DNA of 64,000 nucleotides from contig NC_134415.1 in the NCBI RefSeq assembly GCF_030867145.1, positions 7,356,417-7,420,416 on the forward strand, written 5' to 3'. The stretch is from Opisthocomus hoazin (Eukaryota; Chordata; Aves; Opisthocomiformes; Opisthocomidae). Shown piece after piece: positions 1 through 64,000 of this stretch (positions are counted from its first letter, which is position 1; every line of letters begins with the position of its first letter). The position numbers and the translations under genes were made by a program. The notes under the pieces were generated by a model, which was given only the letters and a program-made list of their open reading frames with translations, had not been told where the DNA came from and made no database searches.

Positions 1-80
1 TAGGAGTTTGTGTCAATGGGATGTCCAAAAGAGAAAGGGCACATTTTATACAAACACGTCTTTCATATTTCTTTTCATAG

Positions 81-278
81 AGAGCTAAAGTTTTGGCCAC
101 GTCTGCTTCTGCCTTTCCTGGCTTTACACCGAAGTCTATTCTGAAATCCAGCCTTCGCACCGCAAGCCCAGCAAGTCCCTGTGCATCTCCAAGACAATCA
201 GTTACTCCCCCTCTACGAGCAAAGGAACCTAAACTATCTTTCGTGGAAGAGAACTCGAATGCAAAATGGACTATTGGG
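81..278 (+). CDS. AHCTF1: Unit 1 exon A: isolated ELYS distal exon
   Basis: Acceptor TTTTCATAG and donor GGG|GTAAGC bound 66 codons, phase 0 on both sides. The translation contains GFTPKSILKSSLRT, PPLRAKEPKLSF and NAKWTIG. These match the human ELYS segment FTPQSILRSSLRS...ISFVEED...KW, which lies downstream of the NDRDPRLRE exon in the normal gene. Here it stands upstream of that exon, so the order is scrambled. Confidence 0.85.
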
Positions 279-374
279 GTAAGCTGGGCTGCAGTCGGTG
301 ATTTTTGTATGAATTTGTAAAATCCATGTAAAGGCCCTATAGACTGCGACCTGCTTTAAGTTTTTTTTTTTTTT

Positions 375-478
375 AAAGTTTGTAAACAGCAGTGTCACTG
401 AATTTGTCACTTTGCCACTTAATCTTAAAGTTTGTAAACAGCAGTGTCACTGAATTTGTCACTTTGCCACTTAATCTT
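375..478 (+). repeat. 52-bp perfect tandem duplication, unit 1 only
   Basis: Positions 375-426 and 427-478 are identical 52-mers that begin AAAGTTTGTAAACAGCAG, directly after a poly-T run. Units 2 and 3 have a single copy. It accounts for the offset change from 24,937 to 24,886 between units 1 and 2. It lies in the short intron between exons A and B. Confidence 0.97.
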
Positions 479-522
479 CTTGGAATTAGTTCACTTTCTG
501 ATTTACGCTTTTCATTCACCAG

Positions 523-670
523 AATGATCGTGATCCTCGCTTGAGAGAGAGAGCAGTTGCCAGACATTCCCTGTCAGACCAGTACGGCAAGAGCCTTCCC
601 AGATTTCAAAGGAAGCTGGCTGTAGAGAGAGCCAAGCCTTATCGTTTGCCTTCATCGGCCTTAACAGAAG
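523..670 (+). CDS. AHCTF1: Unit 1 exon B: first copy of the NDRDPRLRE exon
   Basis: Acceptor CATTCACCAG, donor AGAAG|GTAATT, 148 nt ending in phase 1. It encodes [20 protein letters not shown], then [20 protein letters not shown]; the human counterpart begins [20 protein letters not shown]. It is a diverged duplicate of exon 13 of the same unit. In unit 1 it reads PRFQR, while units 2 and 3 read PRVQR (human PRVHR). Confidence 0.88.
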
Positions 671-756
671 GTAATTTTTAAGGGGGGGACCATGATGGGC
701 AACTAACCATCACTTGGATGACCCCAGGCTGATATATTTTCCCTCTTGCTTCACAG

Positions 757-907
757 TTGTACGACCAAAGTCATTATCAACCATAACAAAGCAAGCTAAT
801 GCAGAACGTGTGCGTAAAAGAGCAACTTTGATCAGCAGTGTGTTGTCCAAAATCAGAGAAGTACAGGTAGCAAATGAGCAGAAGACCAGTTTCTAACCAT
901 ATGACAG
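757..907 (+). pseudogene. AHCTF1: Unit 1 exon C: duplicate exon with stop codon
   Basis: Acceptor CTTCACAG, donor CAG|GTGAGC, 151 nt. It continues exon B in phase as VVRPKSLSTITKQ...[21 protein letters not shown], matching human VSRPKPLSAVPKQ...INNVLSKIGEV. The frame meets TAA at 894-896, shortly before the donor. Its paralogue exon 14 reads through the same place as RFSHCDR. The A-B-C block therefore looks like a dead remnant. Confidence 0.85.
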
Positions 908-1839
908 GTGAGCAGCCTTTTAACAAAGTTCATTCTTGAGCTGCCGGTCCTCGTCTCGGACGGGGTTTGCTATTTCACGCATAGATACCCTGGTTAAAGC
1001 TGTCTCCCTGTGCAGGAAAGGTGCGTGTTTTGCTGGCTGAGAACAAGCGGCGGATCCAGAGCACGCAGGCAACGGGGGAGTCCTGACTGGAGGAAGACTG
1101 GAAGCAGTGGGAGAACCAGCACGGTGCTGTGGCTCGGGAGAGTTTCCCGGTAATGGGCATCTTGGCCACATACTGAAACCTCTGGTCTTCTGTGTCTGGT
1201 GTTTTCCGCTTCTTGTCATCTTTCAGATTTGTTGCTCATGCACTTCCCTGCCAGCAATGCACCGACGAGACCCTCCAGGGGATTATAAGCTTGGGTAAAG
1301 CGGCAATAACGTAGCCCTTGGTTAAGGGTCCACAGCGTCATATCCAGTCTCTCATCAGTTCAGCTAACAGAATGTTCCATCTCTGCTTCTAACGACATGA
1401 TCGTTTCTTGGTTTCATTTTCTAATTCTGAGAACTTGTGGCTGAAAGAAAAAATGGCAGTGAATGCACCGAGCCGTGTCAAAGCAGCTCAGACTGTGTTG
1501 TTTCAAAGTCTTGGACAGGGAGAACCAAAGATCAACCCTTTAAAACCAGTCATGAGAGAAACACCCTAGAACTTGGTCCAGCTGTGTTCTTTGTTCTCTG
1601 TTTTGAAAAAATTAACACTGCTTGTACCTTTGGGTGTGTTTCTGAAAGCAACCAATGTCAAAGTGACTGATTTAGCCAGGCAGAAGCATTTCAGCAGGCG
1701 GCTGTGGTGTGCCAGAGCCAAGGAGCGCACGACGAGCTGCTCTGGGAAAGCAGGGGTCTGATGGTGACCTGATATACAGCAATAAATCAGTCAAGGCACA
1801 GCTTCGCTGAGAGGCCGTACGCTGCTTCCCTCCCCGTTG

Positions 1840-2060
1840 CTCTTCAAGAACCATTTCTTTGCTTCAACACGGGTAACCGCCCAACGGGGGAGGCGGGAAA
1901 TTCGCTGTCTGCATGGAGCGGCGATTGCGGGACGAGGACTGGGTGTAATGGGGAGAGCACAGCTTTACAGGAATGCAGGGCGTGTTGAGGGCTTCTCTTC
2001 AGTTTGGCGTGAAGCACGCATCACGCAGCAAAGCTGCTGACTAAACAGAAGTGCTGGATT
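1840..2060 (+). promoter_or_regulatory. Candidate CpG-containing promoter, unit 1
   Basis: A GC- and CpG-enriched patch about 1 kb upstream of the start-codon exon. It contains GCGGGAAA at 1893-1900, a match to the E2F site in reverse orientation, which would suit a cell-cycle gene such as ELYS. No TATA box is evident. A second GC-rich patch, with an inverted CCAAT (ATTGG) at 2771-2775, is an alternative core promoter. Assignment rests on composition and position only. Confidence 0.25.
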
Positions 2061-2671
2061 TCTTCCTGCATAAACCATGACCCCAGGTCTGGAGCTTCTG
2101 CCAGCAGCAAGAAGTATGGTGCCAGCCTTTCGGGTCCAATATCTGCTTCCTGGACACATTTGGACAGGTTATGGGCAATTCTGGGCTTAATTCTGCCAGG
2201 AATGCTGAACGCTGTTTGGGGTGTATGGCTAAACGTGGTCGTTCAGGTGCCTTCTTCGGCCTGTCAGCGTGGGTGATCCTATCGGTCTCGGCTGGCAGCT
2301 GGCACACGCGTTCGGGCACACAACACGGTGTCCTGTTGTGCTCCTCATTCACTTGCTGCGTCAACTGCTTCTCCTGCATTGGTTTGCCTGGGGCCTGCTT
2401 TTCTGAGACAGTGAAACGAACTGAGCCAGGCTTCTGTTAGTTCCATGTCTTCCACCTCGAGAGCTGTTGGATACAGTTTTAGAGAACTAATGGTGACAAG
2501 GCTTTGCTGCTGTGGCATTGTTTTGCTTGTGTGGTGGAGAGAATACTTCAGTGGGTCGGAGAGAGTCACCAAACACCTGGGCGTGTTGCCCGTGCTGCAA
2601 ATGTTTTTGCAGTTCCACTTGTCAGCTTGCTGTTTGTAAAAGTCTGTGTCGGAAGGAGACAGTCCCAAGCC

Positions 2672-2750
2672 GCCTGGACATGGTCTAGGCGTGCTCTAGG
2701 TGCCCCTGCTTGAGCAGGGGGGCTGGGCCAGATGACCTCCAGCGTTCTGG
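2672..2750 (+). mobile_element. CR1 LINE 3' fragment, unit 1
   Basis: Contains GGTGCCCCTGCTTGAGCAGG followed by GGGCCAGATGACCTCCAG, the highly conserved motif just before the CR1 3' end. Only about 80 bp is recognisable. Confidence 0.8.
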
Positions 2751-3006
2751 AAGGCTCTCTCTGCCGTGTGATTGGTGGGGCTGGTGTCCCGCGGCAACGC
2801 TTTGTTACCTCCGGTCTCCCTCTGCGAGGAAGGCTGCGTGTGTGCGCTGCGCTGAGACCCTTCGCACCTGCGTCTGTCCCAGTGCCATCTTTTAAGGAAA
2901 AGCTGTGTAGGAGGTTATTGACTGCACACTGATGAAACTTCTGTCAATGTCAAAAACCTTTATGGCTGCTGTGAGCCCATTTTTGTGTTTTTTTCTTTCT
3001 TTACAG

Positions 3007-3133
3007 TGAAGAATGCAAGGCCTAACAGATCGGGTATCCAGCAGCCTGCTGCAGTTTCCAGAGGCGACTGTTCAGGCCCTTGGGGACGATGAGAACACCC
3101 CACGTTCTGTGCTGCGTGGGAAGCTTTTTAGAG
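3007..3133 (+). CDS. AHCTF1: Unit 1 exon 2: start codon and ELYS N-terminus
   Basis: Acceptor TTTCTTTACAG, ATG at 3013-3015, donor AGAG|GTGAGT, phase 1 end. The protein opens [20 protein letters not shown] and continues [17 protein letters not shown]. Human ELYS opens MRDLRAQVTSGLLPFPEVTL and continues QALGEDE.TLESVLRGK, so this is the genuine start. Confidence 0.92.
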
Positions 3134-6100
3134 GTGAGTGTTTTCCCATAAACTTGGTCTTGGTATGAAGTTGTCATTGCCTCGAGGTTACCTGCAGCAT
3201 CGGGTCATAGTATCAGCTGTGTCAGGTTGATGCAGTTAAGGTGACTCCCCAGGTTTAGAGAGAGCAGAAATGGTGTTTTATCGATTATAAATGCCAATAT
3301 TAAAACTTGAGTATAGTTAAATTTTGAAATTACAAGCACCTGCACCAGTCTTGTGCTATTCAAAGAATTTCCGTGAACACACGGAGTCAGTGAGCCCTCC
3401 TCAATTTCTGATGAAATAAAAGGCAGTTTTCGCAAAAGTACGGGTGTTGTTTGGGGCCGTTTTCATTTGCACCGGCTCAAGCTCTGTGACCATGATAGCA
3501 TCGCAGGCAGAAATCGTTCTACGGCAATGTTCCAGAGGCAAACCCCTTTGCTCTTTCTTTTCTGGTCTGAATAGAAACAGGAGGAAGGGGACAAGGCTGT
3601 TGAGCGCTGCAGCCGTATTTCCAAAGTATTTACTAGGGTGCTGATGAGTACGCAGTGCGAGCTGCTGACAGTGGCTAAGCAGATGAGGTAGTTGCCTTTC
3701 TAGGCTATCTGAAAGTGGAGCTGGGTGCTTGTCTGCATGTCTTGGCTTCTTTTAAGACCAGGTAGAATCTGTCTACCTGGCTGGAAATGCAGGACTTGAG
3801 TTAATACTTCCTTTGAGCTTGAAGGAGTTGAGCACAACGGAATGTGTAAACATCCCGTGTAGAAGTGTAAATTTCCGAACACAGTGCCCATTCTAAGGTC
3901 TGAAGCCCAAATCCCTGCCAAAGCAGGCATGCGTCAAGTACAATTAATAAACTAGAAATGAATTGGCTTAGAGTTGTTCTACTGGAAGTACACTGCAAGG
4001 CTTGTATTCCCATACGCATCTAGATGACTTCTAGCAAAACTAGAAACAAAACAAAGCTGCAGATGGTAGAAAGAGTTTAGATCAATGTATTGTCATCTTT
4101 ATCCCAGACAGTCAAGTGGAAAATAATAAGGTTGTTGATTTTAAAAGATGTATGGCTTGAGAATTTCAATGGGTGATTTGAAAGAACTGACCGGGATTCG
4201 GTAAGGCGGTACTTTTATTGAAGGAAAGGGGCAGTGACTGTGATTTTTTCAGTTGTTTCCAATCTTCCGTTGGAAATGTGCTTTAGTCAGCTTCCGTTTC
4301 TCTTACAGGGAGAAATGGGCTAGCATGGCTGGCACGTGGTCCTCATCTTGAGGTAGTGAACTCTGTGACAGGAGAGCGGCTCTCTGCATACCGTTTCAGG
4401 GGGGCAAAGAAGCAGCCTCCCACTGTTCGTGCGGTAAAGGAGTTTTCCTGGCAGAAGAGAACTGGACTGCTGGTTGGGCTGGAAGAAGCAGAGGGAAGTG
4501 TTCTCTGTCTGTACGACCTTGGAATATCACGAGTGGTTAAAGCAGTTGTTCTTCCAGGAAAGGTACGTACTTTTTCATCAGTTGCATGAGGGAGATTTTC
4601 TATACCACAGAGAAGTGGTTCAGGAGAAACTATGAAGAAGCCTTGGTGGGACAACTCGGTAGTTGTGTGCTGAAGGTTATGAATTCTGGAATAAAGCCAA
4701 AGCTTGTCTGATCTTTTGCTCCTATGCCCTGACTGCTCCTGATTCCAAGCATATTTGGTCTGTTGCTTTCTTTTTGCTACTGGAGAAGTTAGATCAGCAG
4801 AGACAGAGCACAGGTATTGCTGGCTGGACTGTTAACTTCGAAACTGTGAGTGGGAGTAAGCGCAAGAAAAACCAAGCCAACAAAACTTGCACTTAGCCAC
4901 TGTCCATATGATCTGAATTTGTCCTCTAACTCTTACTTCCAAAGTAGACAGAACATCATACATATTTTTAATCTGCCCAACTGTTTCTCTGATTTTCACA
5001 CGGATTGTTTTTTCAAGTCAAATGCAGATCTGTTCTTCACATCACTTTCTGCACTGTTTGTCATGACTGTTTTAAAGGCTTTAATCAGCACCTGAATTTA
5101 GGGACTGTTTTCCATGTGGGTGTGTGTTCTGTGGACAACGAAGTGGTACAGGTTAACGCTAACTTCGAGTACCTCTGGGCCAAGGTGTCAAGCCATTAGT
5201 CTATTAATACAGGGTATTTCTAGTGACTGTACGACTGCCTTTCGGTCCAAATGTGTTTGAAAGTCCTTGGAGTAGCACAGAAGATTGGAAATTGAATTGG
5301 ATTTCTAGGAAATCTGAAACAAAGACAAGTCGTCTGAGTTACCATAGGTCTTTCTAAAGATTCGAATGCTTGTGAGCAAGAGGAAAGGTCAATTGTGTGG
5401 CAGACTGCCAGGGAGTGTAGCCATAGCAAGTGCTGGATCTGGGAGAGGAGAAACCTTTGGGGCTGAGGACTTTGGTTATTTTTGCCTACCTGCGGGGGCA
5501 AAAGAAGTGTATATAAAACCATGCACTACCTTGTGATGCTCACTTCTTTCTTTTCTTTTCATGTACAACTTTGTTGGTGGTTATAACTCCCTGTTTCTGT
5601 TGTGTTGCATTTTGTAAGCAGGCGAAAGGATAGCCCGTGTTCTTTTGTTGTATGGCTTTAGTGCAGGAGTCTTCAGGTGCTTGTCTCTCTGCTCTAGTAG
5701 TCAGTGTTGTCCTGGGATGTGTTGCAGGTGCTGGCAGGTCTGCCTTCGCTTTGTCGTAAAGCCGCATGCAGAGCGCTTTGCGTGTTCAAGAGCGGTGTGC
5801 ACGTCTCCCTTAGCTGGAGCTGGCTTTTCCCCTAACACGCTGCTGTTCTCTTTGCCATTGCTTTAGGCTGGCTTTTTAAATTTTTGTTCACATTCCTAGA
5901 CGTGCTGGTGTGCATTTAAAACTGCTTCTACTTTATCGGGTGGTAATTTTCATTCTAAGTGAGGACTAGTGTACGGTTTACCAAGCTGCTGTCTCCCGTC
6001 AACACTTTCCAGAAGTGTTTCATTCGCATGGAAGTGGTGCGTCTGCCGTGCAACTCAGCCGCTGCCTCGCCTGACGTACAGCCACGATTCATCCTAAGAG

Positions 6101-9100
6101 CTATTTGGCAAAGAAGGCATAGACGGTACCACAGAGCTGATGGGCTGTGAGCAGTGGGAGAACTCGATTTACTTTTATCCTTCAGTCCCTTCAACATGAT
6201 CGAGTTTCTTGCATATGACTAATTTTTTCTGTTTTCTTGGAGTTTGTTATTTCTAAGCAGGTGATGGACGTTGGTAGGCCGTAATACTAGAATGCAGCAT
6301 TGAAGTTAATTCAGTGAAATAACCACAGGAAATCTAGTAAATGGAAGGCAGCAACAGATTTTTGTACAGGCCTCCCGCCCCCCGCCCCCCTCTTTTTGAT
6401 GTGATTGGGAAACAATGCTCTTTTTGAAGTCTTATGATCCTGTGTTTACTTTCTTGTTTGTGACGTGCTAATTCTGCCTTCACCTTGGAGTGATTTCTAT
6501 TTAGCTTGTCAAAGAGCTTCACTATTAACTTGTAGTTTTCCTGTAGGTAACTGCTATAGAACCCATCACTAGTCACGGAGGACCCAGTGTGAGCTCTCAG
6601 CACCTTCACCAGAGCCTGCAATGGCTCTCTGGAGTGGCAGCAGTGGCTACAGATGTTGGTCATCTGCTTCTGGTTGACCTTTGTTTGGATGATTTCTATT
6701 ACAAACAGAATGAGCTAGAAGCATTGGGTAAGCTTGCAGTTTTCAAACTTGCGTTTAACAGTAAGACAAGGTGTGTCTTTGCAATAAACAATATGCATCC
6801 CACTTTGAAGGCAGGAGCGTGCAGCCATTCGCAACTACTCGTTACAGACAGTGGGCTGTCATCGTACAGTCCTGAACCGACGAAAACGGGAGTGGCTGAA
6901 CACTCCTTCTAATGCCGTAAGCGCCTCCCTGCTGCCAAGATCCCTCCGTCACGATGATGCTTGCCAGTGAGGTGTAGAAGTTTTACCGTGTGTGTCAGTG
7001 CAGCTGCCTGATAGGCGGTTGTGTCAGAGGTGCCCTATTTCTCAGGAAAGTTCTGCTGCTTCTGTTAATTGAGTTGGGCAAATTTTAGGCTTGTTTTTTA
7101 AAATAGATCTGACTTCTCAAAAATCGTGCCTTTGGACGAATAACTTCAAATAGCTTCATCAGGAGGCCCAAACTCCTGATTTACAGAGTCCAAGAAGAAT
7201 TTGCTATGAAGGTTAGACTTTTACCTGGTTTTGAAATAGGAGTGAGAATACCTGTCCGATCGGAGAGTTCTTCTGCTTATTGAAGAGGTCCAAAATGGAA
7301 GTGGCAAAGAAGTGTTGCATCAGTGGGTATTTTGCCTGGGATGGTAGAATGAGATTCTACGTGTTGTCATGTCAGTGTTTAGCATGCAATGTAAATGGCA
7401 TAACACATTCCTTTGTTGTGTGGTTCTGTGTGCATAGATCTAGAAGTTTTCACTAGAATTCCTGCTGAAGTTCCACAGAGAAGAGCAGCTGTGACCCGAG
7501 AAAGGAGACATCTCTCTTTCCAACTACAAAATCCTTCAGGATCAGCAATATCAACCCTGCACTACATCAGCAGAAGCAATCAGCTCGTTGTGGGTTTTTC
7601 AGATGGCTACCTGTCCCTATGGAACATGAAAACATTGAAGAGGGAGTAAGTAGGCCTTTACACTTGGCCATGCCTGGAGGTGCAGAGGTCTGTTTGTAGC
7701 TGTTGTAAATTTGTTTGGAAGATATGTTGCATTTTAAATTCAATATTTATGTACGCTACAAGAATAGCAAGAACCTTTTTGCTTGGCAACTGAAGGGATC
7801 AGTTAAGTTGCATATCCTCAGGCAGAGGAGGACATAAATCCAGGTTATTGTGTTAGATAGACAGTAATTTCCTCACCTCTTGACTGTTGCCTAAAATGTA
7901 GTAGCTACCTTGACTCACTTGTTTGAGATGGAAGTCTGACTGTCTGTTCGTTGAGGATAAGCATGTAAGGTGCTGTTTTCTCAGGAGATGCTTCGACAAT
8001 TCTACAAACAGTAGGGTCACCTTTTCTATTTTTTCTCCTTTTTTTTTTTCTTAACTCTGTAGGCACCACTCTCAGCTTGAAGGAGGAAGGATTCCTGTCT
8101 ATGCTGTCACGTTTCAAGAGCCTGAGAACGATCCTCGCAATCGTTGCTACTTGTGGGCTGTTCAGTCTACACAAGAAAGGTGAATACAAACTTACTATGA
8201 GTCACTGTTGTGGTTTTTTTTAAATGTTTCTTCACATACAGATGATACATGTGCGTTTGTTTTGTTTCTTTAGTTGTGCAGGAGATTCTCTCGGGTATGT
8301 AATGTGTTACAATGCAATGTTTACAGGATTGACCAGACATGAAGGGTGAGCTGATAGTTTGTGCCTTGTGGAAGAAGGCAAAGCAACAGTGGCTGTATTA
8401 GTTTGTGCTTGCCTTCTTCATGGCTTTCCTTTGTTTCTTGATGACTGCTTCATGATCTGTTTGATATTTGCACCATGGTATTAAAATAGCATTAGATCGC
8501 CGTTCAGCAGAAGAGTCAGTGGTTTCCTGATGGGCTAATGAATGGAATCAGTGTGTGGAAGGGCTCGGTGTATGCAAGAGAGGGACTGGAACTTGCTGGG
8601 AAGGGAAGGAAGAAGAGGAGAAAGATCTCTCTCTCCTTCAGCATCAGCAAGCTATTGAATCAGCTCAGCCATTCGTAGAGTGACAATCTTTTAAAGTTTG
8701 ACTTTAAAGCAGTTTTGATCAAGAACTCTCCACCGTGAAGAGCAAGTTCCAATAATGTTGAGTTCATGCAAGAGGTTAAGGCTTTCAAATTGCATGGTTA
8801 GCATTTGCCCCTGCAGCTGTTAGTGTCAACACTGCCTTCTTCATGTTTCAGTGGCTAAATGTGACCAATTACCAGGTTGTGGGAAGCAGTGTTTTTCTTT
8901 TCAGCAAGAGCCTGCTATGAAGAAATGAAAACGAGGACTATAAAGCAGCTCTATAATCAAATGTCATCGTTTATACCTTTTTCAGTGAAGGTGATGTTGT
9001 GAGCTTGCATCTGTTGCAGTTAGCATTTGGTGACAGAAAACGCTTGGCATCAGGACAAGTCATGTATGAGGTAAGACGTGCATGTATGTGAAAAGACGAA

Positions 9101-12100
9101 AAGAGTCAGTGAGTAGCAGTTAACTTGTCAGGGCAAATCTTTACCATTAAAATTCAGAGATGCCTAGCAAGAAAAAATAATCTTTGGCTGAGTCTTCTTG
9201 GGCATGGCCTTTGTCCTTTCCTAAAATACGGTCCTATATCTTTTGTTTTATATTCTTGTTTTTCTTTTGCGCTCTCTTAACTGGACTTCAGATGAAATGT
9301 ACCTGCAGTGTCTCTTCAGTGTTGATCCTGAAACTTAGTTGCTATAAAGATAGCTCGTTCTACTTTTTGGCTGGGTTACCTACGACATCTACTCTTAAAG
9401 CCAGCAAGAGAAGTCAAGACAGCACACAGTGGTATGACTTGGTCCAAAGAGGATACATAAATTTTTAGAACCGGCTCCAAAAATGTTGTGTTTAAAATAG
9501 AGAGGAGGTATCATTATATCTCAGCTGTCAAACAGATTGAAGATGCATCTGTGCAACGTCTGATTCCATTCATTAGTATGCTTGAAACTCTTCCAAAATC
9601 AGTCAGAGCAATTCTTTCCTCCTGTTTTTATACTTTCTCTTGCATAGTTTCAGTAGGTACGGAACGAAATAGGGGTGATTCTTGTATCATGGTCCTCTGT
9701 TTTTTTAGGGACTATGCGTTGTTTTATTTCTTGGGATGAGATGAAGTTTTGACCTTGGTCATCGCATATAGGACAGGTCTTTCCTCATTTGTAAATGTTG
9801 CTTTTGAATAGAGAAAGGTTTGGTGTTTGGAAAAGGCGGTGTTTCTTTAAAAGGCATTGTCTCTCAGGGCACCAAGGTGTAAATATCTTCAAGTGATTCC
9901 GCAGGTTCTAAATATGGATGTCATCTCTTTATGGGCATTTTTTTTCTGACCTAAATATACAGTGCTCTGGAGGCACGGAGCAGCCTGACTGGCTTTTTAG
10001 TTGTAAAAGGGCTTTCGTTGCAGTGCACTTCTGCATCTCTTGCATAGTGCCCTATAAGTCCTGTGGCAGGTTGATAGGAGAAAGTGCCTTTAATACTTCT
10101 TCAGTTTCATTTTTGAACTTCTGCTTTGGTTTATCCTCTTTCAAAAGTTCTTTGTGAGTACAGTCTTCGCAGTGGCCAAGAAAAGACCTTGTAGTGCGGG
10201 CTGCTTTGCAAGAAAAACCCAGTTGCCTATAGCCATTCCTCTCGTGGCTATTTTATTCTGTCTTGACACTTTCATGTTAAAATGTGGGACCTTTTCCTAC
10301 TTGGCAGTTCTTTGCCTTGGTCATCTTCCTTTCCTGAACAAGATGTGCCGAGTGTCAGTTTTCACCTCTGAGGGCTGAAATGTTTCAGCAGCTTTTAAAT
10401 GTGGGTCTGCTAGAAATTCGACTTGACACTCTTTTAGAAAGGCACCCAAAGTGATTAAATGAGGTTCTTGTGTTTGTGACCGGCGACAGCGGTGGGGTGG
10501 TTAATGGAAGACTTTCAACCCTCTGCAGACTGCGCAACCAGTAATACATTGCCAGGCTTCTAGGAGGTGTGAGGCACCAGTCTCTGCATTTGGGATATTT
10601 TTACTCCCCTGCTGTTTCTGCTTCCCTGTGAGGAGCGTTGTGGAAGATGGAACCAGGAACCAATCTTACAAGGTGTTGCAAGGAAGAACTGAACAGCCAG
10701 GCCCTCTGTGGAGAAAAGACAGGTTCTTCAGCCACCTTCCAAATATACTACAGCAGCGCTTTACATTCCAGGAATCAGACTTGTGGCTATGAAACAGGTC
10801 ATCTTTGACTTTGTATCGCAGTAATAAGTCACAAACAGGACTTGTGGAACACATGGCACAAATGAGCGTTAACTGTTGCTTTCAAGGCTGTTGTAAGTCT
10901 GTGCTCAAGTGATTAGCCTAACAGTGTATTTATGATCTGCTTTCAAAGACCTTTTTTGTACCATCTCAGCAGTTGCTAAACGTAGTGCATTGAATTGTCG
11001 AGCTGCTATTTGTCCACAATACACACATTCCTGCGTTGCATGGTAGACAGTTTGAACGAGTCCTGTATTTGGAAAGCCAGTATTTCAGTTAATGCTTACT
11101 TAGAAAATGGTGGTATCAGAGGCGTAACACAGTCCTGCCAGGGTTTGTGTACATCTCAAAGTAGTTGGCTGGCTCTGTAGTAATTTGTGATGGTAAAGTC
11201 ATAGTCTGTGTGCGTTGCACGTCCTCTCTGTTTTCCCCTGGTGCTGTTGGCTGTGCTTGGTGAAGGAGCTGAGGGATATTTCACCTGTTAGTCTCCGACA
11301 AGATTAGAGGAGGAGGTGGTAAGAGCTTACATGGTTTGAAAGAAGACGGTTAATCAGTCAGCAGTTCTCATAGCTACTAGAGAGGGATGCGTTTTCAGTG
11401 TAGCGGTGTGCCTATAGGTAATATCTCTCGACAGAGCTTTAGGTGCAGTAATGGCATGACTTCTCTAATTTGGTCAATTCTGTAATGAAGACATGCAGCG
11501 TAGATCTCCCAGCTCTGGGAAATTCAGGATTGGTTTTGTAAATTTTGCATTATTTCTCCTATTATTAATACTATCAGTATTAGTAGTGTGATTAATAAAA
11601 CTTTTCATATTCAATTTGTAAGTCTCTCTCCCTTTTCCTCCTTTACCCTTCCTCTGGTGGGAGGGTGAGGTGTTAATAGAGCGTCTGCCACTGAGTTTGT
11701 TGCCGCCCTGCTTGAAGTGGTGACATGGAGTTTCTCTTTGCCATCAGAAGTAAGCTCGTGGGGAATATACAATATAGTAAACATGTTCTATTAGATAGAT
11801 GCATTCTTTGCTATTTCAGTATACTGTATGTTCGTACCTCAACTGGCCCTTTCCTCTCTTCTTTTATTTTGTCCGCAGGGTTTGGAATACTGTGGCGAAA
11901 AGTACAGTTTAGATCTCGCGGATGGAGTCCTTCCCTTGAGAGGGCAGACCAGCAATACCAAGCTACTCAGCTGTCAGACTGTAGAAAAATTTTGCAACCA
12001 CGTTAATGGAGACGAAAGCGTTAATGAAGGTGTGTTGTGATGTCCATGTGTGGCTATTCTAAAAGAAATGGTTTTGGAATCTAAGCAATGAATGCTGTTC

Positions 12101-15100
12101 TGTACCCGAGTCCAAAAGTCTTAAATATCAGTAGAGACATGCTTGTTTGGGCTATTGAAAAAGAAAAATTGGGTGCTTAAGTTGTGTGTGACTTCTTTAA
12201 AGGAAAAAAATAGGTTTTCTTGTATGCTGGCTGACAGGCTATAGCGATGTATGGTGGGGTCATCTGTATAATGCTGGTCAGTCGTTTTATTCCTCCAGCT
12301 GTCATCTTTGAAGCATGAGAGAACTCCCTCCTTTGCTTAGGAACGCTACCTGAATTTTTTTTTCCCTGTTCAAACAGGGCAGCTAGTTACAAGTGGTGTT
12401 CCTCAGGGCTCAGTATCAGGGCCAGTTCTGTTTAATATCTCTGTCAGTTGTCTGGACGAGGGGATCGAGTGCACCCTCAGTGAGTTTGTAGAAGACACTA
12501 AGGTGGGTGGGAATGTTGATGTACTTGAGGGTAGGGAGGCTCTACAGAGGGGTCTGGACAGGCTGGATCTATAGGCTGAGGCCATTGCATGAGATTCAAC
12601 ACGGCCAAGTGCCGGGTCGTGCGCTTAGGTCACAACAACCGTGTGTAATGCTTCAGGCTTGGGGCAGAGTGTCTGGAAAGCTGCCTGGAGAAAAAGGACC
12701 TGGGAGTGCTGGTTGAGAGTCGGGTGAGTATGAGCTGGCCGTGCGCCCAGGTGGCCAAGAAGGCCAACGGCCTCCCTGCTTGTAGCAGAAATAGTGTGGC
12801 CAGCAGCAGCAGGGTAGGGATCATCCCCCTGTACTGGGCCCCGGTGAGGCCTCACCTTGAAGAACAGCTTTACTTTAGGCTCCTCACTACAAGAAAGACC
12901 TTGAGTTGCTGGAGCGTGTCCAAAGAAGAGCAGCAAGGAAGCTGTTTAAGCATTGGAACAGGCTGCCCAGGGAAGTGGTTGAGACACCATCCCTGGCGGT
13001 ATTGAAAAGATGTGTAGAGGTGGTGCTTAAGGGCGTGGTCTGGTGGTGGACTTGGCAGGGTTAGGTTTACGGCAGGGCTCGATGATCTTCAGGGTCTTTT
13101 CCAGCCTAAATAATTCTATGATCTACCTGTCCATTTTTTCCTCTCTAAATCTAATAGGTTCCTACACCTGCAAGTTTTGAAAGCGATAGCTTTCCTTGTC
13201 CACATAGACAGTCGAAACTCTGGTGGTGTCTTTCGTTATCTTGCAATAATTAAATATGTATCTCTGGGTTTAAAAATTTGATTCTGCTCTGACCATATCT
13301 TTGAGCCTGCTGCAGTGGTGGCTTTCACAGCCTTTTGTTCTGACTGCATTCTTCACCTGTCTCTCCTTGCTGGTCTTACCTTCTGCCTGACGTTGTAAAG
13401 AAGACACTTGCATGGTGTTTCTAGGCTATTTCTGTTCATTAGGGTTGATTTAGTCCTGAACTGGCAACTTCCGTCTCTTTTGTGATGCCATCCTTGATCA
13501 ACAGCGTGTCAAAATCGAATTAAAACACCTCTGGATTTTCTCCACTCGTGTCATGTTTCTGAGGAGAGTGCCTTCCAATGGCTTGTTAAAACCAACCAAG
13601 CAACCAACCATCACTCTGCCACCCCTCAAAAATGCCCCGAACTAGACAAGAACCAAAACCCCCTTTCTGTCTCCTTTTTATGAAGCAGGTGGCGTGGAGA
13701 AATATCTGCAACTTTTCTGGTGGTTTCTAATCAGCTTTTATTCAGAATCTGTTGAAGTGAAGTTCTAGGCACACGTGAGCTTGTGTTGGATGTGGGTTGA
13801 GGCTAGCAGTGACGCTGTCTTCTGAATGGTGAAAAGAATGGATAGCTTGCTAGGCAGTTTCAGTGGCTAAGAAAAGGCAAGTGGCGCAGGAGTTCACAAG
13901 GAAACACGGGAAAGTGGGTGAGGATCCCTAAAGGGTACTGATGAATTCAACAGAGAGCAGAGAAACGTTTTGCCAAGCAAAGTGTCGTCGTCTTCCCTAC
14001 TCCGTTAGGGTAAATGATGTACCACACGCTGTGCTTCCATCTCGAGAAAGCGTTCTCCCCAGAGAAGACAGACCGTTCCGCTTCTCGAGAGAACAGGAGT
14101 ACAATATCGTGGATGTTTTGTGTGAAAACCTTGATCCCGATTTCCTGTTTGTTGAGTTTGGGTTTTTTCTGTTTCTTTTGTGTGATACTTGTCGTCTTTC
14201 ATTCCGAATATGCTGGCAAGGAGCTATCCTTAAAATCATAATGGAGTCAGATCTGGAACTTCATAATGCCAGCTGAGTGATACAAGTGTGTCCGATAATC
14301 ATCTGTATGCTTTCTAAAAGTAGCAATGTATGTGTTCCAAGCATACTTTGTTTTGCCAAACTGGTCATCTAGCTAAGGGTCTCTTGATCAACTCTTCATG
14401 TATGGAAAACTTCAGCAGCTAATAATTGTGTGTTGGCTTTGGCTTGGAACCGATGCAGTCTGCACAAGAAAAAGGGGCAGTATGACTGGAACTTATCACA
14501 AAGATGTTTGCTAGTCCGTAATTTTGTTTTCATTAATCTTTTTAATTACAAAATGATTTCATGATTTAACTTATCTTAGGAATCGCAGTGTTTCACGAGT
14601 GGTAAAAGAGAACGAAGCCAAGCCAGAAAGTGGTGTTTTAAAATGATAAGCTATCTCCTATTTTCTACCTCTAAGAAACAATGTCTTGTCTTTTACAGTA
14701 ATATCTCCTGAAACCAGTGTATCAGTCTTCAGCTGGCAAGTGAATACGGCTGGTCAGGGAAAACCATCGACTTATTTGTGTGTGTTTGACATAAATTGCT
14801 GGTATCATGCTCAAATGCCAGAATCACTAAGGTACATTTTTTATGGAGTTGTTTTCCATACCCCTACAAAGAAGTCGTTTGAAAGTTGGCGTGTAGCTTA
14901 TGCACCTGCTTTCTTGAAGGCCAGAAGAATTCCTTGGTGACTGCCCCTATTTTGCGCTGTGGTCACCGGATCCTGTAATAAGCATGACGTCTCCAAACCT
15001 CATTTTGGATGTTCTGGTACACAAGCGGAGTCTAAGATGGGGAGTTTCACCTTCTTGTCTGCCACCTGAGCATTTTTTTCGTCCAAGCACCTATAATTTT

Positions 15101-18100
15101 GGTAGGTATTTCACTGCTTTTAATAGTGGTGAGCTTCAGTGGAGGTCAGGTGCCATTTAGTGGTTCTCATGTTCATTGTTTGTCACTCAAAAGGCAAACC
15201 AAAACCCAGCAACCCTCCCCCCTCCCCCATGCCAACTCTGATTATGTTGTAGTGAGAAGGTATTTAATATTGTGAAACCTGTCTGGGAGTCTGCTGAGTT
15301 TTGGCGTTTGGTGCTTTTGTAATGTAGCCTGTGAAGTGGGGATGGTGATAAAATGAAATGACTTTGAACTGAAGCTCAAAGCGCAGCACCTCCACATAAC
15401 TAGAGATGAAATTTCCTCAAGCAGTAATGATTTTTTTGGACAAGTTTGGAAGTGATCTGATGAAGCAAATGGGTGCTCAGTTCTAGCTTTCCAGATGCTG
15501 CGATTTCAAACATGTAAACTGGCCATGACATAACAGTGAGAGTACGGAAGGTTGTCAAACGTTCATTGTTTCTGCAGATGGGATGTGCTTGCTGAGCTCC
15601 GGAGTTGTTCACGTGACTTGCACCGGCTTCCAGAAGGAGGTGATCTTTTCCTGTGTCTTTCTGGAGAATGTCAAGAGATGTGCCTTTTCTGGGTTTTCTA
15701 TTGCACTCCTTTCAGTGTCAGAGAGCATTGTCTGCTCGTCCTGCCCATACGCACGCATAATTGCAGCTATATGCCTCCGGTTTGATGCAAATGGTAATGT
15801 TTTATGCCAGTATTTCTGGCATAAATCAGCTTCTGCACAAACAAGCATGGAAAGGGTCTTCTAAATTGTGATTTCAAGTTGTGTGTTAGTTTTAGCTTTT
15901 CTAGAGTGTAGTTTATGCCAATGCTGAGGGAAAAAGAAAGGCCTGCGTATTGACAGAGAAGCTAGGAGATACTTAATAAAGCATTGCAAGGGCTGATGTT
16001 TGGTGTTAAGGGACTTTCTTTGATAAACTGTAGGTGTTACTTTGGCTGCCTGCACTGTGTGAGACTCTAGGCAGTAATGCTTACTCAGATTGCTAACCTG
16101 AAGCGTATTACTGATGCAAACTTTCTGACAAGTGTGACAAGTGTGAGTGAACACCTACATTCTTTCTCTTAGTGGTTCTCCAGAACCTGCATGATTAAAT
16201 AAAATGGTTGTCCTAACCTGTATTTTGACTGATGTTTCAGACCTTGAAGTTTTTAAAGAAATCTGGTCCTGCAATAAGCAAAGCCATTCATGGGAGCTAC
16301 AATAGGTGCCTTGTGCCTGGCTTGCTGTCTCCAACACCGATGGATGTCGTGCCATCCAGCTTGAGTCAGGTGAGTGCGTATCAGGGAGTCAAGGGGGAGC
16401 TACATCCGTCTAAGTCTGAGAGGGCCATAGAGGCTACGAGACATGGTCATCTGATTTTCATCTTCTTTGCCAGTTGCATTGAAATGCAGGTGTTGACTTA
16501 ACTTAGCAGAAGTAGTAGTAGTCTTAGATCCAAACTACAGAGTTTGACTGGGAATAGCCCTGCCAGAGCTGTCTTTAGAGACCCGTCTGTTAGTTCTGTG
16601 CCACAGGTCCACACAAGGAAGCGTGCAGTCAGTGCTGGTCATGCGCAATCGAAAGCATCTTTCCCTCAGAACAACCTCCCACCCCGTCAGGTTCTCAAAG
16701 AGTTCAGTTCAGTGCAGTAGCTGACGATGTGGGTGTCTCGGATGGATGCGAGCTATTGCAAACAGGAGCTTGCTGCAGCTTACGTGATCATTGGCTTCCA
16801 AGGAAGTGGGCTGTGATAAACTATTGTCAGCTCTACCTGACAATTTCATCACCGCTTCCCCTCATGTTTCCTTCATCGGTAGGCTTTTCTGCAGCCCCTC
16901 AAAGCAGGCCTTCACCTCTGTCGCCTTTGCCTTGTGCTGCATTGGCCCCATTGGCTCCTCTTAGAGAACCTGCTGCCGTTCTGTGCAGTGGACGTGTTCC
17001 ACTATACCTGTTGAGGACATTTCTTCACTACTTAGAAATAGCACAGTTAGTTCTGTGCAATGAAATTCCTGGAATTAGTTAATTTTTTGCTTTGCGCTTT
17101 TGCTTCACCAGAATGATCGTGATCCTTGCTTGAGAGAGACAGCAGTTGCCAGACATTCCCTGTCAGACCAGTACGGCAAGATCCTTCCCAGAGTTCAAAG
17201 GAAGCTGGCTGTAGAGAGAGCCAAGCCTTATCGTTTGCCTTCATCGGCCTTAACAGAAGGTAATTTTTAGGGGGGACCATGACGGGCAACTAACCATCAC
17301 TTGGATGACCCCAGGCTGATATATTTTCACTCTTGCTTTACAGTCGTACAACCAAAGCCTTTATCAACCATAATAAAACAAGCCAATGGAGGAAAACCGC
17401 TTTCAGTGGCAACTTTGATCAGCAGTGTGTTGTCCAAAATCAGAGAAGTACAGGTAGCAAATGAGCAGAAAACCAGGTTCTCGCACTGTGATAGGTAAGC
17501 CGCCTTTTAACACAGTTCAGTCTTGAGCTACGTGTTTGGAGAGAGAGAGAAAAATCCATTTGAATTAGGTTAGTGTTTTGGAGGGCAGGTGCACCTGAAT
17601 AAAACTTTGTTTGGCTTTTTTTTGCACATACAATATATGACACTTAAGAATCAAGACGTCATAAGTAATATGTGTCGAGAGAGACTTTTTCTGCTGTGAT
17701 AACCGAATTGATGCAAATACATGTATTTGCCTTGTGGTGACTGAGTTTACCGAATTTCAGCTAGCTGCAACTAAACCTATGATTACCCTCCAGCTGTTGG
17801 TGTATGAATTTTGACAGGCTGGACTGTGTGATCAAATAGCAATCTTACACCACTTCCTGCCCAGTTTCTGCCTCGTTTCTGCCCTTTTGTAGTTCGAAAT
17901 AGGCAGAATTTTAAAGAGCGGAAAAGAGCCTCATAGTTGTCTGATGATTTTCCTACAGGTGGTACGGTGAAAGAAACTCGACCTTAATTTCTATTTTCTG
18001 TGCATGCTCAATTAGGACCTGTTTGTTTATGGAAAGGGAAGCAGCTTTCTCAGCGGATATTTTAAAAGCTGCAGCTGCTTAGTGATAAAGACAGAGAGGG

Positions 18101-21100
18101 ATCGTAACGAAATCACCATTGATTTCAAGTGGTAACAAATACTGGGACAGACTTTTGTTGAGTTCGTTCACAACCTCCAACGTAGCAATTGCTCTCTGTC
18201 TACAGAAGACTAATAACAGATTGTTCTTTAAGAGAGCTCTGTTGTTATGTTGTTATGTAGTGTTGGATAGCTGGGAAGAATGTGAAGCACTTGATTCATT
18301 GCATAATGGGAGCCACAACTTGGAGGTAGATATGCTGGTAAAGGACTTCCTAATTGTTCTTAGTTCTTTCTGTTTTGAAACTTGAAGATTTCACAGTGAG
18401 CAAGTAATCGGTAGAGCTCCTCCAGGTTTGTTGTGCAGCTTGATGATGAATTTTTCTCGTTCTGTTGATGAAGTGAAACAAAGCACCAGGAGTCCAAAAT
18501 GTCCTCTTCAGAAAATGGCCTTAAGGGGAAGTGTGTGCGTTCATCTGAAGAACGTAATCGAGGAGCAGCTGAAGTTGAAGGAAATGTTCCTTTTCCCCAG
18601 GAAGAAACAACTGCTTCTAACAATCTTCCTACAACAGAGGAAAGTAGGGTAAGTGAACTATTTTCCCATCTTCTACAAAAACGAAAACACTTTGCCAGTT
18701 GAGGACACTCCTGTCTTACCGATAGTTAGAAGGCACACAAAATCATCTGAGATTTTTTAGCTGCTTAACACAAGTTCAAACCTCATTACGTAAGGGCAGA
18801 TTTTCTTTTTTTTTTTTTTTTATGTTTTTCTGCTGTGCGTTTTCTGTACCTCGAACACACAGAGTAGAAGCTGCCAAGATCTGGGCCTCCGAGAGCTGTA
18901 GTAGTACAAGAAAAGCGTCTGCACTATTTTTGAAAATAACCGTGCATTCATTTGGTTTACTAGAACTTGAACATTTCTTATTTGACTTAAAAAAGAAATA
19001 GTTTTAATGCTAAAGATAGTAAGCTATGTTGGGGAGTGCAGCTTGTCGAACTTGGGTGGCATTTGCCAAAGGAGAAAATGCTGAGGGAAGCAAACTCATT
19101 GTCAGAATGATTTAGGTGCTTAGGTCCTTTACTGTTTGTTCCTCATTAACATAAACAGAACTCCCAGTTATGAGTTAATTTCAGTGTCAAGATATTTCCA
19201 GATACCTAACACACTTTACTGAAACTGCTGTCAAGGATGAAGAGATGCAGCCTAGGGACAAGTTCCTTTTACCTGTGCCATCTAAAAGAGGCAGAAGAAG
19301 ACCACCGAGTTCATCAGAAGTGTCAGAAAATGCTGACCTGCGTCTGTCTAAATCAGCGCTTCCTCAACCCGAAGTGACGCTTCCTGTCACTCCTAGAAGA
19401 AATGCTAGGAAGAGGGCACAAAATCTCTTGGCGGCAGACACAGAAGCAGTCTCTGCTCAGGATGGCTTCCGTTCATGTGGGAAGGTGGAAATCTCTCCTC
19501 CTCTGACAAAGCTGAGAAAGAAATGTAAAGGTAGGGGCACTATGTTTATATGCAAAGTGGGGCACAATGCGTTTTTTTGTAAGCCACAGAAAACAGACTG
19601 TGGGGTTGGCTTTAAGTATTGTAAAGAATGTAGCCATGCAAGATAAAAAATTTGTAAGAGGCAATTCAGCTTTTTCCCTAACTCTACGTGACTGGCTGGC
19701 TAGCTGCGATGGAAGCAGAGGATGAGGCTCATCTGAGTAGAGTGAATGGAATTTTGAGCTGGTTTTTTTTCATGACCATGATTTCTGTCAGTTTTGAAAA
19801 CTGGAGGTTATCTGTTAGTATGTGATTGCCATCCCAACAGAGAGATAAAGGAGGCACGCTTCCAAATTCTGCTTGGTTTGTAAGTTAAGATGAGCTGCAT
19901 CTTACAACAAACTATAGAGCTGTTTAATTATGTGATTGTTTTTCATGGGCATGTACTTTGTAGGTGAAGTTACTGCTCGTAGGATTCTTTTTATTTGAGT
20001 ACATGATCAAAAAATGTTTTTGAGATGTGTGGGGACTGTTGCTGCCTCTTGAGCAGAAGAGCTTTGATCATGTAAGTGCAGGTAAAAATCACTCCAGTGG
20101 CTTACTTCTGTTTCACAATTTACTTGAAAAGAATGGATCCCAAGAGGCAGTTATGGGGGAGAAATACCTCCACACCGAGCGTTTATAAACATGATTGGAC
20201 CTTTTATTTCAGCAAGCTATTGTGCTCTTGATGATCAGCTTTCATTTCTCATCGCTGTCCTTTGTGTATAATGCACGTGCATGTTAACAATACGTTGTCA
20301 TTTTAGGTGGAAAAGCAGCCCATCCTGTGCAGCCTAAGGATTTAGACCCGGACTTGTCTGTTCAGATTGTCTTTTCACCCCGTCTTTTGAGGTCAAGGAG
20401 AACAAATGTACCTAGCGTTTCCCGAATTGTGAAGGAACCGGTAAGTAAAAGCTCTAGTTGTCTCATGTTCTTGATTTTTGCTCGGTACTGCTTTTGGAAA
20501 CCATACTTTGCAATGCCTTGCCTTTTTCCTTGGAAGTATAACTAAAAAGGGAGCTCTAAAGTAATCAGCTAAAGAATTTATTTTCTTTCATGAAAACTAG
20601 CTATAAAAGGAAGTTTTGTGTCTGTGTTAGTCAAGAATTAAGAACTACGGCTTTGCCTTTCACAAAAGGCACAGTGGCTTTCTTTCAACTTACTTGATGC
20701 GTTTTCTGCTCATTTCAGAATTTGAACTTTTAGGATGGTAGAGTAAGTTGAGATGGAAGGTTTGTTTTCTGTGGAGAGAAACTGTAGTGCTTTGGGAAAT
20801 AACTTTGGCATGACTTCTTCATGTAAGAAAGGTGCCGTTGTATTTTGTAGAAATGTCAGAACTTGTGGATGAGTGACGTTTCTGTTTCCTTAACATAGGA
20901 GCTTCCAACTAAAGAGGAAGAGGATTCCAAATCTATGGAGTCTGTGGGAAAGCAAAAATTGAAGCGAGGTAGAACTGCAAAATCAAAAAAGAAGAAAGCA
21001 AGCAAGTACGAAATTCTTTTTGAACACTTCTGTGCGTTCCTTTATTGTGGTAGTGATTCGGCTGTTAGCCACCTAACTTCCTCACTTGGCTGTGCAGTTC

Positions 21101-21765
21101 TGCTCTGACTTTACAAGCCTGTCGAGCTTGCTGGTCTGATAGAGACCTGTTTCCCCACTTAACGGTTTAGTTTTCTGATGGAAACAGAAGAGGGAGGGGA
21201 CAGAAAAGGGCAAGTGGGTACTGCTTTTTTCAAGGATGGCGTGCCCTTGTATTGTCTTATTCCGCCTGATGAAACCAAGCTCCTACGGTCTTTAGTTCCC
21301 CATAGAAGGCAGGAGGGGGTCAGAGAATGGGTAGAGAGAGCTTCTTGTTTCCGGACATGTTTTCTGGTTCCTTGTGGAGTACTGTTTGAGGGTGTTTGCT
21401 TCTTGAAAGCTGGGAGAGGGGGCTCTAAAAGCTCATAGGAATAGTGACTGAGAATGCTTGGGACAGTCTGGTAAGGAATGAAAAAGGAAGCTTATTTATG
21501 TACCTTTTTTGCCTTGACCATATGTACAAAGAAGCCCAGAAATACTTCTTTGGCATTGATTTTGTTATTCCACGGGGGTTTTGTTGTTCTCTACTAAATA
21601 CTCTTGGTACTAACAAACCAATTTGATATGTACAAAGAAGCCCATAAATAATTCTTTGGCAGTGATTTTGTTATTCCACGGGGGTTTTTTTCCTCTACTA
21701 AATACTGTTGGTACTAAAAAATCAGTTTGATACTTCCCTTTCTTTACAGAACCACAAGAAAATAA
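3013..21765 (+). CDS. AHCTF1: Unit 1 ELYS-like chimeric gene, exons 2-19
   Basis: Joined from 18 segments: 3013-3133, 4309-4562, 6547-6727, 7438-7645, 8063-8179, 8986-9070, 11879-12029, 14699-14831, 14920-15101, 15578-15639, 16241-16369, 17112-17259, 17344-17494, 18474-18648, 19236-19530, 20307-20440, 20899-21005 and 21750-21765. All junction phases agree and give 882 codons. The first 541 codons are the ELYS beta-propeller. In ELYS this is followed by a long helical domain that docks to the nuclear pore scaffold; here it is missing and exon 12 joins the NDRDP exon in phase. The remaining tail of about 340 codons includes an AT-hook-like KRGRRRP and ends in lysine-rich sequence. ELYS seeds nuclear pore assembly on chromatin; what this shortened form would do is unknown. 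Exon 15 was chosen partly because its phase fits. It could equally be a recently formed pseudogene: replacement differences between units dominate and the normal C-terminus is lost. Confidence 0.6.
3134..4308 (+). other. Intron after exon 2
   Basis: No coding similarity seen. It contains a perfect 9-bp hairpin, CCAGGTAGA-ATCTG-TCTACCTGG, at 3758-3780. In unit 3 the corresponding intron is the site of the solo LTR. Confidence 0.7.
4309..4562 (+). CDS. AHCTF1: Unit 1 exon 3: propeller
   Basis: Acceptor CTCTTACAG, donor GGAAAG|GTACGT. Encodes [20 protein letters not shown] and later [40 protein letters not shown]. This is nearly identical to the human ELYS first propeller blades ([38 protein letters not shown]). 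Confidence 0.95.
4563..6546 (+). other. Intron after exon 3
   Basis: No exon or mobile element recognised over about 2 kb. A C-rich run (CCCGCCCCCCGCCCCCC) lies near 6372-6390. Short open frames on both strands (for example 5220-5522 minus) lack similarity to anything I know. Confidence 0.7.
6547..6727 (+). CDS. AHCTF1: Unit 1 exon 4: propeller
   Basis: Acceptor TTTTCCTGTAG, donor TTGG|GTAAGC, phase 0 to 1. Encodes [20 protein letters not shown], then [20 protein letters not shown]; the human counterpart is VTAIEPI.NHGGAS.STQHL and [20 protein letters not shown]. Confidence 0.95.
6728..7437 (+). other. Intron after exon 4
   Basis: Nothing recognised. A 34-codon open stretch at 6815-6916 ends at a consensus-like GTAAGC, but its phase does not fit the flanking exons. 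Confidence 0.6.
7438..7645 (+). CDS. AHCTF1: Unit 1 exon 5: propeller, WD-like blade
   Basis: Acceptor TGTGCATAG, donor GGGA|GTAAGT. Encodes [20 protein letters not shown], then [20 protein letters not shown] and [12 protein letters not shown]. Human ELYS has STLSYISRTNQLAVGFSDGY and LALWNMKSMKRE, a WD40-like blade. Confidence 0.95.
7646..8062 (+). other. Intron after exon 5
   Basis: Ends in a long pyrimidine tract before the exon 6 acceptor; nothing else seen. Confidence 0.7.
8063..8179 (+). CDS. AHCTF1: Unit 1 exon 6: propeller
   Basis: Acceptor AACTCTGTAG, donor GAAAG|GTGAAT. Encodes [20 protein letters not shown], then [18 protein letters not shown]; human has [28 protein letters not shown]. 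Confidence 0.95.
8180..8985 (+). other. Intron after exon 6
   Basis: Contains a possible 21-nt microexon at 8274-8294: acceptor TTTCTTTAG, donor CGG|GTATGT. It would add seven residues, CAGDSLG, without shifting frame. The human sequence I know has no such insert. Confidence 0.5.
8986..9070 (+). CDS. AHCTF1: Unit 1 exon 7: propeller
   Basis: Acceptor CTTTTTCAG, donor GAG|GTAAGA. Encodes [20 protein letters not shown] then ASGQVMYE; human has [20 protein letters not shown] and ASGQILYE. Confidence 0.94.
9071..11878 (+). other. Intron after exon 7 (2.8 kb)
   Basis: No exon or transposable element recognised. A 7-bp hairpin (TAATACT-ATC-AGTATTA) lies near 11566-11582. Open frames here, for example 9184-9468, lack any resemblance to known proteins. 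Confidence 0.7.
11879..12029 (+). CDS. AHCTF1: Unit 1 exon 8: propeller
   Basis: Acceptor TTTTGTCCGCAG, donor GAAG|GTGTGT, phase 0 to 1. Encodes [20 protein letters not shown], then [18 protein letters not shown]; human has [20 protein letters not shown] and [18 protein letters not shown]. Confidence 0.95.
12375..13125 (+). mobile_element. CR1 LINE 3' fragment in intron 8, unit 1
   Basis: Begins inside the reverse transcriptase at [20 protein letters not shown], a conserved LINE RT motif. It runs through decayed C-terminal RT sequence ([32 protein letters not shown]) to the 3' end AATTCTATGATCT typical of CR1. Sense orientation relative to the ELYS exons. Several stops and frameshifts make it non-coding. 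Confidence 0.93.
13126..14698 (+). other. Remainder of intron 8
   Basis: About 1.6 kb with no recognised exon or element. An open frame at 13941-14276 shows no similarity I can name. Confidence 0.65.
14699..14831 (+). CDS. AHCTF1: Unit 1 exon 9: propeller
   Basis: Acceptor CTTTTACAG, donor TAAG|GTACAT. With the preceding G it encodes [20 protein letters not shown], then [15 protein letters not shown]; human has LSPDTSVSVFTWQVN.YGQ and DINRWYHAQMPDSLR. Confidence 0.95.
14920..15101 (+). CDS. AHCTF1: Unit 1 exon 10: propeller
   Basis: Acceptor TTCTTGAAG, donor TTTTG|GTAGGT. Encodes [20 protein letters not shown], then [20 protein letters not shown] and [13 protein letters not shown]. Human has GEYLHNCSYFALWSLESVV, ILDILVHERSLNRGVPPSY and PPEQFFNPSTYNF. 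Unit 1 has W where unit 2 and human have R in RSLxxGV. Confidence 0.93.
15102..15577 (+). other. Intron after exon 10
   Basis: Nothing recognised apart from a C-rich run (CCCTCCCCCCTCCCCC) near 15213-15228. Confidence 0.65.
15578..15639 (+). CDS. AHCTF1: Unit 1 exon 11: propeller
   Basis: Acceptor TTTCTGCAG, donor GGAG|GTGATC, 62 nt. Encodes [20 protein letters not shown]; human has [20 protein letters not shown]. Confidence 0.94.
15640..16240 (+). other. Intron after exon 11
   Basis: No exon or element recognised. Confidence 0.65.
16241..16369 (+). CDS. AHCTF1: Unit 1 exon 12: last propeller exon
   Basis: Acceptor GATGTTTCAG, donor AGTCAG|GTGAGT, 43 codons, phase 0 at both ends. Encodes [20 protein letters not shown], then [20 protein letters not shown] and LSQ. 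The human counterpart ends VDVQPSSLSQ and is followed by EEQLEAIL, the start of the helical domain. That next exon is missing here. Confidence 0.93.
16370..17111 (+). other. Deletion-junction intron, exon 12 to 13
   Basis: In ELYS roughly 500 residues of the helical domain lie between the flanking exons; here only 742 bp remain and none of that domain is seen. In unit 2 the frame of exon 12 continues open across this intron to 41602; in unit 1 it stops at 16499-16501. A proline-rich frame ([16 protein letters not shown]) occurs at 16729-17082, origin not recognised. The last about 50 bp resembles the intron before exon B. Confidence 0.7.
17112..17259 (+). CDS. AHCTF1: Unit 1 exon 13: second copy of the NDRDP exon
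   Basis: Acceptor TTGCTTCACCAG, donor GAAG|GTAATT, phase 0 to 1. Encodes [20 protein letters not shown], then [20 protein letters not shown]. It differs from exon B by C for R, T for R and I for S. The phase 0 start matches the phase 0 end of exon 12, so direct splicing keeps the frame. Confidence 0.92.
17344..17494 (+). CDS. AHCTF1: Unit 1 exon 14: second copy of the VVxPK exon
   Basis: Acceptor GCTTTACAG, donor GATAG|GTAAGC. Encodes [20 protein letters not shown], then [20 protein letters not shown] and FSHCDR. No stop before the donor, unlike its paralogue exon C. Confidence 0.9.
17495..18473 (+). other. Intron after exon 14
   Basis: No exon recognised. In ELYS this interval should hold exon A and the very large acidic exon; neither is present, so a second large deletion lies here. 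Confidence 0.6.
18474..18648 (+). CDS. AHCTF1: Unit 1 exon 15: probable tail exon
   Basis: Acceptor GTTGATGAAG, donor AGTAGG|GTAAGT. The open frame includes [20 protein letters not shown] and [19 protein letters not shown]: hydrophilic, acidic and serine-rich like the ELYS tail. Similarity to the human tail is too weak to place. The acceptor was chosen because its phase continues exon 14 and the donor continues exon 16. Confidence 0.55.
18649..19235 (+). other. Intron after exon 15
   Basis: Contains a long poly-T run near 18805-18821; otherwise nothing recognised. Confidence 0.6.
19236..19530 (+). CDS. AHCTF1: Unit 1 exon 16: tail with AT-hook-like motif
   Basis: Acceptor GCTGTCAAG, donor AAAG|GTAGGG. 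Encodes [20 protein letters not shown], then [20 protein letters not shown]. This resembles the human ELYS segment EISEASENIYSDVRGLSQN...VTPRRGRRK. KRGRRRP is a degenerate AT-hook-like basic patch suitable for DNA contact. Confidence 0.85.
19531..20306 (+). other. Intron after exon 16
   Basis: Nothing recognised. Confidence 0.6.
20307..20440 (+). CDS. AHCTF1: Unit 1 exon 17: tail
   Basis: Acceptor CATTTTAG, donor GAACCG|GTAAGT. Encodes [20 protein letters not shown] then [17 protein letters not shown]; human has QLKELVSDLSSQFVISPPAL and RTRQKNTSNKNKLEDE. Unit 1 has I where unit 2 and human have F. Confidence 0.88.
20441..20898 (+). other. Intron after exon 17
   Basis: Nothing recognised. 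Confidence 0.6.
20899..21005 (+). CDS. AHCTF1: Unit 1 exon 18: basic tail
   Basis: Acceptor CTTAACATAG, donor AGCAA|GTACGA. Encodes [20 protein letters not shown], then [15 protein letters not shown], like human LKDDAQSVETLGKPKAKRIRTSKTKQAS. A likely nuclear localisation-type basic cluster. Confidence 0.87.
21521..21730 (+). repeat. 106-bp imperfect tandem duplication, unit 1
   Basis: Two adjacent diverged copies (21521-21626 and 21627-21730), each starting TATGTACAAAGAAGCCCA and containing TGATTTTGTTATTCCACGGG. Present in units 1 and 2, so it predates the array. It sits in the last intron, just before exon 19. Confidence 0.9.
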
Positions 21766-22030
21766 GGTTCTTGGTCACCTCCACTCAACGGAAATAACAT
21801 TTGTCTTCCATTAAAATTGGAAGTCCAGTGGATGGAACAAAAAGCAAACAGAAAGAAGATGCAGACATGGCAGAGAAGACTCTACGGAAGAACAAAAAAA
21901 GACTGTCTAATTTTCCAAAGCCAGTTGTGCGCCGGAAGATGCTCTATCTGTTTCTGAACTTTATAATGTACACGACTGTTTGTAAAGTCATCAAAATTGT
22001 GTGGATTAATAAAAAGAAAAAAAAATGTAA
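21750..22030 (+). pseudogene. AHCTF1: Unit 1 exon 19: decayed terminal exon and 3' UTR
   Basis: After acceptor TCTTTACAG the frame reads KTTRK and then TAA (21763-21765), where human has a Glu codon. Downstream, pieces of the normal terminus survive in other frames: WSPP, then EITFV, then SIKIGSPVDGTKSKQ and NKKRLSNFPKPVVRRKML. These match human WSPPPVEIRLIS...ASPADGVKSK...NRKKLSSYPKQILRRKML, so at least two frameshifts separate them. The normal stop after RRKML is also missing; the frame runs on about 24 codons. Confidence 0.85.
22008..22013 (+). terminator. Polyadenylation signal, unit 1
   Basis: AATAAA about 240 bp into the last exon, followed by an A-rich stretch (AAAAAGAAAAAAAAATG). Confidence 0.6.
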
Positions 22031-23089
22031 TTTGTAAGAGATAATTTATATAAATTATTGTAAAATTTCATAAACAAATGGTCTCAATAAGTAACTCCAT
22101 ATGGAGTGTGATTTCCTTATTCTCTGCAGTTTTCTATTTTATATTAAGAGTTCTTACATTTATATAATATGTAAATACAGCTTATTTTAGGAATGTTCAA
22201 TACAAATGTGTAATTCACGGTGTGCTTAATGTCTGACGGCTTTTTGAGGGAATAGTGGGTTGAGTGGCCTGTATTGCTTAGAAATTATGCTGTTGGTTTA
22301 CAAGAGTTGCTGACCCTCAGAAGTAAAGCCAAAAGCTTTTGAAGCTTTTTAAAAGTTTGCGTAGAATTTCTATAACAAGCCAAAATTTAAAACAAACTAC
22401 TTCCAGTTTTATAAATGATGTTGGACCTTCTGGCACAAAGAACTGGGCTGACGATACAACCTGGTCATTCCTCACATTCACGGTTAAGTTGTACTAGGCT
22501 GAAGTCAGACCGTAAACAGTTGTCTTTGTGGCTGTGCAATATTTCTTTGTATTTGTCTTAAACTTTGGGAAAGCTGCTCCTTAGTTCATAAAACTCGATC
22601 ACACCTCAGACGTTTCACTATTTTTTACAGTTTGTTGTCAGCAAAAATGAAGCGTAGAGAGGGTGTGATGCTTAGAATAAGATCTCAAATTTAAAGGGAT
22701 ATTACCCACATACTTTGAAATTTGAGCCAAAATGATTGCCATAAGGTTACTAGGAATGCTACTCTAGTTGAAGTAGTTCTTGTCTGCAATACTGGAAGGC
22801 TGCATATCACAGCACTGAAAACCTGATGGTAAAGCTCACGCAGTAGTCTGAACAAGGTACAAAAGTGTACAGAAATCTTAGTTACAAACCATATTTTTGA
22901 GTAATAATTTCTTTAATAATCTGGGGTTATGGAGTAAATGTCCTTATAAAGCTTCAATCTGTCAAAATAAATTCAAAAAATCTATTCTTTTAACAGTGGA
23001 CATGGAAGTACTGTTTTGATGTGCAGTCTTTTAGACTATGGATTATTTGTATGTATGTTAATTTATGTATGGATGCAGCTTTGAAGACT
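22031..23089 (+). other. 3' flank before CR1
   Basis: AT-rich 3' flanking sequence, with no gene or element recognised. Unit 2 equivalent: about 46914-47971. Confidence 0.6.
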
Positions 23090-23864
23090 ACAGAATGGTG
23101 GAACCTGACAGCTAGGGAAGGAGCACTGATGGACTTGTTGTTTGTGAGCAGAGAAGGACTTGTGGGTGATATGATGGTTGGAAGCCGTCTTGGGCATAGT
23201 GATCGTGAAATGATGGAGTTTTCAATTCTTGGAGAAGTTAGGAGGGGTGTCAGCAGAACTGCTACAGTGGACTTCTGGAGGGCGGACTTTGACCTGTTTA
23301 GGACACTGGTTGAGAGAGTCCCTTGGGAGGCAGTCATGCAGGGCAAAGGGGTCCAGGAAGGCTGGACATTCTTCAAGAAGGAAGTCTGAAAGGCACAGGA
23401 GCAGGCTGTCCCCATGTGCCGAAAGATGAGCTGGCAGGGAAGCAGTGGCCTGGCTGAACAGCGAGCTTTGTCTGGAACTCAGGAAAAAAAAGGAGAGTTT
23501 ATGACCTTTGGAAGAAGGGGTAGGCCACTCAGGAGGACTACAAGGATGGCATGAGGTTATGCAGGGAGCAAATTAGAAGCGCCAAAGCCCAATTAGAACT
23601 TAATCTGGCTACTGCTGTAAAAGACAATCAAAAATATTTCTATAAACGCATTAGCAACAGAAGGAGGGCTGAGGATCCGTTAGGGGATGCGGGGAGAAAC
23701 ATAGTGACAAAGGATGAGGAAAAGGCTGAGGTACTTAATGCCTTCTGTGCCTCAGGAGTACCCAGCACCCTGAGCTGCAAGACAGGGAGCAGAATGAAGC
23801 CCCCGTAATCCAAGTGGAAATGGTTACCTACATCACTTAGACTCACACAAGTCTATGGCCCCCG
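23090..23864 (+). mobile_element. CR1 LINE endonuclease/RT fragment, unit 1
   Basis: Encodes NLTAREGALMDLLFVSREGL, VGDMMVGSRLGHSDREMMEF and, in another frame, IRSAKAQLELNLATAVKDNQ and VTKDEEKAEVLNAF. These are conserved stretches of CR1 ORF2 from the end of the endonuclease toward the RT. It ends at LHHLDSHKSMAP, where it meets the LTR at 23855-23864. Frameshifts and stops make it inactive. Confidence 0.93.
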
Positions 23865-24544
23865 GATGCGCATACCAAGATGTCCGCTCCGAAGGTGAGT
23901 CACACGGCTGAGTCCCGCTTCTGACGACACGACGTTCCATGCCAAGAGCCAATCGATACACAATAATTGACTTAGTCCCACCTTGCAAAAAGATTTCCAA
24001 ACATATAAAAATTGGCCCTTGAAAACTCTCTTTGGGAGGAGGAGCCAAGCGAGAACTTCACCTGACGGACGGGTCGACGGGCTTGAACCTATCTTCCCCC
24101 CCCAAGAAAGGACGCCTTTTTGCTAAGAGTCGCTCCTCTGACTTTGTCAGACATAGCCCCGGGAACACATTGTTAACTAAAGCGCTAAACGATTACTTTC
24201 AGCTCAACTTTTGTAGACAGTGCATTTATCAACAGCAATTCCGAATCTGTGATAACTATCGCTTGAATAAATCACCTATTGTTTCAACTTTGCAAAACTG
24301 TTTCAGTGAAAGTCCTTGGAGGGGCTCTGGCAGGCAAGTTGAATCTGAGAAGTGGCTGCACACTTAACCATTTAGACATAAACCGTTGACCAAGTCTGGG
24401 ACTAGAAGTTGATCCAGCCGCACCTAGACTCTCCTCTGAGAGAGAGTTTAGAAAGCAAGGGGGTCTCCTCTGAACCTCGTGACTCAACGGGAGCGCTCTC
24501 CTTTTGCCACTTCTCAGACTCCCCTTACCCCCTTTAACGCGACA
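23855..24544 (+). mobile_element. 5'-truncated LTR, unit 1 (plus orientation)
   Basis: Matches in reverse orientation the complete solo LTR of unit 3 from its ATGGCCCCCG to the terminal GCGACA. TATAAAA at 24004-24010 and AATAAA at 24266-24271 give the plus orientation. The first about 220 bp of the LTR are missing. It carries a 173-bp segment (24345-24517) not present in the unit 3 LTR. No convincing primer-binding site or internal viral sequence follows. Confidence 0.88.
24345..24517. repeat. 173-bp segment with 11-bp inverted termini in the LTR
   Basis: Bounded by CTGAGAAGTGG (24345-24355) and its exact reverse complement CCACTTCTCAG (24507-24517). Nearly all of it is missing from the unit 3 LTR, where the flanks meet as GAAT-ATCAGACTC. 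It is either a small inserted element or a family segment lost from the unit 3 element. Unit 2 copy: 49227-49399. Confidence 0.75.
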
Positions 24545-25017
24545 GGGTGCCACAATCAAAACTACCAAATGGCAAATGCCGTAAAAAAGAATAACGTCAC
24601 AAACAGTATGATACATGGTCGTTTTAATGTCTCTATTATTCTTCTGTTTGATGTACACTGGCAGCCTCATAGCTTTCTTAACAGCTGCTCCGCACTGAAC
24701 ATACAGTTTCACTGAGATACTCTACAGACGCTAATACACAAAGATGGCTCCCAGGTAAAAGTTGTCATTCTTCAACCAGCTATTTGTATGACACATGTTT
24801 ATCCAGTGCTAATGGCTGTATTGTTGCTGAAATTATGTTTCCCAACACTGCTATATAGCCAGGGAGGAGAGGCTGTATAATATTTCTGGGTGAGGAGACA
24901 CTCATATACAATTCAGATTTCCACTTCTGTAAGTATTTAGGAGTTTGTGTCAATGGGATGTCCAAAAGAGAAAGGGCACATTTTATACAAACACGTCTCT
25001 CATATTTCTTTTCATAG
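24545..25017 (+). other. Sequence between LTR and exon A of unit 2
   Basis: No gene recognised. The last part is presumably the ELYS intron upstream of exon A. Equivalent between units 2 and 3: 49427-49899. Confidence 0.55.
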
Positions 25018-25215
25018 AGAGCTAAAGTTTTGGCCACGTCTGCTTCTGCCTTTTCTGGCTTTACACCGAAGTCTATTCTGAAATCCAGCCTTCGCACCGC
25101 ACGCCCAGCAAGTCCCTGTGTATCTCCAAGACAATCAGTTACTCCCCCTCTACGAGCAAAGGAACCTAAACTACCTTTCGTGGAAAAGAACTCGAATGCA
25201 AAATGGACTATTGGG
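25018..25215 (+). CDS. AHCTF1: Unit 2 exon A
   Basis: Same splice sites and frame as in unit 1, reading SAFSGFTPKSILKSSLRT. Differs by S for P, and R for S in LRTARPASP. Confidence 0.85.
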
Positions 25216-25408
25216 GTAAGCTGGGCTGCAGTCGGTGATTTTTGTATAAATTTGTAAAATCCATGTAAAGGCCCTATAGACTGCGACCTGCTTTAAGTTT
25301 TTTTTTTTTTTTAAAGTTTGTAAACAGCAGTGTCACTGAATTTGTCACTTTGCCACTTAATCTTCTTGGAATTAGTTCACTTTCTGATTTACGCTTTTCA
25401 TTCATCAG

Positions 25409-25556
25409 AATGATCGTGATCCTCGCTTGAGAGAGAGAGCAGTTGCCAGACATTCCCTGTCACACCAGTACGGCAAGAGCCTTCCCAGAGTTCAAAGGAA
25501 GCTGGCTGTAGAGAGAGCCAAGCCTTATCGTTTGCCTTCATCGGCCTTAACAGAAG
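25409..25556 (+). CDS. AHCTF1: Unit 2 exon B
   Basis: [20 protein letters not shown] then [12 protein letters not shown]. The acceptor is TTCATCAG. V agrees with the human residue; unit 1 exon B has F there. Confidence 0.88.
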
Positions 25557-25642
25557 GTAATTTTTAAGGGGGGGACCATGATGGGCAACTAACCATCACT
25601 TGGATGACCCCAGGCTGATATATTTTCCCTCTTGCTTCACAG

Positions 25643-25793
25643 TCGTACGACCAAAGTCATTATCAACCATAACAAAGCAAGCTAATGCAGAACGTGTGTG
25701 TAAAAGTGCAACTTTGATCAGCAGTGTGTTGTCCAAAATCAGAGAAGTACAGGTAGCAAATGAGCAGAAGACCAGTTTCTAACCATATGACAG
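25643..25793 (+). pseudogene. AHCTF1: Unit 2 exon C
   Basis: VVRPKSLSTITKQ...EQKTSF followed by TAA at 25780-25782, as in unit 1, so the stop is shared by the array. Confidence 0.85.
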
Positions 25794-26778
25794 GTGAGCA
25801 GCCTTTTAACAAAGTTCATTCTTGAGCTGCCGGTCCTCGTCTCGGACGGGGTTTGCTATTTCACGCATAGATACCCTGGTTAAAGCTGTCTCCCTGTGCA
25901 GGAAAGGTGCGTGTTTTGCTGGCTGAGAACAAGCGGCGGATCCAGAGCACGCAGGCAACGGGGGAGTCCTGACTGGAGGAAGACTGGAAGCAGTGGGAGA
26001 ACCAGCACGGTGCTGTGGCTCGGGAGAGTTTCCCGGTAATGGGCATCTTGGCCACATACTGAAACCTCTGGTCTTCTGTGTCTGGTGTTTTCCGCTTCTT
26101 GTCATCTTTCAGATTTGTTGCTCATGCACTTCCCTGCCAGCAATGCACCGACGAGACCCTCCAGGGGATTATAAGCTTGGGTAAAGCGGCAATAACGTAG
26201 CCCTTGGTTAAGGGTCCACAGCGTCATATCCAGTCTCTCATCAGTTCAGCTAACAGAATGTTCCATCTCTGCTTCTAACGACATGATCGTTTCTTGGTTT
26301 CATTTTCTAATTCTGAGAACTTGTGACTGAAAGAAAAAATGGCAGTGAATGCACCGAGCCGTGTCAAAGCAGCTCAGACTGTGTTGTTTCAAAGTCTTGG
26401 ACAGGGAGAACCAAAGATCAACCCTTTAAAACCAGTCATGAGAGAAACACCCTAGAACTTGGTCCAGCTGTGTTCTTTGTTCTCTGTTTTGAAAAAATTA
26501 ACACTGCTTGTACCTTTGGGTGTGTTTCTGAAAGCAACCAATGTCAAAGTGACTGATTTAGCCAGGCAGAAGCATTTCAGCAGGCGGCTGTGGTGTGCCA
26601 GAGCCAAGGAGCGCACGACGAGCTGCTCTGGGAAAGCAGGGGTCTGATGGTGACCTGATATACAGCAATAAATCAGTCAAGGCACAGCTTCGCTGAGAGG
26701 CCGTACGCTGCTTCCCTCCCCGTTGCTCTTCAAGAACCATTTCTTTGCTTCAACACGGGTAACCGCCCAACGGGGGAG

Positions 26779-26786
26779 GCGGGAAA
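26779..26786. promoter_or_regulatory. E2F-like site in candidate promoter, unit 2
   Basis: GCGGGAAA, conserved with units 1 and 3 in the same CpG-enriched patch. Confidence 0.2.
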
Positions 26787-27557
26787 TTCGCTGTCTGCAT
26801 GGAGCGGCGATTGCGGGACGAGGACTGGGTGTAATGGGGAGAGCACAGCTTTACAGGAATGCAGGGCGTGTTGAGGGCTTCTCTTCAGTTTGGCGTGAAG
26901 CACGCATCACGCAGCAAAGCTGCTGACTAAACAGAAGTGCTGGATTTCTTCCTGCATAAACCATGACCCCAGGTCTGGAGCTTCTGCCAGCAGCAAGAAG
27001 TATGGTGCCAGCCTTTCGGGTCCAATATCTGCTTCCTGGACACATTTGGACAGGTTATGGGCAATTCTGGGCTTAATTCTGCCAGGAATGCTGAACGCTG
27101 TTTGGGGTGTATGGCTAAACGTGGTCGTTCAGGTGCCTTCTTCGGCCTGTCAGCGTGGGTGATCCTATCGGTCTCGGCTGGCAGCTGGCACACGCGTTCG
27201 GGCACACAACACGGTGTCCTGTTGTGCTCCTCATTCACTTGCTGCGTCAACTGCTTCTCCTGCATTGGTTTGCCTGGGGCCTGCTTTTCTGAGACAGTGA
27301 AACGAACTGAGCCAGGCTTCTGTTAGTTCCATGTCTTCCACCTCGAGAGCTGTTGGATACAGTTTTAGAGAACTAATGGTGACAAGGCTTTGCTGCTGTG
27401 GCATTGTTTTGCTTGTGTGGTGGAGAGAATACTTCAGTGGGTCGGAGAGAGTCACGAAACACCTGGGCGTGTTGCCCGTGCTGCAAATGTTTTTGCAGTT
27501 CCACTTGTCAGCTTGCTGTTTGTAAAAGTCTGTGTCGGAAGGAGACAGTCCCAAGCC

Positions 27558-27636
27558 GCCTGGACATGGTCTAGGCGTGCTCTAGGTGCCCCTGCTTGAG
27601 CAGGGGGGCTGGGCCAGATGACCTCCAGCGTTCTGG
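27558..27636 (+). mobile_element. CR1 LINE 3' fragment, unit 2
   Basis: Copy of the unit 1 fragment with CTGCTTGAGCAGGGGGGCTG and GATGACCTCCAG. Confidence 0.8.
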
Positions 27637-27892
27637 AAGGCTCTCTCTGCCGTGTGATTGGTGGGGCTGGTGTCCCGCGGCAACGCTTCGTTACCTCCGG
27701 TCTCCCTCTGCGAGGAAGGCTGCGTGTGTGCGCTGCGCTGAGACCCTTCGCACCTGCGTCTGTCCCAGTGCCATCTTTTAAGGAAAAGCTGTGTAGGAGG
27801 TTATTGACTGCACACTGATGAAACTTCTGTCAATGTCAAAAACCTTTATGGCTGCTGTGAGCCCATTTTTGTGTTTTTTTCTTTCTTTACAG

Positions 27893-28019
27893 TGAAGAAT
27901 GCAAGGCCTAACAGATCGGGTAACCCGCAGCCTGCTGCAGTTTCCAGAGGCGACTGTTCAGGCCCTTGGGGACGATGAGATCACCCCACGTTCTGTGCTG
28001 CGTGGGAAGCTTTTTAGAG
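27893..28019 (+). CDS. AHCTF1: Unit 2 exon 2 (start codon 27899)
   Basis: [20 protein letters not shown] then [17 protein letters not shown]. Reads TR where unit 1 reads SS; DEIT agrees with human DEIT. Confidence 0.92.
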
Positions 28020-31000
28020 GTGAGCGTTTTCCCATAAACTTGGTCTTGGTATGAAGTTGTCATTGCCTGGAGGTTACCTGCAGCATCGGGTCATAGTATC
28101 AGCTGTGTCAGGTTGATGCAGTTAAGGTGACTCCCCAGGTTTAGAGAGAGCAGAAATGGTGTTTTATCGATTATAAATGCCAATATTAAAACTTGAGTAT
28201 AGTTAAATTTTGAAATTACAAGCACCTGCACCAGTCTTGTGCTATTCAAAGAATTTCCGTGAACACACGGAGTCAGTGAGCCCTCCTCAATTTCTGATGA
28301 AATAAAAGGCAGTTTTCGCAAAAGTACGGGTGTTGTTTGGGGCCGTTTTCATTTGCACCAGCTCAAGCTCTGTGACCATGATAGCATCGCAGGCAGAAAT
28401 CGTTCTACGGCAATGTTCCAGAGGCAAACCCCTTTGCTCTTTCTTTTCTGGTCTGAATAGAAACAGGAGGAAGGGGACAAGGCTGTTGAGCGCTGCAGCC
28501 GTATTTCCAAAGTATTTACTAGGGTGCTGATGATTACGCAGTGCGAGCTGCTGACAGTGGCTAAGCAGATGAGGTAGTTGCCTTTCTAGGCTATCTGAAA
28601 GTGGAGCTGGGTGCTTGTCTGCATGTCTTGGCTTCTTTTAAGACCAGGTAGAATCTGTCTACCTGGCTGGAAATGCAGGACTTGAGTTAATACTTCCTTT
28701 GAGCTTGAAGGAGTTGAGCACAACGGAATGTGTAAACATCCCGTGTAGAAGTGTAAATTTCCGAACACAGTGCCCATTCTAAGGTCTGAAGCCCAAATCC
28801 CTGCCAAAGCAGGCATGCGTCAAGTACAATTAATAAACTAGAAATGAATTGGCTTAGAGTTGTTCTACTGGAAGTACACTGCAAGGCTTGTATTCCCATA
28901 CGCATCTAGATGACTTCTAGCAAAACTAGAAACAAAACAAAGCTGCAGATGGTAGAAAGAGTTTAGATCAATGTATTGTCATCTTTATCCCAGACAGTCA
29001 AGTGGAAAATAATAAGGTTGTTGATTTTAAGATGTATGGCTTGAGAATTTCAATGGGTGATTTGAAAGAACTGACCGGGATTCGGTAAGGCGGTACTTTT
29101 ATTGAAGGAAAGGGGCAGTGACTGTGATTTTTTCAGTTGTTTCCAATCTTCCGTTGGAAATGTGCTTTAGTCAGCTTCCGTTTCTCTTACAGGGAGAAAT
29201 GGGCTAGCATGGCTGGCACGTGGTCCTCATCTTGAGGTAGTGAACTCTGTGACAGGAGAGCGGCTCTCTGCATACCGTTTCAGGGGGGCAAAGAAGCAGC
29301 CTCCCACTGTTCGTGCGGTAAAGGAGTTTTCCTGGCAGAAGAGAACTGGACTGCTGGTTGGGCTGGAAGAAGCAGAGGGAAGTGTTCTCTGTCTGTACGA
29401 CCTTGGAATATCACGAGTGGTTAAAGCAGTTGTTCTTCCAGGAAAGGTACGTACTTTTTCATCAGTTGCATGAGGGAGATTTTCTATACCACAGAGAAGT
29501 GGTTCAGGAGAAACTATGAAGAAGCCTTGGTGGGACAACTCGGTAGTTGTGTGCTGAAGGTTATGAATTCTGGAATAAAGCCAAAGCTTGTCTGATCTTT
29601 TGCTCCTATGCCCTGACTGCTCCTGATTCCAAGCATATTTGGTCTGTTGCTTTCTTTTTGCTACTGGAGAAGTTAGATCAGCAGAGACAGAGCACAGGTA
29701 TTGCTGGCTGGACTGTTAACTTCGAAACTGTGAGTGGGAGTAAGCGCAAGAAAAACCAAGCCAACAAAACTTGCACTTAGCCACTGTCCATATGATCTGA
29801 ATTTGTCCTCTAACTCTTACTTCCAAAGTAGAAAGAACATCATACATATTTTTAATCTGCCCAACTGTTTCTCTGATTTTCACACGGATTGTTTTTTCAA
29901 GTCAAATGCAGATCTGTTCTTCACATCACTTTCTGCACTGTTTGTCATGACTGTTTTAAAGGCTTTAATCAGCACCTGAATTTAGGGACTGTTTTCCATG
30001 TGGGTGTGTGTTCTGTGGACAACGAAGTGGTACAGGTTAACGCTAACTTCGAGTACCTCTGGGCCAAGGTGTCAAGCCATTAGTCTATTAATACAGGGTA
30101 TTTCTAGTGACTGTACGACTGCCTTTCGGTCCAAATGTGTTTGAAAGTCCTTGGAGTAGCACAGAAGATTAGAAATTGAATTGGATTTCTAGGAAATCTG
30201 AAACAAAGACAAGTCGTCTGAGTTACCATAGGTCTTTCTAAAGATTCGAATGCTTGTGAGCAAGAGGAAAGGTCAATTGTGTGGCAGACTGCCAGGGAGT
30301 GTAGCCATAGCAAGTGCTGGATCTGGGAGAGGAGAAACCTTTGGGGCTGAGGACTTTGGTTATTTTTGCCTACCTGCGGGGGCAAAAGAAGTGTATATAA
30401 AACCATGCACTACCTTGTGATGCTCACTTCTTTCTTTTCTTTTCATGTACAACTTTGTTGGTGGTTATAACTCCCTGTTTCTGTTGTGTTGCATTTTGTA
30501 AGCAGGCGAAAGGATAGCCCGTGTTCTTTTGTTGTATGGCTTTAGTGCAGGAGTCTTCAGGTGCTTGTCTCTCTGCTCTAGTAGTCAGTGTTGTCCTGGG
30601 ATGTGTTGCAGGTGCTGGCAGGTCTGCCTTCGCTTTGTCGTAAAGCCGCATGCAGAGCGCTTTGCGTGTTCAAGAGCGGTGTGCACGTCTCCCTTAGCTG
30701 GAGCTGGCTTTTCCCCTAACACGCTGCTGTTCTCTTTGCCATTGCTTTAGGCTGGCTTTTTAAATTTTTGTTCACATTCCTAGACGTGCTGGTGTGCATT
30801 TAAAACTGCTTCTACTTTATCGGGTGGTAATTTTCATTCTAAGTGAGGACTAGTGTACGGTTTACCAAGCTGCTGTCTCCCGTCAACACTTTCCAGAAGT
30901 GTTTCATTCGCATGGAAGTGGTGCGTCTGCCGTGCAACTCAGCCGCTGCCTCGTCTGACGTACAGCCACGATTCATCCTAAGAGCTATTTGGCAAAGAAG

Positions 31001-34000
31001 GCATAGACGGTACCACAGAGCTGATGGGCTGTGAGCAGTGGGAGAACTCGATTTACTTTTATCCTTCAGTCCCTTCAACATGATCGAGTTTCTTGCATAT
31101 GACTAATTTTTTCTGTTTTCTTGGAGTTTGTTATTTCTAAGCAGGTGATGGACGTTGGTAGGCCGTAATACTAGAATGCAGCATTGAAGTTAATTCAGTG
31201 AAATAACCACAGGAAATCTAGTAAATGGAAGGCAGCAACAGATTTTTGTACAGGCCTCCTGCCCCCCGTCCCCCTCTTTTTGATGTGATTGGGAAACAAT
31301 GCTCTTTTTGAAGTCTTATGATCCTGTGTTTACTTTCTTGTTTGTGACGTGCTAATTCTGCCTTCACCTTGGAGTGATTTCTATTTAGCTTGTCAAAGAG
31401 CTTCACTATTAACTTGTAGTTTTCCTGTAGGTAACTGCTATAGAACCCATCACTAGTCACGGAGGACCCAGTGTGAGCTCTCAGCACCTTCACCAGAGCC
31501 TGCAATGGCTCTCTGGAGTGGCAGCAGTGGCTACAGATGTTGGTCATCTGCTTCTGGTTGACCTTTGTTTGGATGATTTCTATTACAAACAGAATGAGCT
31601 AGAAGCATTGGGTAAGCTTGCAGTTTTCAAACTTGCGTTTAACAGTAAGACAAGGTGTGTCTTTGCAATAAACAATATGCATCCCACTTTGAAGGCAGGA
31701 GCGTGCAGCCATTCGCAACTACTCGTTACAGACAGTGGGCTGTCATCGTACAGTCCTGAACCGACGAAAACGGGAGTGGCTGAACACTCCTTCTAATGCC
31801 GTAAGCGCCTCCCTGCTGCCAAGATCCCTCCATCACGATGATGCTTGCCAGTGAGGTGTAGAAGTTTTACCGTGTGTGTCAGTGCAGCTGCCTGATAGGC
31901 GGTTGTGTCAGAGGTGCCCTATTTCTCAGGAAAGTTCTGCTGCTTCTGTTAATTGAGTTGGGCAAATTTTAGGCTTGTTTTTTAAAATAGATCTGACTTC
32001 TCAAAAATCGTGCCTTTGGACGAATAACTTCAAATAGCTTCATCAGGAGGCCCAAACTCCTGATTTACAGAGTCCAAGAAGAATTTGCTATGAAGGTTAG
32101 ACTTTTACCTGGTTTTGAAATAGGAGTGAGAATACCTGTCCGATCGGAGAGTTCTTCTGCTTATTGAAGAGGTCCAAAATGGAAGTGGCAAAGAAGTGTT
32201 GCATCAGTGGGTATTTTGCCAGGGATGGTAGAATGAGATTCTACGTGTTGTCATGTCAGTGTTTAGCATGCAATGTAAATGGCATAACACATTCCTTTGT
32301 TGTGTGGTTCTGTGTGCATAGATCTAGAAGTTATCACTAGAATTCCTGCTGAAGTTCCACAGAGAAGAGCAGCTGTGACCCGAGAAAGGAGACATCTCTC
32401 TTTCCAACTACAAAATCCTTCAGGATCAGCAATATCAACCCTGCACTACATCAGCAGAAGCAATCAGCTCGTTGTGGGTTTTTCAGATGGCTACCTGTCC
32501 CTATGGAACATGAAAACATTGAAGAGGGAGTAAGTAGGCCTTTACACTTGGCCATGCCTGGAGGTGCAGAGGTCTGTTTGTAGCTGTTGTAAATTTGTTT
32601 GGAAGATATGTTGCATTTTAAATTCAATATTTATGTACGCTACAAGAATAGCAAGAACCTTTTTGCTTGGCAACTGAAGGGATCAGTTAAGTTGCATATC
32701 CTCAGGCAGAGGAGGACATAAATCCAGGTTATTGTGTTAGATAGACAGTAATTTCCTCACCTCTTGACTGTTGCCTAAAATGTAGTAGCTACCTTGACTC
32801 ACTTGTTTGAGATGGAAGTCTGACTGTCTGTTCGTTGAGGATAAGCATGTAAGGTGCTGTTTTCTCAGGAGATGCTTCGACAATTCTACAAACAGTAGGG
32901 TCACCTTTTCTATTTTTTCTCCTTTTTTTTTTTCTTAACTCTGTAGGCACCACTCTCAGCTTGAAGGAGGAAGGATTCCTGTCTATGCTGTCACGTTTCA
33001 AGAGCCTGAGAACGATCCTCGCAATCGTTGCTACTTGTGGGCTGTTCAGTCTACACAAGAAAGGTGAATACAAACTTACTATGAGTCACTGTTGTGGTTT
33101 TTTTTAAATGTTTCTTCACATACAGATGATACATGTGCGTTTGTTTTGTTTCTTTAGTTGTGCAGGAGATTCTCTCGGGTATGTAATGTGTTACAATGCA
33201 ATGTTTACAGGATTGACCAGACATGAAGGGTGAGCTGATAGTTTGTGCCTTGTGGAAGAAGGCAAAGCAACAGTGGCTGTATTAGTTTGTGCTTGCCTTC
33301 TTCATGGCTTTCCTTTGTTTCTTGATGACTGCTTCATGATCTGTTTGATATTTGCACCATGGTATTAAAATAGCATTAGATCGCCGTTCAGCAGAAGAGT
33401 CAGTGGTTTCCTGATGGGCTAATGAATGGAATCAGTGTGTGGAAGGGCTCGGTGTATGCAAGAGAGGGACTGGAACTTGCTGGGAAGGGAAGGAAGAAGA
33501 GGAGAAAGATCTCTCTCTCCTTCAGCATCAGCAAGCTATTGAATCAGCTCAGCCATTCGTAGAGTGACAATCTTTTAAAGTTTGACTTTAAAGCAGTTTT
33601 GATCAAGAACTCTCCACCGTGAAGAGCAAGTTCCAATAATGTTGAGTTCATGCAAGAGGTTAAGGCTTTCAAATTGCATGGTTAGCATTTGCCCCTGCAG
33701 CTGTTAGTGTCAACACTGCCTTCTTCATGTTTCAGTGGCTAAATGTGACCAATTACCAGGTTGTGGGAAGCAGTGTTTTTCTTTTCAGCAAGAGCCTGCT
33801 ATGAAGAAATGAAAACGAGGACTATAAAGCAGCTCTATAATCAAATGTCATCGTTTATACCTTTTTCAGTGAAGGTGATGTTGTGAGCTTGCATCTGTTG
33901 CAGTTAGCATTTGGTGACAGAAAACGCTTGGCATCAGGACAAGTCATGTATGAGGTAAGACGTGCATGTATGTGAAAAGACGAAAAGAGTCAGTGAGTAG

Positions 34001-37000
34001 CAGTTAACTTGTCAGGGCAAATCTTTACCATTAAAATTCAGAGATGCCTAGCAAGAAAAAATAATCTTTGGCTGAGTCTTCTTGGGCATGGCCTTTGTCC
34101 TTTCCTAAAATACGGTCCTATATCTTTTGTTTTATATTCTTGTTTTTCTTTTGCGCTCTCTTAACTGGACTTCAGATGAAATGTACCTGCAGTGTCTCTT
34201 CAGTGTTGATCCTGAAACTTAGTTGCTATAAAGATAGCTCGTTCTACTTTTTGGCTGGGTTACCTACGACATCTACTCTTAAAGCCAGCAAGAGAAGTCA
34301 AGACAGCACACAGTGGTATGACTTGGTCCAAAGAGGATACATAAATTTTTAGAACCAGCTCCAAAAATGTTGTGTTTAAAATAGAGAGGAGGTATCATTA
34401 TATCTCAGCTGTCAAACAGATTGAAGATGCATCTGTGTAACGTCTGATTCCATTCAGTAGTATGCTTGAAACTCTTCCAAAATCAGTCAGAGCAATTCTT
34501 TCCTCCTGTTTTTATACTTTCTCTTGCATAGTTTCAGTAGGTACGGAACGAAATAGGGGTGATTCTTGTATCATGGTCCTCTGTTTTTTTAGGGACTATG
34601 CGTTGTTTTATTTCTTGGGATGAGATGAAGTTTTGACCTTGGTCATCGCATATAGGACAGGTCTTTCCTCATTTGTAAATGTTGCTTTTGAATAGAGAAA
34701 GGTTTGGTGTTTGGAAAAGGCGGTGTTTCTTTAAAAGGCATTGTCTCTCAGGGCACCAAGGTGTAAATATCTTCAAGTGATTCCGCAAGTTCTAAATATG
34801 GATGTCATCTCTTTATGGGCATTTTTTTTCTGACCTAAATATACAGTGCTCTGGAGGCACGGAGCAGCCTGACTGGCTTTTTAGTTGTAAAAGGGCTTTC
34901 GTTGCAGTGCACTTCTGCATCTCTTGTAGTGCCCTATAAGTCCTGTGGCAGGTTGATAGGAGAAAGTGCCTTTAATACTTCTTCAGTTTCATTTTTGAAC
35001 TTCTGCTTTGGTTTATCCTCTTTCAAAAGTTCTTTGTGAGTACTGTCTTCGCAGTGGCCAAGAAAAGACCTTGTAGTGCGGGCTGCTTTGCAAGAAAAAC
35101 CCAGTTGCCTATAGCCATTCCTCTCGTGGCTATTTTATTCTGTCTTGACACTTTCATGTTAAAATGTGGGACCTTTTCCTACTTGGCAGTTCTTTGCCTT
35201 GGTCATCTTCCTTTCCTGAACAAGATGTGCCGAGTGTCAGTTTTCACCTCTGAGGGCTGAAATGTTTCAGCAGCTTTTAAATGTGGGTCTGCTAGAAATT
35301 CCACTTGACGCTCTTTTAGAAAGGCACCCAAAGTGATTAAATGAGGTTCTTGTGTTTGTGACCGGCGACAGCGGTGGGGTGGTTAATGGAAGACTTTCAA
35401 CCCTCTGCAGACTGCGCAACCAGTAATACATTGCCAGGCTTCTAGGAGGTGTGAGGCACCAGTCTCTGCATTTGGGATATTTTTACTCCCCTGCTGTTTC
35501 TGCTTCCCTGTGAGGAGCGTTGTGGAAGATGGAACCAGGAACCAATCTTACAAGGTGTTGCAAGGAAGAACTGAACAGCCAGGCCCTCTGTGGAGAAAAG
35601 ACAGGTTCTTCAGCCACCTTCCAAATATACTACAGCAGCGCTTTACATTCCAGGAATCAGACTTGTGGCTATGAAACAGGGCATCTTTGACTTTGTATCG
35701 CAGTAATAAGTCACAAACAGGACTTGTGGAACACATGGCACAAATGAGCGTCAACTGTTGCTTTCAAGGCTGTTGTAAGTCTGTGCTCAAGTGATTAGCC
35801 TAACAGTGTATTTATGATCTGCTTTCAAAGACCTTTTTTGCACCATCTCAGCAGTTGCTAAACGTAGTGCATTGAATTGTCGAGCTGCTATTTGTCCACA
35901 ATACACACATTCCTGCGTTGCATGGTAGACAGTTTGAACGAGTCCTGTATTTGGAAAGCCAGTATTTCAGTTAATGCTTACTTAGAAAATGGTGGTATCA
36001 GAGGCGCAACTCAATCCTGCCAGGGTTTGTGTACATCTCAAAGTAGTTGGCTGGCTCTGTAGTAATTTGTGATGGTAAAGTCATAGTCTGTGTGCGTCGC
36101 ACGTCCTCTCTGTTTTCCCCTGGTGCTGTTGGCTGTGCTTGGTGAAGGAGCTGAGGGATATTTCACCTGTTACTCTCTGACAAGATTAGAGGAGGAGGTG
36201 GTAAGAGCTTACATGGTTTGAAAGAAGACGGTTAATCAGTCAGCAGTTCTCATAGCTACTAGAGAGGGATGCGTTTTCAGTGTAGCGGTGTGCCTATAGG
36301 TAATACCTCTCGACAGAGCTTTAGGTGCAGTAATGGCATGACTTCTCTAATTTGGTCAGTTCTGTAATGAAGACATGCAGCGTAGATCTCCCAGCTCTGG
36401 GAAATTCAGGATTGGTTTTGTAAATTTTGCATTATTTCTCCTATTATTAATACTATCAGTATTAGTAGTGTGATTAATAAAACTTTTCATATTCAATTTG
36501 TAAGTCTCTCTCCCTTTTCCTCCTTTACCCTTCCTCTGGTGGGAGGGTGAGGTGTTAATAGAGCGTCTGCCACTGAGTTTGTTGCTGCCCTGCTTGAAGT
36601 GGTGACATGGAGTTTCTCTTTGCCATCAGAAGTAAGCTCGTGGGGAATATACAATATAGTAAACATGTTCTATTAGATAGATGCATTCTTTGCTATTTCA
36701 GTATACTGTATGTTCGTACCTCAACTGGCCCTTTCCTCTCTTCTTTTATTTTGTCCGCAGGGTTTGGAATACTGTGGCGAAAAGTACAGTTTAGATCTCG
36801 CGGATGGAGTCCTTCCCTTGAGAGGGCAGACCAGCAATACCAAGCTACTCAGCTGTCAGACTGTAGAAAAATTTTGCAACCACGTTAATGGAGACGAAAG
36901 CGTTAATGAAGGTGTGTTGTGATGTCCATGTGTGGCTATTCTAAAAGAAATGGTTTTGGAATCTAAGCAATGAATGCTGTTCTGTACCCGAGTCCAAAAG

Positions 37001-40000
37001 TCTTAAATATCAGTAGAGACATGCTTGTTTGGGCTATTGAAAAAGAAAAATTGGGTGCTTAAGTTGTGTGTGACTTCTTTAAAGGAAAAAAATAGGTTTT
37101 CTTGTATGCTGGCTGACAGGCTATAGCGATGTATGGTGGGGTCATCTGTATAATGCTGGTCAGTCGTTTTATTCCTCCAGCTGTCATCTTTGAAGCATGA
37201 GAGAACTCCCTCCTTTGCTTAGGAACGCTACCTGAATTTTTTTTTCCCTGTTCAAACAGGGCAGCTAGTTACAAGTGGTGTTCCTCAGGGCTCAGTATCA
37301 GGGCCAGTTCTGTTTAATATCTCTGTCAGTTGTCTGGACGAGGGGATCGAGTGCACCCTCAGTGAGTTTGTAGAAGACACTAAGGTAGGTGGGAATGTTG
37401 ATGTACTTGAGGGTAGGGAGGCTCTACAGAGGGGTCTGGACAGGCTGGATCTATAGGCTGAGGCCATTGCATGAGATTCAACACGGTCAAGTGCCGGGTC
37501 GTGCGCTTAGGTCACAACAACCGTGTGTAATGCTTCAGGCTTGGGGCAGAGTGTCTGGAAAGCTGCCTGGAGAAAAAGGACCTGGGAGTGCTGGTTGAGA
37601 GTCGGGTGAGTATGAGCTGGCCGTGCGCCCAGGTGGCCAAGAAGGCCAACGGCCTCCCTGCTTGTAGCAGAAATAGTGTGGCCAGCAGCAGCAGGGTAGG
37701 GATCATCCCCCTGTACTGGGCCCCGGTGAGGCCTCACCTTGAAGAACAGCTTTACTTTAGGCTCCTCACTACAAGAAAGACCTTGAGTTGCTGGAGCGTG
37801 TCCAAAGAAGAGCAGCAAGGAAGCTGTTTAAGCATTGGAACAGGCTGCCCAGGGAAGTGGTTGAGACACCATCCCTGGCGGTATTGAAAAGATGTGTAGA
37901 GGTGGTGCTTAAGGGCGTGGTCTGGTGGTGGACTTGGCAGGGTTAGGTTTACGGCAGGGCTCGATGATCTTCAGGGTCTTTTCCAGCCTAAATAATTCTA
38001 TGATCTACCTGTCCATTTTTTCCTCTCTAAATCTAATAGGTTCCTACACCTGCAAGTTTTGAAAGCGATAGCTTTCCTTGTCCACATAGACAGTCGAAAC
38101 TCTGGTGGTGTCTTTCGTTATCTTGCAATAATTAAATATGTATCTCTGGGTTTAAAAATTTGATTCTGCTCTGACCATATCTTTGAGCCTGCTGCAGTGG
38201 TGGCTTTCACAGCCTTTTGTTCTGACTGCATTCTTCACCTGTCTCTCCTTGCTGGTCTTACCTTCTGCCTGACGTTGTAAAGAAGACACTTGCATGGTGT
38301 TTCTAGGCTATTTCTGTTCATTAGGGTTGATTTAGTCCTGAACTGGCAACTTCCGTCTCTTTTGTGATGCCATCCTTGATCAACAGCGTGTCAAAATCGA
38401 ATTAAAACACCTCTGGATTTTCTCCACTCGTGTCATGTTTCTGAGGAGAGTGCCTTCCAATGGCTTGTTAAAACCAACCAAGCAACCAACCATCACTCTG
38501 CCACCCCTCAAAAATGCCCCGAACTAGACAAGAACCAAAACCCCCTTTCTGTCTCCTTTTTATGAAGCAGGTGGCGTGGAGAAATATCTGCAACTTTTCT
38601 GGTGGTTTCTAATCAGCTTTTATTCAGAATCTGTTGAAGTGAAGTTCTAGGCACACGTGAGCTTGTGTTGGATGTGGGTTGAGGCTAGCAGTGACGCTGT
38701 CTTCTGAATGGTGAAAAGAATGGATAGCTTGCTAGGCAGTTTCAGTGGCTAAGAAAAGGCAAGTGGCGCAGGAGTTCACAAGGAAACACGGGAAAGTGGG
38801 TGAGGATCCCTAAAGGGTACTGATGAATTCAACAGAGAGCAGAGAAACGTTTTGCCAAGCAAAGTGTCGTCGTCTTCCCTACTCCGTTAGGGTAAATGAT
38901 GTACCACACGCTGTGCTTCCATCTCGAGAAAGCGTTCTCCCCAGAGAAGACAGACCGTTCCGCTTCTCGAGAGAACAGGAGTACAATATCGTGGATGTTT
39001 TGTGTGAAAACCTTGATCCCGATTTCCTGTTTGTTGAGTTTGGGTTTTTTCTGTTTCTTTTGTGTGATACTTGTCGTCTTTCATTCCGAATATGCTGGCA
39101 AGGAGCTATCCTTAAAATCATAATGGAGTCAGATCTGGAACTTCGTAATGCCAGCTGAGTGATACAAGTGTGTCCAATAATCATCTGTATGCTTTCTAAA
39201 AGTAGCAATGTATGTGTTCCAAGCATACTTTGTTTTGCCAAACTGGTCATCTAGCTAAGGGTCTCTTGATCAACTCTTCATGTATGGAAAACTTCAGCAG
39301 CTAATAATTGTGTGTTGGCTTTGGCTTGGAACCGATGCAGTCTGCACAAGAAAAAGGGGCAGTATGACTGGAACTTATCACAAAGATGTTTGCTAGTCCG
39401 TAATTTTGTTTTCATTAATCTTTTTAATTACAAAATGATTTCATGATTTAACTTATCTTAGGAATCGCAGTGTTTCACGAGTGGTAAAAGAGAACGAAGC
39501 CAAGCCAGAAAGTGGTGTTTTAAAATGATAAGCTATCTCCTATTTTCTACCTCTAAGAAACAATGTCTTGTCTTTTACAGTAATATCTCCTGAAACCAGT
39601 GTATCAGTCTTCAGCTGGCAAGTGAATACGGCTGGTCAGGGAAAACCATCGACTTATTTGTGTGTGTTTGACATTAATTGCTGGTATCATGCTCAAATGC
39701 CAGAATCACTAAGGTAGATTTTTTATGGAGTTGTTTTCCATACCCCTACAAAGAAGTCGTTTGAAAGTTGGCGTGTAGCTTATGCACCTGCTTTCTTGAA
39801 GGCCAGAAGAATTCCTTGATGACTGCCCCTATTTTGCGCTGTGGTCACCGGATCCTGTAATAAGCATGACGTCTCCAAACCTCATTTTGGATGTTCTGGT
39901 ACACAAGCGGAGTCTAAGACGGGGAGTTTCACCTTCTTGTCTGCCACCTGAGCATTTTTTTCGTCCAAGCACCTATAATTTTGGTAGGTATTTCACTGCT

Positions 40001-43000
40001 TTTAATAGTGGTGAGCTTCAGTGGAGGTCAGGTGCCATTTAGTGGTTCTCATGTTCATTGTTTGTCACTCAAAAGGCAAACCAAAACCCAGCAACCCTCC
40101 CCCCTCCCCCAAGCCAACTCTGATTATGTTGTAGTGAGAAGGTATTTAATATTGTGAAACCTGTCTGGGAGTCTGCTGAGTTTTGGCGTTTGGTGCTTTT
40201 GTAATGTAGCCTGTGAAGTGGGGATGGTGATAAAATGAAATGACTTTGAACTGAAGCTCAAAGCGCAGCACCTCCACAGAACTAGAGATGAAATTTCCTC
40301 AAGCAGTAATGATTTTTTTGGACAAGTTTGGAATTGATCTGATGAAGCAAATGGGTGCTCAGTTCTAGCTTTCCAGATGCTGCGATTTCAAACATGTAAA
40401 CTGGCCATGACATAACAGTGAGAGTACGGAAGGTTGTCAAACGTTCATTGTTTCTGCAGATGGGATGTGCTTGCTGAGCTCCGGAGTTGTTCACGTGACT
40501 TGCACCGGCTTCCAGAAGGAGGTGATCTTTTCCTGTGTCTTTCTGGAGAATGTCAAGAGATGTGCCTTTTCTGGGTTTTCTATTGCACTCCTTTCAGTGC
40601 CAGAGAGCATTGTCTGCTCGTCCTGCCCATACGCACGCATAATTGCAGCTATATGCCTCCGGTTTGATGCAAATGGTAATGTTTTATGCCAGTATTTCTG
40701 GCATAAATCAGCTTCTGCACAAACAAGCATGGAAAGGGTCTTCTAAATTGTGATTTCAAGTTGTGTGTTAGTTTTAGCTTTTCTAGAGTGTAGTTTATGC
40801 CAATGCTGAGGGAAAAAGAAAGGCCTGCGTATTGACAGAGAAGCTAGGAGATACTTAATAAAGCATTGCAAGGGCTGATGTTTGGTGTTAAGGGACTTTC
40901 TTTGATAAACTGTAGGTGTTACTTTGGCTGCCTGCACTGTGTGAGACTCTAGGCAGTAATGCTTACTCAGATTGCTAACCTGAAGCGTATTACTGATTCA
41001 AACTTTCTGACAAGTGTGACAAGTGTGAGTGAACACTTACATTCTTTCTCTTAGTGGTTCTCCAGAACCTGCATGATTAAATAAAATGGTTGTCCTAACC
41101 TGTATTTTGACTGATGTTTCAGACCTTGAAGTTTTTAAAGAAATCTGGTCCTGCAATAAGCAAAGCCATTCTTGGGAGCTACAATAGGTGCCTTGTGCCT
41201 GGCTTGCTGTCTCCAACACCGATGGATGTCGTGCCATCCAGCTTGAGTCAGGTGAGTGCGTATCAGGGAGTCAAGGGGGAGCTACATCCGTCTAAGTCTG
41301 AGAGGGCCATAGAGGCTACGAGACATGGTCATCTGATTTTCATCTTCTTTGCCAGTTGCATTGAAATGCAGGTGTTGACTTTACTTAGCAGAAGTAGTAG
41401 TAGTCTTAGATCCAAACTACAGAGTTTGACTGGGAATAGCCCTGCCAGAGCTGTCTTTAGAGACCCGTCTGTTAGTTCTGTGCCACAGGTCCACACAAGG
41501 AAGCGTGCAGTCAGTGCTGGTCATGCACAATTGAAAGCATCTTTCCCTCAGAACAACCTCCCACCCCGTCAGGTTCTCAAAGAGTTCAGTTCAGTGCAGT
41601 AGCTGACGATGTGGGTGTCTCGGATGGATGCGAGCTATTGCAAACAGGAGCTTGCTGCAGCTTACGTGATCATTGGCTTCCAAGGAAGTGGGCTGTGATA
41701 AACTATTGTCAGCTCTACCTGACAATTTCATCACCGCTTCCCCTCATGTTTCCTTCATCGGTAGGCTTTTCTGCAGCCCCTCAAAGCAGGCCTTCACCTC
41801 TGTCGCCTTTGCCTTGTGCTGCATTGGCCCCATTGGCTCCTCTTAGAGAACCTGCTGCCGTTCTGTGCAGTGGACGTGTTCCACTATACCTGTTGAGGAC
41901 ATTTCTTCACTACTTAGAAATAGCACAGTTAGTTCTGTGCAATGAAATTCCTGGAATTAGTTAACTTTTTGCTTTGCGCTTTTGCTTCACCAGAATGATC
42001 GTGATCCTTGCTTGAGAGAGACAGCAGTTGCCAGACATTCCCTGTCAGACCAGTACGGCAAGATCCTTCCCAGATTTCAAAGGAAGCTGGCTGTAGAGAG
42101 AGCCAAGCCTTATCGTTTGCCTTCATCGGCCTTAACAGAAGGTAATTTTTAGGGGGGACCATGACGGGCAACTAACCATCACTTGGATGACCCCAGGCTG
42201 ATATATTTTCCCTCTTGCTTTACAGTTGTACAACCAAAGCCTTTATCAACCATAATAAAACAAGCCAATGGAGGAAAACCGCTTTCAGTGGCAACTTTGA
42301 TCAGCAGTGTGTTGTCCAAAATCAGAGAAGTACAGGTAGCAAATGAGCAGAAAACCAGGTTCTCGCACTGTGATAGGTAAGCCTCCTTTTAACACAGTTC
42401 AGTCTTGAGCTACGTGTTTGGAGAGAGAGAGAAAAATCCATTTGAATTAGGTTAGTGTTTTGGAGGGCAGGTGCACCTGAATAAAGCTTTGTTTGGCTTT
42501 TTTTTGCACATACAATATATGACACTTAAGAATCAAGACGTCATAAGTAATATGTGTCGAGAGAGACTTTTTCTGCTGTGATAACCGAATTGATGCAAAT
42601 ACATGTATTTGCATTGTGGTGACTGAGTTTACCGAATTTCAGCTAGCTGCAACTAAACCTATGATTACCCTCCAGCTGTTGGTGTATGAATTTTGACAGG
42701 CTGGACTGTGTGATCAAATAGCAATCTTACACCACTTCCTGCCCAGTTTCTGCCTCGTTTCTGCCCTTTTGTAGTTCGAAATAGGCAGAATTTTAAAGAG
42801 CGGAAAAGAGCCTCATAGTTGTCTGATGATTTTCCTACAGGTGGTACGGTGAAAGAAACTCGACCTTAATTTCTATTTTCTGTGCATGCTCAATTAGGAC
42901 CTGTTTGTTTATGGAAAGGGAAGCAGCTTTCTCAGCGGATATTTTAAAAGCTGCAGCTGCTTAGTGATAAAGACAGAGAGGGATCGTAACGAAATCACCA

Positions 43001-46000
43001 TTGATTTCAAGTGGTAACAAATACTGGGACAGACTTTTGTTGAGTTCGTTCACAACCTCCAACGTAGCAATTGCTCTCTGTCTACAGAAGACTAATAACA
43101 GATTGTTCTTTAAGAGAGCTCTGTTGTTATGTTGTTATGTAGTGTTGGATAGCTGGGAAGAATGTGAAGCACTTGATTCATTGCATAATGGGAGCCACAA
43201 CTTGGAGGTAGATATGCTGGTAAAGGACTTCCTAATTGTTCTTAGTTCTTTCTGTTTTGAAACTTGAAGATTTCACAGTGAGCAAGTAATCGGTAGAGCT
43301 CCTCCAGGTTTGTTGTGCAGCTTGATGATGAATTTTTCTCGTTCTGTTGATGAAGTGAAACAAACCACCAGGAGTCCAAAATGTCCTCTTCAGAAAATGG
43401 CCTTAAGGGGAAGTGTGTGCGTTCATCTGAAGAACGTAATCGAGGAGCAGCTGAAGTTGAAGGAAATGTTCCTTTTCCCCAGGAAGAAACAACTGCTTCT
43501 AACAATCTTCCTACAACAGAGGAAAGTAGGGTAAGTGAACTATTTTCCCATCTTCTACAAAAACGAAAACACTTTGCCAGTTGAGGACACTCCTGTCTTA
43601 CCGATAGTTAGAAGGCACACAAAATCATCTGAGATTTTTTAGCTGCTTAACACAAGTTCAAACCTCATTACGTAAGGGCAGATTTTCTTTTTTTTTTTTT
43701 TTTTACGTTTTTCTGCTGTGCGTTTTCTGTACCTCGAACACACAGAGTAGAAGCTGCCAAGATCTGGGCCTCCGAGAGCTGTAGTAGTACAAGAAAAGGG
43801 CCTGAACTATTTTTGAAAATAACCGTGCATTCATTTGGTTTACTAGAACTTGAACATTTCTTATTTGACTTAAAAAAGAAATAGTTTTAACGCTAAAGAT
43901 AGTAAGCTATGTTGGGGAGTGCAGCTTGTCGAACTTGGGTGGCATTTGCCAAAGGAGAAAATGCTGAGGGAAGCAAACTCATTGTCAGAATGATTTAGGT
44001 GCTTAGGTCCTTTACTGTTTGTTCCTCATTAACATAAACAGAACTCCCAGTTATGAGTTAATTTCAGTGTCAAGATATTTCCAGATACCTAACACACTTT
44101 ACTGAAACTGCTGTCAAGGATGAAGAGATGCAGCCTAGGGACAAGCTCCTTTTACCTGTGCCATCTAAAAGAGGCAGAAGAAGACCACCGAGTTCATCAG
44201 AAGTGTCAGAAAATGCTGACCTGCGTCTGTCTAAATCAGCGCTTCCTCAACCCGAAGTGACGCTTCCTGTCACTCCTAGAGGAAATGCTAGGAAGAGGGC
44301 ACAAAATCTCTTGGCGGCAGACACAGAAGCCGTCTCTGCTCAGGATGGCTTCCGTTCAGGTGGGAAGGTGGAAATCTCTCCTCCTCTGACAAAGCTGAGA
44401 AAGAAATGTAAAGGTAGGGGCACTATGTTTATATGCAAAGTGGGGCACAATGCGTTTTTTTGTAAGCCACAGAAAACAGACTGTGGGGTTGGCTTTAAGT
44501 ATTGTAAAGAATGTAGCCATGCAAGATAAAAAATTTGTAAGAGGCAATTCAGCTTTTTCCCTAACTCCACGTGACTGGCTGGCTAGCTGCGATGGAAGCA
44601 GAGGATGAGGCTCATCTGAGTAGAGTGAATGGAATTTTGAGCTGGTTTTTTTTCATGACCATGATTTCTGTCAGTTTTGAAAACTGGAGGTTATCTGTTA
44701 GTATGTGATTGCCATCCCAACAGAGAGATAAAGGAGGCACGCTTCCAAATTCTGCTTGGTTTGTAAGTTAAGATGAGCTGCATCTTACAACAAACTATAG
44801 AGCTGTTTAATTATGTGATTGTTTTTCATGGGCATGTACTTTGTAGGTGAAGTTACTGCTCGTAGGATTCTTTTTATTTGAGTACATGATCAAAAAATGT
44901 TTTTGAGATGTGTGGGGACTGTTGCTGCCTCTTGAGCAGAAGAGCTTTGATCATGTAAGTGCAGGTAAAAATCACTCCAGTGGCTTACTTCTGTTTCACA
45001 ATTTACTTGAAAAGAATGGATCCCAAGAGGCAGTTATGGGGGAGAAATACCTCCACACCAAGCGTTTATAAACATGATTGGACCTTTTATTTCAGCAAGC
45101 TATTGTGCTCTTGATGATCAGCTTTCATTTCTCATCGCTGTCCTTTGTGTATAATGCACTTGCATGTTAACAATACGTTGTCATTTTAGGTGGAAAAGCA
45201 GCCCATCCTGTGCAGCCTAAGGATTTAGACCCGGACTTGTCTGTTCAGTTTGTCTTTTCACCCCGTCTTTTGAGGTCAAGGAGAACAAATGTACCTAGCG
45301 TTTCCCGAATTGTGAAGGAACCGGTAAGTAAAAGCTCTAGTTGTCTCATGTTCTTGATTTTTGCTCGGTACTGCTTTTGGAAACCGTACTTTGCAATGCC
45401 TTGCCTTTTTCCTTGGAAGTATAACTAAAAAGGGAGCTCTAAAGTAATCAGATAAAGAATTTATTTTCTTTCATGAAAACTAGCTATAAAAGGAAGTTTT
45501 GTGTCTGTGTTAGTCAAGAATTAAGAACTACGGCTTTGCCTTTCACAAAAGGCACAGTGGCTTTCTTTCAACTTACTTGATGCGTTTTCTGCTCATTTCA
45601 GAATTTGAACTTTTAGGATGGTAGAGTAAGTTGAGATGGAAGGTTTGTTTTCTGTGGAGAGAAACTGTAGTGCTTTGGGAAATAACTTTGGCATGACTTC
45701 TTCATGTAAGAAAGGTGCCGTTGTATTTTGTAGAAATGTCAGAACTTGTGGATGAGTGACGTTTCTGTTTCCTTAACATAGGAGCTTCCAACTAAAGAGG
45801 AAGAGGATTCCAAATCTATGGAGTCTGTGGGAAAGCAAAAATTGAAGCGAGGTAGAACTGCAAAATCAAAAAAGAAGAAAGCAAGCAAGTACGAAATTCT
45901 TTTTGAACACTTCTGTGCGTTCCTTTATTGTGGTAGTGATTCGGCTGTTAGCCACCTAACTTCCTCACTTGGCTGTGCAGTTCTGCTCTGACTTTACAAG

Positions 46001-46648
46001 CCTGTCGAGCTTGCTGGTCTGATAGAGACCTGTTTCCCCACTTAACGGTTTAGTTTTCTGATGGAAACAGAAGAGGGAGGGGACAGAAAAGGGCAAGTGG
46101 GTACTGCTTTTTTCAAGGATGGCGTGCCCTTGTATTGTCTTATTCCGCCTGATGAAACCAAGCTCCTACGGTCTTTAGTTCCCCATAGAAGGCAGGAGGG
46201 GGTCAGAGAATGGGTAGAGAGAGCTTCTTGTTTCCGGACATGTTTTCTGGTTCCTTGTGGAGTACTGTTTGAGGGTGTTTGCTTCTTGAAAGCTGGGAGA
46301 GGGGGCTCTAAAAGCTCATAGGAATAGTGACTGAGAATGCTTGGGACAGTCTGGTAAGGAATGAAAAAGGAAGCTTATTTATGTACCTTTTTTGCCTTGA
46401 CCATATGTACAAAGAAGCCCAGAAATACTTCTTTGGCATTGATTTTGTTATTCCACAGGGGTTTTGTTGTTCTCTACTAAATACTCTTGGTACTAACAAA
46501 CCAATTTGATATGTACAAAGAAGCCCATAAATAATTCTTTGGCAGTGATTTTGTTATTCCACGGGGGTTTTTTTCCTCTACTAAATACTGTTGATACTAA
46601 AAAATCAGTTTGATACTTCCCTTTCTTTACAGAACCACAAGAAATTAA
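27899..46648 (+). CDS. AHCTF1: Unit 2 ELYS-like chimeric gene, exons 2-19
   Basis: Joined from 27899-28019, 29193-29446, 31431-31611, 32322-32529, 32947-33063, 33870-33954, 36761-36911, 39581-39713, 39802-39983, 40460-40521, 41123-41251, 41994-42141, 42226-42376, 43356-43530, 44119-44413, 45190-45323, 45782-45888 and 46633-46648. As in unit 1 this gives 882 codons: the ELYS beta-propeller joined directly to a shortened basic tail. No stop or frameshift separates it from unit 1. Differences are single replacements such as N to I in exon 2, F to I in exon 5, G to D in exon 10 and H to L in exon 12. The donor after exon 9 is GTAGAT rather than GTACAT, probably weaker. The reservations given for unit 1 apply: possible expression is unproven. 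Confidence 0.6.
29193..29446 (+). CDS. AHCTF1: Unit 2 exon 3: propeller
   Basis: Identical in translation to unit 1 exon 3. Confidence 0.95.
31431..31611 (+). CDS. AHCTF1: Unit 2 exon 4: propeller
   Basis: Identical in translation to unit 1 exon 4, same splice sites. Confidence 0.95.
32322..32529 (+). CDS. AHCTF1: Unit 2 exon 5: propeller
   Basis: [15 protein letters not shown] replaces the F of units 1 and 3. Confidence 0.95.
32947..33063 (+). CDS. AHCTF1: Unit 2 exon 6: propeller
   Basis: Same translation as unit 1. The candidate microexon downstream is at 33158-33178. Confidence 0.95.
33870..33954 (+). CDS. AHCTF1: Unit 2 exon 7: propeller
   Basis: Same translation as unit 1. Confidence 0.94.
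36761..36911 (+). CDS. AHCTF1: Unit 2 exon 8: propeller
   Basis: Same translation as unit 1. Confidence 0.95.
37257..38007 (+). mobile_element. CR1 LINE 3' fragment in intron 8, unit 2
   Basis: Same truncated CR1 as in unit 1, from the [14 protein letters not shown] motif to AATTCTATGATCT; it was present before the unit was duplicated. Confidence 0.93.
39581..39713 (+). CDS. AHCTF1: Unit 2 exon 9: propeller
   Basis: Same translation as unit 1 with one silent change (ATA to ATT). The donor reads GTAGAT. Confidence 0.94.
39802..39983 (+). CDS. AHCTF1: Unit 2 exon 10: propeller
   Basis: [17 protein letters not shown] and RSLRRGV. D replaces G of unit 1; R agrees with human. Confidence 0.93.
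40460..40521 (+). CDS. AHCTF1: Unit 2 exon 11: propeller
   Basis: Same translation as unit 1 ([13 protein letters not shown]). Confidence 0.94.
41123..41251 (+). CDS. AHCTF1: Unit 2 exon 12: last propeller exon
   Basis: Differs from unit 1 by L for H in [10 protein letters not shown]. Here the frame stays open past the donor to 41602, giving a 162-residue frame if the intron were retained. Confidence 0.93.
41994..42141 (+). CDS. AHCTF1: Unit 2 exon 13: second NDRDP exon
   Basis: As unit 1 exon 13, but PRFQR in place of PRVQR. That variant is otherwise seen only in exon B of unit 1. Confidence 0.92.
42226..42376 (+). CDS. AHCTF1: Unit 2 exon 14: second VVxPK exon
   Basis: Same translation as unit 1 exon 14; begins TTGTAC rather than TCGTAC. 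Confidence 0.9.
43356..43530 (+). CDS. AHCTF1: Unit 2 exon 15: probable tail exon
   Basis: As unit 1, with N for K near its start; assigned by phase and open frame. Confidence 0.55.
44119..44413 (+). CDS. AHCTF1: Unit 2 exon 16: tail with AT-hook-like motif
   Basis: Carries [19 protein letters not shown]. Compared with unit 1 it has L for F in DKLLLP, G for R in TPRGNAR and G for C in FRSGGK. Confidence 0.85.
45190..45323 (+). CDS. AHCTF1: Unit 2 exon 17: tail
   Basis: Reads [18 protein letters not shown] agrees with human SSQFVISP. Confidence 0.88.
45782..45888 (+). CDS. AHCTF1: Unit 2 exon 18: basic tail
   Basis: Identical in translation to unit 1. Confidence 0.87.
46404..46613 (+). repeat. 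106-bp imperfect tandem duplication, unit 2
   Basis: Same pair of TATGTACAAAGAAGCCCA repeats as in unit 1. Confidence 0.9.
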
Positions 46649-46913
46649 GGTTCTTGGTCACCTCCACTCAACGGAAATAACATTTGTCTTCCATTAAAAT
46701 TGGAAGTCCAGTGGATGGAACAAAAAGCAAACAGAAAGAAGATGCAGACATGGCAGAGAAGACTCTACGGAAGAACAAAAAAAGACTGTCTAATTTTCCA
46801 AAGCCAGTTGTGCGCTGGAAGATGCTCTATCTGTTTCTGAACTTTATAATGTACACGACTGTTTGTAAAGTCATCAAAATTGTGTGGATTAATAAAAAGA
46901 AAAAAAATGTAAT
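46633..46913 (+). pseudogene. AHCTF1: Unit 2 exon 19: decayed terminal exon and 3' UTR
   Basis: Reads KTTRN then TAA (46646-46648). The stop is shared with unit 1 although the codon before it differs (AAT for AAA). The downstream frameshifts are the same. RRKML has become RWKML, and the normal stop is lost here too. AATAAA at 46891-46896. Confidence 0.85.
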
Positions 46914-47971
46914 TTGTAAGAGATAATTTATATAAATTATTGTAAAATTTCATAAACAAATGGTCTCAATAAGTAACTCCATATGGAGTGTGATTTCCTT
47001 ATTCTCTGCAGTTTTCTATTTTATATTAAGAGTTCTTACATTTATATAATATGTAAATACAGCTTATTTTAGGAATGTTCAATACAAATGTGTAATTCAC
47101 GGTGTGCTTAATGTCTGACGGCTTTTTGAGGGAATAGTGGGTTGAGTGGCCTGTATTGCTTAGAAATTATGCTGTTGGTTTACAAGAGTTGCTGACCCTC
47201 AGAAGTAAAGCCAAAAGCTTTTGAAGCTTTGTAAAAGTTTGCGTAGAATTTCTATAACAAGCCAAAATTTAAAACAAACTACTTCCAGTTTTATAAATGA
47301 TGTTGGACCTTCTGGCACAAAGAACTGGGCTGACGATACAACCTGGTCATTCCTCACATTCACGGTTAAGTTGTACTAGGCTGAAGTCAGACCGTAAACA
47401 GTTGTCTTTGTGGCTGTGCAATATTTCTTTGTATTTGTCTTAAACTTTGGGAAAGCTGCTCCTTAGTTCATAAAACTCGATCACACCTCAGACGTTTCAC
47501 TATTTTTTACAGTTTGTTGTCAGCAAAAATGAAGCGTAGAGAGGGTGTGATGCTTAGAATAAGATCTCAAATTTAAAGGGATATTACCCACATACTTTGA
47601 AATTTGAGCCAAAATGATTGCCATAAGGTTACTAGGAATGCTACTCTAGTTGAAGTAGTTCTTGTCTGCAATACTGGAAGGCTGCATATCACAGCACTGA
47701 AAACCTGATGGTAAAGCTCACGCAGTAGTCTGAACAAGGTACAAAAGTGTACAGAAATCTTAGTTACAAACCATATTTTTGAGTAATAATTTCTTTAATA
47801 ATCTTGGGTTATGGAGTAAATGTCCTTATAAAGCTTCAATCTGTCAAAATAAATTCAAAAAATCTATTCTTTTAACAGTGGACATGGAAGTATTGTTCTG
47901 ATGTGCAGTCTTTTAGACTATGGATTATTTTTATGTATGTTAATTTATGTATGGATGCAGCTTTGAAGACT

Positions 47972-48746
47972 ACAGAATGGTGGAACCTGACAGCTAGGGA
48001 AGGAGCACTGATGGACTTGTTGTTTGTGAGCAGAGAAGGACTTGTGGGTGATATGATGGTTGGAAGCCGTCTTGGGCATAGTGATCGTGAAATGATGGAG
48101 TTTTCAATTCTTGGAGAAGTTAGGAGGGGTGTCAGCAGAACTGCTACAGTGGACTTCTGGAGGGCGGACTTTGACCTGTTTAGGACACTGGTTGAGAGAG
48201 TCCCTTGGGAGGCAGTCCTGCAGGGCAAAGGGGTCCAGGAAGGCTGGACATTCTTCAAGAAGGAAGTCTGAAAGGCACAGGAGCAGGCTGTCCCCATGTG
48301 CCGAAAGATGAGCTGGCAGGGAAGCAGTGGCCTGGCTGAACAGCGAGCTTTGTCTGGAACTCAGGAAAAAAAAGGAGAGTTTATGACCTTTGGAAGAAGG
48401 GGTAGGCCACTCAGGAGGACTACAAGGATGGCATGAGGTTATGCAGGGAGCAAATTAGAAGCGCCAAAGCCCAATTAGAACTTAATCTGGCTACTGCTGT
48501 AAAAGACAATCAAAAATATTTCTATAAACGCATTAGCAACAGAAGGAGGGCTGAGGATCCGTTAGGGGATGCGGGGAGAAACATAGTGACAAAGGATGAG
48601 GAAAAGGCTGAGGTACTTAATGCCTTCTGTGCCTCAGGAGTACCCAGCACCCTGAGCTGCAAGACAGGGAGCAGAATGAAGCCCCCGTAATCCAAGTGGA
48701 AATGGTTACCTACATCACTTAGACTCACACAAGTCTATGGCCCCCG
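47972..48746 (+). mobile_element. CR1 LINE endonuclease/RT fragment, unit 2
   Basis: Same fragment as in unit 1 (TAREGALMDLLFVSREGL; VTKDEEKAEVLNAF), ending at the same LTR junction. Confidence 0.93.
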
Positions 48747-49426
48747 GATGCACATACCAAGATGCCCGCTCCGAAGGCGAGTCACACGGCTGAGTCCCGC
48801 TTCTGACGACACAACGTTCCATGCCAAGAGCCAATCAATACACAATAATTGACTTAGTCCCACCTTGCAAAAAGATTTCCAAACATATAAAAATTGGCCC
48901 TTGAAAACTCTCTTTGGGAGGAGGAGCCAAGCGAGAACTTCACCTGATGGACGGGTCGACAGGCTTGAACCTATCTTCCCCCCCCAAGAAAGGATGCCTT
49001 TTTGCTAAGAGTCGCTCCTCTGACTTTGTCAGACATAGCCCCGGGAACACATTGTTAACTAAAGCGCTAAACTATTACTTTGAGCTCAACTTTTGTAGAC
49101 AGTGCATTTATCAACAGCAATTCCGAATCTGTGATAACTATCGCTTGAATAAATCACCTATTGTTTCAACTTTGCAAAACTGTTTCAGTGAAAGTCCTTG
49201 GAGGGGCTCTGGCAGGCAAGTTGAATCTGAGAAGTGGCTGCACACTTAACCATTTAGACATAAACCGTTGACCAAGTCTGGGACTAGAAGTTGATCCAGC
49301 CGCACCTAGACTCTCCTCTGAGAGAGAGTTTAGAAAGCAAGGGGGTCTCCTCTGAACCTCGTGACTCAACGGGAGCGCTCTCCTTTTGCCACTTCTCAGA
49401 CTCCCCTTACCCCCTTTAACGCGACA
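48737..49426 (+). mobile_element. 5'-truncated LTR, unit 2 (plus orientation)
   Basis: Same truncated LTR as in unit 1 with identical boundaries and the 173-bp inverted-terminus segment, so it was in the founding unit. Confidence 0.88.
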
Positions 49427-49899
49427 GGGTGCCACAATCAAAACTACCAAATGGCAAATGCCGTAAAAAAGAATAACGTCACAAACAGTATGATACATGG
49501 TCGTTTTAATGTCTCTATTATTCTTCTGTTTGATGTACACTGGCAGCCTCATAGCTTTCTTAACAGCTGCTCCGCACTGAACATACAGTTTCACTGAGAT
49601 ACTCTACAGACACTAATACACAAAGATGGTTCCCAGGTAAAAGTTGTCATTCTTAAACCAGCTATTTGTATGACACATGTTTATCCAGTGCTAATGGCTG
49701 TATTGTTGCTGAAATTATGTTTCCCAACACTGCTATATAGCCAGGGAGGAGAGGCTGTATAATATTTCTGGGTGAGGAGACACTCATATACAATTCAGAT
49801 TTCCACTTCTGTAAGTATTTAGGAGTTTGTGTCAATGGGATGTCCAAAAGAGAAAGGGCACATTTTATACAAACACGTCTTTCATATTTCTTTTCATAG

Positions 49900-50097
49900 A
49901 GAGCTAAAGTTTTGGCCACGTCTGCTTCTGCCTTTTCTGGCTTTACACCGAAGTCTATTCTGAAATCCAGCCTTCGCACCGCACGCCCAGCAAGTCCCTG
50001 TGTATCTCCAGGACAATCAGTTACTCCCCCTCTACGAGCAAAGGAACCTAAACTAACTTTCGTGGAAAAGAACTCGAATGCAAAATGGACTATTGGG
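49900..50097 (+). CDS. AHCTF1: Unit 3 exon A
   Basis: As unit 2, with G for R in CVSPGQSVTPP and T for P in EPKLTFVEK. Confidence 0.85.
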
Positions 50098-50291
50098 GTA
50101 AGCTGGGCTGCAGTCGGTGATTTTTGTATAAATTTGTAAAATCCATGTAAAGGCCCTATAGACTGCGACCTGCTTTAAGTTTTTTTTTTTTTTTTAAAGT
50201 TTGTAAACAGCAGTGTCACTGAATTTGTCACTTTGCCACTTAATCTTCTTGGAATTAGTTCACTTTCTGATTTACGCTTTTCATTCATCAG

Positions 50292-50439
50292 AATGATCGT
50301 GATCCTCGCTTGAGAGAGAGAGCAGTTGCCAGACATTCCCTGTCACACCAGTACGGCAAGAGCCTTCCCAGAGTTCAAAGGAAGCTGGCTGTAGAGAGAG
50401 CCAAGCCTTATCGTTTGCCTTCATCGGCCTTAACAGAAG
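50292..50439 (+). CDS. AHCTF1: Unit 3 exon B
   Basis: Same translation as unit 2 exon B (PRVQR). Confidence 0.88.
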
Positions 50440-50525
50440 GTAATTTTTAAGGGGGGGACCATGATGGGCAACTAACCATCACTTGGATGACCCCAGGCTG
50501 ATATATTTTCCCTCTTGCTTCACAG

Positions 50526-50676
50526 TCGTACGACCAAAGTCATTATCAACCATAACAAAGCAAGCCAATGCAGAACTTGTGCGTAAAAGAGCAACTTTGA
50601 TCAGCAGTGTGTTGTCCAAAATCAGAGAAGTACAGGTAGCAAATGAGCAGAAGACCAGTTTCTAACCATATGACAG
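50526..50676 (+). pseudogene. AHCTF1: Unit 3 exon C
   Basis: VVRPKSLSTITKQANAELVR...KTSF with TAA at 50663-50665; the stop is common to all three units. Confidence 0.85.
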
Positions 50677-51661
50677 GTGAGCAGCCTTTTAACAAAGTTC
50701 ATTCTTGAGCTGCCGGTCCTCGTCTCGGACGGGGTTTGCTATTTCACACATAGATACCCTGGTTAAAGCTGTCTCCCTGTGCAGGAAAGGTGCGTGTTTT
50801 GCTGGCTGAGAACAAGCGGCGGATCCAGAGCACGCAGGCAACGGGGGAGTCCTGACTGGAGGAAGACTGGAAGCAGTGGGAGAACCAGCACGGTGCTGTG
50901 GCTCGGGAGAGTTTCCCGGTAATGGGCATCTTGGCCACATACTGAAACCTCTGGTCTTCTGTGTCTGGTGTTTTCCGCTTCTTGTCATCTTTCAGATTTG
51001 TTGCTCATGCACTTCCCTGCCAGCAATGCACCGACGAGACCCTCCAGGGGCTTATAAGCTTGGGTAAAGCGGCAATAACGTAGCCCTTGGTTAAGGGTCC
51101 ACAGCGTCATATCCAGTCTCTCATCAGTTCAGCTAACAGAATGTTCCATCTCTGCTTCTAACGACATGATCGTTTCTTGGTTTCATTTTCTAATTCTGAG
51201 AACTTGTGGCTGAAAGAAAAAATGGCAGTGAATGCACCGAGCCGTGTCAAAGCAGCTCAGACTGTGTTGTTTCAAAGTCTTGGACAGGGAGAACCAAAGA
51301 TCAACCCTTTAAAACCAGTCATGAGAGAAACACCCTAGAACTTGGTCCAGCTGTGTTCTTTGTTCTCTGTTTTGAAAAAATTAACACTGCTTGTACCTTT
51401 GGGTGTGTTTCTGAAAGCAACCAATGTCAAAGTGACTGATTTAGCCAGGCAGAAGCATTTCAGCAGGCGGCTGTGGTGTGCCAGAGCCAAGGAGCGCACG
51501 ACGAGCTGCTCTGGGAAAGCAGGGGTCTGATGGTGACCTGATATACAGCAATAAATCAGTCAAGGCACAGCTTCGCAGAGAGGCCGTACGCTGCTTCCCT
51601 CCCCGTTGCTCTTCAAGAACCATTTCTTTGCTTCAACACGGGTAACCGCCCAACGGGGGAG

Positions 51662-51669
51662 GCGGGAAA
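51662..51669. promoter_or_regulatory. E2F-like site in candidate promoter, unit 3
   Basis: GCGGGAAA, conserved in all units. Confidence 0.2.
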
Positions 51670-52440
51670 TTCGCTGTCTGCATGGAGCGGCGATTGCGGG
51701 ACGAGGACTGGGTGTAATGGGGAGAGCACAGCTTTACAGGAATGCAGGGCGTGTTGAGGGCTTCTCTTCAGTTTGGCGTGAAGCACGCATCACGCAGCAA
51801 AGCTGCTGACTAAACAGAAGTGCTGGATTTCTTCCTGCATAAACCATGACCCCAGGTCTGGAGCTTCTGCCAGCAGCAAGAAGTATGGTGCCAGCCTTTC
51901 GGGTCCAATATCTGCTTCCTGGACACATTTGGACAGGTTATGGGCAATTCTGGGCTTAATTCTGCCGGGAATGCTGAACGCTGTTTGGGGTGTATGGCTA
52001 AACGTGGTCGTTCAGGTGCCTTCTTTGGCCCGTCAGCGTGGGTGATCCTATCGGTCTCGGCTGGCAGCTGGCACACGCGTTCGGGCACACAACACGGTGT
52101 CCTGTTGTGCTCCTCATTCACTTGCTGCGTCAACTGCTTCTCCTGCATTGGTTTGCCTGGGGCCTGCTTTTCTGAGACAGTGAAACGAACTGAGCCAGGC
52201 TTCTGTTAGTTCCATGTCTTCCACCTCGAGAGCTGTTGGATACAGTTTTAGAGAACTAATGGTGACAAGGCTTTGCTGCTGTGGCATTGTTTTGCTTGTG
52301 TGGTGGAGAGAATACTTCAGTGGGTCGGAGAGAGTCACGAAACACCTGGGCGTGTTGCCCGTGCTGCAAATGTTTTTGCAGTTCCACTTGTCAGCTTGCT
52401 GTTTGTAAAAGTCTGTGTCGGAAGGAGACAGTCCCAAGCC

Positions 52441-52519
52441 GCCTGGACGTGGTCTAGGCGTGCTCTAGGTGCCCCTGCTTGAGCAGGGGGGCTGGGCCAG
52501 ATGACCTCCAGCGTTCTGG
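52441..52519 (+). mobile_element. CR1 LINE 3' fragment, unit 3
   Basis: Copy of the unit 1 fragment. Confidence 0.8.
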
Positions 52520-52774
52520 AAGGCTCTCTCTGCCGTGTGATTGGTGGGGCTGGTGTCCCGCGGCAACGCTTTGTTACCTCCGGTCTCCCTCTGCGAGGAA
52601 GGCTGCGTGTGTGCGCTGCTCTGAGACCCTTCGCACCTGCGTCTGTCCCAGTGCCATCTTTTAAGGAAAAGCTGTGTAGGAGGTTATTGACTGCACACTG
52701 ATGAAACTTCTGTCAATGTCAAAAACCTTTATGGCTGCTGTGAGCCCATTTTTGTGTTTTTTCTTTCTTTACAG

Positions 52775-52901
52775 TGAAGAATGCAAGGCCTAACAGATCG
52801 GGTAACCCGCAGCCTGCTGCAGTTTCCAGAGGCGACTGTTCAGGCCCTTGGGGACGATGAGAACACCCCACGTTCTGTGCTGCGTGGGAATCTTTTTAGA
52901 G
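52775..52901 (+). CDS. AHCTF1: Unit 3 exon 2 (start codon 52781)
   Basis: [20 protein letters not shown] then [11 protein letters not shown] replaces the conserved K of RGK. Confidence 0.92.
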
Positions 52902-55900
52902 GTGAGTGTTTTCCCATAAACTTGGTCTTGGTATGAAGTTGTCATTGCCTGGAGGTTACCTGCAGCATCGGGTCGTAGTATCAGCTGTGTCAGGTTGGTG
53001 CAGTTAAGGTGACTCCCCAGGTTTAGAGAGAGCAGAAATGGTGTTTTATCGATTATAAATGCCAATATTAAAACTTGAGTATAGTTAAATTTTGAAATTA
53101 CAAGCACCTGCACCAGTCTTGTGCTATTCAAAGAATTTCCGTGAACACGCAGAGTCAGTAAGCCCTCCTCAATTTCTGATGAAATAAAAGGCAGTTTTCG
53201 CAAAAGTACGAGTGTTGTTTGGGGCCGTTTTCATTTGCACCGGCTCAAGCTCTGTGACCATGATAGCATCGCAGGCAGAAATCGTTCTACGGCAATGTTC
53301 CAGAGGCAAACCCCTTTGCTCTTTCTTTTCTGGTCTGAATAGAAACAGGAGGAAGGGGACAAGGCTGTTGAGCGCTGCAGCCATATTTCCGAAGTATTTA
53401 CTAGGGTGCTGATGAGTACGCAGTGCGAGCTGCTGACAGTGGCTAAGCAGATGAGGTAGTTGCCTTTCTAGGCTATCTGAAAGTGGAGCTGGGTGCTTGT
53501 CTGGATGTCTTGGCTTCTTTTAAGACCAGGTAGAATCTGTCTACCTGGCTGGAAATGCAGGACTTGAGTTAATACTTCCTTTGAGCTTGAAGGAGTTGAG
53601 CACAACGGAATGTGTAAACATCCCGTGTAGAAGTGTAAATTTCCGAACACAGTGCCCATTCTAAGGTCTGAAGCCCAAATCCCTGCCAAAGCAGGCATGC
53701 GTTGTCGCATTAAAGGGGGGGGGTGTAACGAGAGTCTGATATTCAACTTGCCTGCCAGAGCCCTTCCAAGGACTTTCACTGAAACAGTTTTGCAAAGTTG
53801 AAACAATAGGTAATTTATTCAAGCGACAGTTATCACAGATTCGGAATTGCCGTTCATAAATTCACTGTCTACAAAAGTTGAGCTCAAAGTAATAGTTTAG
53901 CGCTTTAGTTAACAATGTGTTCCCGGGGCTATGTCTGACAAAGTCAGATGAGCGACTCTTACCAAAAAGGCGTCCCTTCTTGGGGGGGGAAGAGAGGTTC
54001 AGGCCCGTCGACCCGTCCGTCAGGTGAAGTTCTCGCTTGGCTCCTGCTCCCAAAGAGAGTTTTCAAGTGCCAATTTTTATATGTTTGGAAATCTTTTTGC
54101 GAGGTGGGACTAAGTCAATTATTGTGTATCGATTGGCTCTTGGCATGGAATGTCGTGTTGTCAGAAGCGGGACTCAGCAGTGTGACACGCCTTCGGAGCG
54201 GGCATCTTGATATGTGTATTCGGGGGCCATCTGTGCTTTGTCCAAAGCAATCTCTGGCTGCGCAGCCTCCGCGGCGCCCCACAGATCACTGAGTTTACAG
54301 TGATGGGCTATTCCCCCTTACTTTTGTCTGGTAATATAAGCACCAGTTATTTACTTCTTTTGTTAGCTCTTCGGCTCTTGACAACCTCAGTCCGTTTGTC
54401 TTTTGTCTTGCATTCGACAAGTCCATCAAGGCCATCGATTACATGCGTCAAGTACAATTAATAAACTAGAAATGAATTGGCTTAGAGTTGTTCTACTGGA
54501 AGTACACTGCAAGGCTTGTATTCCCATACGCATCTAGATGACTTCTAGCAAAACTAGAAACAAAACAAAGCTGCAGATGGTAGAAAGAGTTTAGATCAAT
54601 GTATTGTCATCTTTATCCCAGACAGTCAAGTGGAAAATAATAAGGTTGTTGATTTTAAGATGTATGGCTTGAGAATTTCAATGGGTGATTTGAAAGAACT
54701 GACCGGGATTCGGTAAGGCGGTACTTTTATTGAAGGAAAGGGACAGTGACTGTGGTTTTTTCAGTTGTTTCCAATCTTCCGTTGGAAATGTGCTTTAGTC
54801 AGCTTCCGTTTCTCTTACAGGGAGAAATGGGCTAGCATGGCTGGCACGTGGTCCTCATCTTGAGGTAGTGAACCCTGTGACAGGAGAGCGGCTCTCTGCA
54901 TACCGTTTCAGGGGGGCGAAGAAGCAGCCTCCCACTGTTCGTGCGGTAAAGGAGTTTTCCTGGCAGAAGAGAACTGGACTGCTGATTGGGCTGGAAGAAG
55001 CAGAGGGAAGTGTTCTCTGTCTGTACGACCTTGGAATATCACGAGTGGTTAAAGCAGTTGTTCTTCCGGGAAAGGTACGTACTTTTTCATCAGTTTTATG
55101 AGGGAGATTTTCTATACCACAGAGAAGTGGTTCAGGAGAAACTATGAAGAAGCCTTGGTGGGACAACTCGGTAGTTGTGTGCTGAAGGTTATGAATTCTG
55201 GAATAAAGCCAAAGCTTGTCTGATCTTTTGCTCCTATGCCCTGACTGCTCCTGATTCCAAGCATATTTGGTCTGTTGCTTTCTTTTTTGCTACTGGAGAA
55301 GTTAGATCAGCAGAGACAGAGCACAGGTATTGCTGGCTGGACTGTTAACTTCGAAACTGTGAGTGGGAGTAAGCGCAAGAAAAACCAAGCCAACAAAACT
55401 TGCACTTAGCCACTGTCCATATGATCTGAATTTGTCCTCTAACTCTTACTTCCAAAGTAGACAGAACATCATACATATTTTTAATCTGCCCAACTGTTTC
55501 TCTGATTTTCACACGGATTGTTTTTTCAAGTCAAATGCAGATCTGTTCTTCACATCACTTTCTGCACTGTTTGTCATGACTGTTTTAAAGGCTTTAATCA
55601 GCACCTGAATTTAGGGACTGTTTTCCATGTGGGTGTGTGTTCTGTGGACAACGAAGTGGTACAGGTTAACGCTAACTTCGAGTACCTCTGGGCCAAGGTG
55701 TCAAGCCATTAGTCTATTAATACAGGGTATTTCTAGTGACTGTACGACTGCCTTTCGGTCCAAATGTGTTTGAAAGTCCTTGGAGTAGCACAGAAGATTG
55801 GAAATTGAATTGGATTTCTAGGAAATCTGAAACAAAGACAAGTCGTCTGAGTTACCATAGGTCTTTCTAAAGATTCGAATGCTTGTGAGCAAGAGGAAAG

Positions 55901-58900
55901 GTCAATTGTGTGGCAGACTGCCAGGGAGTGTAGCCATAGCAAGTGCTGGATCTGGGAGAGGAGAAACCTTTGGGGCTGAGGACTTTGGTTATTTTTGCCT
56001 ACCTGTGGGGGCAAAAGAAGTGTATATAAAACCATGCACTACCTTGTGATGCTCACTTCTTTCTTTTCTTTTCATGTACAACTTTGTTGGTGGTTATAAC
56101 TCCCTGTTTCTGTTGTGTTGCATTTTGTAAGCAGGCGAAAGGATAGCCCGTGTTCTTTTGTTGTATGGCTTTAGTGCAGGAGTCTTCAGGTGCTTGTCTC
56201 TCTGCTCTAGCAGTCAGTGTTGTCCTGGGATGTGTTGCAGGTGCTGGCAGGTCTGCCTTTGCTTTGTCGTAAAGCCGCATGCAGAGCGCTTTGCGTGTTC
56301 AAGAGCGGTGTGCACGTCTCCCTTAGCTGGAGCTGGCTTTTCCCCTAACAAGCTGCTGTTCTCTTTGCCATTGCTTTAGGCTGGCTTTTTAAATTTTGGT
56401 TCACATTCCTAGACGTGCTGGTGTGCATTTAAAACTGCTTCTACTTTATCGGGTGGTTATTTTCATTCTAAGTGAGGACTAGTGTACGGTTTACCAAGCT
56501 GCTGTCTCCCGTCAACACTTTCCAGAAGTGTTTCATTCGCATGGAAGTGGTGCGTCTGCCGTGCAACTCAGCCGCTGCCTCGCCTGACGTACAGCCACGA
56601 TTCATCCTAAGAGCTATTTGGCAAAGAAGGCATAGACAGTACCGCAGAGCTGATGGGCTGTGAGCAGTGGGAGAACTCGATTTACTTTTATCCTTCAGTC
56701 CCTTCAACATGATCGAGTTTCTTGCATATGACTAATTTTTTCTGTTTTCTTGGAGTTTGTTATTTCTAAACAGGTGATGGACGTTGGTAGGCCGTAATAC
56801 TAGAATGCAGCATTGAAGTTGAAGTTAATTCAGTGAAATAACCACAGGAAATCTAGTAAATGGAAGGCAGCAACAGATTTTTGTACAGGCCTCCCGCCCC
56901 CCGCCCCCCTCTTTTTGATGTGATTGGGAAACAATGCTCTTTTTGAAGTCTTATGATCCTGTGTTTACTTTCTTGTTTGTGACGTGCTAATTCTGCCTTC
57001 ACCTTGGAGTGATTTCTATTTAGCTTGTCAAAGAGCTTCACTGTTAACTTGTAGTTTTCCTGTAGGTAACTGCTATAGAACCCATCACTAGTCACGGAGG
57101 ACCCAGGGTGAGCTCTCAGCACCTTCACCAGAGCCTGCAATGGCTCTCTGGAGTGGCAGCAGTGGCTACAGATGTTGGTCATCTGCTTCTGGTTGACCTT
57201 TGTTTGGATGATTTCTATTACAAACAGAATGAGCTAGAAGCATTGGGTAAGCTTGCAGTTTTCAAACTTGCGTTTAACAGTAAGACAAGGTGTGTCTTTG
57301 CAATAAACAATATGCATCCCACTTTGAAGGCAGGAGCGTGCAGCCATTCGCGACTACTCGTTACAGACGGTGGGCTGTCATCGTGCAGTCCTGAACCGAC
57401 GAAAACGGGAGTGGCTGAACACTCCTTCTAATGCCGTAAGCGCCTCCCTGCTGCCAAGATCCCTCCGTCACGACGATTCTTGCCAGTGAGGTGTAGAAGT
57501 TTTACCGTGTGTGTCAGTGCAGCTGCCTGATAGGCGGTTGTGTCAGAGGTGCCCTATTTCTCAGGAAAGTTCTGCTGCTTCTGTTAATTGAGTTGGGGCA
57601 AATTTTAGGCTTGTTTTTTAAAATAGATCTGACTTCTCAAAAATCGTGCCTTTGGACGAATAACTTCAAATAGCTTCATCAGGAGGCCCAAACTCCTGAT
57701 TTACAGAGTCCAAGAAGAATTTGCTATGAAGGTTAGACTTTTACCTGGTTTTGAAATAGGAGTGAGAATACCTGTCCGATCGGAGAGTTCTTCTGCTCTT
57801 TGAAGAGGTCCAAAATGGAAGTGGCAAAGAAGTGTTGCATCAGTGGGTATTTTGCCTGGGATGGTAGAATGAGATTCTACGTGTTGTCATGTCAGTGTTT
57901 AGCATGCAATGTAAATGGCATAACACATTCCTTTGTTGTGTGGTTCTGTGTGCATAGATCTAGAAGTTTTCACTAGAATTCCTGCTGAAGTTCCACAGAG
58001 AAGAGCAGCTGTGACCGGAGAAGGGAGACATCTCTCTTTCCAACTACAAAATCCTTCAGGATCAGCAATATCAACCCTGCACTACATCAGCAGAAGCAAT
58101 CAGCTCGTTGTGGGTTTTTCAGATGGCTACCTGTCCCTATGGAACATGAAAACATTGAAGAGGGAGTAAGTAGGCCTTTACACTTGGCCATGCCTGGAGG
58201 TGCAGAGGTCTGTTTGTAGCTGTTGTAAATTTGTTTGGAAGATATGTTGCATTTTAAATTCAATATTTATGTACGCTACAAGAATAGCAAGAACCTTTTT
58301 GCTTGGCAACTGAAGGGATCAGTTATGTTGCATATCCTCAGGCAGAGGAGGACATAAATCCAGGTTATTGTGTTAGATAGGCAGTAATTTCCTCACCTCT
58401 TGACTGTTGCCTAAAATGTAGTAGCTACCTTGACTCACTTGTTTGAGATGGAAGTCTGACTGTCTGTTCGTTGAGGATACGCATGTAAGGTGCTGTTTTC
58501 TCAGGAGATGCTTCGACAATTCTACAAACAGTAGGGTCACCTTTTCTATTTTTTCTCCTTTTTTTTTTTCTTAACTCTGTAGGCACCACTCTCAGTTTGA
58601 AGGAGGAAGGATTCCTGTCTATGCTGTCACGTTTCAAGAGCCTGAGAACGATCCTCGCAATCGTTGCTACTTGTGGGCTGTTCAGTCTACACAAGAAAGG
58701 TGAATACAAACTTACTATGAGTCACTGTTGTGGTTTTTTTTAGATGTTTCTTCACATACAGATGATACATGTGCGTTTGTTTTGTTTCTTTAGTTGTGCA
58801 GGAGATTCTCTCGGGTATGTAATGTGTTACGATGCAATGTTTACAGGATTGACCAGACATGAAGGGTGAGCTGATAGTTTGTGCCTTGTGGAAGAAGGCA

Positions 58901-61900
58901 AAGCAACAGTGGCTGTATTAGTTTGTGCTTGCCTTCTTCATGGCTTTCCTTTGTTTCTTGACGACTGTTTCATGATCTGTTTGATATTTGCACCATGGTA
59001 TTAAAATAGCATTAGATCGCCGTTCAGCAGAAGAGTCAGTGGTTTCCTGCTGGGCTAATGAATGGAATCAGTGTGTGGAAGGACTCAGTGTATGCAAGAG
59101 AGGGACTGGAACTTGCTGGGAAGGGAAGGAAGAAGAGGAGAAAGATCTCTCTCTCCTTCAGCATCAGCAAGCTATTGAATCAGCTCAGCCATTCGTAGAG
59201 TGACAATCTTTTAAAGTTTGACTTTAAAGCAGTTTTGATCAAGAACTCTCCACCGTGAAGAGCAAGTTCCAATAATGTTGAGTTCATGCAAGAGGTTAAG
59301 GCTTTCAAATTGCATGGTTAGCATTTGCCCCTGCAGCTGTTAGTGTCAACACTGCCTTCTTCATGTTTCAGTGGCTAAATGTGACCAATTACCAGGTTGT
59401 GGGAAGCAGTGTTTTTCTTTTCAGCAAGAGCCTGCTATGAAGAAATGAAAACGAGGACTATAAAGCAGCTTTATAATCAAATGTCATCGTTTATACCTTT
59501 TTCAGTGAAGGTGATGTTGTGAGCTTGCATCTGTTGCAGTTAGCATTTGGTGACAGAAAACGCTTGGTATCAGGACAAGCCATGTATGAGGTAAGACGTG
59601 CATGTATGTGAAAAGACGAAAAGAGTCATTTTCTCTAAGTGAGCAGCAGTTAACTTGTCAGGGCAAATCTTTACCATTAAAATTCAGAGATGCCTAGCAA
59701 GAAAAAATAATCTTTGGCTGAGTCGTCTTGGGCATGGCCTTTGTCCTTTCCTAAAATACAGTCCTATATCTTTTGTTTTATATTCTTGTTTTTCTTTTGC
59801 GCTCTCTTAACTGGACTTCAGATGAAATGTACCTGCAATGTCTCTTCAGTGTTGATCCTGTAACTTAGTTGCTATAAAGATAGCTCGTTCTACTTTTTGG
59901 CTGGGTTACCTACGACATCTACTCTTAAAGCCAGCAAGAGAAGTCAAGACAGCACACAGTGGTATGACTTGGTCCAAAGAGGATACATAATTTTTTAGAA
60001 CCGGCTCCAAAAATGTTGTGTTTAAAATAGAGAGGAGGTATCATTATATCTCAGCTGTCAAACAGATTGAAGATGCATCTGTGTAACGTCTGATTCCATT
60101 CAGTAGTATGCTTGAAATTCTTCCAAAATCAGTCAGAGCAATTCTTTCCTCCTGTTTTTATACTTTCTCTTGCATAGTTTCAGTAGGTACGGAACGAAAT
60201 AGGGGTGATTCTTGTATCATGGTCCTCTGTTTTTTTAGGGACTATGCGTTGTTTTATTTCTTGGGATGAGATGAAGTTTTGACCTTGGTCATCGCATATA
60301 GGACAGGTCTTTCCTCATTTGTAAATGTTGCTTTTGAATAGAGAAAAGTTTGGTGTTTGGAAAAGGCGGTGTTTCTTTAAAAGGCATTGTCTCTCAGGGC
60401 ACCAAGGTGTAAATATCTTCAAGTGATTCCGCAGGTTCTAAATATGGATGTCATCTCTTTATGGGCATTTTTTTTCTGACCTAAATATACAGTGCTCTGG
60501 AGGCACGGAGCAGCCTGACTGGCTTTTTAGTTGTAAAAGGGCTTTCGTTGCAGTGCACTTCTGCATCTCTTGTAGTGCCCTATAAGCCCTGTGGCAGGTT
60601 GATAGGAGGAAGTGCCTTTAATACTTCTTCAGTTTCATTTTTGAACTTCTGCTTTGGTTTATCCTCTTTCAAAAGTTCTTTGTGAGTACAGTCTTCGCAG
60701 TGGCCAAGACAAGACATTGTAGTGTGGGCTGCTTTGCAAGAAAAACCCAGTTGCCTATAGCCATTCCTCTCGTGGCTATTTTATTCTGTCTTGACACTTT
60801 CATGTTAAAATGTGGGACCTTTTCCTACTTGGCAGTTCTTTGCCTTGGTCATCTTCCTTTCCTGAACAAGATGTGCCGAGTGTCAGTTTTCACCTCTGAG
60901 GGCTGAAATGTTTCAGCAGCTTTTAAATGTGGGTCTGCTAGAAATTCCACTTGACGCTCTTTTAGAAAGGCACCCAAAGTGATTAAATGAGGTTCTTGTG
61001 TTTGTGACCGGCGACAGCGGTGGGGTGGTTAATGGAAGACTTTCAACCCTCTGCAGACTGCGCAACCAGTAATACATTGCCAGGCTTCTAGGAGGTGTGA
61101 GGCACCAGTCTCTGCATTTGGGATATTTTTACTCCCCTGCTGTTTCTGCTTCCCTGTGAGGAGCGTTGTGGAAGATGGAACCAGGAACCAATCTTACAAG
61201 GTGTTGCAAGGAAGAACTGAACAGCCAGGCCCTCTGTGGAGAAAAGACAGGTTCTTCAGCCACCTTCCAAATATACTACAGCAGCGCTTTACATTCCAGG
61301 AATCAGACTTGTGGCTATGAAACAGGGCATCTTTGACTTTGTATCGCAGTAATAAGTCACAAACAGGACTTGTGGAACACATGGCACAAATGAGCATCAA
61401 CTGTTGCTTTCAAGGCTGTTGTAAGTCTGTGCTCAAGTGATTAGCCTAACAGTGTATTTATGATCTGCTTTCAAAGACCTTTTTTGTACCATCTCAGCAG
61501 TTGCTAAACGTAGTGCATTGAATTGTCGAGCTGCTATTTGTCCACAATACACACATTCCTGCGTTGCATGGTAGACAGTTTGAACGAATCCTGTATTTGG
61601 AAAGCCAGTATTTCAGTTAATGCTTAATTAGAAAATGGTGGTATCAGAGGCGTAACACAGTCCTGCCAGGGTTTGTGTACATCTCAAAGTAGTTGGCTGG
61701 CTCTGTAATAATATGTGATGGTAAAGTCATAGTCTGTGTGCATCGCACGTCCTCTCTGTTTTCCCCTGGTGCTGTTGGCTGTGCTTGGTGAAGGAGCTGA
61801 GGGATATTTCACCTGTTAGTCTCTGACAAGATTAGAGGAGGAGGTGGTAAGAGCTTACATGGTTTGAAAGAAGACGGTTAATCAGTCAGCAGTTCTCATA

Positions 61901-62558
61901 GCTACTAGAGAGGGATGCGTTTTCAGTGTAGCGGTGTGCCTATAGGTAATACCTCTCGACAGAGCTTTAGGTGCAGTAATGGCATGACTTCTCTAATTTG
62001 GTCAGTTCTGTAATGAAGACATGCAGCGTAGATCTCCCAGCTCTGGGAAATTCAGGATTGGTTTTGTAAATTTTGCATTATTTCTCCTATTATTAATACT
62101 ATCAGTATTAGTAGTGTGATTAATAAAAATTTTCATATTCAATTTGTAAGTCTCTCTCCCTTTTCCTCCTTTACCCTTCCTCTGGTGGGAGGGTGAGGTG
62201 TTAATAGAGCGTCTGCCACTGAGTTTGTTGCCGCCCTGCTTGAAGTGGTGACATGGAGTTTCTCTTTGCCATCCAGAAGTAAGCTCGTGGGGAATATACA
62301 ATATAGTAAACATGTTCTATTAGATAGATGCATTCTTTGCTATTTCAGTATACTGTATGTTCGTACCTCAACTGGCCCTTTCCTCTCTTCTTTTATTTTG
62401 TCCGCAGGGTTTGGAATACTGTGGCGAAAAGTACAGTTTAGATCTCGCGGATGGAGTCCTTCCCTTGAGAGGGCAGACCAGCAATATCAAGCTACTCAGC
62501 TGTCAGACTGTAGAAAAATTTTGCAACCACGTTAATGGAGACGAAAGCGTTAATGAAG
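52781..62558 (+). CDS. AHCTF1: Unit 3 ELYS-like gene, exons 2-8 (runs off window)
   Basis: Segments 52781-52901, 54821-55074, 57066-57246, 57958-58165, 58583-58699, 59506-59590 and 62408-62558 form an open propeller frame; later exons lie beyond 64000. It is the most diverged copy. Replacements include K to N in exon 2, S to P and V to I in exon 3, S to R in exon 4, two R to G in exon 5, L to F in exon 6, A to V and V to A in exon 7 and T to I in exon 8. The solo LTR sits in the intron after exon 2, antisense to the gene, and could affect splicing or transcription. Confidence 0.6.
53703..54443 (-). mobile_element. Solo LTR of an endogenous retrovirus, unit 3 only
   Basis: A 741-bp insertion that is absent at the same site in units 1 and 2. 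Its ends are TGTCGC...TTACA on the plus strand, i.e. TG...CA termini. It is flanked by a 5-bp target duplication TGCGT (53698-53702 and 54444-54448). On the minus strand there is a TATA box (complement of 54075-54081) and AATAAA (complement of 53814-53819), so it is transcribed leftward. No internal retroviral genes remain, as expected after LTR-LTR recombination. A 5-bp duplication is usual for ERVL-like elements, but the family is not established. Confidence 0.93.
54821..55074 (+). CDS. AHCTF1: Unit 3 exon 3: propeller
   Basis: [15 protein letters not shown] and [11 protein letters not shown]; two replacements and two silent changes from units 1 and 2. Confidence 0.95.
57066..57246 (+). CDS. 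AHCTF1: Unit 3 exon 4: propeller
   Basis: Reads [12 protein letters not shown] replaces S. Confidence 0.95.
57958..58165 (+). CDS. AHCTF1: Unit 3 exon 5: propeller
   Basis: Reads [14 protein letters not shown]; two R to G replacements from units 1 and 2. Human reads MRQGRHLCFQL. Confidence 0.95.
58583..58699 (+). CDS. AHCTF1: Unit 3 exon 6: propeller
   Basis: [18 protein letters not shown] replaces L. Candidate microexon downstream at 58794-58814. Confidence 0.95.
59506..59590 (+). CDS. AHCTF1: Unit 3 exon 7: propeller
   Basis: Ends [14 protein letters not shown] and A replace A and V of the other units. Confidence 0.94.
62408..62558 (+). CDS. AHCTF1: Unit 3 exon 8: propeller
   Basis: [14 protein letters not shown] replaces T. 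Last exon of this unit inside the window. Confidence 0.95.
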
Positions 62559-62903
62559 GTGTGTTGTGATGTCCATGTGTGGCTATTCTAAAAGAAATGG
62601 TTTTGGAATCTAAGCAATGAATGCTGTTCTGTACCCGAGTCCAAAAGTCTTAAATATCAGTAGAGACATGCTTGTTTGGGTTATTGAAAAAGAAAAATCG
62701 GGTGCTTAAGTTGTGTGTGACTTCTTTAAAGGAAAAAAATAGGTTTTCTTGTATGCTGGCTGACAGGCTATAGCGATGTATGGTGGGGTCATCTGTATAA
62801 TGCTGGTCAGTCGTTTTATTCCTCCAGCTGTCATCTTTGAAGCATGAGAGAACTCCCTCCTTTGCTTAGGAACGCTACCTGATTTTTTTTTTCCCTGTTC
62901 AAA

Positions 62904-63654
62904 CAGGGCAGCTAGTTACAAGTGGTGTTCCTCAGGGCTCAGTATCAGGGCCAGTTCTGTTTAATATCTCTGTCAGTTGTCTGGACGAGGGGATCGAGTG
63001 CACCCTCAGTGAGTTTGTAGAAGACACTAAGGTAGGTGGGAATGTTGATGTACTTGAGGGTAGGGAGGCTCTACAGAGGGGTCTGGACAGGCTGGATCTA
63101 TAGGCTGAGGCCATTGCATGAGATTCAACACAGCCAAGTGCCGGGTCGTGCGCTTAGGTCACAACAACCGTGTGTAATGCTTCAGGCTTGGGGCAGAGTG
63201 TCTGGAAAGCTGCCTGGAGGAAAAGGACCTGGGAGTGCTGGTTGAGAGTCGGGTGAGTATGAGCTGGCCGTGCGCCCAGGTGGCCAAGAAGGCCAACGGC
63301 CTCCCTGCTTGTAGCAGAAATAGTGTGGCCAGCAGCAGCAGGGTAGGGATCATCCCCCTGTACTGGGCCCCGGTGAGGCCTCACCTTGAAGAACAGCTTT
63401 ACTTTAGGCTCCTCACTACAAGAAAGACCTTGAGTTGCTGGAGCGTGTCCAAAGAAGAGCAGCAAGGAAGCTGTTTAAGCATTGGAACAGGCTGCCCAGG
63501 GAAGTGGTTGAGACACCATCCCTGGCGGTATTGAAAAGATGTGTAGAGGTGGTGCTTAAGGGCGTGGTCTGGTGGTGGACTTGGCAGGGTTAGGTTTACG
63601 GCAGGGCTCGATGATCTTCAGGGTCTTTTCCAGCCTAAATAATTCTATGATCTA
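62904..63654 (+). mobile_element. CR1 LINE 3' fragment in intron 8, unit 3
   Basis: Third copy of the same CR1 fragment, [12 protein letters not shown] to AATTCTATGATCT. Confidence 0.93.
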
Positions 63655-64000
63655 CCTGTCCATTTTTTCCTCTCTAAATCTAATAGGTTCCTACACCTGC
63701 AAGTTTTGAAAGCGATAGATTTCCTTGTCCACATAGACAGTCGAAACTCTGGTGGTGTCTTTCATTATGTTGCAATAATTAAATACATATCTCTGGGTTT
63801 ACAAATTTGATTCTGCTCTGACCATATCTTTGAGCCTGCTGCAGTGGTGGCTTTCACAGCCTTTTGTTCTGACTGCATTCTTCACCTTCTGTCTCTCCTT
63901 ACTGGCCTTACCTTCTGCCTGACGTTGTAAAGAAGACACTTGCATGGTGTTTCTAGGCTATTTCTGTTCATTAGGGTTGATTTAGTCCTGAACTGGCAAC

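Follow-up and report, generated by a model that had tools for sequence, protein, structure and literature searches.

A tandem array of ELYS-like genes lacking the solenoid exons in the hoatzin

Introduction

ELYS, the product of AHCTF1, initiates the assembly of nuclear pores once mitosis is over, and no animal studied can do without it. Why should such a gene lie several times in a row, and can the copies still encode a protein? The question is raised by a stretch of 64,000 nucleotides from the hoatzin, Opisthocomus hoazin (in the following: the window), in which an earlier note, made from the sequence, had described head-to-tail units derived from this nucleoporin gene. An ELYS-derived array without the pore-docking solenoid was unexpected. 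We analyzed the array, the gene in each unit, the domains of its predicted product, the constraint on the copies, and related proteins of the hoatzin and other birds.

Results and Discussion

The window is part of a head-to-tail array

Self-comparison of the window revealed a direct tandem repeat with a period of 24,886 and then 24,883 bp, confirming the array of at least three head-to-tail units of about 24.88 kb described in the earlier note (98.1-99.49% identity). Positions 425-28820 match 25311-53702 at 99.49% identity, 3928-13468 match 54442-64000 at 98.8% and 1-426 match 24938-25364 at 98.1%, all in direct orientation. Four units are touched by the window: the tail of one, two that are complete and 99.5% identical to each other, and some 13.8 kb of a fourth, all head to tail (Table 1).

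Each unit consists of a single orderly ELYS/AHCTF1-derived gene plus about 1.9 kb up to the next start codon. The rearrangements of this gene are that the solenoid exons and much of the C-terminal region are gone and that some exons are duplicated (copies of the exons for chicken residues 980-1078 that are 89-90% alike, plus one for 1181-1250). No other gene was found when the first 25.4 kb were scanned with Pfam in six frames: ELYS-bb was the only hit above the cut-off; below it were RVT_1 (E 0.074) and a WDR36 propeller (E 0.081) that overlaps an ELYS exon. A tRNA search of the window found none, and an Rfam search gave no match reaching the gathering threshold. About 496 bp of the insertion in copy 3 recur on the opposite strand within the units, at 23855-24350 and 48737-49232 (94.4% identity). 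Gene conversion between units was considered, and the differences per kb were without a clear tract. Upstream of exon 1 (1001-3000) the CpG content is modest (GC 0.51-0.54, observed/expected 0.50-0.56) and does not by itself point to a promoter.

Table 1. Features of the hoatzin window, numbered from its first nucleotide
Feature	Position	Strand	Basis
Tail of preceding unit	1..424	+	match to 24938-25364 at 98.1%
Second-set exons (as in 25018..25556) belonging to preceding copy	81-278 and 523-670	+	
Unit 1, start set arbitrarily at repeat register	425..25310	+	self-comparison, unit alignment
Copy 1 coding span, 20 exons, 1035 aa	3013..25972	+	tblastn and RefSeq model P0121
Copy 1 exons 1-7	3013-3133, 4309-4562, 6547-6727, 7438-7645, 8063-8179, 8986-9070, 11879-12029	+	
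Copy 1 exons 8-14	14699-14831, 14920-15101, 15578-15639, 16241-16369, 17112-17259, 17344-17494, 18474-18648	+	
Copy 1 exons 15-20	19236-19530, 20307-20440, 20899-21063, 25018-25215, 25409-25556, 25902-25972	+	
Copy 1 beta-propeller, 11 exons, chicken ELYS 1-541	3013..16369	+	PDB chain searches, tblastn
742-bp intron at the place of the solenoid exons (chicken 542-979) of full-length ELYS	16370..17111	+	
Exons A1 and A2, chicken 980-1079	17112..17494	+	PDB chain search, tblastn
Basic C-terminal exons, parts of chicken 1922-2025, 2137-2178 and 2180-2214	19236..21063	+	tblastn
Ancestral last exon remnant with in-frame stop and frameshift, skipped in the 1035-aa model	21750..21944	+	tblastn needs two frames
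Second set of ancestral exons (chicken 1181-1250, 980-1028), 3' exons in RefSeq model	25018..25556	+	
Decayed second A2 exon copy, in-frame stop	25642..25794	+	
Unit 2	25311..50193	+	self-comparison, unit alignment
Copy 2 coding span, open over 1035 aa in 20 exons	27899..50855	+	
Unit 3, truncated by window end	50194..64000	+	self-comparison, unit alignment
Copy 3, coding exons 1-7, open for 372 aa up to the window end	52781..62558	+	
Insertion of ~740 bp in intron 1, copy 3 only	53703..54441	+	self-comparison, unit alignment

The copies are intron-containing genes with open reading frames

The identity of the genes was established by phmmer against the PDB ELYS chains, by Pfam ELYS-bb and by exon-wise tblastn with the chicken and great tit proteins, and the PDB chain searches and tblastn placed the ELYS exons in order along the plus strand. 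The 20-exon model is a prediction leaning on homologues and on P0121, a RefSeq protein of Opisthocomus hoazin named 'ELYS-like'. Since P0121 guided the choice of exons, the agreement with its length of 1035 aa is partly built in; that the frames run without stops or frameshifts does not follow from this choice. Both complete copies (2/2) are open with one terminal stop each, and copy 3 is open for 372 aa. The propeller is joined in frame to the post-solenoid exons (SLSQ|NDRDP, chicken 541|980), and the unit alignment contains no exon indel in any of the three pairs of copies. In copy 1 every one of the 19 introns follows the GT-AG rule, and one donor (GTTAGC) is weak; with 19 introns in copies 1 and 2, the genes are not processed retrocopies, which would have none. 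What the earlier note had proposed, that AHCTF1 gave rise in a bird to an amplified and structurally altered family with introns, is supported.

Two gene ends are possible. The gene may stop within the ancestral last exon, a reading for which the model without the last exon has 831 aa, or it may continue into the exons downstream. That the latter are mere orphans between the genes was not upheld, because the P0121 model splices them as 3' exons.

The predicted protein keeps the propeller and basic C-terminal pieces

P0121 spans the complete Pfam ELYS-bb model (1-489 of 489, E 1e-251), which identifies the seven-bladed beta-propeller at the N-terminus by sequence, and the window exons match the PDB ELYS chains across this domain. 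The alpha-solenoid (PF13934) was not found in P0121 by Pfam, and is present in chicken ELYS and in a second hoatzin protein, P0122; neither tblastn nor a six-frame Pfam scan detected the solenoid (chicken 542-979) in the unit. As to the C-terminal AT hook of ELYS, basic stretches are retained, but chicken KRGRP is KRGRT in the window (tblastn), RGRP being the core of the AT hook. The predicted structure of the protein has a mean pLDDT of 40.7, too low for a usable model. The array gene resembles ELYS/AHCTF1/MEL-28, a Y-complex nucleoporin, in the propeller, in the order and intron positions of the propeller exons and in the basic C-terminal pieces. It differs in that the PF13934 solenoid, most of the long C-terminal region and an intact ancestral last exon are missing, and in being tandem, multi-copy and faster evolving.

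We consider it likely that the window belongs to a lineage-specific tandem array of a derived ELYS paralogue that, if expressed, acts as a partial copy. The units may have arisen by unequal exchange at the DNA level at or near the AHCTF1 locus, and the protein would consist of an intact propeller joined in frame to the post-solenoid exons, followed by shortened basic C-terminal pieces. In the Xenopus pore, according to PMC8976044, the ELYS propeller contacts the Nup160 propeller, and the solenoid contacts Nup37 and Nup160; therefore, the 1035-aa protein would keep one Nup160 surface and the basic tail and lose most of the docking surface. The roles that PMC4920428 assigns to the domains by deletion were obtained with worm MEL-28 and with HeLa fragments, and the array protein had no part in that work. 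Going by that domain work, a protein without the alpha-helical domain would enter the nucleus and contact chromatin weakly, and would not dock at pores or kinetochores. By analogy, the 1035-aa protein is expected to be nuclear, weakly bound to chromatin, unable to replace ELYS and a possible competitor. If expressed, it would bind some ELYS partners without building pores, as a competitor or modifier.

The genes are already annotated as ELYS-like in the hoatzin

Among 5.8 billion proteins the nearest was P0121 (cluster of 10 sequences), followed by P0122, a hoatzin protein of 1079 aa with the solenoid present (cluster of 8); cluster members can be isoforms, so these sizes are not copy counts. 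P0121 is identical to copy 1 at 991/1035 residues and to copy 2 at 995/1035, and belongs to the same gene family as the array copies, which are thus already in the public annotation under the name 'ELYS-like'. P0122 retains the solenoid and ends near residue 1079, unlike the array copies. Propeller identity of copy 1 reaches 96.7% with P0121 and 85.0% with P0122, and no other row compared exceeds 84.7%; identity to other birds is 74-85%, poor models aside. Over 372 residues P0121 differs from copy 3 at 4 positions, as against 10 for copy 1 and 8 for copy 2. With only 4/372 differences from copy 3, P0121 is no proof of a fourth copy; it may represent either copy 3, read from a different assembly or haplotype, or one more copy.

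Constraint on the copies

Copies 1 and 2 are separated by 15 nonsynonymous and 3 synonymous changes (dN 0.0063, dS 0.0041) and copies 1 and 3 by 12 and 2. Differences were slightly denser in exons than in the rest of the unit, with 17/2686 versus 93/22195 between copies 1 and 2 (one-sided p 0.08) and 14/1117 versus 101/11922 between copies 1 and 3 (p 0.11). A longer time span was covered by comparing the propeller of copy 1 with a consensus of 26 full-length-type rows, among them a great tit record without solenoid, in which 277 sites are invariant. Copy 1 carries 82 changes from this consensus, 23 at invariant sites versus 42.0 expected, which speaks for past constraint. The 22 changes common to copy 1 and P0122 hit invariant sites twice (11.3 expected). 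Avoidance is weak for the 53 changes fixed solely in the solenoid-less copies, which hit invariant sites 21 times (27.1 expected, p 0.06), and for the 23 sites variable among copies, of which 7 coincide with invariant ones (11.8 expected, two-sided p 0.06). Had the propeller evolved neutrally, its 53 fixed replacements should have been accompanied by about 3 stops and by 4 to 5 frameshifts, and none is seen; the probability of neither along a neutral branch is about 6e-4, an estimate that depends on its assumptions and on an indel rate taken from introns.

Judged from these sequences, the array gene does not look like an old pseudogene. The honest reading is that it appears to have been open for most of its history, under constraint that has been weak or changed since the loss of the solenoid. 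Present-day constraint is not established, because dN is about equal to dS between copies. The array may have been silenced only recently, functional until lately and now amplified passive DNA that drifts neutrally. This alternative, which we find rather doubtful, would account for the similar dN and dS, for the broken ancestral last exon and second A2, for the large losses in the C-terminal region and for the weak site preference on the solenoid-less branch. Against it, neither the two full copies nor the 372 aa of the third nor the 1035-aa RefSeq record contains a stop or exon indel, but these intact frames weigh little against silencing that is recent, because the copies differ by few changes, among which no more than about one or two stops are to be expected.

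It is unlikely, in our estimate, that the array serves gene dosage, supplying extra propeller protein to a tissue such as the germ line in a new role apart from pores. The propeller is kept whole and changes faster than in full-length ELYS, the branch of the solenoid-less hoatzin clade being 0.13 compared with end branches of full-length bird proteins such as 0.009 in Sarcoramphus; the near equality of dN and dS among copies speaks against such a role.

Altered ELYS copies are annotated across birds

From 249 bird proteins fetched, 66 short or odd ones were compared with chicken ELYS; these are gene models, some of low quality or partial and several from one species. Propeller and solenoid without the tail are retained in 51/66, the reverse of hoatzin P0121, and several altered forms stop near residue 1079 like P0122. 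Six of the 66 retain propeller and tail, with the solenoid missing in five and less than half covered in one (superb starling); the others have all three parts (4), the propeller only (4) or mostly the solenoid (1). The 541|980 junction is found directly in annotated curlew and penguin proteins; the great tit and ibis proteins have it with some additional residues. AHCTF1, taken as single-copy in the earlier note, is not so in many birds as annotated, and caution is needed where bird annotation and read mapping mix its paralogues.

A propeller tree was calculated from 55 rows; 58/59 had passed the gap filter, and Alca, one low-quality Spheniscus and a Tyto protein of 827 aa were then left out. 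All hoatzin forms, P0122 included, fall into one group with an SH-aLRT of 99, and within it the three solenoid-less ones are joined at 100. In ibis, curlew, gulls and rail the altered forms cluster with full-length ELYS of their own species or family, those of gannet and cormorant cluster together (99) apart from their full-length rows, and four passerine short forms make up one clade (100) inside the passerines. Long branches occur in altered forms (0.22 for the cormorant stem, 0.13 each for Porphyrio and hoatzin) and also in some full-length rows (Cuculus 0.084, Egretta 0.083). The extra branch length of the great tit record is merely 0.0019, and this solenoid-less record may be a gene-model error. 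A single ancient origin of the solenoid-less form was rejected: forcing one clade lowered the log-likelihood by 250.57 (p-AU 1.39e-99, two trees, quick search). Recurrent duplication of ELYS in birds is favoured because the propeller tree places solenoid-less forms with their own lineages, and the data suggest it as the simplest account, although an older duplication followed by gene conversion from full-length neighbours could give the same picture.

Known parallels and a possible genetic conflict

Sd-RanGAP of Segregation Distorter is a truncated tandem duplicate of a nuclear-transport gene and a driver with a shown effect; the hoatzin array is likewise a truncated tandem duplication, known here from sequence alone. 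In Drosophila, Ran, Ntf-2, importin-alpha and Nup93 have recurrent, fast-evolving duplicates for which meiotic or germ-line conflict has been proposed; most are retrogenes, and among 30 nucleoporins only Nup93 was found to be duplicated (PMC8645118). The bird copies are alike in being recurrent, fast-evolving copies of transport machinery; unlike the Drosophila duplicates described there, they are tandem and formed at the DNA level. Birds could show whether vertebrate nuclear-pore genes duplicate under germ-line conflict, as proposed for Drosophila.

A bolder reading, speculative and in our view improbable, is that ELYS is in recurring genetic conflict in birds, with half-molecules acting as segregation distorters or suppressors in the germ line. 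The AHCTF1 region would then repeatedly yield tandem, truncated, fast-evolving copies across lineages. Propeller plus solenoid in other birds would give pore docking without a chromatin tail, propeller plus tail in the hoatzin chromatin contact without pore docking, and such half-molecules would disturb nuclear assembly or chromosome segregation.

A search of the open-licence literature found no description of an amplified or solenoid-less AHCTF1 family in birds. In the hoatzin array, paralogues of an essential gene that have lost a domain stand in tandem, and the altered copies annotated across bird orders would let birds serve as a natural series in which to examine how far the parts of ELYS can be separated.

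The array probably lies on a large autosome

That the repetition is an assembly artefact, arising from mis-joined haplotypes or reads, is very improbable: the three copies are mutually different, as the exonic and other bases of copies 1 and 3 show, the 740-bp insertion is confined to copy 3, the P0121 cluster has 10 members (possibly isoforms), and similar families are annotated in other birds.

P0121 and P0122 are both on contigs of 132,848,825 bp, the size of a macrochromosome, and we infer that P0121 and the window share one chromosome. The chicken ELYS record is on a contig of 110,642,502 bp, which we take to be chromosome 3. Full-length and altered ELYS records are found on contigs of equal size in six species (Larus michahellis, Theristicus caerulescens, Numenius arquata, Porphyrio hochstetteri, Ammospiza nelsoni and Pithys albifrons). 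The array would thus lie on a large autosome, and the sex or germline-restricted chromosome suggested in the earlier note finds no support. That the window is ampliconic DNA of the W or of a germline-restricted chromosome is very unlikely given the 132.8-Mb contig, the presumed sharing of this chromosome with the window, and the six species; in its favour one could cite a general likeness to ampliconic arrays and the altered copies on 41-45 Mb contigs in Tyto alba and Morus bassanus. Altered copies are on other contigs than full-length ELYS in Morus bassanus, Phalacrocorax aristotelis and Tyto alba, some of them contigs of 41-45 Mb, and in some species altered copies may be sex-linked.

A shared end point after exon A2

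Copy 1, the first complete ELYS/AHCTF1-derived gene in the hoatzin window, contains exon A2, the second of the two exons corresponding to residues 980-1079 of chicken ELYS. Translation beyond the donor of this exon adds one residue and then reaches a stop, which is the same end point as that of the short forms annotated in several birds, including P0122 (the hoatzin 1079-residue form with the solenoid) and P0126. That these short forms stop at the A2 end point suggests an isoform in common, terminating within the intron after A2.

Of the changes in the copy 1 propeller relative to the consensus of full-length-type proteins, 60 are absent from P0122, and 9 of these fall, in a post hoc count, within the 24 residues 448-471. 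The exon encoding them is listed below together with exon A2 and two small repeats.

Coordinates of exons and small repeats in the window
Feature	Position	Remarks
52-bp tandem duplication	373-478	perfect; start of unit 1; without counterpart in the next unit
Propeller exon	14920-15101	includes residues 448-471
Exon A2	17344-17494	
~106-bp tandem repeat	21520-21732	copies ~91% similar; precedes the disrupted last exon

ELYS-like genes in other birds

In the starling Lamprotornis superbus, a single annotated protein (P0001) continues beyond one ELYS copy and takes in the N-terminus of a second, its residues 2083-2208 matching residues 1-126 of chicken ELYS, as expected for head-to-tail copies. 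Morus bassanus (P0176 and P0180), Tyto alba (P0150), Strigops (P0114) and Pterocles (P0179) have altered ELYS-like records whose contigs measure 41-45 Mb and may be autosomes or W chromosomes; in Morus and Tyto the full-length gene lies on a different contig from these records.

Short ELYS-like proteins of great cormorant and yellow-legged gull fall into very large clusters, P0199 (40 members) and P0132 (63 members), which hints that amplification in these birds is far greater than in the hoatzin window, although cluster members do not equal gene copies. Three ELYS-like models from Aptenodytes and Ciconia boyciana (P0016, P0019 and P0024) include the kinesin motor domain PF00225 as a fusion, which may reflect read-through to an adjacent kinesin gene.
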